A stretch of 40,714 nt of DNA from Azonexus sp. (lineage in GTDB: Bacteria; Pseudomonadota; Gammaproteobacteria; Burkholderiales; Rhodocyclaceae), in NCBI RefSeq assembly GCF_023150235.1, contig NZ_JAKLLH010000026.1, positions 1-40,714 on the forward strand, read 5' to 3'. Every line of letters begins with the position of its first letter. The first letter of the stretch is position 1. Made by a program: the position numbers and the translations under genes. The notes under the pieces are model-generated. The model ran no database searches and was not told where the DNA came from. It saw nothing but the letters and a program-made list of their open reading frames with translations. Positions 1 through 40,714 of this stretch are shown piece by piece.

Positions 1-1724
1 ACGTTCTTCTTGCCCTTCTTCTCGACGGTCAACAGGCCGGCCTTGATGGCGTACAGCGGAATGGCGTTGACCAGGTCACGTAGGGTGATGCCCGGCTGCA
101 TTTCGCCCTTGAAGCGGACCAGCACCGATTCCGGCATGTCGAGCGGCATGACGCCGGTGGCGGCGGCAAAGGCGACCAGGCCGGAACCGGCCGGGAAGGA
201 GATGCCGATCGGGAAGCGGGTGTGCGAGTCGCCGCCGGTGCCGACGGTGTCCGGCAGCAGCAGGCGGTTCAGCCAGGAGTGGATGACGCCGTCGCCCGGA
301 CGCAGGGCAACGCCACCGCGGGTGCTGATGAAGGACGGCAGTTCGCGGTGCATCTTGACGTCGACCAGCTTCGGATAGGCGGCGGTGTGGCAGAAGGACT
401 GCATGACCAGGTCGGCGGAGAAGCCGAGGCAGGCCAGATCCTTCAGTTCGTCGCGGGTCATCGGGCCGGTGGTGTCTTGCGAACCGACGGTGGTCATCTT
501 CGGCTCGCAGTAGGTGCCCGGCAGGATGCCGGTCACGCCGCAGGCCTTGCCAACCATCTTCTGGGCCAGCGAGTAACCCTTGCCGTCGTCGGCCGGGTTC
601 TGCGGCAGGCGGAACAGGGTCGATTGCGGCAGACCGAGGAATTCACGGGCCTTGGTGGTCAGGCCACGACCGATGATCAGCGGAATCCGGCCGCCGGCAC
701 GGACTTCGTCGAGGATGACCAAGGTCTTCAGCTGCGATTCGGCGATCACGGCACCGTTCTTGGTGGCGGTGACCTTGCCGGTGGCGTCGTCAACCTTCAG
801 TTCGATCTCGTCGCCCATGTCCATCTGGCCGGCGTCGATTTCAATCGGCAGCGCGCCGGCATCTTCCATGGTATTGAAGAAGATCGGGGCGATCTTGGAG
901 CCGAGGCAGACGCCACCAAAGCGCTTGTTCGGGACGAAGGGGATGTCTTCGCCGGTGAACCACAGCACCGAGTTGGTGGCGGACTTGCGGGAAGAACCGG
1001 TACCGACCACGTCACCGACGTAGGCGATCAGGTTGCCCTTGGCGGCCAGCGCTTCGAGCTGCTTGATCGGGCCACGCGAGCCCGGCTCGTCGGCTTCGAT
1101 GCCCGGACGCGGGTTCTTGAGCATGGCCAGCGCGTGCAGCGGGATGTCGGGACGCGACCAGGCGTCCGGTGCGGGCGACAGGTCGTCGGTGTTGGTTTCG
1201 CCGGTGACCTTGAACACGGTCAGCTTTTGCGCAGCCGGCACGGCCGGGCGGGAGGTGAACCACTCACCATCAGCCCAGGATTGCATGACGGCCTGGGCGT
1301 TGGCGTTGCCACCCTTGGCCAGTTCGGCGACGTCGTGGAAGAAGTCGAACACCAGCAGGGTCTTCTTCAGACCTTCGGCGGCGGCAGTGCCGCAATCGCC
1401 GCAAGCCAGCAGATCGATCAGCGGCTTGACGTTGTAACCGCCGAGCATGGTGCCGAGCAGTTCGGTGGCCTTGACCTTGGAGATCAGGGCGCAGGCTTCT
1501 TCGCCCTTGGCAACCTTGGCCAGGAACTCGGCCTTGACCTTGGCAGCGTCATCGACACCGGCCGGAACGCGGTAGGTCAGCAGTTCGACCAGGAAGGCTT
1601 CCTCGCCAGCGGGGGGATTCTTCAGCAGGGCCACCAGGTCGGTGGTCTGTTGCTTGGACAGGGGCAGCGGCGGGATACCGAGGGCTGCACGCTCGGCAAC
1701 GTGGGCGCGATAGGCTTCAAGCAC
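1..1724 (-). CDS. acnB: Aconitate hydratase B (3'-truncated by window edge)
   Basis: Bifunctional aconitate hydratase / 2-methylisocitrate dehydratase of the TCA and methylcitrate cycles, cytoplasmic [4Fe-4S] enzyme. About 574 N-terminal residues are present of roughly 860 usual for AcnB; the C-terminal part with the Fe-S cysteines lies beyond base 1. The start is GTG at 1724 ([19 protein letters not shown]), preceded by AGGAAG; this N-terminus aligns directly with E. coli AcnB. Visible family stretches include [69 protein letters not shown] and [20 protein letters not shown]. The PrpE gene further along in the window would supply propionyl-CoA to the methylcitrate cycle, in which AcnB can also act. 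No frameshift was seen. Confidence 0.97.
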
Positions 1725-2002
1725 GGCGACTTCCTTTCGTAAAGGGTTGCACAGGGAGAGAAAACGGCAATTTTCAAGACCATGGCCGCGGCGGCGTGGC
1801 GTGTCGTCCAGGCTGGCCGACCAGCGGGGTTCACAAGTCTTATATATTTTATATGTTTCCCTTCGGGTTTTGCCAGTCCCGCACCAACATCCACCAGCGA
1901 TATTCTTTGCCGCGAGCGGCGGACGGCCTGCATTTTCCGCCCTCTTCGCGATGCGGACCAAGCGCCACAAGCCGCTGGCTTCGTGAGAGAATGGGACAGT
2001 CA
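1725..2002. promoter_or_regulatory. Divergent leader region between acnB and the FecR-domain gene
   Basis: Gene-free stretch separating the acnB start (minus) from the plus-strand gene at 2071. It carries an AT-rich island at about 1837-1862 (TCTTATATATTTTATATG) in otherwise GC-rich DNA. This is the likeliest acnB promoter -10 area on the minus strand, about 115-135 bp from its GTG. No clear -35/-10 pair or operator could be assigned. A palindromic repeat follows at 2003-2045. Confidence 0.4.
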
Positions 2003-2045
2003 TTTTTGCCATTTTTCACGGTCGACCGTGAAAAAGAGCCAAAAA
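2003..2045. repeat. GGTCGACC-core palindrome, copy 1
   Basis: The invariant core CACGGTCGACCGTG is at 2017-2030. The left arm is TTTTTGCCATTTTT; the right arm is AAAAAGAGCCAAAAA, so the outer arms pair with one or two slips. It sits in a divergent intergenic region 25 bp upstream of the FecR-domain gene, a position where a transcription terminator would not normally be needed. Confidence 0.85.
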
Positions 2046-2070
2046 CCCCCGGTTCGCACGAGGTTCCAGC

Positions 2071-2523
2071 ATGCGCCTCCCTATCCTCCATCGCCTAGCC
2101 CTCCCACTCTTGCTGCTCTCGCTCCAGACAGCGCAGGCCGAGGAATGGGCTGGCACCGTCAAATTGGCCAGCGGCGAAACCCATGTCGAGCGCGACGGCC
2201 AGCGCCTGGCCCTCAAAACCGGCGACCGGGTCTATCCCGGCGACCGGTTGATCACCGGCAAGGAAGGCCGGATCGGCGTGACCCTGCGCGACGACACCCT
2301 GATTTCGACCAGCGCCAATTCCCAGCTCACGATCCGTGAATTCAGCTTCAACCCCGCCACCCACGAGGGCGGGCTGGCGGTTTCGGTCTTGCGGGGTGTG
2401 GCGGCGATGGTTTCGGGGCTGGTAGCCAAGGCCAACCCGCAGGCCATGCGGGTCAGCACGCCGACCACGACCATCGGCATCCGAGGCACCGAGTTCATTG
2501 TCGAGGTCGAAAGCGATGACTGA
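2071..2523 (+). CDS. FecR-domain periplasmic protein
   Basis: A 150-residue exported protein. Residues 1-23 form a signal peptide (basic start, LALPLLLLSL core, AQA cleavage). Residues about 28-145 match the FecR domain: a HVERDGQ/LKTGDRVYPGDRLITG segment and the terminal GIRGTEF signature at 136-142. Stand-alone FecR-domain proteins of this size occur next to OmpA-type or adenylate-cyclase-like sensory proteins; their ligand is unknown. The next gene starts inside its stop (ATGACTGA), so the two are translationally coupled. The function is not established; role as an envelope-associated scaffold or sensor is inference. Confidence 0.85.
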   Translation: MRLPILHRLALPLLLLSLQTAQAEEWAGTVKLASGETHVERDGQRLALKTGDRVYPGDRLITGKEGRIGVTLRDDTLISTSANSQLTIREFSFNPATHEGGLAVSVLRGVAAMVSGLVAKANPQAMRVSTPTTTIGIRGTEFIVEVESDD

Positions 2524-3130
2524 ACCAGCCAGCAGGCGCTTGCTCCGAGGTTTCCCCGCGATTCTCGCGATCCTCCTCCTTGCCGGCTGTTCCGCCGGTC
2601 CGCGCGAGCGCATCGTGCTCCTGCCCGACCGCAGCGGCCAGGTCGGCGCCATCATCGTCGAGCACGCGGGGAAAAGCGTCGAAGTCAAGGACGCCTACAC
2701 CGGCACCCGCCTCGCAAGCGGCAAGCTCGATCCCGAAAACCTGGGCGAGGAGGCCATCCGCCAGCGTTATCAAAGCACCATCGAGGCACTGCCGGCCTCG
2801 CCCCGACGCTACCTGCTGCATTTTGAATTCGCCAGCGACAAACTCACTGCCCAATCGCGGGCGACACTGCCCACCATTCTCGACGATCTGAAAAACTTTC
2901 CGGCACCGGAAGTGGTGGTCATCGGCCATGCCGATGCCGTCGGCGCGGCAACGGTCAATGACCGTCTCTCACTGGAGCGAGCCCAGCGCGTACGCGAACT
3001 GCTGATCGGTGCCGGCATCCCGCGCGACGCCATCCAGGTCGCCGGACGCGGCAGCCGCGAGCCGCTGGTGGTCACCCGCCCCGGCGCGCAGGAAGCACGC
3101 AATCGCCGGGTTGAAATCAAGCTGCGCTGA
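2516..3130 (+). CDS. OmpA-family lipoprotein
   Basis: A 204-residue lipoprotein. ATG at 2516 is chosen over an upstream TTG (2498) because it puts a standard lipoprotein signal at the N-terminus (hydrophobic ILAILLLAGC, acylated Cys25) and overlaps the upstream stop by 8 nt. The C-terminal half (about 95-204) is an OmpA-like peptidoglycan-binding domain: LHFEFASDKLTAQSR, VVVIGHADAVG, LSLERAQRVRELL and the closing NRRVEIKLR. It probably anchors the outer membrane to the cell wall as a partner of the FecR-domain protein. The middle segment (30-90) was not recognised. Confidence 0.88.
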   Translation: MTEPASRRLLRGFPAILAILLLAGCSAGPRERIVLLPDRSGQVGAIIVEHAGKSVEVKDAYTGTRLASGKLDPENLGEEAIRQRYQSTIEALPASPRRYLLHFEFASDKLTAQSRATLPTILDDLKNFPAPEVVVIGHADAVGAATVNDRLSLERAQRVRELLIGAGIPRDAIQVAGRGSREPLVVTRPGAQEARNRRVEIKLR

Positions 3131-3145
3131 CGGCAAGGGCAAAGG

Positions 3146-3193
3146 GCATTTCTGCCTTCATCCACGGTCGACCGTGGATAAAGGCAGAAATGC
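3146..3193. repeat. GGTCGACC-core palindrome, copy 2
   Basis: A 48-bp inverted repeat, 23 of 24 positions paired, centred at 3169/3170. The arms differ from the other copies (GCATTTCTGCCTTCATC) but the right arm carries the matching complement. It lies 15 bp after the OmpA-family lipoprotein stop, so here it could act as a terminator. The remaining sequence to the next start (3194-3475) is leader DNA. Confidence 0.92.
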
Positions 3194-3308
3194 TCGCCTA
3201 TCCTTTTCGCCGCCCCTTCCATTCGTCCCCTCGGGAAAAGCTGGCCAAGCGCTTTGATTTCAAGTAGTTGAAGCGACAAACAAGCGTTCGATCAAAAATT
3301 ACAAAAAC

Positions 3309-3324
3309 GTTGCATTCGCGCAAC
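3309..3324. promoter_or_regulatory. Inverted repeat upstream of the amino-acid ABC operon
   Basis: GTTGC-N6-GCAAC within an AT-richer stretch (3260-3350), about 150 bp before the binding-protein start. It is a candidate operator for the transporter operon. No matching regulator motif was recognised and no convincing -35/-10 pair was found between it and the start codon. Confidence 0.3.
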
Positions 3325-3475
3325 AAAGCACCTAGGGATAACCCGTATTTTGCGTCATAAGCCATGGCGGCGACGCCCCCCGCTCCCTAGAATCCGCGAC
3401 CTTCGGCGCAGAGGGTTTTCAGCTTCGGATGCATCACGCTCGCCCCGCGCCTCCATCATTCCCGGAGATCAAGAC

Positions 3476-4249
3476 ATGCGATTCAAAAGCCAACTGGCTG
3501 CCGCGCTGTTGCCGCTGGCCCTGTTGCTGGGCGGCGCCGCTGCCGAAGCGCGCGACTGGAACACGATCAAGGCCGACGGCAAGTTCCTCGCCGTCACCGA
3601 AGGTGCATTCTTTCCGTTCAATTATTTCGAAGGTTCCAAACTGACCGGCTTTGAAGTCGAAGTCGCCGAAGCCGTGGCCAAGAAGCTCGGCCTCGCCATC
3701 GAATGGCGTGTCGTACCCTTCGACGCGCAAGTCGCGTCGATCCGCCAGGACCGTTTCGACTTCGCGATTGCCTCCCACGGTTACACCGAGGAACGCGCCA
3801 GGTCGGTCGATTTCACCAACCCGCATTACTGCACCGGCGGCCAGATTGCCGCCCCCAAGGACGGCGCACTGACCGCCGCCGCGCTGGCCGGCAAGACCGT
3901 CGCCGTGCAGCTGGCGACCAGCTACGCCGACAGCGCCAAGAAAATCGCCGGGGTCAAGGAGATCAAGACCTACAAGGCCGACCCGGAAGCCTTCTCGGCG
4001 CTGAAGAGCAAGAAGGTCGACGCCTGGATTTCCGACAAGTGGCTGATCAAGGCCACCCTGGAAAAGAACGCCGACGCCGGCATCGTCGCCGGTGAGCAGG
4101 TCTTCGTCGAGCGCGTCTCGGCGATCATGCGCAAGAACAACAAGGAACTGGCCGAGCAGTGGAACCGGGGTCTGGCCGAAGTGATGAAGGATGGCACTTA
4201 CGCCACCTTGTCGCAGAAGTATTTCAAGACCGACGTTTCCTGCCACTAA
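3476..4249 (+). CDS. Polar amino-acid ABC transporter, periplasmic binding protein
   Basis: Family 3 solute-binding protein of 257 residues. ATG at 3476 has GGAG 8 nt upstream and yields a clean signal peptide (MRFKSQLAAALLPLALLLGG, cut near AEA); the open frame extends 126 bp further upstream but without a signal. Family features: FPFNYFEGSKLTGFEVEVAEAVAKKLG, the RFDFAIASHGYTEERA stretch and SKKVDAWISDKW. It is first in a four-gene cluster (12 bp to the permease, 9 bp on to the ATPase, then the porin). The exact ligand is not readable; the downstream arginase and ornithine cyclodeaminase suggest arginine or ornithine. Confidence 0.9.
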   Translation: MRFKSQLAAALLPLALLLGGAAAEARDWNTIKADGKFLAVTEGAFFPFNYFEGSKLTGFEVEVAEAVAKKLGLAIEWRVVPFDAQVASIRQDRFDFAIASHGYTEERARSVDFTNPHYCTGGQIAAPKDGALTAAALAGKTVAVQLATSYADSAKKIAGVKEIKTYKADPEAFSALKSKKVDAWISDKWLIKATLEKNADAGIVAGEQVFVERVSAIMRKNNKELAEQWNRGLAEVMKDGTYATLSQKYFKTDVSCH

Positions 4250-4261
4250 GCGAAGCGCACC

Positions 4262-5020
4262 ATGAACTGGAGCAAGCAAAATCCGGGGTGGACGATGTTC
4301 GCCGCGATGCTGGGGCTGCTCGCCTTCCTTTGGGGGCTGGCGATTCCGCTGTCGGCGGCACCGGACCCGATTGGCCCGGCGGCGCAGCAGTTCGCCGAGG
4401 GCGCCCGGATCACCGTCTGGCTGACCGTGGTTTCCGGGATCATCGGCATCGTCCTCGGCGTCCTTGCCGGAATCGGGCGGATGTCGTCGATTGCGCCGTT
4501 GCGCTGGTTGTGCGCCTTCTACGTGTGGATTTTCCGTGGCACCCCGCTGCTGCTGCAAATCCTCTTCGTCTGGCTGGCCGCCCCGCAGTTCCTGCCGGAT
4601 GCCCTGCAGCCCTCGGATTTTGCCTGCGCCATCATCGCGCTCTCGCTCAACATCGGCGCCTACAACACCGAATGCGTGCGTGCCGGCATCCTCGCGGTGC
4701 CGCATGGGCAGATCGAAGCCGCCCGGGCGCTCGGCCTGTCGCCGGTGCAGACCTTCATCGACATCATGCTGCCGCAAAGCATGCGCGTGGCCTTGCCGGC
4801 GCTGGCCAACAACCTGGCCTCGCTGGTCAAGGATTCGTCGCTGGCCTACGCGATCAGCGTGGTTGAACTGACGATGGTCGGCTACCGCGTGCAAGCCGAG
4901 AGCTACCAGCCGATTCCTGTGTTCCTGACCGTGGCGCTGATCTACCTGATCCTGACCACGGCCTTCACCACCCTGACTTCGGCGCTGGAAACCCAGCTCG
5001 ACGTCGGGCGCAAGCGCTGA
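4262..5020 (+). CDS. Polar amino-acid ABC transporter, permease
   Basis: Inner-membrane permease of the HisM/GlnP type, 252 residues. It has a hydrophobic N-terminal segment (12-32), several further membrane spans, and the conserved EAARALGLSPVQTFIDIMLPQS coupling (EAA) loop at about 157-178 that contacts the ATPase. WIFRGTPLLLQI is a typical family stretch. Only one permease gene is present, so the transporter would use a homodimer. The gene is tightly spaced between binding protein and ATPase, indicating one transcript. Confidence 0.92.
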   Translation: MNWSKQNPGWTMFAAMLGLLAFLWGLAIPLSAAPDPIGPAAQQFAEGARITVWLTVVSGIIGIVLGVLAGIGRMSSIAPLRWLCAFYVWIFRGTPLLLQILFVWLAAPQFLPDALQPSDFACAIIALSLNIGAYNTECVRAGILAVPHGQIEAARALGLSPVQTFIDIMLPQSMRVALPALANNLASLVKDSSLAYAISVVELTMVGYRVQAESYQPIPVFLTVALIYLILTTAFTTLTSALETQLDVGRKR

Positions 5021-5029
5021 GGAGCCCCC

Positions 5030-5791
5030 ATGAGCCAAGTCAAGCCTACGGCCAGGACGATCATCGCCGCCCGCGATGTGGACAAGCATTTCGGGGCCTT
5101 TCATGCGCTGAAGCAGGTCTCCGCGACCTTCCGTGAAGGCGAGGTGACCGCGATCATCGGCCCTTCCGGCTCCGGCAAGTCGACCTTCCTGCGCACGCTC
5201 AACCGCCTCGAAGCGCACGACACCGGCAGCATCGTGATCGACGGAATCGAGCTCAACGACGACCTGAAGAACCTCGACGCGATCCGCCGCGAGGTCGGAA
5301 TGGTCTTCCAGAGCTTCAACCTGTTCTCGCACCTGAGCATTCTCAAGAACATCACGCTCGCCCCGATGCGGGTGCGCAAGATGTCCGCCGCCGATGCCGA
5401 AGCCAAGGCCTTGGCCCTGCTCGACCGCGTCGGGCTCAAGGCGCATGCCCACAAGTACCCGGTGCAGTTGTCCGGCGGGCAGCAGCAGCGGGTGGCGATT
5501 GCCCGCGCGCTGGCGATGGACCCCAAGGTGCTGCTGTTCGACGAGCCGACCTCGGCGCTCGACCCGGAAATGGTCAACGAAGTGCTCGCGGTGATGCGCG
5601 AGCTGGCGCATACCGGCATCACCATGCTGGTGGTCACGCACGAGATGGGCTTCGCCCGCGAAGTCGCCGACCGCGTGATCTTCTTCGACCACGGCACGAT
5701 TCTCGAAGACTCGACGCCGCAGGATTTCTTCAACAATCCGGCGCACGAACGAGCCAAAAGCTTTTTGACGCAGGTGCGCCACGGCTTCTGA
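5030..5791 (+). CDS. Polar amino-acid ABC transporter, ATP-binding protein
   Basis: A 253-residue ATPase of the GlnQ/HisP group, cytoplasmic face of the inner membrane. Walker [10 protein letters not shown] is at 44-52, signature [16 protein letters not shown] near 147-162, Walker [15 protein letters not shown] just after, and the switch histidine in VVTHEMGFA. All catalytic residues are intact. A GAGG Shine-Dalgarno lies in the 9-bp gap after the permease. It powers import by the two preceding gene products. Confidence 0.95.
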
Positions 5792-5836
5792 GCCGGCGCC
5801 CCGCCCACCCTGATTCAATCAATTGACCGAACCATC

Positions 5837-7249
5837 ATGAAACTCAAGCAAATTTCCCTCGCCCTGTGCGGGCTCGGCCTGGCCACCGTCACCCTGGCCA
5901 ACGACAACCAGCGCATCGCCCAGCTCGAAGCCCAGCTCAAGGCCATGCAGAGCCAGATCGAAGAACTGAAGAAGACCCAGAAGCAGGAAATCGCCCAATT
6001 GCAAGACCAGGTCACGGCGCAAGGCAAGGAAGCCGTCGTCGTCGGCGACCTGCCCAACTCCTACCGCCTGGCCTCCGGCGATACCTCGATCCGCGTCTAC
6101 GGCATCGCCGAATACAACGTGGTCCGTGAAAGCAAGGGCAGCAACGCCGACAGCGATTACTCGACCTTCATGCCCTACGCCCCGCTGCGCGGCACCCCGG
6201 AAGCCGCGCGCAAAGGCCAGACCTATTCGCACGCCCGTACCTCGCGGATCGGCGTCGAAGCCTCGACCCCGACCCAGTACGGCCAGCTGATCGCCAAGAT
6301 CGAAGGCGACTTCAACAACGACCCGCGCACCGGCAACTCCGCCGTCTATGGCGACCTGCGCAACATCTACACCCAGCAGGCGACCAACAGCTACAACTTC
6401 CGCCTGCGCCATGCCTACGTCCAACTCGGCCCGTGGCTGGCCGGCCAGAGCTGGTCCACCTTCATGGACCTCGACGCGACGCCGGAAGTGGTCGACTTCA
6501 ACGGCCCGATCGGTGGCACCTTCATCCGTCAGCCGCAACTGCGCTACACCTACGCCACCCCGAACTACGGCAACTTCACCGCCGCGCTGGAAAACTCGGT
6601 CAGCTACGTGCTCGACCCGACCGGCAGCGCCTCGACCGCCGGCTTCGCCAAGTCGCCCGACCTGATCGTGCGCTGGGACAAGGCCTTCACCCAGGGCTCG
6701 CTGAGCCTGCGCGCGGTGTCGCACGAGCATCGCGTCGATGGCAGCATGCAGCTGGGCGCTGGCGCCAGCCGCGTGGTTGACGAATCGCGGCGTGGCTACG
6801 GCGTGTCGCTGTCCGGCGTCTATCGCTTCACCGACAACGACCAGATCAGCTTCATCGCCACCGGCGGCGAAGGCATCGGCCGCTACTTCAACTACATCGA
6901 AGGCGCCGGCTACAACGCCAACACCAACCAGATCACGATGGAAAAGGCGCTCGGCCTGGTCATCGGCTACCAGCACAAGTTCAGCGAAACCCTGCGCATG
7001 AACCTGGTCTACGGCGGCCAGCGTCACTACGACAACGCCTACACCGACTGGGCCCGTGCCAACGGCCTCGACAGCGGCCGCTTCGGCGTCAACCGCCAGG
7101 TCCAGCAGTTCCACGTCGGCACCATCTGGAACCCGGTCAAGTACGTCGACATCGGCGCCGAGTACATCTATGGCCTGCGTGAAACCCTGGCTGGCCAGCG
7201 TGGCGACATGTCGCGCATCAACCTGATGGCGCGTTACAACTTCAACTAA
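5837..7249 (+). CDS. DcaP-like outer-membrane porin
   Basis: A 470-residue outer-membrane protein: signal peptide 1-21, a short heptad-rich coiled-coil (about 24-60, IAQLEAQLKAMQSQIEELKK), then a long beta-rich barrel region with alternating aromatic strands (SIRVYGIAEYNV, FRLRHAYVQLGPWLAGQSWSTF) ending in LMARYNFN. The coiled-coil followed by SIRVYG and the barrel is the layout of DcaP-type trimeric porins, which pass negatively charged or dicarboxylic compounds. It follows the ABC ATPase by 45 bp on the same strand, so it probably supplies the outer-membrane step for the same substrate. Substrate assignment is inference. Confidence 0.8.
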   Translation: MKLKQISLALCGLGLATVTLANDNQRIAQLEAQLKAMQSQIEELKKTQKQEIAQLQDQVTAQGKEAVVVGDLPNSYRLASGDTSIRVYGIAEYNVVRESKGSNADSDYSTFMPYAPLRGTPEAARKGQTYSHARTSRIGVEASTPTQYGQLIAKIEGDFNNDPRTGNSAVYGDLRNIYTQQATNSYNFRLRHAYVQLGPWLAGQSWSTFMDLDATPEVVDFNGPIGGTFIRQPQLRYTYATPNYGNFTAALENSVSYVLDPTGSASTAGFAKSPDLIVRWDKAFTQGSLSLRAVSHEHRVDGSMQLGAGASRVVDESRRGYGVSLSGVYRFTDNDQISFIATGGEGIGRYFNYIEGAGYNANTNQITMEKALGLVIGYQHKFSETLRMNLVYGGQRHYDNAYTDWARANGLDSGRFGVNRQVQQFHVGTIWNPVKYVDIGAEYIYGLRETLAGQRGDMSRINLMARYNFN

Positions 7250-7330
7250 GCCGTCGCCTATCGGTCGCCGGCCCCGCCCGGCGACCACCGGGCAGCCGGC
7301 CACCGTCCCACTTCCTGCGCCGCCCTGCCC

Positions 7331-7924
7331 ATGTCGCCCGAACTGATTTCCTCGACTTTTCTGCTCCTGCTGGTCCTCGACCCGCTCGGCAACGTGCCCT
7401 TCGTCCAGTCGCTGCTGCGCGACCTGCCGGCGGCCGGCAAGCGGCGGGTGATCCTGCGCGAATGCGCGATTGCCACCGCCGTCCTGCTCGCCTTCCTGTT
7501 TGCCGGCGACCGCCTGCTGGCGGTGATGCATCTCTCGGAACCGGCACTGGAAATTTCCGGCGGCCTGATCCTGTTCCTGATTGCGCTGCGCATGGTCTTC
7601 CCCTCCGCCGGCCACGGCGCGGTCGACACCCCGGCGCGCAGCGAAGCTTTTATCGTGCCGCTGGCGGTGCCGATGATCGCCGGGCCCTCGGCGCTGGCGA
7701 TGGTCCTGCTCGCCTCGCGCCAATCCGGCGACCCGTGGCTGTGGGTCGGCGCAGTGTTGGCGGCATCCACGGTCAACACCCTGATTTTGCTGATTTCCGA
7801 CCCGCTCGCCCGTCTCTTCGGCCGCTCCGGCATGGAGGCGATGGAGCGTTTGATGGGTCTGATCCTGACTACAATGGCCGTGCAGATGCTGATTTCCGGC
7901 CTCAAAGTCGCCTTTGCCGCTTAA
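7331..7924 (+). CDS. MarC family integral membrane protein
   Basis: A 197-residue inner-membrane protein with about six hydrophobic segments. The N-terminal LVLDPLGNVPFVQSLL and the central IVPLAVPMIAGPSALAMVLL stretches are diagnostic of the MarC/YhgN (UPF0056) family. Transport function is suspected but substrate unknown; the old antibiotic-resistance link of MarC is not supported in general. It lies 81 bp after the porin and 10 bp before arginase, suggesting cotranscription with arginase. Confidence 0.88.
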   Translation: MSPELISSTFLLLLVLDPLGNVPFVQSLLRDLPAAGKRRVILRECAIATAVLLAFLFAGDRLLAVMHLSEPALEISGGLILFLIALRMVFPSAGHGAVDTPARSEAFIVPLAVPMIAGPSALAMVLLASRQSGDPWLWVGAVLAASTVNTLILLISDPLARLFGRSGMEAMERLMGLILTTMAVQMLISGLKVAFAA

Positions 7925-7934
7925 GGAGTTGCCC

Positions 7935-8870
7935 ATGACCGCCACCGTCCATAGCCACCGCATCAGCCTGATCGGCGTCCCCACCGATGTCGGCGCCGGC
8001 ACCCGTGGCAGCCGCATGGGCCCGGAAGCCCTGCGCGTCGCCGGCATCCACGAAGCCCTGGTCGCCTTTGGCGTCGATGTACTCGATTGCGGCAACCTCG
8101 CCGGCCCGGCCAATCCCGAGCAGCCGCCGCAAGCCGGCCTGCGCCACCTGCCCGAAGTCGCCACCTGGAACGCGACGCTGCACGATGCGGTGTACCGCGA
8201 ACTGGCCGCCGACCGTCTGCCGATCATGATGGGTGGCGACCATTGCCTGGCCATCGGCTCAATCAGCGCCGTCGCCCGCCATTGCCGCGAACGCGGCAAG
8301 AAACTGCGGGTACTGTGGTTCGACGCCCACGCCGACCTCAACACTGCGACCATGACGCCTTCCGGCAATATCCACGGCATGCCGGTCGCCTGCCTGTGCG
8401 GGCACGGGCCGCAGGTGCTGTGCGAAATCGGCGGCCACGTCCCGGCGCTATTGCCCGAACAAATCCGCCAGATCGGCATCCGCAGCGTTGACGACGGCGA
8501 AAAGCGCTTCCTGCAGCAGCTCGGGATCGAGGTCTTCGACATGCGTTACATCGACGAGCACGGCATGCGCGCGGTGATGGACAAGGCACTGGCCGGGATC
8601 GACGCCGATACCCATCTGCACGTCAGCCTCGACGTCGATTTTCTCGACCCGGAAATCGCCCCCGGCGTCGGCACCACGGTGCGCGGCGGCCCGACCTACC
8701 GCGAAGCCCAACTGTGCATGGAAATGATCGCCGACACCGAACGGCTGGCCTCGCTCGACATCGTCGAACTCAACCCGGCGCTCGATCACCGCAACCAGAC
8801 CGCCGAACTGGCGGTGGACCTGATCGAAAGCCTGTTCGGCAAGAGCACGCTGTGCCGCATTCATAGCTGA
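7935..8870 (+). CDS. rocF: Arginase
   Basis: Cytoplasmic binuclear manganese enzyme, arginine to ornithine plus urea, 311 residues, normal family length. Manganese ligands visible: His103 (GGDH), Asp130/His132/Asp134 (DAHAD), Asp233 and Asp235 (SLDVDFLDP). The SGNIHGMP loop (143-150) contacts the substrate amino-acid moiety in arginases and argues against agmatinase. ATG at 7935 is preferred over an upstream TTG because AAGGAG precedes it. With the transporter upstream and ornithine cyclodeaminase downstream it forms a short arginine-to-proline route. Confidence 0.93.
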   Translation: MTATVHSHRISLIGVPTDVGAGTRGSRMGPEALRVAGIHEALVAFGVDVLDCGNLAGPANPEQPPQAGLRHLPEVATWNATLHDAVYRELAADRLPIMMGGDHCLAIGSISAVARHCRERGKKLRVLWFDAHADLNTATMTPSGNIHGMPVACLCGHGPQVLCEIGGHVPALLPEQIRQIGIRSVDDGEKRFLQQLGIEVFDMRYIDEHGMRAVMDKALAGIDADTHLHVSLDVDFLDPEIAPGVGTTVRGGPTYREAQLCMEMIADTERLASLDIVELNPALDHRNQTAELAVDLIESLFGKSTLCRIHS

Positions 8871-8893
8871 AGCGCTGACTGGCCACCGCCCCC

Positions 8894-8939
8894 GGTTTTT
8901 GCCGATATTTACGGTCGACCGTGAATATCGGCAAAAACC
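8894..8939. repeat. GGTCGACC-core palindrome, copy 3
   Basis: A 46-bp inverted repeat with one mismatch, centred at 8916/8917. Arms read GGTTTTTGCCGATATTTA and the complement TGAATATCGGCAAAAACC. It lies 23 bp after the arginase stop and ends in runs of T (left) and A (right), so an RNA hairpin could form in either direction. Confidence 0.93.
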
Positions 8940-9005
8940 TTTTCAGCACCCGTTGGCCCAAGCGCCACGTTCAACTCTCATGGTTTTTCTCCACTACCCC
9001 GCCTC

Positions 9006-9911
9006 ATGTCCCGCCTGCAAGCCAATTTCCTGCTCCTGATCGCCGCGCTGATCTGGGGTACCACCTTCGTTGCCCAGCAAGTCGTCCTCGACAATCTCGG
9101 CCCCTTTCTCTACACCGGGCTGCGCTTCCTGCTCGGCGCGCTGATCATCGTGCCGATGGCGCTGCGCGAATACGTCCGCCTCGCCGACCGGGGCGTCCGC
9201 CTCGACGGCGGCGACTGGCTGGCCGGGCTGGGCCTCGGTGGCCTGCTCTTTGCCGGGATCATCCTGCAGCAGATCGGGATCGGTGCCACCACGGTCACCA
9301 ACGCCGGCTTCCTCACTGCGCTTTATGTGCCGCTGGTGCCGCTGCTGGCCTGGCTGCTCCACCGGCATCGCCCGCACTGGCTGACCTGGCCGGCAGTCAG
9401 CTGCAGCCTGTTCGGGACCTGGCTGCTCGCCGGCGGCGAACTGAATGAACTGAGCAGCGGTGACTGGTGGGTAATCGCCAGCACCTTCTTCTGGGGGCTG
9501 CACGTCCTCTACGTCGGCCGCGTCGCCGCGCGCAAGGGCACGCCGATCCTGGTCGCGCTGACCCAGTTCGTCGTCTGCGGCAGCCTGGCGCTGATCTGGG
9601 GCCTGCTCACCGAACCGCTCAGCAGCGAGCGCCTGCTCGCCGCGTTGCCGGCCATCCTCTACGGCGGCGTCCTCTCGGTCGGCGTCGGCTTCACCCTGCA
9701 AGTCGTCGCCCAGCGCCACACCGGCGCCGCCGACGCCGCCGTCCTGCTCTCTTCCGAAACCCTGTTCGCCGGGCTGGCCGGCGCGCTGGTCCTCGGCGAA
9801 CGCCTGGCACCGCTGCAACTGGCCGGCTGCGCGCTGATCTTCACCAGCATCCTCGCCGTGCAACTGCTGCCACTGTGGCTGGACAAGCGGGCGGCGGCGA
9901 CCAGTCACTAG
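9006..9911 (+). CDS. EamA/DMT family transporter
   Basis: A 301-residue inner-membrane protein with about ten membrane spans built as two EamA repeats. The first starts LLLIAALIWGTTFVAQQVVLDNLGPF, a classic DMT N-terminus; the second starts near WWVIASTFFWGLHVLYVGRVA. Such proteins export amino acids or other small metabolites. Its place between arginase and ornithine cyclodeaminase hints at an amino-acid substrate, but no substrate can be read. The Shine-Dalgarno is weak. Confidence 0.9.
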   Translation: MSRLQANFLLLIAALIWGTTFVAQQVVLDNLGPFLYTGLRFLLGALIIVPMALREYVRLADRGVRLDGGDWLAGLGLGGLLFAGIILQQIGIGATTVTNAGFLTALYVPLVPLLAWLLHRHRPHWLTWPAVSCSLFGTWLLAGGELNELSSGDWWVIASTFFWGLHVLYVGRVAARKGTPILVALTQFVVCGSLALIWGLLTEPLSSERLLAALPAILYGGVLSVGVGFTLQVVAQRHTGAADAAVLLSSETLFAGLAGALVLGERLAPLQLAGCALIFTSILAVQLLPLWLDKRAAATSH

Positions 9912-9953
9912 CCCTCACGCCAGGGCCAGCACTTGCCCCCCCGCTGCCCGACA

Positions 9954-9986
9954 AAAAATGGCGCCGCTTGCTCCGGCGCCATTTTT
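9954..9986. terminator. Bidirectional Rho-independent terminator
   Basis: Perfect 13-bp stem AAAAATGGCGCCG / CGGCGCCATTTTT with a 7-nt loop, flanked by A and T runs. It is placed between the convergent EamA (ends 9911) and ornithine cyclodeaminase (ends 10212) genes. The rest of this 300-bp gap holds palindrome core copy 4 and no recognisable gene. Confidence 0.9.
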
Positions 9987-10003
9987 CATTTTCAGGCTAT
10001 TTT

Positions 10004-10017
10004 CACGGTCGACCGTG
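10004..10017. repeat. GGTCGACC-core palindrome, copy 4 (core only)
   Basis: The 14-bp core CACGGTCGACCGTG is intact, but the flanks (left CTATTTT, right CGATTCGGG) no longer pair. It lies 17 bp after a conventional terminator. Probably a decayed member of the family. Confidence 0.7.
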
Positions 10018-10211
10018 CGATTCGGGATTTTTCCCCGCGCGACAAGCGCCGGCATGGTGCCGGTCGAATCTTGCCGGCCAGGTCGCGCACACCGGGCCGC
10101 TGAGCAACACCGGTACTTGCCTGGCTGCGGTTGTGCCGGCGACCTTCCGGTTTATGGCTTACGGTCAGTGGCTCGCGCAGCCCCCGCGCTAACCTCGCGC
10201 CAACCCCGCAC

Positions 10212-11267
10212 TCAGGCCGCGCGAACCAGGCTGGCACTCGGCGGCAGATAGCCGAACAGGTCGCGCGGGTCGGCGAGTTGCGGCAACAGGCCCAGGATTT
10301 CGCCCTGGCCGGCGGCGGTTTCCTGCAGCCAACGCAGTGCCGAGAAGTCCTCCAGCGCGAAGCCGACCGAGTCGAAGATCGTCACCTCCTCGGCAGTGCG
10401 GCGACCGGGGTGGCTGCCGTTCACGACCTGCCAGAACTCGTGCGCCGGGAAATCGGCGGGCATTTGCTGCAATTCGCCCTCGCTCCGGGTTTGCGGCGCG
10501 TATTCGACGAAGACCTGGCCGCAAGCCGCGAGAATCCGCGCATCGAGCTCGGTCTTGCCCGGACAGTCGCCGCCGACGGCGTTGAGGTGCATGCCCGGCT
10601 CGATCATGGCCGGGGTCAGGATGGTGGCGTTGGTTTTGTCGGCGGTGATCGTGGTCACGATATCGCAGCCACGCACCGCCTCGGCGGTGCTGGCGAAGGC
10701 GCGCGAGGACAAGCCCAGGCGGGCCAGGTTGCGCTGCAGCTTGGCGGTCGCCGCCGGGTCGCTGTCGTGGAGATGGAATTCGCGGATGCCGAGCAGGCGG
10801 TGGAAGGCCAGGGCCTGGAATTCGCTCTGCGCGCCGTTGCCGATCAGCGCCAGCCGCCGGCTGTCCGGGCGCGCCAGATGCTGCGCGGCAAACGCCGACA
10901 TGGCGGCGGTGCGCAACGCGGTGAGCAGGGTCAGTTCGGCGAGCAGACAGGGCAAGCCGGTCGCCACCTCGGCCAGCACGCCGAAGGCGAGCACGGTGGG
11001 CAAGCCGTGGCGCTGGTTCTTCGGGTGGCCGTTCACGTATTTGAACGAGTAATGCACGCCGTCCGACACCGGCATCAGCTCGATCACGCCTTCCGGCGAA
11101 TGGCAAGCGGCGCGCGGGCTCTTGTCGAACTGCGGCCAGCGGCGGAAATCGGTGTCCAGATGGCGGGCGATGCCGGCAATGCACTCGCTAGGCCCGGTGG
11201 CGGCAATCAGGCGGGCGATGGCCGCAGCCGGGAAGACAGGAAGGGACAAACTGGCGAGGGACGACAT
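10212..11267 (-). CDS. ocd: Ornithine cyclodeaminase
   Basis: NAD-dependent cytoplasmic enzyme of the ornithine cyclodeaminase/mu-crystallin family, ornithine to proline plus ammonia, 351 residues. Features: KYVNGHPKNQ substrate-binding segment, the Rossmann stretch LALIGNGAQSEFQALAF, CDIVTTITADKT and LNAVGGDCPGKTELD. ATG at 11267 is chosen over a 26-codon upstream extension because GGAG lies 7 nt before it and the upstream residues do not look like family sequence. It is divergent from the Lrp/AsnC gene, a usual arrangement for local regulation, and completes the arginase route. Confidence 0.92.
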   Translation of the reverse strand: MSSLASLSLPVFPAAAIARLIAATGPSECIAGIARHLDTDFRRWPQFDKSPRAACHSPEGVIELMPVSDGVHYSFKYVNGHPKNQRHGLPTVLAFGVLAEVATGLPCLLAELTLLTALRTAAMSAFAAQHLARPDSRRLALIGNGAQSEFQALAFHRLLGIREFHLHDSDPAATAKLQRNLARLGLSSRAFASTAEAVRGCDIVTTITADKTNATILTPAMIEPGMHLNAVGGDCPGKTELDARILAACGQVFVEYAPQTRSEGELQQMPADFPAHEFWQVVNGSHPGRRTAEEVTIFDSVGFALEDFSALRWLQETAAGQGEILGLLPQLADPRDLFGYLPPSASLVRAA

Positions 11268-11353
11268 GACAAGCTCCACGGGGAGAAATAGTTGACTGTT
11301 TCGCTCATCTTCCCACGCGCTCACGCCAAACAGAATCGCAAGCAATGCTGCAT

Positions 11354-11396
11354 TTCGTCAGTTTTTAAAGCAGAATGGCAGAACAAATTGACGGAA
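11354..11396. promoter_or_regulatory. Divergent ocd/lrp control region with imperfect inverted repeat
   Basis: The 136-bp gap between ocd and the Lrp-type gene contains TTCGTCA (11354-11360) and the near-complement TGACGGAA (11389-11396), flanking an AT-rich centre with TTTTTAAAG. Lrp/AsnC proteins bind degenerate AT-rich palindromes, so this is the probable operator for both genes. Exact promoter hexamers were not resolved. Confidence 0.4.
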
Positions 11397-11403
11397 TGTT
11401 GAG

Positions 11404-11826
11404 ATGGACGCCCTCGATCAGCAACTGATTGCACAACTGCGCCATAACGCCCGGCAAAGCGTCGCGACCCTGGCGCACAAGCTCAAGGTCTCGCGCGGGA
11501 CGATCAGCAACCGCCTCGCCCGCCTCGAAAAGGACGGGGTCATCGCCGGCTACACGGTGCAACTGCGCCCCGAACTGCCGAACAACGAGATTCGCGCCTG
11601 GATGAGCATCGCCGTCTCCGGCAACGAAACCCGCTCGGTGATCGCCAGCCTGCTCGGCGAACCCGGCGTCGCCCGGCTCCACGACACCAACGGCCGCTGG
11701 GACCTGCTCGCCGAATTGCGCGCCGAAAATCTCAAGGAATTGTCGGACATCCTTGAACGCATCCGCCTGATCCGCAGCATCCAGACCACCGAAACCAGCA
11801 TCCATCTCGCCACCTACCGCACCTGA
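11404..11826 (+). CDS. Lrp/AsnC family transcriptional regulator
   Basis: A 140-residue DNA-binding protein. The N-terminal winged HTH (residues 2-60: DALDQQLIAQLRHNARQSVA, LKVSRGTISNRLARLEKDGVI) is followed by an AsnC ligand-binding (RAM) domain (about 65-140). Divergent from ornithine cyclodeaminase, so it likely senses arginine, ornithine or proline and controls ocd and itself. The start codon is ATG at 11404 with only a weak Shine-Dalgarno. Confidence 0.92.
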   Translation: MDALDQQLIAQLRHNARQSVATLAHKLKVSRGTISNRLARLEKDGVIAGYTVQLRPELPNNEIRAWMSIAVSGNETRSVIASLLGEPGVARLHDTNGRWDLLAELRAENLKELSDILERIRLIRSIQTTETSIHLATYRT

Positions 11827-11934
11827 GCCAGCCCGCAGCCTGCTAGACTGGCAGTCTTGCGCCTGCATCTGCCCGGCATCGCCGGCCCCGCGAGCAGTCC
11901 CGCCACCGCTTTTTCAACGTCACTTCGCATCGCC

Positions 11935-12978
11935 ATGTCCCGCATCAAAGCCATCGCCCCCCTCGGCCAGCAGATCTGGCTCGACAACCTCTCCCGCCAC
12001 CTGCTCGAATCGGGCGAACTCGCCCGCTGGATAGCCGAAGATGCCATTGCCGGCGTCACCTCGAACCCGGCGATCTTCTTCAATGCGATCAAGAACGACG
12101 CGCACTACCAGGGCGCGCTGACCAGCCTGCGCCAGAGCGCGGCCGAGGCCAGCCCCGAACAGCGCTTCGAGGCGCTGGTCCTGCCCGACGTGCGCCGCGC
12201 CTGCCAGTTGCTGCGCCCGGTGTACGACGCCAGCCAGGGCCAGGCCGGCTTCGTCAGCTTCGAAGTTTCGCCGACGCTGGCGCACGATGCCGCCGCCACC
12301 CTCGCCGCCGCCCGCCGCCTGTGGGCCGAGATCGGCGAGCCAAACGCGATGATCAAGATTCCGGCGACCCCGGCCGGGATGCAGGCGATCAGCGGCGCGA
12401 TTGCCGACGGGATCAACGTCAACGTGACGCTGATCTTTTCCCCGGCGCAACTCGCCTGCGTCCAGGCTGCCTACCGCGCCGGCATCGAGCAGCGTTTTGC
12501 CGCCGGTTTGCCGGTCGACCGTATCGCCTCGGTCGCCAGCGTCTTCATCAGCCGTCTCGACAGCCTGCTCGACCCGCAACTGCCGGCCGAGCTGCAGGGC
12601 AAGACCGCGCTCGCCTTTGCTGCCAACGAGTACGCCCGCTGGCAGCAGCAGCCGGCGCTGCCCGGCGGCGCCCGGCCGCAACTGCTGCTGTGGGCCTCGA
12701 CCTCCAGCAAAAATCCGGCTTACCGCGACGTGCTCTACGTCGAGCAGTTGATCGGCACCGGCACGGTGAACACCGTCCCCGACGCAACGCTGGCCGCCTT
12801 CCGCGACCACGGCGAAGCCGCCCTCACCCTGCCGCAGCAGGCCGCCGTCGCGCCGGCCCAGCTCGCCGCGCTGCAGGAACGCGGGATCGACCTCGAACAG
12901 GTTGGCGCCGAACTGCTCGCCGCCGGCCTCAAGCAATTTGACGAAGCCTTCGCCAAGCTGCTCGAACTGGTCGCGTAA
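11935..12978 (+). CDS. tal: Transaldolase
   Basis: Pentose phosphate pathway enzyme, cytoplasmic, 347 residues. It resembles the longer transaldolases of actinobacteria/cyanobacteria and some betaproteobacteria rather than E. coli TalB. Features: [14 protein letters not shown] at 14-27, GVTSNPAIF at 40-48, the Schiff-base Lys141 in [10 protein letters not shown], and [25 protein letters not shown] towards the C-terminus. ATG at 11935 fits the family start; the frame is open 78 bp further upstream without homology. No strong Shine-Dalgarno. Confidence 0.93.
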
Positions 12979-13022
12979 TCCACCCGCCAGCCGGCGGCTG
13001 GCGCCCCCCTTTCCGCCCCCGA

Positions 13023-13069
13023 GCCACGGTCAACAGCGAAAATCGGCTTTTTTGCGCGTCGACCGTGGC
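13023..13069. repeat. GGTCGACC-core palindrome, copy 5 (rearranged)
   Basis: GCCACGGTC (13023-13031) and its complement GACCGTGGC (13061-13069) are separated by 29 bp that include GCGAAAA and TTTTTTGCGC. In all other copies the two core halves are fused and the variable arms lie outside; here arm-like sequence lies between the halves. It sits 44 bp after the transaldolase stop, the usual place for this family. Confidence 0.6.
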
Positions 13070-13138
13070 ATCCATCACCGTAGCGCCGCCCCGGACAGAG
13101 AAGCTGGGAGCGCTCCCCTTTTTTTGCCAGGAGACAGC

Positions 13139-14590
13139 ATGCAAGCCTTACTTTTTATCGACGGCACCTGGGTGGCGTCGGAGAGCGACGCCACTCTCGC
13201 CGTGATTTCGCCGATTGACGGCAGCGAAATCGCCCACATTGCTGCCGCCACGGCGGGCGATGTCGACCGGGCGGTCACCGCCGCTCGCTACGCCTTCGAC
13301 GGCTGGGCCGCCACCCCCGTTGCCGAACGCGCCGCCTTGCTCAAGGCGATCCAGGGCCAGTTGAAGGCCCGCGCCGGCGAGATCGCCAGCGCCATCAGCC
13401 GCGAAATGGGCTGCCCGATCCGCTTTGCGCAAACCGTGCAGGCCGGTTCACCAATTGCCAGCTTCGGCATGTACGCCCGCCTGCTCGACGATTTCGCCTT
13501 TGAAGAAACCGTCGGCAACTCCAAGGTGGTGCGCGAACCGGTTGGCGTCGTCGCCGCGATCACGCCCTGGAACTACCCGCTGCACCAGGTCGCGGCCAAG
13601 GTCGCGGCGGCCCTCGCCGCCGGCTGCACGGTGGTGCTCAAGCCCTCCGAAATCGCGCCGCTCGACGCGCTGATCCTGGCCGAAGCAGTCGCTGCCGCCG
13701 GCCTGCCGCCGGGCGTCTTCAACCTGGTCACCGGTACTGGGCCGGTGGTCGGCGAAGCCCTGGCCAGCCACCCGGAGGTGGACATGGTCTCCTTCACCGG
13801 CTCGACCCGCGCCGGCCAGCGCGTCTCCGAACTCGCCGCCGCCAGCGTCAAGCGGGTGGCGCTCGAACTCGGCGGCAAGTCGGCGGCAGTGGTCCTCGAC
13901 GATGCCGACTTTGCCGTGGCCATCCCGGCCGTGGTCGCCCATTGTTACCAAAATGCCGGCCAGACCTGTACCGCGCAGACCCGCCTGCTGGTACCGGAGA
14001 GCCGCTACGCCGAAGTCACCGAGCGCGCCGTCGCCGCCGCGCAGAAATTCGCCCCCGCCGATCCGCGCCTGGAGAGCACCCGCCTCGGCCCGCTCGCTTC
14101 CGCCGCCCAGGCCGAACGGGTACGCGACTACATCCGCATCGGCATCGGCGAAGGCGCCGAACTGCTCACCGGCGGCAGCGAAGTGCCCACTGGCATCGCC
14201 CCGGAACTGCTCGCCAGCGGCGCCTATGTCCGGCCGACGATTTTCGGCCGGGTGCGCCCGGACAGTCGCATCGCCCAGGAAGAAATCTTCGGCCCGGTCC
14301 TCGCCATCCTCACCTATCCCGACGGCGACGAAGCCGCGGCCATCCGCCTCGCCAACGCCACGCCTTACGGTCTGGCCGGCGGCGTCTGGGCCGGCAGCGA
14401 CGAACGGGCCGAAGCGGTGGCGCGCAAGCTGCGCTGCGGGCAGGTCGAGATCAACGGCGGGCCGTTCAACCTTTACGCCCCCTTCGGCGGTTACAAGCAA
14501 TCCGGCAACGGCCGCGAACTGGGCAAATACGGCCTGGAAGATTTTCTCGAATACAAGGCAATGCAGTTCCCGCCGATCCCCGGCGCTTGA
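13139..14590 (+). CDS. Aldehyde dehydrogenase family protein
   Basis: NAD(P)-dependent aldehyde dehydrogenase, 483 residues, full length. Family features: ITPWNYP at 141-147, cofactor lysine in VVLKPSE (about 168), FTGSTRAG at 219-226, general base Glu243 in ALELGGKSA, nucleophile Cys277 in [11 protein letters not shown] and [22 protein letters not shown] near the end. ATG at 13139 follows CCAGGAG. It is closest in style to broad-specificity dehydrogenases annotated for betaine, aminobutyraldehyde or aromatic aldehydes; neither sequence nor neighbours decide the substrate. Confidence 0.93.
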
Positions 14591-14642
14591 GGCCCGCTGC
14601 CCGAGGCCGGAACCGCCTTTCGCCAGCGCTGACACGCCTGGC

Positions 14643-14686
14643 ATTTTTGCCCGCGATCACGGTCGACCGTGATCGCGCTGCTTTTT
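14643..14686 (+). repeat. GGTCGACC-core palindrome, copy 6 (one-sided tail)
   Basis: A perfect 26-bp palindrome (14652-14677, arms CGCGATCA) starting 61 bp after the aldehyde dehydrogenase stop. The outer left arm is TTTTTGCC, but the right outer arm is CTGCTTTTT instead of GGCAAAAA. It thus has a U-tract on the plus strand and resembles a one-directional terminator. The remainder to 14803 is leader DNA without a recognisable gene. Confidence 0.9.
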
Positions 14687-14803
14687 CCCCGACAACGCAG
14701 CGCCAGCAGGCGTAGTACAAGCACTTGCATTATCTGCAACGTTTTTCCAAAGTAGCGGTCAGACGTCATGGGTCCGGTTGATCTGGAAAGGGGGGATGAG
14801 ATC

Positions 14804-15550
14804 ATGAGCAGATTCGCGGGCAGATATTTCTGGCTGCTGCTCGGTGCGTTGTTTCAGCCGGCGTGGGCGCAAACCGTGCTGCCTTTTTACGCGGAAACCG
14901 GACAGCGACCTTTCTCCTACGAGGAAAACGGCCTGCCCCGTGGCTATTACTTCGATAATTTCCAGCGCATCCTGAAAACCCTGCCCGCTTACCGGGCCGA
15001 AATCCGCTTTGCCCCCTGGGCTCGCGCCCTGGAAGAAGCCAAAAACGGCAATGCGGCGGCGGTGATCGGCGTCTACCTCCGCCCCGACGAGCGGCCCTTT
15101 CTCAATCACTCGAAAGCCATTTTCCAGGAAGAAGTCGCCGTTCATTGCAACCGCGAAACGGTTGCCGGACGCGAATTCACCACTTTTCCCGAGGACTTTG
15201 CCGGCCTGCGTTTCGGCAATCAGCGCGCCTACCTGACCCCGGGACCGCGTTTTTTCGAGCTGGTACGCGCCGGGCGCATCACCCTCGTCGAAGGCATCGA
15301 ATTCCACGATCTGGTGAAGAAAATGCTGGTCGGCGACATCGACTGCGTCGTCAATCCCAGCGTGGTGATCAACGAGGCGCTGGTCACGCTGGAAGCACGT
15401 GGCCTGCCGGAGCGCATGCGTGCCCGCTCGAAGCGGGTGCTGACGGTAAGAACCGAATCGGTACACATTGGCTTCAGCAAGAAATACGAGGAAAAACACC
15501 CCGAGCTGGCACGCTTCCGCCAGCTTTTCGACCAGGCGCTGGGTCAATGA
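14804..15550 (+). CDS. Periplasmic solute-binding protein (family 3-like)
   Basis: A 248-residue exported protein of the transporter-substrate-binding type: signal peptide 1-22 (FWLLLGALFQPAWAQ), then LPFYAETGQRPFSYEENGLPRGYYFDNF, FAPWARALEEAKNG and a DIDCVVNPSVV segment typical of bacterial family 3 binding folds. ATG at 14804 follows a GAAAGGGGGG tract and is preferred over one 12 codons upstream, which would add charged residues before the signal. No permease or ATPase is nearby. A diguanylate cyclase begins 10 bp later, so it is probably a ligand sensor for that enzyme (inference). Confidence 0.82.
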   Translation: MSRFAGRYFWLLLGALFQPAWAQTVLPFYAETGQRPFSYEENGLPRGYYFDNFQRILKTLPAYRAEIRFAPWARALEEAKNGNAAAVIGVYLRPDERPFLNHSKAIFQEEVAVHCNRETVAGREFTTFPEDFAGLRFGNQRAYLTPGPRFFELVRAGRITLVEGIEFHDLVKKMLVGDIDCVVNPSVVINEALVTLEARGLPERMRARSKRVLTVRTESVHIGFSKKYEEKHPELARFRQLFDQALGQ

Positions 15551-15560
15551 AAGCGGCAAG

Positions 15561-16838
15561 ATGAACTCCCTGCGCAAGCGCCTGATCCTCCTTTTCGTTG
15601 TGGTCACGACGACGACGCTGGGTCTGTTTGGCTATTACGAACAAAAGCAATTGCGCGAGGATCTCGAACGCCGTTTCAGCGCCACGCGCCAGGACATCGT
15701 CGAGCACTTGCGCCACAGCCTGACCGACCCGGTCTGGTCGCTCAACCAGGAAACGATGAACGCCCGCCTGGAAGCCGCCCTGCTCCACCCGGAAGTAGCG
15801 CGGGTGCAGATTCTGGCGCCCGATGGTCACGAGGTCTATGCCGCGATTGCCCGCCCGATCCCGCTCGATGAAAAGCTGGCGACACTGGACGAAACCTTGA
15901 TTTACCCACCGGCGGAAGTCTCTGCCGAGCGGCGGGTACTGCCAACCGCCCGCTTGCGCATCGATTTCGACCGCAGCGAAATGGACGACAGTCTGCGACG
16001 AGCCCTCAACCGGCAACTGGCTGAAGTCGTGGCCATGAACCTGCTCCTGCTCCTGCTTCTCTGCTTCGGCTTGCGCCTGATGTTCGACCCCCTGGCGCAG
16101 TTGCGCGATGCGCTCAACGACCTTGCCGGCCGCGATGCCGACACCCTGGAAGAATTGCCGCCTTTCCGCCTGCGCGAGTTCGACAGTGTGATCGACGGCT
16201 TCAACCGCACCCTGCGCCGGCTGCGTCTGATCATCCTGCGCCAGGGCGAAGCCGAAACCCGCGCCCGCGCCGCGATGCGCTCGACCAACGAAGCCCTGGC
16301 CCAGGTACGCGCGGCCCAGCAAGAATTACTGGAGAAAAACCGGCAACTGGAAATCCTCTCGATTACCGACCGCCTGACCGGCCTTTACAACCGGCACAAA
16401 CTCGATGCGCTACTCCAGAGCGAACTGGCCCGTTGCCAGCGCTACGGAGGGGTGTTTTCCCTGATTCTGCTCGACGTCGACCATTTCAAGGCCGTCAATG
16501 ACCGATTCGGACATCCGGTCGGCGATTGCGTGCTGCGCGACATCGCGCGCAAGCTGGAGGAGAACAAGCGCGGCGCCGATACGCTCGGGCGCTGGGGAGG
16601 TGAGGAATTCATGCTCATCAGCCCGGATACGGCACTCGACGGCGCGCTGCAATTTGCCGAAAAATTGCGCGAGGCCGTGGAAAAGCACTGCGACCCGACC
16701 GCCGGGGGCGTCACCGCCAGCTTCGGCGTTGCCAGCTTTCGCGATGGCGACAGCCTGAAAGACCTGGTCGCCCGCGCCGATCAGGCGCTCTACCGCAGCA
16801 AGCACATGGGCCGCAACCGGGTCGAATGCCTGGACTGA
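15561..16838 (+). CDS. Membrane-bound diguanylate cyclase (GGDEF)
   Basis: Inner-membrane enzyme making cyclic di-GMP from two GTP, 425 residues. TM1 is about 7-24, a periplasmic sensor region 25-152, TM2 about 155-174, a HAMP-like linker 175-225, a coiled coil to about 265, and the GGDEF domain 266-425. The catalytic motif is intact (GGEEF, 346-350), and the product-inhibition I-site RxxD (RGAD, 337-340) lies exactly five residues before it. ITDRLTGLYNR and LDVDHFKAVNDRFGH are canonical. No EAL domain. It is coupled to the upstream binding protein. Confidence 0.95.
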   Translation: MNSLRKRLILLFVVVTTTTLGLFGYYEQKQLREDLERRFSATRQDIVEHLRHSLTDPVWSLNQETMNARLEAALLHPEVARVQILAPDGHEVYAAIARPIPLDEKLATLDETLIYPPAEVSAERRVLPTARLRIDFDRSEMDDSLRRALNRQLAEVVAMNLLLLLLLCFGLRLMFDPLAQLRDALNDLAGRDADTLEELPPFRLREFDSVIDGFNRTLRRLRLIILRQGEAETRARAAMRSTNEALAQVRAAQQELLEKNRQLEILSITDRLTGLYNRHKLDALLQSELARCQRYGGVFSLILLDVDHFKAVNDRFGHPVGDCVLRDIARKLEENKRGADTLGRWGGEEFMLISPDTALDGALQFAEKLREAVEKHCDPTAGGVTASFGVASFRDGDSLKDLVARADQALYRSKHMGRNRVECLD

Positions 16839-16871
16839 ACCAGCAGGAACGCAGGCGCCGGCCGGTGGCGG

Positions 16872-17573
16872 TCAGGCGCTCTCGCCAGCGGCAATCAGGC
16901 GGGCCACGCTCGGAATATGCACCTTGCGCCCCTTGACGGTGAGCAGACCGCGCTCATGCAGGGTATGCAGAATGCGCGAAAAATGTTCATGGGTGAGATT
17001 GATGCGCGAAGCGATCACGCCCTTGATCGTCGACAGCTCGATGGTCACATCGTCGGCCTCGAACTGGCCGGGGTCGAGTTGCTGCATCAGGTAACCGATC
17101 ACCCGGCGCTCGCCGTTGTGCAGCGAATAGGATTCGACATCGCCGACCACATCGTGCAGTTGCCGCGCCATATTGGCCAGCATCTTGCGCATGAAAAGGT
17201 AATCGCGGTCGAGTTCATGGTCGATCGCCGCACGGCCGACATGCAGAAGCAGGGAATCGGCCAGGGCCTGGGCGTAATACGGGTAGGGCCGGTCGAGGAA
17301 CATGAAGGACTCGCCGAAACTCTCCCCCGTCTCCATGACCTCGATCACCTTGTCGGTCCCCTGTACCGAGGTGAAAGCCAGCTTGATCTGGCCAAAAACC
17401 ACCAAATACAAGCCACTGCAGCGGTCGCCACGCTGAAAAAGCATGTCGTACTTGGTCAGGCGAACCTCGCGCGTGCCTTTGGCAACACGCTCGAGTTCAT
17501 CCGGCGACAGGCCATCGAACAGGGAAATGCGGGCTAGCAGGCTGTCGGTCTGTACGGGCTGGTGATCGCGCAT
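16872..17573 (-). CDS. Crp/Fnr family transcriptional regulator
   Basis: A 233-residue regulator. It has an N-terminal cyclic-nucleotide-binding-like beta domain (about 12-130: ISLFDGLSPDELERVAKGT, MLFQRGDRCSGLYLVVFG), a dimerisation helix and a C-terminal HTH (about 165-220). The recognition helix reads EHFSRILHTLHERGLL; the E-x-x-S-R pattern is the FNR/DNR type that reads TTGAT, unlike the R-E-x-x-G-R pattern of CRP. The N-terminus lacks the cysteine cluster of oxygen-sensing FNR (one Cys only), so a DNR-like role or another signal is likely. ATG at 17573 gives the usual length. A perfect TTGAT-N4-ATCAA site lies upstream. Confidence 0.9.
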   Translation of the reverse strand: MRDHQPVQTDSLLARISLFDGLSPDELERVAKGTREVRLTKYDMLFQRGDRCSGLYLVVFGQIKLAFTSVQGTDKVIEVMETGESFGESFMFLDRPYPYYAQALADSLLLHVGRAAIDHELDRDYLFMRKMLANMARQLHDVVGDVESYSLHNGERRVIGYLMQQLDPGQFEADDVTIELSTIKGVIASRINLTHEHFSRILHTLHERGLLTVKGRKVHIPSVARLIAAGESA

Positions 17574-17591
17574 GAAGGTCTCGAAAACGGT

Positions 17592-17620
17592 GTGACACCG
17601 GGGTGACACGAGGGTGAATC
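17592..17620 (-). repeat. Three GTGA direct repeats at 11-bp spacing
   Basis: GTGACAC at 17592-17598, GTGACAC at 17603-17609 and GTGAATC at 17614-17620 (plus-strand reading). They lie one helical turn apart, just upstream of the Crp/Fnr gene start. They form a possible regulator-binding array in the leader or promoter. Confidence 0.5.
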
Positions 17621-17658
17621 GGAAAAACGTTGGCACCGGGATAAGGCCAGGCCGCATT

Positions 17659-17672
17659 TTGATGCAAATCAA
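17659..17672. promoter_or_regulatory. FNR/DNR-type binding site
   Basis: A perfect TTGAT-GCAA-ATCAA palindrome, extended to TTTTGAT/ATCAAAA at 17657-17674. It matches the consensus of the FNR/DNR/CRP family exactly and lies 86 bp upstream of the Crp/Fnr gene, whose recognition helix is of the TTGAT-reading type. The 312-bp gap 17574-17885 holds this site, the GTGA repeats, and leader DNA for the divergent Nudix gene, which could be a second target. Confidence 0.75.
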
Positions 17673-17885
17673 AAGTATCGGCAAGCAAAGAAAAACCCCT
17701 TGTAAAACAGGACTATTCCCGAACATGCCGGAGCAGATCGCCAACTGTGCAGGATGCCGGGAGCGAGACGACTTGTCACGAAAATTGGCACATTTCCTGA
17801 CAAGCGACGGCGGGCGGTACACAATGGCAGCCTCCCTGTTCTCCGCCGCCCGGCCGATACCGGCACCGGGCCAACCCGCCGACCG

Positions 17886-18479
17886 ATGACCGATCAAGCG
17901 CCCGAATTCTATTTCCCGGCCCCGCGCCGCCAGCATTTCTGCAGCCAGTGCGGCACACCGGTGGTGCAAGCCATTCCCCCCGGCGACAACCGCCTGCGCG
18001 ATCTTTGCCAGGCCTGCGGCGCGGTGCATTACCAGAACCCCCGTATCGTTGTCGGCAGCATTCCGGTCTGGCGTGAGCGGATTCTGCTCTGCCTGCGCGC
18101 CATCGAACCGCGACGCGCGACCTGGACCTTGCCCGCCGGCTTCATGGAGCTGGCGGAAACGACGCGGGAGGGTGCCTGGCGGGAAACCCGCGAGGAGGCG
18201 GGAGCCCAGGTCCGCGTTGGCGAGCTATACACGGTGATTGACATCCCGCGGGCCGATCAGGTGCATTTCTTTTTTCTCGCCGAGGCCAGCGGCCCGGAAC
18301 TCGACCCTGGACCGGAAAGCCTGGAGGCACGGTATTTCGCACCGGAAGAGATTCCCTGGGAACAGCTTTCGTTCCGCTCGGTGGTCGAAACGCTCAGGTA
18401 CTACCTTGCCGATAGCGCAACGGGATGCTACCCGGCCCGGCACCTTTGCCTCGAACCCGGAAGGCACGGCCCGGTTTGA
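17886..18479 (+). CDS. Nudix hydrolase with N-terminal zinc ribbon
   Basis: A 197-residue pyrophosphohydrolase. N-terminal zinc ribbon: Cys19/Cys22 (CSQC) and Cys41/Cys44 (CQAC). Nudix box at 85-107 fits G-x5-E-x7-RE-x2-EE-x-G exactly: Gly85, Glu91, Arg99, Glu100, Glu103, Glu104, Gly106. Proteins with this layout hydrolyse ADP-ribose, NADH or related nucleotides; the substrate cannot be read from sequence. ATG at 17886 is chosen because it places the zinc ribbon near the N-terminus; the upstream open frame is not conserved. It converges with the MarR gene 34 bp away. Confidence 0.9.
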   Translation: MTDQAPEFYFPAPRRQHFCSQCGTPVVQAIPPGDNRLRDLCQACGAVHYQNPRIVVGSIPVWRERILLCLRAIEPRRATWTLPAGFMELAETTREGAWRETREEAGAQVRVGELYTVIDIPRADQVHFFFLAEASGPELDPGPESLEARYFAPEEIPWEQLSFRSVVETLRYYLADSATGCYPARHLCLEPGRHGPV

Positions 18480-18513
18480 GAAAGCCGCCGGCGAAGGCCG
18501 CTGGCAACGCCGG

Positions 18514-18999
18514 CTACGATGGGGTGCCGTCGTCCGGGCAGCGTATCAGCCGGTGCATCACCGCCCGCCATCCCTGCTCGGCCCCGGTGCCGGCCGTTGC
18601 AAAACCCTCTTGCAGCAACTGCATCTGGGTCGCGCTCAACGCCCGCTCAAGCGCCTCGCCGGCCCGGGTCAGACACAGGCGGCGGATGCGCCGGTCGTGC
18701 TCGTCCGGCGTCATGCCGACCAGATCGCGCTCGACCAATTCGCGCAGAGGGAGATTGAGCGCCTGCTTGCTGACGCCCAGGGTATGCAGCAACTCGTTGA
18801 TCGAACAACCCGGATCACGCCCGACGAAATAGAGAATCCGGTGATGGACCCGCCCCAAGCCCTGCTCGCCCAGCATGCGGTCGGGTAAAGCGGTAAAAGC
18901 GCGGTAGGCAAAAAAGAAGGTCTCGATCGCCTGACGCAGCGAGCGCTCGCCGTCATCGGCCGGGATCGGGGCCAAACTCTCTTCGTGGCTCGCTTGCAT
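18514..18999 (-). CDS. MarR family transcriptional regulator
   Basis: A 161-residue winged-helix regulator. ATG at 18999 has AAGGAG upstream at suitable distance; an ATG 17 codons earlier is less likely. Features: GLGRVHHRILYFVGRDPGCSINELLHTLGVSKQALNLPLRELVERDLVGM (HTH) and the wing DEHDRRIRRLCLTRAGEALE. It is divergent from the PLP aminotransferase, and the gap carries paired inverted repeats that are its probable operators. The ligand is unknown. Confidence 0.93.
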   Translation of the reverse strand: MQASHEESLAPIPADDGERSLRQAIETFFFAYRAFTALPDRMLGEQGLGRVHHRILYFVGRDPGCSINELLHTLGVSKQALNLPLRELVERDLVGMTPDEHDRRIRRLCLTRAGEALERALSATQMQLLQEGFATAGTGAEQGWRAVMHRLIRCPDDGTPS

Positions 19000-19079
19000 C
19001 CTGTTTTTCTCCTTCACTGCCAGCAAAGCCTGCCGGCAAGCGATCAGCAAAAAATCCCGGCCCAGATGAAAATCACGCC

Positions 19080-19097
19080 GATGAACGCATATTCATC
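19080..19097. promoter_or_regulatory. Inverted repeat upstream of the MarR gene
   Basis: GATGAA-N6-TTCATC, perfect arms, 81 bp before the MarR start. Possible autoregulatory operator. It differs from the two sites on the aminotransferase side, so it may bind another protein. Confidence 0.4.
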
Positions 19098-19207
19098 AAT
19101 GAGTTACCTGACAACCCCGGAAGTACCTGGCGGATAAGCCACCCAAAAATCGCGCCATCGGCGACTTATCTGCGTTACCCGCGCCAAAACCGCTTTTCTC
19201 AGGATCA

Positions 19208-19270
19208 GTCAAGCTGATTGACATGTTAGGAGGCCTGGCGCTATCTTGTCTATAGGTCAACAAACTTGAC
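19208..19270 (+). promoter_or_regulatory. Twin GTCAA-N5-TTGAC operators over the aminotransferase promoter
   Basis: Two identical-arm palindromes: GTCAA-GCTGA-TTGAC (19208-19222) and GTCAA-CAAAC-TTGAC (19256-19270), 48 bp apart. A promoter fits between them: -35 TTGACA at 19218-19223 (overlapping operator 1), 18-bp spacer, -10 TATCTT at 19242-19247, expected start near 19254 at operator 2. Occupancy of both would block transcription of the aminotransferase gene at 19282. The likely binder is the divergent MarR protein. Confidence 0.65.
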
Positions 19271-19281
19271 GTATACCCATC

Positions 19282-20418
19282 ATGCCCACGCCCGCCCTCC
19301 GCCTCTCCGCCCGCAGCCGCGACCTGCATGCTTCACCGATCCGCGAAATCCTGGCCGTCATCGACCGCCCCGGAATGATCTCCTTTGCCGGCGGCCTGCC
19401 GGCGCCCGACAGCTTCCCCGAATTCTCCCTCGCCGCGATGCCGCGCACGCAGCTGCAATACGGCGCCAGCGAAGGCGAAATGGCGCTGCGCGAGGAAGTC
19501 GCCAGCCGCATGAACACCCTCGGTCTGGCGTGCGACGCCGAGCAGGTGCTGATCCTCTCCGGCTCGCAACAAGGGATCGACCTGGTCGCCAAGCTCTTTG
19601 TCGACCCGGGCACCCCGGTGGCGGTCGAAGCCCCGACCTATCTTGCGGCGCTGCAGGTGTTCCGTTTCTTCGGCGCCAGCTTCTGCGAGTATTCGGCGCA
19701 TACCGCCGGCAGCGACCTGGCCGCCGCCCGGCCGGCGCTGGCCTATTGCATCCCGACCTTCCAGAACCCGAGCGGCCACTGTCTTTCAGCCGGCGAACGC
19801 GACGCCCTGGCGGCCGCCTGCGACACCACCGGCACGCCACTGTTCGAGGACGATCCCTACCGCGACCTGGTCTACGACGCCTGCGAACGCCAGCCGGTGT
19901 GCGCTCGCCTGCGCAGCGCGCCGTGGATTTACCAGGGCTCGTTTTCAAAGACGCTGGCTCCCGGCCTGCGCCTCGGCTACCTGGTCGCCAGCCAGGCGCT
20001 GATCCCGCTGCTGACCCGGCTCAAACAGGCGGCCGACCTGCATAGCAACCGTGTCAGCCAGTGGCTGGTGCTGCAACATCTGCAGCAAAGCAGCGGCAGC
20101 GAGGGGCTGGCGGCAATCTACCGGCAGCGCCGCGACGCCTTCGCCGCCGCGCTGCAGCGCCACTTCGCCGACCTCGCCGACTGGCAAGTGCCGCCCGGCG
20201 GCCTCTTCTTCTGGCTGACGCTGAAGCGCAAGATTGACACCCGCAGCCTGCTGCCGCAGGCGATTGCCGCCAAGGTCGCGTTCATGCCCGGCGAAGCCTT
20301 CTTCGCCAGCGACACGCCACCGCTCGGCCACCTGCGCCTGAACTTCAGCCACGCCAGCGAAGCCGACGCCGAACAAGGCCTGGCACGCCTGGCGGAGTTG
20401 ATCCGCCAAGCCAGCTGA
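19282..20418 (+). CDS. PLP-dependent aminotransferase, class I/II
   Basis: A 378-residue fold-type I aminotransferase of the group containing 2-aminoadipate/aromatic aminotransferases and the catalytic halves of MocR regulators; there is no N-terminal HTH here. Features: ISFAGGLPAPDSFP, LQYGASEGEMALRE, cofactor loop SGSQQG (93-98), PTFQNPSG (158-165), DDPYRDL and the Schiff-base lysine Lys223 in GSFSKTLAPGLRLGYL. Substrate not determinable. It is divergent from, and probably controlled by, the adjacent MarR regulator through the twin operators. Confidence 0.92.
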   Translation: MPTPALRLSARSRDLHASPIREILAVIDRPGMISFAGGLPAPDSFPEFSLAAMPRTQLQYGASEGEMALREEVASRMNTLGLACDAEQVLILSGSQQGIDLVAKLFVDPGTPVAVEAPTYLAALQVFRFFGASFCEYSAHTAGSDLAAARPALAYCIPTFQNPSGHCLSAGERDALAAACDTTGTPLFEDDPYRDLVYDACERQPVCARLRSAPWIYQGSFSKTLAPGLRLGYLVASQALIPLLTRLKQAADLHSNRVSQWLVLQHLQQSSGSEGLAAIYRQRRDAFAAALQRHFADLADWQVPPGGLFFWLTLKRKIDTRSLLPQAIAAKVAFMPGEAFFASDTPPLGHLRLNFSHASEADAEQGLARLAELIRQAS

Positions 20419-20423
20419 AAGGT

Positions 20424-20469
20424 GGTTTTTGCCGATTTTCACGGTCGACCGTGAAAATCGGCAAAAACC
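20424..20469. repeat. GGTCGACC-core palindrome, copy 7 (perfect)
   Basis: A perfect 46-bp palindrome centred at 20446/20447, arms GGTTTTTGCCGATTTT and complement, 5 bp after the aminotransferase stop. It lies between that gene and the convergent short zor-linked gene. The rest of the gap to 20678 was translated in the minus frames and showed no recognisable protein. Confidence 0.95.
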
Positions 20470-20678
20470 GGCGCACCGCCAGAAAAAACCGCCCTGGGGC
20501 AAACCGCGCAAAGCTGCCGGAGAGATCGTCTGCGCATGAGGATGCGCGGCCGGCTTCCGGCAGTTCGGAGACCCAGCCGGCAGGGATTTCAGCCGGAGCC
20601 CGAACATCGCCGGGCAAAGCTGCGTCGGGCCTGCAGTAACGGCCCCTGCAAGCATGTTTCAGATTCTGGCGCCGGCCT

Positions 20679-21218
20679 TCACGCCAGTTCGGACCTGATC
20701 CGCAGTTCCGGCGGCAGCGCCGGGCTGGCCGAGACCAGGAAACGGCGCAATTTTTCCAGCCCTTGACGGGCCGGCGGGGTCAGCGGGAAATCCGCCGCGC
20801 TAGCCTGCCGCCAGGACGCATGCAAGCCCCGGCAGCAATTAATGAAGCGGCGCCGCTCGTGTTTCAACGCCGCCACCGCTTCGAGCAGCACCTGCACCTG
20901 CTCCGGGCTGTCGAGCAAGCGCCGCGATTCCCAGTCCATCGCCTGGGCGACGCCGTGGCAGACGTATTTGAGGCGGACGAAGTCGAGTTGCCGGCCGAGG
21001 ATGCGAAAGGCCAGCACACCGCGCACGATCTGCTGTTCGCGGGCCATTGCCTGACGCCCGCCGAAGCGCGCCTGCACGGCCGCCAGCGAGCGCCGCATGG
21101 CTTCCGGGTCGCCCCAGTGCAATTGCCGCGGCTTGCCGCGCAGCGCCTGCTGCAACTCGGCTTCAAGCCGGGTCAGCGGCGTTTCTTCTAACTCAGAGGT
21201 CGAGCGGGCAGCGTCCAT
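20679..21218 (-). CDS. Short third gene of the Zorya-like cassette (ZorC N-terminus-like)
   Basis: A 179-residue soluble, helix-rich protein. ATG at 21218 follows CGGAGACGGCG and overlaps the end of zorB by 26 bp, so translation is coupled. The segment at 78-136 (LDFVRLKYVCHGVAQAM, RRLLDSPEQ, HERRRFINCCRGLHASW) resembles what I recall of the N-terminal region of ZorC proteins (a basic RRFxxCxxGL stretch). It ends where ZorC would continue into its EH-signature domain, which is absent. It could be a truncated ZorC, or an independent small partner of ZorAB. No downstream remnant of the missing half was found. Family assignment is tentative. Confidence 0.55.
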   Translation of the reverse strand: MDAARSTSELEETPLTRLEAELQQALRGKPRQLHWGDPEAMRRSLAAVQARFGGRQAMAREQQIVRGVLAFRILGRQLDFVRLKYVCHGVAQAMDWESRRLLDSPEQVQVLLEAVAALKHERRRFINCCRGLHASWRQASAADFPLTPPARQGLEKLRRFLVSASPALPPELRIRSELA

Positions 21219-21909
21219 CGCCGTCTCCGGTAGGCGGACGCGGGCCGACGTGGGCTTCGTCAAGGTCGCGAAATTCCAGCCGCATCTCGATCCGCCGGCT
21301 CTCCTCGGCACTTTCGCGCAGCGCGTTGAACGAGGCGCCGCCGACCAGGAAGAGTTCGCGCACCAGTTGCCGGTCGGCCTCGTTGAGCGGCGCCGGCTGC
21401 GGCGGCAGGGCCTGCAGCACGCAAAGCACGCGCTCGGAACGCTGCAAGGACAGGTTGAGGTTATGCAAATAACTGCCGCGCGCATCGGCAAAACCGTCGA
21501 CGACCACCCGCTTCAACCATTTATCGCCGAGCGGATCGCGCGCCAGCGCCAGGATGTGCGGCGTGAAGCCGCGCAGCAAGCGGGCCTGCGCCTCGTTCAA
21601 ACGGTGACTATTGGTATCGAAACGGGCGCGGTCGCCGAAATCAACGACCCGGCCATGCACGCGGACGCCGGGAAATTCGCGGGTCGCATTCTGCAAGCGC
21701 TGCATCAGTTCGGCGATCTCGGCCTCGCGCTCGGCCTTCTTTTCCTCGGCTTCGGAAATTTCCCGGGTGATCGCCATCAGCGCCACGCTCATCGCCACCA
21801 GGAACAGTACCATCAGCGCCGTCATCAGGTCGGAGAAGGAAATCCAGAACGGTCTTTCGGCTTCGTCGCGCTTTTTCCGCGCGACCGGCGGACGACTTCC
21901 CAGGCTCAC
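21193..21909 (-). CDS. zorB: ZorB-like MotB/OmpA-family stator protein
   Basis: A 238-residue inner-membrane protein. GTG at 21909, 4 bp after the zorA stop, is chosen because it precedes the conserved segment RPFWISFSDLMTALMVLFLVAM. The single TM spans about 22-46, with Asp27 in the position of the proton-binding aspartate of MotB/ZorB. A charged coiled segment (49-75) is followed by an OmpA-like peptidoglycan-binding domain (about 85-225: RVVVDGFADARGSYLHNLNLS, ESRRIEMRLEF). In Zorya, ZorA and ZorB form a proton-driven motor anchored to the cell wall. Plain ExbD/TolR is excluded by the OmpA domain. Confidence 0.82.
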   Translation of the reverse strand: MSLGSRPPVARKKRDEAERPFWISFSDLMTALMVLFLVAMSVALMAITREISEAEEKKAEREAEIAELMQRLQNATREFPGVRVHGRVVDFGDRARFDTNSHRLNEAQARLLRGFTPHILALARDPLGDKWLKRVVVDGFADARGSYLHNLNLSLQRSERVLCVLQALPPQPAPLNEADRQLVRELFLVGGASFNALRESAEESRRIEMRLEFRDLDEAHVGPRPPTGDGDGRCPLDL

Positions 21910-21913
21910 CGGA

Positions 21914-23446
21914 TCACCGCCGCGCTGCCAGGGTTTCCAGGGTGTCGCCGAGTTCCTCGATGGCGCCCTTGAGGTAGTCGACGGCGGTCGCCACTTCCTT
22001 GTGGAACTGGGAATTGCCCTGGCGCAGGGTGCGCTCGATATTGTCGGCAAAGCTGCCGTGCGCCTCGCCGAGCACGCGGCTGACCCCGTCGAGATAATCG
22101 CGCGCCTGCAGTTCGGCCCGCGCCAGCGCCGAGGCAGCACCTTCGATGCGGCCGATCAACTGGTCGGTCAGCGCCGCCTCGCGCCGCGATTGTTCGAGCA
22201 GGGTACGCATCTCGATCAGCATCGCGGCAAACGCGTCGCGGGTCTGCGCCTGTTCGCGCATCACCGTGCTCGCCTCCATCGCCGCCGCGGTCAACGAAGC
22301 CGCGGCGCCGACCAGCTGGCCGCTGGCCTGGGCGAAGCTGTCGGCAGCGCGACCGACCCCCTGCCCCGCCGTCTGCAACTGACCGGCAGCCGACTGGACC
22401 ATGCCCTGGCCGGTGCTTTCCATCCGCGCCGTGACCCGGCCGAGTTCCTGCACCACTTTGCCCAAGGCTTCGACCGTGCGCGTCAGGGTCGCCTCGAGAT
22501 TGCTCTGGCTGCCGCCGAGCGAAGCCTCCATGCGTGCCGTAAACCGCTCCAGCAAGGGCCCCAGCGCCTTCGCCGCCGCGTCGCCCTGGCTGCCGCCGGC
22601 GCGTTCGACCGCTTCGGCGATGCGCAGCATCGGCTCGCGCAGGGCGCGATCAACCGCCACCGCCACCGCCTTGCCGACTGCCTCGGCGATCATCGCCTGC
22701 TGGCCGGCGGCCTGATCTTCCTTCTGCTGCCCGAGCACTGCCCGCAATTGCCCGACCTGCTGCGCCGAGACCTCGCTGGCCCGCACCAAGCGGGCCAGGT
22801 ATTCCTCCTCGACGCCGCCTTCAAACAGACTGTCGATCAATTCGTTGAGCCGTGCTACCTTGCGGTAAGCCAAGGTCACCAGCGATTTCTCGATCCAGGT
22901 CGCGAACATCGCCAGCGCAATCGCCAACGCCGAGACCTGGAAGGCATGGCCGACCCCCTGAATCAGCGCACGCAAGGAGAGGCGAACGGTCGCCGCGTCG
23001 CTGCTGACTTCAAACTGGGTCAGGCCGGCGATCAACCCGGCGAAGGTGCCGATGATCCCGATCCCGGTGAGGATACCCGGCAAGTGCTTGTAGAACTCGG
23101 TCTTCAGCGGCGTATCGACCAGCGCGGCTTCGCTGAAGATGCTCTCGGCCATCGCCGTCGCCCGCCAGCGCTGGCCTTGCCCACCATCGCCGGTGGCATG
23201 CAGGGTCTGCGCGTATTCGCGCCACAGATGCGCCAGCCGCGGGGCGGCCATCGCCTCCTCGGCGATCTGCGCCGGGGCCGGCCGCTTGCCGCCGTCCTGC
23301 ATTTTCTCCAGGCGCTGGACCGCGGTTCCGAGAACTCGGTTGAGACGGACTGCTGGCAGCACGAAGCGCAGCAGAAAGCCCAGCGCGATCGCCGCCAGCA
23401 GCGTGAAGATGACCGCTGCCGCAGTGGCGGCTGAAATCGGGCCCAT
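21914..23446 (-). CDS. zorA: ZorA-like MotA/TolQ/ExbB-family stator protein with long tail
   Basis: A 510-residue inner-membrane protein. TM1 about 5-31; TM2 122-144 (LPGILTGIGIIGTFAGLIAG); TM3 166-185; then GGVEEEYLARLVRASEVSAQQ (210-230), very like the conserved post-TM3 stretch of ZorA; then about 280 residues of predicted coiled-coil tail (226-510, rich in A, Q, E, R), the hallmark separating ZorA from TolQ/ExbB. The tail is shorter than in long type I ZorA proteins. ATG at 23446 follows GGGGAG only 14 bp after the rlmB stop, so zorA-zorB-third gene are read from the rlmB transcript. No separate promoter was seen. Confidence 0.83.
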   Translation of the reverse strand: MGPISAATAAAVIFTLLAAIALGFLLRFVLPAVRLNRVLGTAVQRLEKMQDGGKRPAPAQIAEEAMAAPRLAHLWREYAQTLHATGDGGQGQRWRATAMAESIFSEAALVDTPLKTEFYKHLPGILTGIGIIGTFAGLIAGLTQFEVSSDAATVRLSLRALIQGVGHAFQVSALAIALAMFATWIEKSLVTLAYRKVARLNELIDSLFEGGVEEEYLARLVRASEVSAQQVGQLRAVLGQQKEDQAAGQQAMIAEAVGKAVAVAVDRALREPMLRIAEAVERAGGSQGDAAAKALGPLLERFTARMEASLGGSQSNLEATLTRTVEALGKVVQELGRVTARMESTGQGMVQSAAGQLQTAGQGVGRAADSFAQASGQLVGAAASLTAAAMEASTVMREQAQTRDAFAAMLIEMRTLLEQSRREAALTDQLIGRIEGAASALARAELQARDYLDGVSRVLGEAHGSFADNIERTLRQGNSQFHKEVATAVDYLKGAIEELGDTLETLAARR

Positions 23447-23460
23447 CGCCGCTCCCCGGA

Positions 23461-24192
23461 TCAGCCGCGCCGACGGCGGGCTTCAAACAGGCAGACGCCG
23501 GCCGCCACCGAAACATTGAGACTTTCGACCGAACCGAACATCGGGATATGCACCAGTTGATCGCAATTTTCCCGGGTCAGCCGGCGCATTCCCTCGCCTT
23601 CGGCACCGAGCACCCAGGCCGTGGCTTCCGGCCACTCGGCCTCGTAGAGACCGCTCTCGGCTTCGCCGGCAGTGCCGACCACCCAGATCTCGCGTTCCTG
23701 CAGCTCGCGTAGGGTGCGCGCCAGGTTGGTCACGGTCACGTAAGGCACGGTTTCGGCGGCACCGCAGGCGGTCTTGACCGCGACGTCGGTGAGGCCGGCC
23801 GAACGATCCTTGGGCGCAATCACCGCATGCACGCCGACCGCATCGGCGACGCGCAGGCAGGCACCGAGGTTGCGCGGATCGGTGACGCCGTCGAGCACCA
23901 GCAGGAAAGCCGGCTCCTCCAGGGTATCGAGCACGTCGTCGAGATGCGCCAGCTTGCGCCCGCCTTCGATCCGTGCCACCACGCCCTGGTGGCGGGCGCC
24001 GGGCGCCATTCCGTCGAGCCGCTTGCCATCGGTGACGATCAGCCGCACGTCCTGCAGCTCGGCATGCTTGATCAGGTCGCGCGCACGCGCATCCTGACGG
24101 GTCGCGTCGATCATGATTTCCTTGACCGATTCCGGGTCGTGGCGAAGCTTGGCGGTCACGGCATGAAAACCGTAGATCAGGCGGGAGGACAT
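23461..24192 (-). CDS. rlmB: 23S rRNA (guanosine-2'-O-)-methyltransferase RlmB
   Basis: SpoU/TrmH-family methyltransferase modifying G2251 of 23S rRNA, 243 residues. Starts MSSRLIYGFHAVTAKLRHDP (ATG at 24192). Knot motifs visible: LDGVTDPRNLGACLRVADAVGVH, WVLGAEGEGMRRLT and IPMFGSVESLNVSVAAGVCLFEA. In many proteobacteria rlmB directly follows rnr on one transcript; here a plus-strand HDOD gene and palindrome copy 8 separate them, so rlmB must have its own promoter within about 24193-24440. zorA follows after 14 bp. Confidence 0.96.
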   Translation of the reverse strand: MSSRLIYGFHAVTAKLRHDPESVKEIMIDATRQDARARDLIKHAELQDVRLIVTDGKRLDGMAPGARHQGVVARIEGGRKLAHLDDVLDTLEEPAFLLVLDGVTDPRNLGACLRVADAVGVHAVIAPKDRSAGLTDVAVKTACGAAETVPYVTVTNLARTLRELQEREIWVVGTAGEAESGLYEAEWPEATAWVLGAEGEGMRRLTRENCDQLVHIPMFGSVESLNVSVAAGVCLFEARRRRG

Positions 24193-24298
24193 GACGGGAT
24201 TCCGAAAGAGACAAAGCGGGATTGTACCGGCAACCCCGCCCGGCCCGCATTCTTCGCAGCGTATTTCCAGCATGGCCAGAGATCGCGGCCCATGGCTG

Positions 24299-24342
24299 GT
24301 TTTTGCCTTTTTTCACGGTCGACCGTGAAAAAAGGCAAAAAC
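24299..24342. repeat. GGTCGACC-core palindrome, copy 8 (perfect)
   Basis: A perfect 44-bp palindrome centred at 24320/24321 with arms GTTTTTGCCTTTTTT and complement. It lies in the divergent gap between rlmB and the HDOD gene, about 106 bp upstream of rlmB, where no gene ends. This position argues against a purely terminator role. Confidence 0.95.
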
Positions 24343-24439
24343 TGACAAAAGTGAACGTCTACCTCAGGAATATGTCCAAACTGCCGTAAACTGGATTACG
24401 CAAAAAGCCGCATTGCGGCGCTGCCAACAGGTGAGCGGA

Positions 24440-25327
24440 ATGCTGAAATCACACCAAAGCCACTGGGGAGTCGACCAATGGGCGGCCTATTTAAGCACCG
24501 CCGAGCTGCCTTGCATGCCCCGTTCCAAGGCCCGCCTGCTAGAACTCGAGGCGGAATACCAGGAGCAGTTGTCGGCCTGCCATCTCGCCCACCTCGCCGG
24601 CACCGATCCCTTCCTCTGCCTGCGCCTGTTGCGCGAGGCGGAGAAACGGCGGGTCAAACGGCTGGAGCACGAAACCACGACACCGCTGGCGGCGGTGATG
24701 CAGTTGGGCATGCAGAAAGTTCACCGCTTGATCTTGAACGGCCCGGAAACCGACGAGAACAATCCCGGACTGGTCGCCTGCGAGTCTCGCTCGGTGGCCG
24801 CCAGCCGCCTGGCCACCAAGTGGGGCAGCGCACGCGCCGATATCTCGCCCGAAGAAATCGCCATGGCGGCGCTACTTTCGGAAATCGGCGAACTACTGCT
24901 GTGGAGTTTCGTCCCGGAATTGCCACTCGCGGCCGAAGCCCGCCTGGCTCGTGGCGATTCGCCGCGTTCGGTGCAGGCCCAGGTCGATAGCTGCGGTTTC
25001 CGCTTTCGCGACCTGACGCTCAAATGTGCCGGTATCTGGAATCTGCCACCGTTACTGACGCACCTGATCCGTGGCGTCGATCACATCCGCGCCAATCTCT
25101 CCCGTCTCTGCGTCGATACTGCCCGCCACCTCCACAGCGGCGGTTTTGCCAGCCGCGCCTTGCCGAGCGATCTGGCCGAAGCGGGAAAGCTGATTCCCGC
25201 CGCCAGCCTGGAGTGGCTGGCGCTGCAACTGCCGGGAATCACGCCCGAGGAAGCGGCTCTCCTGGCCGCACAGGCCGAAATGGCGGGGACGGCAGCAGAA
25301 AATCCGCCTTCACCCGCCCCAAGCTGA
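24440..25327 (+). CDS. HDOD-domain protein
   Basis: A 295-residue cytoplasmic protein of the HDOD (degenerate HD) signal-output family. Matching stretches: LAHLAGTDPFLCLRLLREAEKR, TTTPLAAVMQLGMQKVHRLIL and ISPEEIAMAALLSEIGELLLWSF. HDOD proteins usually act in stress, motility or c-di-GMP networks without catalytic activity. ATG at 24440 follows GGTGAGCGGA; a TTG 9 codons earlier is less likely. It sits between rnr and rlmB on the opposite strand, converging on rnr with a 25-bp gap. Confidence 0.85.
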   Translation: MLKSHQSHWGVDQWAAYLSTAELPCMPRSKARLLELEAEYQEQLSACHLAHLAGTDPFLCLRLLREAEKRRVKRLEHETTTPLAAVMQLGMQKVHRLILNGPETDENNPGLVACESRSVAASRLATKWGSARADISPEEIAMAALLSEIGELLLWSFVPELPLAAEARLARGDSPRSVQAQVDSCGFRFRDLTLKCAGIWNLPPLLTHLIRGVDHIRANLSRLCVDTARHLHSGGFASRALPSDLAEAGKLIPAASLEWLALQLPGITPEEAALLAAQAEMAGTAAENPPSPAPS

Positions 25328-25352
25328 ACAGTCTTGCCGCCCGGGCAGAGAC

Positions 25353-27809
25353 TCAGCGCCGGGCTCGCGCCTTCCGCTTGCCTGCGGCTTTTGCCGCCTT
25401 GCCGACCTTGGCCTTCTTGGCCTTGCCGCCCTTCGCCCGATTTTCTCCCTCTTTTCGCGGTGAGCTGGCGGCAGAGGATGGGCGCTTTTCCCGGGAAGGC
25501 AGCGGGCTCAGGGCAGGCGCTTCCTCCACACCCCGGATTGCCGCCCTGACACCGGTGCGCGGGCGCCGGCCGGATACGGCTTCGGCATCGACGGTCGTGG
25601 AACGCGGTGAGCGCCCGCCTCTACCGCCGCTCCCGCTCTCGGCGAGCACAAACTCGATCTTGTTGCTTTCGAGATCGACACGCACCAGGCGCACGCGCAC
25701 GCGATCCCCGAGACGGTAGCGCTGCCCTGTACGCTCTCCCAGCATCTGGTGGCGGACATTGTCGAACTGGAAATAATCGGCACCCAGTTCCGAAACATGC
25801 ACCAGCCCCTCGATGTAGACGGCATCAAGAGCCACGAAAATACCGAAGGAGGTTACCGCCGAAATGCTGCCGTCAAATTCCTCGCCAACGCGCTCCTTCA
25901 TGTAGAAGCACTTCAGCCAGTTCTCGACATCGCGGGTCGCCTCGTCGGCCCGCCTTTCGGTGGCCGAGCATTGCAGGCCGATATCGTCCCACTGTCCATC
26001 GGGCCGGTATTTCTCGCCCGCCAATACCGCCTTGATCGCACGATGCACCAGCAGGTCCGGGTAACGCCGGATCGGTGAGGTAAAGTGCGTGTAATGCTCG
26101 TAGGCCAGGCCAAAGTGGCCCACGTTGTCCGGACTGTAAACCGCCTGCTGCAAAGAACGCAGCATCACCGTTTGCAAGAGGGCAAAGTCCGGGCGCGGCT
26201 TGATCTGTTCAAGCAAGGCCGCGTAATCCCCGGCCGTCGGCGCCTCGCCTCCGGCCAGTTGCAGACCGAACTCGCCAAGGAAAGAACGCAGGTTCTTCAG
26301 TTTTTCCTCGGAAGGCACGGCATGAATGCGGTACAGACAAGGCTGCTCATGCAAGGCAAGAAAGTCGGAAGCGCAGACATTGGCCGCCAGCATGCACTCC
26401 TCAATGATCCGGTGCGCATCGTTACGCACCACCGGCACGATGTTTTCGATCTTGCCCTGGGCATTGAAGAGCATTTGCGTTTCGGTGGTCTCGAAATCGA
26501 TCGCGCCGCGCTTGCCACGCGCTTTATGCAGTACCTGGTAAAGCTTGTAGAGATTTTCCAGTTGCGGCTGCAAGGCTTGATGCACCGCCTCCCCGGGCTT
26601 GACCTCGCCGGACAGCCAGGACCAGACCTGGTTGTAGGTCAGACGGGCGTGCGAACGGAAAACTGCCGGGTAAAAACGGTATTTTCCAATTTTGCCGGTG
26701 CTGCCGATTTCGACATCGCACACCATGGCCACGCGCTCGACATCCGGGTTCAGGGAGCAGATCCCATTCGACAACCTCTCCGGCAGCATCGGAATCACCC
26801 GGCGCGGGAAATAGACGGAGTTGCCGCGTTCGCGGGCCTCGCGATCAAGCGCCATGCCCGGACGGACATAATGAGAAACGTCGGCAATCGCCACCACCAG
26901 GCGCCAGCCGCGCCCACGCTTTTCGCAATACACCGCGTCGTCGAAATCGCGTGCCGTTTCGCCATCGATGGTCACCAGCGGCAAATCGCGCAAATCCTCG
27001 CGCCCCTTGAGGTCCATCTTGCGCACCTTGGCCGGCATTTTGGCATTCTCGGCCTCGGCCATCGGCGAAAACTGGAAGGGCAGATCGTGCTTGCGCAAGG
27101 CGATCTCGATTTCCATGCCCGGATCGGCATAATTGCCGATGATCTCGGCCACGCGGCCAATCGGCTGTGAATACTTGTTCGGCTGTTCGACGATATCGAC
27201 CATTACCACCTGACCGGACTGCACTTTCAAGCTGCTTTCACCGAAGGGCGGAATCAGGATGTCCTGAGCGATGCGCCGATTCTCGGGAATCACGAAGGTC
27301 ACGCCATGATCGACGAAAACCCGGCCGACAATGCGCCGATTGGCCCTTTCGGTCACCTCGACGATACTGCCTTCGCTCCGCCCCTTGCGGTCCACGCCGA
27401 TCACCCGCACCAGTACCCGGTCACCATGCAAGGCACGAGCCATCTGCCGCTGGTCGAGAAAAATATCCTCATCGCCCTGATCCGGAACCAGAAAGCCGTA
27501 GCCATCGGGATGTCCCTGGATGCGGCCGGCAATCAGGCTGGCTTTTTCAGGGACCAGATAGGCTCCCTTGCGGTTGCGCATCACCTGGCCTTCACGCTCC
27601 ATCGCGCCCAAACGCCGCTGGAACATTTCCCGCTCATCGACACCGACATCGAGCAATTGGACGATTTCATCGACCAGCAGAGGCCGCGCCTCTTTTTCCA
27701 TGATTTGGAGAATGTATTCCCGCGACGGCAGCGGAAACTCGTAACGCGCCAACTCACGATCCAGGAACGGATCGGCACGGCGGATTTTGCTTAATTTTTT
27801 TCTTGACAT
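25353..27809 (-). CDS. rnr: Ribonuclease R
   Basis: Processive 3'-5' exoribonuclease for structured RNA, 818 residues, full length. Domain order: N-terminal helix-turn-helix-like region (about 25-90), cold-shock domains (about 90-245), RNB catalytic domain from about 265 with TIDGETARDFDDAVY (280-294) carrying the metal-binding aspartates, S1 domain (about 640-725, GSISAVTSFGIFVAL), and a Lys/Arg/Ala-rich tail (about 765-818). The ATG at 27809 is overlapped by the -35 box of the divergent tRNA promoter. The usual partner rlmB is displaced by 1.2 kb. Confidence 0.97.
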   Translation of the reverse strand: MSRKKLSKIRRADPFLDRELARYEFPLPSREYILQIMEKEARPLLVDEIVQLLDVGVDEREMFQRRLGAMEREGQVMRNRKGAYLVPEKASLIAGRIQGHPDGYGFLVPDQGDEDIFLDQRQMARALHGDRVLVRVIGVDRKGRSEGSIVEVTERANRRIVGRVFVDHGVTFVIPENRRIAQDILIPPFGESSLKVQSGQVVMVDIVEQPNKYSQPIGRVAEIIGNYADPGMEIEIALRKHDLPFQFSPMAEAENAKMPAKVRKMDLKGREDLRDLPLVTIDGETARDFDDAVYCEKRGRGWRLVVAIADVSHYVRPGMALDREARERGNSVYFPRRVIPMLPERLSNGICSLNPDVERVAMVCDVEIGSTGKIGKYRFYPAVFRSHARLTYNQVWSWLSGEVKPGEAVHQALQPQLENLYKLYQVLHKARGKRGAIDFETTETQMLFNAQGKIENIVPVVRNDAHRIIEECMLAANVCASDFLALHEQPCLYRIHAVPSEEKLKNLRSFLGEFGLQLAGGEAPTAGDYAALLEQIKPRPDFALLQTVMLRSLQQAVYSPDNVGHFGLAYEHYTHFTSPIRRYPDLLVHRAIKAVLAGEKYRPDGQWDDIGLQCSATERRADEATRDVENWLKCFYMKERVGEEFDGSISAVTSFGIFVALDAVYIEGLVHVSELGADYFQFDNVRHQMLGERTGQRYRLGDRVRVRLVRVDLESNKIEFVLAESGSGGRGGRSPRSTTVDAEAVSGRRPRTGVRAAIRGVEEAPALSPLPSREKRPSSAASSPRKEGENRAKGGKAKKAKVGKAAKAAGKRKARARR

Positions 27810-27830
27810 GGCCTCATTCTAGCCTATAAT
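27803..27830 (+). promoter_or_regulatory. Consensus sigma-70 promoter of the tRNA-Leu genes
   Basis: TTGACA (27803-27808), 16-bp spacer, TATAAT (27825-27830): both hexamers match the consensus at all six positions. Expected start near 27837, 13 nt before the first tRNA. The -35 overlaps the rnr start codon (27807-27809) on the other strand. Confidence 0.9.
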
Positions 27831-27849
27831 GGCGGCTCTTCGCACCTGA

Positions 27850-27934
<85 letters not shown>

Positions 27935-28081
27935 GGCAACGCAAGTTGCCGCGAAGAAAGCTGGATTGTCGCACAGCGTGGATTGCAGAAATGTAAAACC
28001 GCAGCGGGCAAACCGGAAAAATGCAGTTGCAGAGGGTCGGACGATGTGGACGCAAGTCCTGCAATGTCGGCCTCGGTACCT

Positions 28082-28166
<85 letters not shown>

Positions 28167-28176
28167 GAATTTTTAG

Positions 28177-28205
28177 AAAAGACCCCTTTCCGGGGTCTTT
28201 TTTTT
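28177..28205 (+). terminator. Terminator of the tRNA-Leu transcript
   Basis: AAAAGACCCC-TTTCC-GGGGTCTTTT stem followed by more T (eight T in all), 10 nt after the second tRNA. A strong Rho-independent terminator. Confidence 0.95.
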
Positions 28206-28255
28206 GCCTTTCCACCGATATTTTTTCAAGGATGCAGCCGCGTAGCCGGGCGCAC

Positions 28256-28289
28256 AAAAAAAGGCCACCCGGTCGATAACCGAGTGGCC
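28256..28289 (-). terminator. Terminator of the prpE transcript
   Basis: Read on the minus strand: GGCCAC/GTGGCC outer stem with inner CGGT/ACCG and a CGATA-type loop, then seven T. It lies 28 bp after the prpE stop. Confidence 0.88.
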
Positions 28290-28316
28290 AGTGTCGGCGG
28301 AAGAGACGGCGACGGC

Positions 28317-30209
28317 TTAACCGGCCAGCAGACTCTTGATGTTTTCCAGCGTGGACGGATCCTCGATGGTGGTCAGATCACCCGGATCGCGGCCTTCGGC
28401 CAGCGCCTGCAGCGAACGGCGCAGCATCTTGCCGGAGCGGGTCTTGGGCAGGCCGATCACGAAGTGCACGCGGGCCGGGCGGGCAATTGCGCCCAAAATC
28501 CCGTCGACCGTGGCAAACACTTCCTTCTCCAGCGCCTTGACCAGTTCCGGCGTGGCGATCTTCGCCGCATCCTTGACCACCGCGAAGGCCATCGGCATCT
28601 GGCCTTTCAGCTTGTCCTCGACACCGACGACGGCGACTTCGGCAATCGCGGCGTGGTTCTGGATCGCTTCCTCGATTTCACGGGTCCCCAGGCGGTGGCC
28701 GGCAACGTTGATCACGTCGTCGGTACGGCCGAGGATGGTGAAGTAACCGTCGTCATCCTTGATCGCCCAGTCGTAGGACGAGTAGACCAGCGGATCCTTG
28801 AACAGCGTGAAGTAGGTGCTGACAAAGCGGTCGTCCTGGCCCCAGACCGTGGACAGGCAGCCGGGCGGCAGCGGCGGCACGACAGCGGCGATGCCCTTCT
28901 CGTTGGCGCCGCACTCGGAGCCGTCCTCGCGGAAGATCTTGAGGTTGTAGCCATAAACCGGGAAGGACGGCGAACCGAACTTGATCGGGGTTTTCTCGAC
29001 GCCGTGCAGCGCGGCCAGCATCGGCCAGCCGGTTTCGGTCTGCCAGTAGTTGTCGATCACCGGCTTGCCCAGTTCGTTCTGGAACCACTCGTGCGTCGGC
29101 TGATCCAGCGGCTCGCCGGCCATGAAGATGTGCTTCAAGGACGACAGGTCATACTTGTGCATGTACGCCGGGTCCTGCTTCTTGAGCACGCGGGCGGCGG
29201 TCGGCGCCGAGAACATCACGTTGACCTTGTACTTCTCGACGATCTGCCACCAGATGCCCGGATCGGGACGCAGCGGCGTGCCTTCGTACATGATGGTCGC
29301 CATGCCGGCGATCAGCGGGCCGTAGATGATGTAAGAGTGACCGACGACCCAGCCGATGTCCGAGGTGGAGAAGTAGGTCTCGCCTTCGCCGCCGCAGTAG
29401 ATGTGCTTCATCGACGAGGCCAGGGCCACGGCGTAACCGCCGGTGTCGCGCTGCACGCCCTTGGGCTTGCCGGTGGTACCGGAGGTGTAGAGGATGTAGG
29501 ACGGCTCGGAGGATTCCAGCCATTCGCAGGCGACCTTGGCATCGAGATGCTGTTCGCGCAAGGTGGCGTAATCGACGTCGCGGCCGTCGACCTTGTTGAA
29601 GCCTTGATCCAGGCCACGGTCGACCATCAGCACCTTGGTCGGCTTATGTTCGGCAATCTCGATCGCTTCGTCGAGCAGGTGCTTGTAAGGCACGGCCTTG
29701 CCGCCGCGCATGCCGGCGTCGGAGGAAACAATCAGGGTCGGCTTGGCATCGTCGATGCGGGTGGCCAGCGAGCCGGAAGCGAAACCGCCGAAAACGACGG
29801 AGTGCACGGCGCCGATGCGGGCGGCGGCGAACATCGCGAACGCGGCCTGCGGAATCATCGGCATGTAGATCAGGACGCGGTCGCCTTTCTTGACGCCGAG
29901 GCTACGGTAGATCGCGGCCATGCGTTCGACTTCGCGCTGCAGCTCGGCGAAGGAATACACCTTCTCCTCGTCGGTCTCGGTCGAGATGTAGATCAACGCG
30001 CGGTCGTTCGGGCGCTTCGCCGCATGACGGTCGATCGCGTTGTGGCACAAGTTGGTCTTGCCGCCGACGAACCACTTCGCGAACGGCGGGCGGGAGAAGT
30101 CGCACACCTGGGTGAACGGTTCCTGCCAGTCGATCAACTGCGCCTGCTCGGTCCAGAATTCATTCGGTTTCTCGATCGAATACTGGTGAAACTCCTTGTA
30201 TGTCGTCAT
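28317..30209 (-). CDS. prpE: Propionyl-CoA synthetase
   Basis: AMP-forming acyl-CoA synthetase, propionate + CoA + ATP to propionyl-CoA, 630 residues. ATP-binding loop YTSGTTGKPKG, SDIGWVVGHSYI, DNYWQTETGWP, GRTDDVINVAGHRLGTREIEEA, and catalytic lysine in KTRSGKMLRR. FPVYGYNLKIF, LPPGCLSTVWGQDDRFVSTYF and the ending GRDPGDLTTIEDPSTLENI match PrpE rather than acetyl-CoA synthetase. ATG at 30209 has AGAGGG 9 nt upstream. It lies 105 bp downstream of the acrylyl-CoA reductase-like gene on the same strand. Confidence 0.93.
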   Translation of the reverse strand: MTTYKEFHQYSIEKPNEFWTEQAQLIDWQEPFTQVCDFSRPPFAKWFVGGKTNLCHNAIDRHAAKRPNDRALIYISTETDEEKVYSFAELQREVERMAAIYRSLGVKKGDRVLIYMPMIPQAAFAMFAAARIGAVHSVVFGGFASGSLATRIDDAKPTLIVSSDAGMRGGKAVPYKHLLDEAIEIAEHKPTKVLMVDRGLDQGFNKVDGRDVDYATLREQHLDAKVACEWLESSEPSYILYTSGTTGKPKGVQRDTGGYAVALASSMKHIYCGGEGETYFSTSDIGWVVGHSYIIYGPLIAGMATIMYEGTPLRPDPGIWWQIVEKYKVNVMFSAPTAARVLKKQDPAYMHKYDLSSLKHIFMAGEPLDQPTHEWFQNELGKPVIDNYWQTETGWPMLAALHGVEKTPIKFGSPSFPVYGYNLKIFREDGSECGANEKGIAAVVPPLPPGCLSTVWGQDDRFVSTYFTLFKDPLVYSSYDWAIKDDDGYFTILGRTDDVINVAGHRLGTREIEEAIQNHAAIAEVAVVGVEDKLKGQMPMAFAVVKDAAKIATPELVKALEKEVFATVDGILGAIARPARVHFVIGLPKTRSGKMLRRSLQALAEGRDPGDLTTIEDPSTLENIKSLLAG

Positions 30210-30314
30210 GAAGACGTCCCTCTCTACTGACAAATTTCCTGCACAAACGAAATGGGCGGCCTGTAATAGTTATCTGCCGCCCTCCGGAAAAAAGGACCGA
30301 GACGCGACCGGGGC

Positions 30315-31310
30315 TCAGCCGCCGGCCAGCTCGACCACGACACGCCCCTTGGCCTTGCCGGCGAGGTACTCGTCGAACAGGACCGGAAGCGCGTCGAAGG
30401 CAACCTTGCGCGACATCCGCTCGAGGTGCGGCGGCCGCAGATCGCCGGCCAGGCGTTGCCAGACGCCGTGGCGATAGGGTTCGCGGATATAGCCCGAATC
30501 GACCCCGAGAAGCGACACGCCGCGCAGGATGAAAGGCATCACCGTGGTGTTCAGCAAATGGCTGGCGGCCAGGCCGATGCTGGCGATGGTGCCGCCCTGC
30601 TGCATCGTGCTGGCGATCCAGGCCAGGGTGTCGCCGCCGACGTTATCGACGGCACCGGCCCAGCGCGCCTTGTCGAGCGGGCGGATCTTGGCCAAGTCGA
30701 GTTCCTGGCGGAGCAGGATTTCGGCGGCGCCCAGGCTCTTCAGGTAATCGGCTTCCTCGGCCTTGCCGGTCAGCGCGACGACGTGGTAGCCGCGCTTGGC
30801 CAGCATGTCGATGGCCAGGCTGCCGACGCCGCCGGTCGAACCGGTGACGATCACCGGCCCCTTGGCCGGGGTCAGGCCGTTTTCTTCCATGCGGACGATG
30901 CCGAGCGCGGCGGTGAAGCCGGCGGTGCCGAGCGCCATCGCGTCGTACAGGCTGAGACCGGCCGGCAGCGGCACCACCCAGTCGCCGGGCACGCGGGCGT
31001 ACTCGGCATAACCGCCGTGATGCGCGACGCCGATGTCGAAGCTGGTGGCGATCACCGCATCGCCGGCCTGGAAGCGCGGATCATCGCTGGCGACGACGAC
31101 GCCGGAAAGATCGATCCCGCCGACACAGGGGAAGCGGCGGATGATCTTGCCGGCGCCGGTGGCGGCCAGCGCATCCTTGTAGTTGATGCTCGAATAGGCG
31201 ACACGTATGGTCACGTTGCCGGCGTCGAGCTGGCTCTCGTTCATCTCGACGAAGCGGTTGCCGACCTTGCCGTCGCGCTCCTCGATCAACAGTGCCTTGA
31301 AGGAATCCAT
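30315..31310 (-). CDS. acuI: Acrylyl-CoA reductase-type MDR dehydrogenase (YhdH/AcuI family)
   Basis: A 331-residue NADPH-dependent medium-chain reductase of the YhdH/AcuI group. Features: SSINYKDALAATGAGKI, FPCVGGIDLSGVV, nucleotide-binding VIVTGSTGGVGSLAIDMLAKRG, VDNVGGDTL and PFILRGVSLLGVDS. No zinc-ligand cysteines, as usual here. AcuI reduces acrylyl-CoA to propionyl-CoA; with prpE next, the operon likely feeds propionyl-CoA metabolism (3-hydroxypropionate, acrylate or propionate). The symbol is based on family and neighbour, not proven specificity. ATG at 31310 follows AGGAGAG. Confidence 0.85.
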   Translation of the reverse strand: MDSFKALLIEERDGKVGNRFVEMNESQLDAGNVTIRVAYSSINYKDALAATGAGKIIRRFPCVGGIDLSGVVVASDDPRFQAGDAVIATSFDIGVAHHGGYAEYARVPGDWVVPLPAGLSLYDAMALGTAGFTAALGIVRMEENGLTPAKGPVIVTGSTGGVGSLAIDMLAKRGYHVVALTGKAEEADYLKSLGAAEILLRQELDLAKIRPLDKARWAGAVDNVGGDTLAWIASTMQQGGTIASIGLAASHLLNTTVMPFILRGVSLLGVDSGYIREPYRHGVWQRLAGDLRPPHLERMSRKVAFDALPVLFDEYLAGKAKGRVVVELAGG

Positions 31311-31342
31311 CGTGCTATCTCTCCTGTGAAGTTAAAATTGTA

Positions 31343-31363
31343 TTCATAATTACAGATTATGAA
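31343..31363. promoter_or_regulatory. Perfect palindrome upstream of acuI-prpE
   Basis: TTCATAAT-TACAG-ATTATGAA: 8-bp perfect arms, 5-bp spacer, in an AT-rich island 33 bp before the acuI start and about 80 bp before the divergent NlpC/P60 gene. It has the form and position of a repressor or activator site; no matching regulator gene is in the window. Confidence 0.65.
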
Positions 31364-31444
31364 CAATAGTCCGCATGGCGAACGTCCGTGAATATTACGA
31401 CAACGTGTTTACAGCGGCAGCGAATTGCACTACATTCTCCGGCT

Positions 31445-31963
31445 ATGCGTAAAGTTCTCACTTCCGTAACCCGTTCCCTCGCGGTCGCTGTCGCCCTCTT
31501 TGCCGGGGTAGCCAGCGTCTCCGTCGCCGAACCGGTCCGCAAGCCGGACGAGCCGCTTTCCTTCCTCGAACGCTATACCAATGCTGCACAGGATGTGATC
31601 CTGCAAGGACTCAAGCTGGTCGGCATCCGCTACCGCTGGGGTGGCAACAACGAGGATTCCGGTCTCGATTGCAGCGGTTTCGTCCGTCTGGTGTTCAAGG
31701 ACAGCATCGGCGCCCTGCTCCCCCGTACCGCCAAGGAAATGAGCGAAGTCGGCCAGCAGATCGATGCCAGCCAGCTCAAGCCGGGCGATCTCGTCTTCTT
31801 CAACACCATGCGCCGCACCTTCTCGCACGTCGGGATCTACCTCGGCGACAACTACTTCATGCACGCTCCGCGCGCCGGCGCCGAAGTCCGCGTCGAGAGC
31901 ATGGAAAGCAGCTACTGGGTCAAACGCTACAACGGCGCCCGCCGCATTCTTGAAGGCAGCTGA
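31445..31963 (+). CDS. NlpC/P60 cell-wall hydrolase
   Basis: A 172-residue exported peptidoglycan endopeptidase. Signal peptide about 1-28 (VAVALFAGVASVSVA). The NlpC/P60 domain (about 48-170) has the catalytic Cys76 (LDCSGFVR), His128 (FSHVGIYLG) and third polar residue His140 (FMHAPRAG). Length and layout match small Spr/MepS-like D,L-endopeptidases; there is no lipobox. ATG at 31445 gives the proper signal. A terminator follows 24 bp after the stop. Confidence 0.93.
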   Translation: MRKVLTSVTRSLAVAVALFAGVASVSVAEPVRKPDEPLSFLERYTNAAQDVILQGLKLVGIRYRWGGNNEDSGLDCSGFVRLVFKDSIGALLPRTAKEMSEVGQQIDASQLKPGDLVFFNTMRRTFSHVGIYLGDNYFMHAPRAGAEVRVESMESSYWVKRYNGARRILEGS

Positions 31964-31986
31964 GCCTTCAGAGGTCAATCGACAGC

Positions 31987-32011
31987 AAAGCGGCAGATGC
32001 CGCTTTTTTTT
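31987..32011 (+). terminator. Terminator of the NlpC/P60 gene
   Basis: AAAGCGGC-AGAT-GCCGCTTT followed by more T (eight in a row). A typical Rho-independent terminator. Confidence 0.92.
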
Positions 32012-32024
32012 ACGCCCATACCTC

Positions 32025-32043
32025 AATAACGTTTCTCATTTAC
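32025..32043. promoter_or_regulatory. Possible Fur box before the iron-binding protein gene
   Basis: A 19-bp stretch AATAACG...CTCATTTAC agrees with the classical Fur box at 12 of 19 positions by eye and lies about 70 bp before a ferric-type binding protein start. Suggestive only. Confidence 0.3.
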
Positions 32044-32114
32044 AAATTTTTTCACGCCCGCTACACTCGCCGCCGGATTGCAACAACAACTCACAACGAC
32101 ATCTGGAGAAACCC

Positions 32115-33131
32115 ATGCGTAGCAAACTTGGCCTGGCCGTTGCCGGCCTGCTGCTGATCGGCGGCGCTGCCACCGCTGAGGAAAAGGTGCTGAACCTCTA
32201 CTCGGCCCGCCACTATCAAACCGACGAAGCGCTGTACAGCAACTTCACCAAGCAGACCGGGATCAAGATCAATCGCATCGAGGGCAAGGAAGACGAGCTG
32301 CTCGAACGCCTGAAGAACGAAGGCGCCAACAGCCCGGCCGATGTCTTCCTCACCGTCGACGCCGCCCGCCTGGCCAAGGCCCACGAACTCGGCCTGTTCG
32401 CCCCGGTCCAGTCCAAGCTGCTCGAAAGCCGCATCCCGGCGCACCTGCGCACCGACGACTGGTTCTCCTTCTCGACCCGCGCCCGCGTGATCGTCTACAA
32501 CAAGGGCTCGGTCAAGGCCGGGGATGTGCAGAACTACGCCGACCTGGCCAACCCCAAGCTCAAGGGCAAGTTCTGCTCGCGCTCGGGTTCGCACCCCTAC
32601 AACCTGTCGCTGATGGCTTCGGTGATTTCGCACGAAGGCGAAGCCAAGGCCGAGCAGTGGGCCAAGGGCATGGTCGCCAACTTCGCACGCGCGCCGAAGG
32701 GCGGCGATACCGACCAGATCAAGGCGGTCTCGGCCGGCGAATGCGGCGTTGCGGTCTCCAACACCTACTACGTCGCCCGCCTGCTGCGCTCGACCAAGCC
32801 GGAAGAGCAGAAGATGATGGAAAAGGTTGGCATCGTCTGGCCCGACCAGAACGGCAGCGGCGCCCACATCAACGTTTCCGGCGGCGGCATGCTGAAAACC
32901 GCGCCGAACAAGGAAGCGGCGGTCAAGTTCCTCGAATACCTCGCCTCCGACGAAGCCCAGCGTTACTTTGCCGACGGCAACAACGAATGGCCGGCGGTCT
33001 CCGGGATCAAGATTTCCAACCCCGGTCTGGAAGCAATGGGCAAGTTCAAGGCCGACAGCCTGCCGGTCAAGAACCTGGCGATGTATGCGACCAAGGCGCA
33101 GATCCTGTTCGACCGCGCCGGCTTCAAGTAA
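32115..33131 (+). CDS. Fe(III) ABC transporter substrate-binding protein (FbpA/FutA type)
   Basis: A 338-residue periplasmic binding protein with a signal peptide (1-21, GLAVAGLLLIGGAATA). VLNLYSARHYQTDEALYSNFTKQTGIKIN and ADVFLTVDAARLAKAHELGLF are family stretches; the paired tyrosines in VSNTYYVARLL and an early tyrosine (Tyr/His of SARHY) are probable ferric ligands, as in FutA/FbpA. GGAG precedes the ATG. No permease or ATPase follows; the partner genes must be elsewhere. Confidence 0.9.
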   Translation: MRSKLGLAVAGLLLIGGAATAEEKVLNLYSARHYQTDEALYSNFTKQTGIKINRIEGKEDELLERLKNEGANSPADVFLTVDAARLAKAHELGLFAPVQSKLLESRIPAHLRTDDWFSFSTRARVIVYNKGSVKAGDVQNYADLANPKLKGKFCSRSGSHPYNLSLMASVISHEGEAKAEQWAKGMVANFARAPKGGDTDQIKAVSAGECGVAVSNTYYVARLLRSTKPEEQKMMEKVGIVWPDQNGSGAHINVSGGGMLKTAPNKEAAVKFLEYLASDEAQRYFADGNNEWPAVSGIKISNPGLEAMGKFKADSLPVKNLAMYATKAQILFDRAGFK

Positions 33132-33175
33132 GCCCCCCTGCCCCGCCGCCCCGGCAAGCAGCATCTTTGCCTTTT

Positions 33176-33211
33176 TTGCCCATTGTCACGGTCGACCGTG
33201 ACAATGGGCAA
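33176..33211. repeat. GGTCGACC-core palindrome, copy 9 (perfect)
   Basis: A perfect 36-bp palindrome (TTGCCCATTGTCACGGTC and complement), preceded by CTTTTT and followed by TTTTC, 44 bp after the iron-binding protein stop. Its variable arm CCATTG is unlike other copies but paired. The remaining gap to bamD (33212-33343) contains no recognisable gene or terminator. Confidence 0.95.
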
Positions 33212-33343
33212 TTTTCATGGGGCGGTCGTCGCGCCGGCAAGCCACCGCCACCTTACAGCAGACCGCACTCTCTCACGCAAGAGCAGTTGGCCTCGTCGCA
33301 AGATCCCGATTTGTAGCAGGCAGAACGGTAGCTGCCGAATGTC

Positions 33344-34189
33344 CTACCAGATTTTCCACCAGCTTTTTTCATTGCTTGTCTTTCCGACCAGGAAACGGCT
33401 TTCCGGAAAGTTCTTTTTCAAGACTCGCGATGCATCGTCGCGTAGTTCCGGCATCTCCAGCTTGCCGTAGGCCTGGACCATGATGGCCAGCGCTTCCTCG
33501 ACCGCAGGTGCTTCGGGATAGGTTTTAATCGCGAATTGTGCGCGGTTGGCTGCTGCTATGTAAGCTTCCCGTTGCATGTAGTAGCGAGCGACGTGCACTT
33601 CCTGCGAGGCCAGTGCATTGACCAGGTAATGCATGCGCTTGGCCGCGTCGGGCGCGTACTTGCTGCCGGGGAAGCGGGTCAGCAATTCCTTGAAGGTATC
33701 AAAGGCTTCGCGTGCGGCCTTGGGATCGCGTTCGGTAGGGTCCTGCTTGCTGATATAGCCAGCGTATCCCTGATCTTCGTTGAAATTGATCAGGCCTTTC
33801 AGATAGTAGGCATAGTCCACCGCAGGGTGGTTCGGGTGCAGTTTGATAAAGCGGTCACACGCGGCCAGTGCCGATCCCGGTTCACCGCCTTTCCAGTAGA
33901 TGTAGCCGAGTTCCATCTGCGCCTGTTGCGCATAGCGGCCATATGGATAGCGGGCTTCGAGTTTTTCCAGTAACTTTGCTGCTTTATCCCAGCCACCGTC
34001 AGCCTGTGCGTCCTTGGCTTCGGAATACAGTTTGCTCGCGGACCAACCGGCCGTCTCGTCGTATTTCTCGTTACTGGCACAGCCTGCGATCAGGGAAGCA
34101 ACCAGCAAGGCTGAAGCCAGGCGAGAAATGCCTCTGGCGGTACGGCGAAACGGCGAGAAATCCCGGAATACGGCTAAACTTCGCATCAT
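33344..34189 (-). CDS. bamD: Outer membrane assembly lipoprotein BamD
   Basis: Essential lipoprotein of the BAM complex that inserts beta-barrels into the outer membrane, 281 residues. The lipobox LIAGC gives Cys37; the preceding region is long for a lipoprotein signal, but no closer start was found. Tetratricopeptide-like repeats follow (ASKLYSEAKDAQADGGWDKA, LLEKLEARYPYGRYAQQAQ, NHPAVDYAYYLKGLINF, LLTRFPGSKYAPDAAKRM). It is divergent from rluD, and the two start codons overlap. Confidence 0.95.
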   Translation of the reverse strand: MMRSLAVFRDFSPFRRTARGISRLASALLVASLIAGCASNEKYDETAGWSASKLYSEAKDAQADGGWDKAAKLLEKLEARYPYGRYAQQAQMELGYIYWKGGEPGSALAACDRFIKLHPNHPAVDYAYYLKGLINFNEDQGYAGYISKQDPTERDPKAAREAFDTFKELLTRFPGSKYAPDAAKRMHYLVNALASQEVHVARYYMQREAYIAAANRAQFAIKTYPEAPAVEEALAIMVQAYGKLEMPELRDDASRVLKKNFPESRFLVGKTSNEKSWWKIW

Positions 34190-35144
34190 GAAAAATCCTA
34201 AGGAAAACTCCGGCGATTATAGCCGAACTGAACCGCTCGTCCTGAGCGTTCCCGACACCTGTGCCGGGCGACGACTCGATCAGGTTCTTGCCGAGCTTTT
34301 GCCACAGCATTCCCGCAACCGCTTGCAAAACTGGGTGCGCGATGGCTTGGTGGGGATCGACGGCAAGGTGGATCTCGAGCCAAAACGGAAACTGCATGGT
34401 GGCGAGGAACTGTCTATTGCCGAGCCTCTTGACTCGCATCTTCTTGCCGAACAGCCGGAAGACATTCCTCTTGAGGTTGTCCATGAGGACGAATGCCTGC
34501 TGGTGATCAACAAGCCTCCCGGTTTGGTGGTACATCCGGGTAGCGGGAACTGGAGCGGCACCTTGATGAACGCCCTTCTGCACCACATCCCTGGTATTGC
34601 CGAAGTTCCCCGCGCTGGCATTGTTCATCGACTGGACAAGGATACCAGTGGCTTGATGGTCGTGGCCAAAACCCTGGAGGCTCAGACCGATCTGGTCCGG
34701 CAGTTGCAGGCACGGACGGTTCGCCGCGTTTATCTGGCGCTGGTAGCGGGAGCAGTCAAAGCCGATGGCGGGGTCGACTCGCCTATCGGCAGACATCCGG
34801 TACAGCGGACAAAGATGGCTGTCGTACCAGAAAGCCGTGGAGGCAAGCCTGCACTTACCTGGTATCGCGTGCTGGCTTACTACCCGCATTGCACTTACGT
34901 CGAGTGTTCCCTGGCAACCGGGCGCACTCATCAGATTCGCGTCCATATGGCATCCATCGGACATCCCCTGATCGGCGATCCTGTTTACGGCAGGCCGCAC
35001 GCGCGTTTACCGGAATTTCACCGTCAGGCCTTGCACGCCACCCGCCTGGGTTTGCTGCACCCACTTAGTGGCCGGCAAATGCAATGGGAGGCACCGCCAC
35101 CACCCGATATGCGCAAACTCCTGGAAGATCTTGAATACGCTTAA
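34188..35144 (+). CDS. rluD: 23S rRNA pseudouridine synthase RluD
   Basis: Makes pseudouridines 1911/1915/1917 in helix 69 of 23S rRNA; 318 residues. N-terminal S4 domain (about 30-85: RRLDQVLAELLPQHSRNRLQNWVRDGLVGIDGK) and RluA-type catalytic domain with Asp in GIVHRLDKDTSGLMVVAK, INKPPGLVVHPGSGN and TGRTHQIRVHMASIGHPLIGDPVYG. ATG at 34188 overlaps the bamD start codon on the other strand; the open frame continues upstream inside bamD but without similarity. pgeF overlaps its 3' end. Confidence 0.94.
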   Translation: MKNPKENSGDYSRTEPLVLSVPDTCAGRRLDQVLAELLPQHSRNRLQNWVRDGLVGIDGKVDLEPKRKLHGGEELSIAEPLDSHLLAEQPEDIPLEVVHEDECLLVINKPPGLVVHPGSGNWSGTLMNALLHHIPGIAEVPRAGIVHRLDKDTSGLMVVAKTLEAQTDLVRQLQARTVRRVYLALVAGAVKADGGVDSPIGRHPVQRTKMAVVPESRGGKPALTWYRVLAYYPHCTYVECSLATGRTHQIRVHMASIGHPLIGDPVYGRPHARLPEFHRQALHATRLGLLHPLSGRQMQWEAPPPPDMRKLLEDLEYA

Positions 35145-35919
35145 GGCACATCGATCTGGCTTCTCGACACGACCGGGAATACTGCTTCCCGATTGGCCTG
35201 CTCCGGCGAATGTGCGTGCCTTGCAGACCCTGCGTACTGGCGGTTGTAGCCCCCCCCCCTGGAATACGCTCAATCTGGGGGAGCACGTAGGCGACGAGCC
35301 GGATAGGGTGACGGCCAATCGTGCGGCTCTGGCCGCACTCCTTCCAGCTGACCCCTGCTGGCTGCAGCAGGTGCACGGCACATTTACGGTCGACGCCGCA
35401 ACCGGGCAGAAAAAGCCGGAAGCCGATGCCTCGTGGACATCCGAAACCGACGTCGTTTGTGCGGTAATGACAGCGGATTGCCTGCCGCTGTTGTTTTGCG
35501 ACCGGGCGGGTGGCGTGGTCGCCGCAGCCCATGCGGGCTGGCGCGGTTTGCTCAATGGGGTCATCGAAAACACATTGAAGGCCATGGGCTGCTCACCGGA
35601 AGAGGTGCTCGTGTGGCTTGGACCAGCAATCGGACCAAAGGCTTTTGAAGTCGGCGATGAGGTGCGAAACGCATTCCTTGAACATTCGGCAAATGCCCGG
35701 ACCGCATTCATGGCCACGGCTCCCGGCAAATGGCACGCCGATCTCTGCATGCTTGCCCGGCAACGCCTGGGGGCTGCCGGGGTAACGAAAATTCACGGTG
35801 GCCATTGGTGCACCTCGAGCGATCCGCAGCACTTCTTTTCTTATCGCCGAGATGGGCAAACCGGACGAATGGCGACTCTGATCTGGTTGACTCGGGAGGA
35901 ATCGGGGAAAAGCGTATAA
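35131..35919 (+). CDS. pgeF: Peptidoglycan editing factor / multicopper polyphenol oxidase family (YfiH)
   Basis: A 262-residue YfiH-family protein, implicated in peptidoglycan precursor proofreading and purine nucleoside chemistry. Zinc ligands visible: His in WLQQVHG, Cys in MTADCLPLLFC, His in AAAHAGWRGL. FFSYRRDGQTGRMATLIWL is the family end. The start is uncertain: TTG at 35131, overlapping the rluD stop by 14 bp with GGAAG upstream, is the best option; no ATG is available near the expected N-terminus. A run of ten C at 35250-35259 lies in the early coding part. Confidence 0.88.
   Translation: MNTLKAHRSGFSTRPGILLPDWPAPANVRALQTLRTGGCSPPPWNTLNLGEHVGDEPDRVTANRAALAALLPADPCWLQQVHGTFTVDAATGQKKPEADASWTSETDVVCAVMTADCLPLLFCDRAGGVVAAAHAGWRGLLNGVIENTLKAMGCSPEEVLVWLGPAIGPKAFEVGDEVRNAFLEHSANARTAFMATAPGKWHADLCMLARQRLGAAGVTKIHGGHWCTSSDPQHFFSYRRDGQTGRMATLIWLTREESGKSV
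35250..35259 (+). repeat. C10 homopolymer in pgeF
   Basis: Ten consecutive C encode Ser-Pro-Pro-Pro (GGCSPPPWNTL) near codon 40 of pgeF. Gain or loss of one C would abolish the protein. The reading frame is intact at ten. Confidence 0.95.
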
Positions 35920-35952
35920 TGTACGGTTTCCTATTCTCGTGACCGGATTCCT

Positions 35953-36720
35953 GTGAATACGCTTTCCTGGATTATCGTCGTGGCCCTGGCCGGTGGCCTT
36001 CTGAGTGTCGTGGCAGCAGCGGCGCTGGGCGCAGCCCTCGGCACGCAACGGGTTGGAATGCTGATTTCCTACGCGATCGGTGCGCTTCTAGGAGCTTCGT
36101 TTCTGGAGATACTGCCGCATGCTTTGGAGCACGGCGACGCTCATCACACCGCGATGACCGTGCTTTTTGGCATTCTTGGCTTTTTCGTGCTTGAAAAGCT
36201 TGTGCTTTGGCGGCACTGCCATCACGATCATTGCGAGGCTCACGACGCACATTCTCCGGCACATGACCACGGTCGTTCGGGAGTACTCATCCTCGTGGGA
36301 GACACCTTCCACAACTTTGTAGACGGCATCCTGATTGCGGCGGCTTTTCTTGAGAGCACCGAGCTCGGCATTGTTACCGCTCTCGCAATCATCGCCCACG
36401 AAATTCCCCAAGAAGTTGGAGACTACCTGATTCTCCTCCATTCCGGTTATAGCCGGCTCAAGGCCCTGTTGTTCAATATGCTGTCGAGCCTGGCCACGCT
36501 GCTTGGAGCCTTGCTTGCCTACTTTGCCCTCTCGGAGTTGACCGAATGGATTCCCACACTGCTGGGGATTGCAGCAGCGAGCATGATCTATGTCGCCGTT
36601 GCCGATTTAATTCCGGGGCTGCACAAGCGAACCGAACTCAAGGCCACCATTCAGCAAGTGTTGCTGATCTGCCTCGGGATAGCATCGATTGCAGTTGTTC
36701 AGACCCTTGTCGGTGAATGA
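35953..36720 (+). CDS. ZIP family metal transporter
   Basis: A 255-residue inner-membrane protein, eight predicted spans, ZIP family (zinc, iron or manganese uptake). Metal site in TM4 HNFVDG and TM5 HEIPQE. The cytosolic loop between TM3 and TM4 is very His-rich (about 88-107: HCHHDHCEAHDAHSPAHDHG), a usual metal-sensing or buffering loop. The start is GTG at 35953. A TATAAT at 35915-35920 overlaps the pgeF stop and may be its own promoter; no -35 at normal spacing was seen. Confidence 0.93.
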   Translation: MNTLSWIIVVALAGGLLSVVAAAALGAALGTQRVGMLISYAIGALLGASFLEILPHALEHGDAHHTAMTVLFGILGFFVLEKLVLWRHCHHDHCEAHDAHSPAHDHGRSGVLILVGDTFHNFVDGILIAAAFLESTELGIVTALAIIAHEIPQEVGDYLILLHSGYSRLKALLFNMLSSLATLLGALLAYFALSELTEWIPTLLGIAAASMIYVAVADLIPGLHKRTELKATIQQVLLICLGIASIAVVQTLVGE

Positions 36721-36726
36721 CGGAAA

Positions 36727-36963
36727 TCAGCGCCGGCAATCCAGATCCTCATCGGATACCAAGGTTTTTCCGGTAGCCAGCAATTCCCGGTGTCGCCGAC
36801 GCTCGCGCCGGATTTTGCTGCCGGCAAAATAAAGAATCAGGCCGCAGGGCAATGCGCCATAGAACATGAAGGACAGGATGCCCGCGAGCAGGCTGGGCTC
36901 ATTCGCAGCAACCAGAATGGTCACGTACAGCCAGCCGATAACGATGATCAGGGATAAGTGCAT
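36727..36963 (-). CDS. Small two-TM membrane protein, unknown function
   Basis: A 78-residue protein: two hydrophobic helices (about 4-20 and 25-48), then a basic and acidic tail (KIRRERRRHRELL...EDLDCRR). ATG at 36963, weak Shine-Dalgarno. It converges with the ZIP gene, 6 bp between stops. The positive-inside layout and coding-like composition support a real gene, but no family is recognised. Confidence 0.6.
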   Translation of the reverse strand: MHLSLIIVIGWLYVTILVAANEPSLLAGILSFMFYGALPCGLILYFAGSKIRRERRRHRELLATGKTLVSDEDLDCRR

Positions 36964-37060
36964 CCCGGCATTCTAGAAAGACAGGAGGCGACAGGCAATC
37001 CCTCCATGCCGGCCCTTGCCGATGGATCGAAGACGAATCTTCCTTCTGCATGCAAATGCG

Positions 37061-37089
37061 TTGACAGGCTTTCGGGGGCTATGGAGAAT
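37061..37089 (+). promoter_or_regulatory. Probable sigma-70 promoter of phaC
   Basis: TTGACA (37061-37066), 17-bp spacer, GAGAAT (37084-37089, four of six matches). It lies about 40 bp upstream of the phaC start, which has AAGGA at 37117-37121. Confidence 0.65.
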
Positions 37090-37130
37090 CGAGAGGCTTA
37101 GACCCCGAAGTTCACAAGGACAATTACCCC

Positions 37131-38858
37131 ATGGTTTCCGGATCAAATCACGACGACGCTTTTTTTGCCTCGGCCATGCACTTTCTACAGACAGGGCAGG
37201 GCATGCTGCAGCAATTTGCGGACGCCCTGAGCAAGGCCGGCAATCCCGACGTTCCGCCGCTTGCGGTGGATCCGCAGACGCTGACCGCGCTGCAGAAAAA
37301 ATACTCGGACCAGCAGATGGCGCTCTGGCAGTCGGTTATGGGCAAACACCAGCAGCAACCGGCAGGGGATTTTTTTGTCGCACCGGAACCGGGTGATCGC
37401 CGTTTCGTCGCTCCCGAATGGCGGGAAAGTCCGCTCTACGATTACCTGCATCAAGCTTACCTCCTCAATGTCCGCTATTTGAAGGATCTGGTCGAGACCT
37501 TGCCCACTGTCGACGACAAGGGGCGGGACAGGATGCGTTTCGTGGCACGTCAGGTAAGCGATGCCCTCTCACCATCGAATTTCGCCGCAACCAACCCGGA
37601 ATTCATCAAACTGGCGCTGGAAACCAAGGGGCAGAGTATTACCGATGGCATCAACAACCTGATTCGGGATTTTGAAAAGGGCAGGATCACGATGACCGAT
37701 GAATCGGTTTTCGAGATCGGCAGGAATATTGCAGCCAGCGAAGGAGCGGTGATCTTCGAGAACGAAGTAATGCAGCTACTCCAGTATTCTCCTCTGACAC
37801 CCAAGGTCGGGACTCGGCCTTTGCTGGTCGTGCCACCCTGCATCAACAAGTTCTACATCATGGATCTGCAGCCGGATAACTCGCTGATCCGCTTTATGGT
37901 TGAGCAGGGAAATACCGTTTTCCTCGTTTCCTGGCGTAATCCGCAGGAGGCTCAGGGGCAACTAACCTGGGATGATTATCTGGAGCAAGGGCCGATAGAA
38001 GCCTTGCACGTGGTGCGCGATATCTGCAAGGTCAAGCAGGCAAATGTGCTCGGTTTCTGTGTCGGTGGAACCATCGTCACCTCGGCACTGGCCGTGCTCA
38101 AAGCACGTGGTGACGATGCCGCTGCATCGCTGACCTTGCTTACCACCTTGCTCGATTTTTCCGATACCGGCGAGATCGGTCTGTTCATTGATGAAAATGC
38201 ATTGGCGGCACGCGAGCAGGCAATCGGTCAGGGAGGATTGCTGCCCGCCCGCGACCTGCAGAATACCTTCTCCTTTTTACGCGCCAACGATCTTGTCTGG
38301 AATTACGTTACAAGCAACTATCTAAAGGGGCAGAAACCAGCGGCTTTCGATCTCCTTTACTGGAACTCCGATTCAACCAATCTGCCCGGGCCGTTTGCCT
38401 GCTGGTACATGCGCCATCTCTACCATGAAAACAGTCTGCGAATTCCGGGCAAGCTCTCGATGTGCGGCACCGGTGTCGATCTCGGACAACTGGACATGCC
38501 CGTCTATCTGCTGGCCACGCGTGAGGATCACATCGTTCCATGGCAGTCTGCCTATCGCACGACACGTCTCTTGTCCGGTCCCCGGCGTTTCGTGCTTGGC
38601 GCCTCCGGCCATATTGCGGGGGTAATCAACCCCGCCAGCAAGAACAAGCGCAGCTACTGGCTTAATCCTGATGTAAAGAACGACGCCGATCATTGGCTGG
38701 CGGGAGCCGAGGAGAAAAAAGGTAGCTGGTGGACCGACTGGGCTGCCTGGCTGCGGCCCATGGCCGGCAAGGAGCGCTCTCCGCGTACTCTGGGGTCGGC
38801 AACGTACCGGCCGATCGAGCCCGCTCCAGGGCGCTATGTACGGGAACGCGCAGTTTGA
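37131..38858 (+). CDS. phaC: Class I poly(R)-hydroxyalkanoic acid synthase
   Basis: Polymerises (R)-3-hydroxyacyl-CoA on granule surfaces; 575 residues, normal class I length. Catalytic triad: Cys310 in the lipase-like box GFCVGG, Asp466 in REDHIVPW, His494 in ASGHIAGV. PPCINKFYIMDLQPDNSLIRF and FLVSWRNP are class I stretches. It is followed 88 bp later by phaB; no phaA thiolase is present in the window. Confidence 0.97.
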   Translation: MVSGSNHDDAFFASAMHFLQTGQGMLQQFADALSKAGNPDVPPLAVDPQTLTALQKKYSDQQMALWQSVMGKHQQQPAGDFFVAPEPGDRRFVAPEWRESPLYDYLHQAYLLNVRYLKDLVETLPTVDDKGRDRMRFVARQVSDALSPSNFAATNPEFIKLALETKGQSITDGINNLIRDFEKGRITMTDESVFEIGRNIAASEGAVIFENEVMQLLQYSPLTPKVGTRPLLVVPPCINKFYIMDLQPDNSLIRFMVEQGNTVFLVSWRNPQEAQGQLTWDDYLEQGPIEALHVVRDICKVKQANVLGFCVGGTIVTSALAVLKARGDDAAASLTLLTTLLDFSDTGEIGLFIDENALAAREQAIGQGGLLPARDLQNTFSFLRANDLVWNYVTSNYLKGQKPAAFDLLYWNSDSTNLPGPFACWYMRHLYHENSLRIPGKLSMCGTGVDLGQLDMPVYLLATREDHIVPWQSAYRTTRLLSGPRRFVLGASGHIAGVINPASKNKRSYWLNPDVKNDADHWLAGAEEKKGSWWTDWAAWLRPMAGKERSPRTLGSATYRPIEPAPGRYVRERAV

Positions 38859-38946
38859 TGCAAAATTCCGGATTCACGGCGAGCCGGGATGCTGGGCGCC
38901 GAAAATCTTTAACGCAGTAGTAATCCCTTAATAGGAAGGAAAACAA

Positions 38947-39690
38947 ATGACGCAACGTGTTGCACTTGTTACTGGTGCCATGGGTGGCCTGGGTACCGCT
39001 ATTTGTCAGCAACTGGCCAAGGCAGGCCACAAGGTGGTTGCCGCCTATCATCCGCAATTCGACAACAAGGAAGAGTGGCTGAAGGAAATGGCTGCAGCCG
39101 GTTTCAACGATTTCGTTTGTGTCGGTGGCGACGTCTCCGTGATTGAAGACTGCCAGCGCATGGTGGCCGAGGCCGAAGCAACCTGTGGTCAGGTCGATAT
39201 CCTGATCAACAATGCCGGCATCACCCGCGACCGCATGTTCGCCAAGCTGGAAAAGGATGGCTGGGATGCCGTGATTGCCACCAACCTGACCTCGCTGTTC
39301 AACATGACCAAGCAAGTCTCCGCCAAAATGGCCGAGCGCGGCTTCGGTCGTATCGTGAACATCTCCTCAGTCAACGGCGTCAAGGGCCAAGCGGGTCAGA
39401 CCAACTACTCCGCCGCCAAGGCCGGTGTGATCGGTTTTACCAAGGCACTGGCCGCCGAGTTGGCCAACAAAGGCGTGACGGTCAACGCAATTGCCCCGGG
39501 CTATGTCGCAACCAAGATGGTCATGGCCATTCGTGAAGACGTACTCAAGGGCATCGTCGACTCCGTGCCGATGAAGCGCCTGGCCAAGCCGGAAGAAATC
39601 GGCTTTGCCTGCGCCTACCTGTGTGATGAGCTGTCCGGTTTCACCACCGGCGCCACCATCAACATTAACGGTGGTCTGTACTACCAGTAA
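38947..39690 (+). CDS. phaB: Acetoacetyl-CoA reductase
   Basis: NADPH-dependent short-chain dehydrogenase, acetoacetyl-CoA to (R)-3-hydroxybutyryl-CoA, 247 residues. Cofactor motif TGAMGGLG (9-16), NNAG (88-91), catalytic Ser140/141, Tyr154 and Lys158 (YSAAK), closing TINGGLYYQ-like end. Shine-Dalgarno AGGAAGGA precedes the ATG. Its 3' end and downstream terminator are echoed 887 bp later. Confidence 0.96.
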   Translation: MTQRVALVTGAMGGLGTAICQQLAKAGHKVVAAYHPQFDNKEEWLKEMAAAGFNDFVCVGGDVSVIEDCQRMVAEAEATCGQVDILINNAGITRDRMFAKLEKDGWDAVIATNLTSLFNMTKQVSAKMAERGFGRIVNISSVNGVKGQAGQTNYSAAKAGVIGFTKALAAELANKGVTVNAIAPGYVATKMVMAIREDVLKGIVDSVPMKRLAKPEEIGFACAYLCDELSGFTTGATININGGLYYQ

Positions 39691-39740
39691 TCGTGCGACG
39701 TTGGTTATCAGTGACCTGCACTGGTAATCATGAATCCTTG

Positions 39741-39766
39741 AAAAGCCCGGCTTTCCGGGCTTTTTT
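39741..39766 (+). terminator. Terminator of phaC-phaB
   Basis: AAAAGCCCGG-CTTT-CCGGGCTTTTTT, 50 nt after the phaB stop. Confidence 0.95.
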
Positions 39767-39847
39767 AACAGTAGGTCTTCTTTCTTTCGATGTGGCCACC
39801 TTGTGTCTGCTTCTAAAGCAGATTGGCGGGGTAATTATCAAGCTACC

Positions 39848-39875
39848 TCAACAAATATCCAACTGCTTGTATAAT
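39848..39875 (+). promoter_or_regulatory. Promoter of the toxin-antitoxin pair
   Basis: TCAACA (39848-39853, four of six), 16-bp spacer, TATAAT (39870-39875, six of six). The predicted start falls at about 39882, next to the GTG start codon of the toxin gene, so the transcript may have almost no leader. Confidence 0.6.
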
Positions 39876-39882
39876 AAACCTC

Positions 39883-40197
39883 GTGAAATCACTACGCTTT
39901 ATTGGCTCAAGCCTCGACGATCTCAAAGACTTTCCTGCCGAAGCAAGGCGAGAAGCCGGCGTTGAGTTGCATGCAATTCAGTCTGGCCTGATCCCTTCAG
40001 ACTTCAAGCCGATGCTGAATGTCGGGCCGGGGGCCTACGAAATTCGGGTGCGAGTGATGGGTGAATGGCGGGTGATCTACGTAGCCAAGTTTGATGATGC
40101 GGTGTATGTCCTGCATGCTTTCCAGAAGAAGACACAGCGGACGCGCAAGGAAGACATTGACCTGGCAGCTAAGCGCTACAAGCAGATTGGAGGTTGA
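39883..40197 (+). CDS. RelE/HigB-type toxin (phage-derived Gp49-like family)
   Basis: A 104-residue basic protein. LRFIGSSLDDLKDFPAEARREAG at the N-terminus and WRVIYVAKFDDAVYVLHAFQKKTQRT at 65-90 are typical of the HigB-like/Gp49 toxin family, mRNA interferases of the RelE fold. The start is GTG at 39883. The antitoxin begins 1 bp after its stop, in the toxin-first order usual for HigBA. Its lower GC promoter region and position after a terminator mark it as accessory. Confidence 0.9.
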   Translation: MKSLRFIGSSLDDLKDFPAEARREAGVELHAIQSGLIPSDFKPMLNVGPGAYEIRVRVMGEWRVIYVAKFDDAVYVLHAFQKKTQRTRKEDIDLAAKRYKQIGG

Positions 40198-40198
40198 T

Positions 40199-40477
40199 AT
40201 GGAACAGGTAACGGAATCGAGCGGTAACGTCTTTGCTGACCTTGGCTTCGAAAACGAAGAGGCTGTGTTGCTCAAGCTGCGGGCCGATCTGATGGCCGGA
40301 TTGCGGACGACCATTGCCGAGCGAGGCTGGACTCAGCAGCAAGCCGCCGAGCATCTACATGTCGGCCAGTCGCGGGTGTCTGATCTGGTGCGCGGCAAGT
40401 GGGAGAAATTCAGCCTTGACATGCTGGTGACGCTGGCAGCCAGGGCAGGGCGCCGGGTTGAGTTGGCAATGGCCTAG
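40199..40477 (+). CDS. XRE-family antitoxin (HigA-like)
   Basis: A 92-residue DNA-binding protein with an HTH (about 38-75: ERGWTQQQAAEHLHVGQSRVSDLVRGKWEKFSLDML) of the small XRE antitoxin type. GGAGG overlaps the end of the toxin gene, and ATG at 40199 is 1 bp after its stop. It is expected to neutralise the toxin and repress the promoter at 39848-39875. Confidence 0.92.
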   Translation: MEQVTESSGNVFADLGFENEEAVLLKLRADLMAGLRTTIAERGWTQQQAAEHLHVGQSRVSDLVRGKWEKFSLDMLVTLAARAGRRVELAMA

Positions 40478-40538
40478 CACTGCTGAAACGAGTAGCCCAG
40501 TAAGTAGCTTGCTCTGTTGTCAGAATGCAGATCGTTGC

Positions 40539-40577
40539 GGCGCAATTGATAGCGGCTGTTTGATGCACTACCAGTAA
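40539..40577 (+). pseudogene. Possible 3' stub of a second phaB
   Basis: The last codons read like a decayed phaB end (G-C-L-M-H-Y-Q-stop against G-G-L-Y-Y-Q-stop). ACTACCAGTAA is shared exactly with the end of phaB, and the stop-to-terminator distance is 50 nt in both. The rest of the gene would have been replaced by the toxin-antitoxin insertion. The upstream boundary is approximate. Confidence 0.45.
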
Positions 40578-40627
40578 CCTTAAATCGACGATTTTCAGTG
40601 CGTTGCAGTCAGGCGCATTGAACCTTC

Positions 40628-40653
40628 AAAAGCCCGGCAAATCCGGGCTTTTT
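40628..40653 (+). terminator. Second phaB-type terminator
   Basis: AAAAGCCCGG-CAAAT-CCGGGCTTTTT, nearly the same stem as the terminator at 39741. It would also end the toxin-antitoxin transcript. The last 60 bases of the window (40654-40714) hold no recognisable feature. Confidence 0.93.
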
Positions 40654-40714
40654 ATTGTCCATGGGTGAGCGATGGGCGGCGGGATTCCATCAGAAACGCG
40701 GGAGGCAGTGCTAT

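What the first reader, a model, noticed from the sequence alone, without database searches (positions are those of the whole stretch)
2003..33211. Family of intergenic palindromes with an invariant GGTCGACC core and covarying arms
Nine intergenic elements (2003, 3146, 8894, 10004, 13023, 14643, 20424, 24299, 33176) contain CACGGTCGACCGTG or its halves (copy 3 has one core substitution). Arms between the core and the outer TTTTTGCC/GGCAAAAA differ in sequence (TTCATC, GATATT, CGCGAT, GATTTT, TTTTTT, CATTGT) yet stay paired, so pairing is kept while sequence drifts, and perfect palindromes reach 44-46 bp. An ordinary terminator does not need a conserved core. Seven lie after gene ends; two (2003, 24299) lie in divergent gaps where nothing ends. 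Options: bidirectional terminators with a protein-binding core, a REP-like element moved by a transposase, or a chromosome-organising site.
Basis: partly seen in the sequence, partly recalled or inferred. Interest (0 to 1): 0.78.

Follow-up and report, generated by a model that had tools for sequence, protein, structure and literature searches.

The report
Probable DNA-uptake signal sequences in Azonexus
The palindromes are back-to-back pairs of a short directional DNA tag scattered about 1,300 times through this genome, which looks like the "take up your own DNA" tag so far known only from two other bacterial families.

Summary
The nine palindromes are real, but the palindrome is not the unit. 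The unit is directional: CACGGTCRAC followed by A/T boxes about one and two helical turns 3' of it. It occurs 1302 times in the own genome (control 37), equally on both strands, mostly inside genes. In one-sided copies the far A/T box is present in 63 of 88, against 3 of 88 on the other side. The palindromes are two units overlapping through GTCGAC, mainly just after gene ends; well-paired arms hold for a minority. In the genus (Azonexus by contig match), 40 of 76 genomes hold 391-1785 copies of the general form and 28 hold 9-60; 213 genomes of 67 other genera of the family stay near background. The bases before CGGT differ between genomes ("dialects"). Copies are spaced more evenly than random, without replication polarity, and conserved beyond control words. 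Best reading: a DNA uptake signal sequence for natural transformation, USS-like in layout, in a third bacterial family. Not shown: that Azonexus is competent, that the tag promotes uptake, or what the receptor is.

The parts
2002..2045 (.). two overlapping inverted units (cores 2017-2026 + and 2021-2030 -), divergent gap
   Evidence: in G204 both halves have the T variant TACGGTCGAC
3148..3191 (.). two overlapping inverted units (3163-3172 +, 3167-3176 -), 39 bp after a stop codon
   Evidence: in G204 the place holds one one-sided unit, GTTGACCGTG with a T box
7768..7777 (+). single unit CACGGTCAAC inside gene 7331-7924, A/T boxes to the right
8895..8926 (-). unit with exact core 8914-8923 (-); the opposing half is a variant (TACGGTCGAC at 8910); palindrome whose arms changed in step between G000 and G204
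9989..10032 (.). two overlapping inverted units (10004-10013 +, 10008-10017 -), convergent gap, unpaired arms
13022..13070 (.). two separate inverted units (13025-13034 +, 13058-13067 -)
14643..14686 (.). two overlapping inverted units (14658-14667 +, 14662-14671 -); terminator-like hairpin with T tail by simple scan
20425..20468 (.). two overlapping inverted units (20440-20449 +, 20444-20453 -), perfect palindrome, arms changed in step in G204
24299..24342 (.). two overlapping inverted units (24314-24323 +, 24318-24327 -), divergent gap
28503..28512 (-). single unit inside gene 28317-30209
29615..29624 (+). single core inside gene 28317-30209, without A/T boxes
33172..33215 (.). two overlapping inverted units (33187-33196 +, 33191-33200 -), convergent gap; terminator-like by simple scan
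12514..12521 (-). variant unit (TACGGTCGAC plus A/T box) inside gene 11935-12978
   Evidence: C to T at this place is the commonest one-base variant that keeps the A/T box, 33 of 62
35387..35394 (+). variant unit (TACGGTCGAC plus A/T box), weak

Best explanation
The element is a DNA uptake signal sequence: a self-recognition tag for natural transformation. The unit reads 5'-(T)TCACGGTCRAC, then a weak A/T box about 8 bp and a strong A/T box about 17 bp 3' of the core. Proposed mechanism (inferred): a minor type IV pilin or other surface receptor binds the core on extracellular DNA; the A/T boxes, one and two helical turns away, let the duplex bend or kink as the pilus pulls it in; ComEC passes one strand; recombination replaces the homologous gene. 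Tagged fragments enter more often, so tags spread and persist over the genome, in genes and between them. Shown here: the directional unit, its number, layout, spread, genus restriction, dialects and conservation. Inferred: uptake function, receptor, drive.
For: 1302 exact GTYGACCGTG, 662/640 by strand, backward control 37. Truly one-sided copies: far A/T box in 63 of 88 (G000) and 62 of 87 (G204), 53 of 76 and 46 of 66 in those wholly inside genes, against 3 of 88 and 3 of 87 on the mirror side and 67 of 2760 for anagram words. 95 of 135 (G000) and 85 of 136 (G204) places coding; spacing CV 0.77 and 0.81; counts per 5 kb under-dispersed, variance 1.08 vs mean 1.64 in 165 bins. No polarity against GC skew: 166/160, or 111/105 without palindromes. 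21 of 32 core 10-mers (25 places) identical in G204 vs 47 of 174 anagrams (Fisher p 5e-5) and 25% of all 10-mers; the palindrome at 3146 is a single one-sided unit in G204. Dialects before CGGT: CA in G000/G204, TG in G050/G031/G008, C or G then A in G030, mainly AG or GA in G038. 40 of 76 genus genomes hold 391-1785 copies, 213 genomes of other genera near background. ComEC in 51 of 51 genomes at least 90% complete, in G000 as an 809-aa protein; a minor pilin of Pfam ComP_DUS in G000 and in 51 of 51, beside PilW and PilY1. Published uptake tags share the features: two AT-rich motifs 3' of the USS core (passages of PMC1626085); hundreds to thousands of copies, inverted repeats, dialects (introduction of PMC12616744); overlapping dyad pairs in Simonsiella (passage of PMC3630211).
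Against: No uptake or transformation data: listings for Dechloromonas (10 of 624 papers shown) and Azonexus (1 paper) with competence gave no report of competence in the genus. ComEC and ComP_DUS are also present in motif-poor genomes, so no receptor is singled out. ComEC looks split or partial in some motif-rich genomes (G002, G008) as well as in motif-poor ones (G034, G043, G017). Density is about 4- to 5-fold higher between genes than in genes. The tag differs in sequence from USS and DUS. Conservation was tested on only 25 places. The shortage in low-GC stretches may partly reflect the G+C-rich core.
Confidence: 0.8

Rival explanations
1. Binding sites of an abundant, asymmetric, genus-specific nucleoid or regulatory protein that bends DNA; the A/T boxes are minor-groove contacts and the dialects follow changes in its DNA-reading surface.
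For: Fixed core plus 10-bp phased A/T boxes, with A and T used about equally at positions 19-21; palindromes enriched after gene ends.
Against: Most places lie in genes, with little orientation bias to the gene: same/opposite 46/43 in G000 and 33/46 in G204 (binomial p 0.83 and 0.18); no replication polarity; 28 of 76 congeners have only 9-60 copies; palindromes are rare in divergent gaps, 2 of 28 (G000) and 2 of 23 (G204) of those with both A/T boxes.
Confidence: 0.12
2. A HIP1-like iterated word kept by methylation or repair of the GTCGAC palindrome, without a role in uptake (HIP1 is recalled, not looked up).
For: The core contains the palindrome GTCGAC; copy number is high and genus-restricted.
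Against: The unit is directional and includes GTTGAC, which is not palindromic; it goes with an A/T box on one side.
Confidence: 0.04
3. Intrinsic bidirectional terminators: the palindromes work as RNA hairpins.
For: In G000, 13 of the 22 intergenic palindromes with both A/T boxes lie in convergent gaps, which are 30 of 169 gaps of 60 bp or more (Fisher p 8e-5); a minority has near-perfect arms; two window copies pass a terminator scan, which itself finds little more than shuffles overall; arms changed in step at two orthologous sites.
Against: Most copies are single and in genes; the outer box is A-rich nearly as often as T-rich in G000; most palindromes have arms that are not well paired (30 of 40 below 11 of 15). 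Co-option of some copies is likely and compatible with the best explanation.
Confidence: 0.02
4. REP-like elements spread by a Y1 (RAYT) transposase.
For: G000 has two Y1 proteins; Y1 is commoner in motif-rich than in motif-poor genomes, 22 of 40 vs 8 of 28 (p 0.047).
Against: Y1 is absent from 18 of 40 motif-rich genomes, including G204 (1 contig, 243 places by the A/T-boxed palindrome pattern) and G050; the unit is directional and sits in genes.
Confidence: 0.02

Closest known systems
Uptake signal sequence (USS) of Pasteurellaceae, Hin type AAGTGCGGT and Apl type ACAAGCGGT
   Same: Core of about 9-10 bp with two A/T-rich segments on the 3' side; hundreds to thousands of copies; dialects; inverted pairs. 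Some Azonexus dialects contain GCGGT in the same orientation to the A/T boxes (TGCGGTCGAC in G050, TAGCGGTCGAC in G038).
   Different: Core continues as CGGTCRAC; the window's own dialect has ACGGT instead of GCGGT; A/T boxes lie about 5 bp further out than in Hin-USS (my estimate from a recalled Hin consensus); the host is a betaproteobacterium; palindromes form by direct overlap.
DNA uptake sequence (DUS) of Neisseriaceae, GCCGTCTGAA, receptor ComP
   Same: Abundance, dialects, inverted and overlapping dyad pairs; the host has a minor pilin matching Pfam ComP_DUS.
   Different: Unrelated core; DUS has no flanking motifs (PMC1626085 passage).
REP / BIME elements
   Same: Intergenic palindromes in hundreds of copies after genes (general knowledge).
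   Different: Directional half-units in genes; no strict dependence on Y1 transposase.

Membership tests
Uptake sequence (general kind) | Over-represented directional word, hundreds to thousands of copies, both strands | tested here: met
   1302 vs 37 control, 662/640 by strand
Uptake sequence (general kind) | Present in coding and non-coding DNA, spread evenly | tested here: met
   95 of 135 and 85 of 136 places coding; spacing CV 0.77 and 0.81
Uptake sequence (general kind) | Dialects between related species | tested here: met
   samples of 7 genomes, bases before CGGT differ; G008 rests on 8 copies, G038 is mixed
Uptake sequence (general kind) | Host has type IV pilus and competence genes | tested here: inconclusive
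   ComEC 51 of 51 and ComP_DUS 51 of 51 genomes at least 90% complete, motif-poor ones included; comEA, dprA and pilQ not tested
Uptake sequence (general kind) | Raises uptake of DNA that carries it | not testable with these tools
   needs an experiment
Pasteurellaceae USS | Core AAGTGCGGT or ACAAGCGGT | tested here: not met
   core is NNCGGTCRAC; GCGGT shared only in some dialects
Pasteurellaceae USS | Two A/T-rich segments 3' of the core | tested here: met
   strong box in 63 of 88 and 62 of 87 one-sided copies; inner box weak, AT 0.48-0.62 against about 0.35 background
Neisseriaceae DUS | GCCGTCTGAA-type core with CTG | tested here: not met
   not among the top over-represented words of G000, G204, G038, G050, G030 or G031 samples
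REP moved by RAYT | Y1 transposase in genomes with many copies | tested here: not met
   present in 22 of 40 motif-rich genomes only
Intrinsic terminator | Hairpin followed by a T run | tested here: not met
   right outer box T-rich in 14 and A-rich in 13 of 29 palindromes in G000; 11 and 7 of 26 in G204; a subset may qualify
Chi / KOPS-type polar site | Orientation follows replication direction | tested here: not met
   166 vs 160 against GC skew, 111 vs 105 without palindromes; GC skew stands in for replication direction

The most novel reading that the evidence does not exclude
A third self-DNA uptake system exists in Rhodocyclaceae, and its tag is read by a receptor homologous to the still unproven Pasteurellaceae USS receptor: both tags share GCGGT with A/T segments on the same side, so one recognition mode would span beta- and gammaproteobacteria. 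The shared 5-mer alone could be chance (roughly 1 in 10 by my rough count over dialects, not computed in a call).
Probability: 0.2. Interest if true: 0.93.

Novelty: new variant of a known kind. Interest (0 to 1): 0.87.

Why it matters
[quoted passage not shown] A 2026 terminator survey reports such motifs in those two families (PMC13020248, passages seen). A third family with many species, several dialects, motif-poor sister species and intermediates would give an independent replicate. It would test whether uptake tags arise by receptor bias and drive or by selection for self recognition, and whether A/T boxes one and two turns away are a general need of DNA entry. It also suggests that environmental bacteria of this genus are, or recently were, naturally transformable, which is testable and useful for genetics.

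Tried and rejected
Rejected: REP/RAYT as a general explanation; polar site; a pure terminator role; an Rfam family (only two tRNAs reach the gathering score in the window); the same family in other genera (14-mer in 150 genomes; general form in 213); a palindromic substitute in a 220 kb sample of G207. Tried without result: a prepilin or competence gene that separates motif-rich from motif-poor genomes; none of those looked at did. The 18-base scan of genome contigs gave 27 stretches: 9 named Azonexus, 2 Dechloromonas, 2 other Rhodocyclaceae or Rugosibacter, and 14 elsewhere, 8 of these Pseudomonas; I did not follow the 14. Paper searches gave capped listings: Azonexus palindromes (20 of 4998 shown), uptake sequences with Rhodocyclales, Dechloromonas or Azonexus (25 of 468), related wording (25 of 39, 19 of 19, none), the core words (15 of 87), competence in Dechloromonas (10 of 624) and in Azonexus (1 of 1). 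Nothing listed describes this motif; apart from the papers named in the report I saw listings only. PMC9045156 (passages) only cites a review on competence.

Own slips: the filter meant to drop partial palindromes tested the wrong three bases; the full palindromes had been removed first, (its unit count) they had not. One search repeats the test correctly and is the one used; the anagram control is not affected. I first took the G204 site at 3146 for a decayed palindrome; one search shows an exact one-sided unit there. My gene calls come from a small dicodon script, not from annotation.
Full report
OBSERVATION. The 14-mer CACGGTCGACCGTG is exact at seven of the nine places named and has one substitution at 8910. 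GGTCGACC occurs 10 times in the window against 0.97 expected. In the whole 3.42 Mb genome the 14-mer occurs 187 times, its backward control 0 times. Same-genus genome G204 has 164. Of the 60 genus genomes, G000 has 187, G030 17, G018 11, and the other 57 have 0-2. So the family is real.

THE ARMS. Over 29 G000 copies (symmetrised) positions 1-7 are fixed, 8-12 are A/T-rich, 13-16 G/C-rich, 18-21 A/T at 0.88-1.00 with A and T both common, and 23-26 G/C-rich; the G204 sample of 26 copies shows the same pattern, a little weaker. Constant class with free letters explains much of the apparent pairing. With arms swapped between copies as control, 10 of 40 palindromes in G000 reach 11 of 15 arm pairs (3.4 expected) and 6 reach 14 (0.16 expected); in G204 7 of 33 reach 11 (1.6 expected) and 3 reach 14 (0.00 expected). 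So a minority truly has paired arms. Against G204 (82.6% identical over the aligned blocks) I looked at eight orthologous gaps; 33176 was not covered. Five keep a two-sided site while the flanks have diverged (2003 as the T variant, 8894, 10004, 20424, 24299). At 3146 G204 has a single one-sided unit, GTTGACCGTG with a T box. At 14643 none is left; at 13023, where G204 carries about 2.5 kb of other DNA, no unit is found. At 8894 and 20424 both arms changed in step.

THE UNIT IS DIRECTIONAL. An unbiased word count in 431 kb of G000 puts GTCGACCGTG (121 vs 3.1 expected) and GTTGACCGTG (43 vs 1.0) among the strongest 10-mers; G204 gives 114 vs 2.7 and 48 vs 1.0; they are not in the top lists of 220 kb of G207, whose genome has 40 against 26 in the control. 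GTTGAC cannot be palindromic. Read the other way the unit is CACGGTCRAC. After removing full and partial palindromes (88 copies left of 163 in G000, 87 of 161 in G204) the four bases at -19 to -16 are all A/T in 63 of 88 and 62 of 87, the mirror side in 3 of 88 and 3 of 87; for copies wholly inside genes it is 53 of 76 and 46 of 66, mirror 2 and 0. For 2760 anagram words it is 67. A weaker A/T box lies at -9 to -7 (AT 0.48-0.62) and a short one on the other side of the core at +10 to +14. In the window there are 20 units at 13 places: seven overlapping inverted pairs, one pair with a variant half, one separated inverted pair at 13025/13058, and three singles in genes.

NUMBER AND SPREAD. GTYGACCGTG occurs 1302 times in G000 (662 and 640 by strand, control 37) and 1243 times in G204 (control 39). 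In the samples 95 of 135 (G000) and 85 of 136 (G204) places are in genes; same/opposite orientation to the gene is 46/43 and 33/46 (p 0.83 and 0.18); density is 0.25 and 0.24 per kb in genes and 0.92 and 1.19 between; spacing CV is 0.77 and 0.81, where 1 is random. Counts per 5 kb are under-dispersed (mean 1.64, variance 1.08 over 165 bins). 5 of 5 bins of GC 0.52-0.56 have none, though the one bin below 0.52 has one and the G+C-rich core may add to this; one low-GC 20 kb stretch with a single site, L025, is a chemotaxis cluster. Orientation does not follow GC skew: 166 vs 160, 111 vs 105 without 14-bp palindromes. Of 32 core 10-mers (25 places, overlapping pairs counted twice) in 79.5 kb aligned with G204, 21 are identical there, against 47 of 174 anagrams (p 5e-5) and 25% of all 10-mers. 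Palindromic copies prefer gene ends: of 28 G000 palindromes with both A/T boxes, 13 lie in convergent gaps, 7 in tandem gaps, 2 in divergent gaps and 6 in genes, while gaps of 60 bp or more are 30 convergent, 96 tandem and 43 divergent; G204 gives 11, 6, 2 and 4 of 23.

TAXON AND DIALECTS. The form CGGTCRAC-N15-WWWW occurs 1148 times in G000 (control 23); 213 genomes of 67 other genera of the family stay near background, the highest 27 against 5 (G090). In 76 genus genomes 40 have 391-1785, 8 have 88-159, and 28 have 9-60; controls are at most 31, and some of the 28 still lie several times above their own control, for example G219 with 60 against 11. The bases before CGGT differ: CA in G000 and G204, TG in G050, G031 and G008 (8 copies only), C or G then A in G030, mainly AG or GA in G038. 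The A/T boxes keep their places in all of these, though the outer box is part of the search pattern there.

MACHINERY. G000 has ComEC (809 aa) and a minor-pilin cluster with a ComP_DUS pilin (39.8 bits, cut-off 27.3), a GspH-family (FimT-like, recalled name) pilin, PilW and PilY1. ComEC and ComP_DUS are found in 51 of 51 genus genomes at least 90% complete and at most 5% contaminated (71 and 70 of all 76), motif-poor ones included; ComP_DUS is in 0 of 14 control genomes. They show that the route is possible and do not identify the receptor. ComEC looks split or partial in motif-poor G034, G043 and G017 but also in motif-rich G002 and G008, so its state does not track the motif.

WHAT IT MOST LIKELY IS. 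An uptake signal sequence. Directional core, A/T segments on its 3' side, about a thousand copies on both strands in and between genes, even spacing, dialects, overlapping inverted pairs after genes and a genus-limited, patchy spread are together the signature of USS and DUS. Sources: introduction of PMC12616744 read; passages of PMC1626085, PMC3630211 and PMC13020248. It is not a member of USS or DUS by core. The uptake step, the receptor and the drive are inferred. The main rival, a chromosomal binding protein, fits the phased boxes but less well the even spread in genes without clear orientation and the near-absence in 28 of 76 congeners. The REP/RAYT rival has one result for it, Y1 transposase in 22 of 40 motif-rich against 8 of 28 motif-poor genomes (p 0.047), but 18 motif-rich genomes lack Y1.

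NOVELTY. PMC12616744 (October 2025) states that only Neisseriaceae and Pasteurellaceae are known to use such motifs. My searches (capped listings) showed no description in Rhodocyclaceae; the library lacks most subscription papers and preprints.

Noticed in passing
G045, G216, G221, G005 and other genomes with 88-159 copies: Intermediate copy numbers; G045 is about as close to the window as G204 in the one gene compared (92% vs 91%) and may be decaying after loss of uptake specificity.
   Followed up: partly
G034:C1:1959178-1959913, G043:C1, G017:C8, G002:C33, G008:C10/C17: ComEC appears split or partial in these genomes, with no clear link to motif richness.
   Followed up: partly
L025 (G000:C1:20001-40000): A chemotaxis cluster of GC 0.52 in a genome whose sample averages 0.63 holds one unit in 20 kb; looks acquired.
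   Followed up: partly
window 27803-28163: Two tRNA genes (27850-27931, 28082-28163) behind a perfect TTGACA-16-TATAAT match at 27803.
   Followed up: no
G000 sample, intergenic: AAACATGTTT occurs 5 times in the 431 kb sample, all intergenic by my gene calls; possibly a regulator operator.
   Followed up: no
window 8895-8938 and 20425-20468: Both arms of the palindrome changed in step between G000 and G204: selection for a hairpin or template-switch correction of quasipalindromes.
   Followed up: partly
L088, L091, L093, L094, L097, L098, L101, L103: Eight Pseudomonas records each hold one exact CACGGTCGACCGTGAAAA; not examined, may be one shared gene.
   Followed up: no
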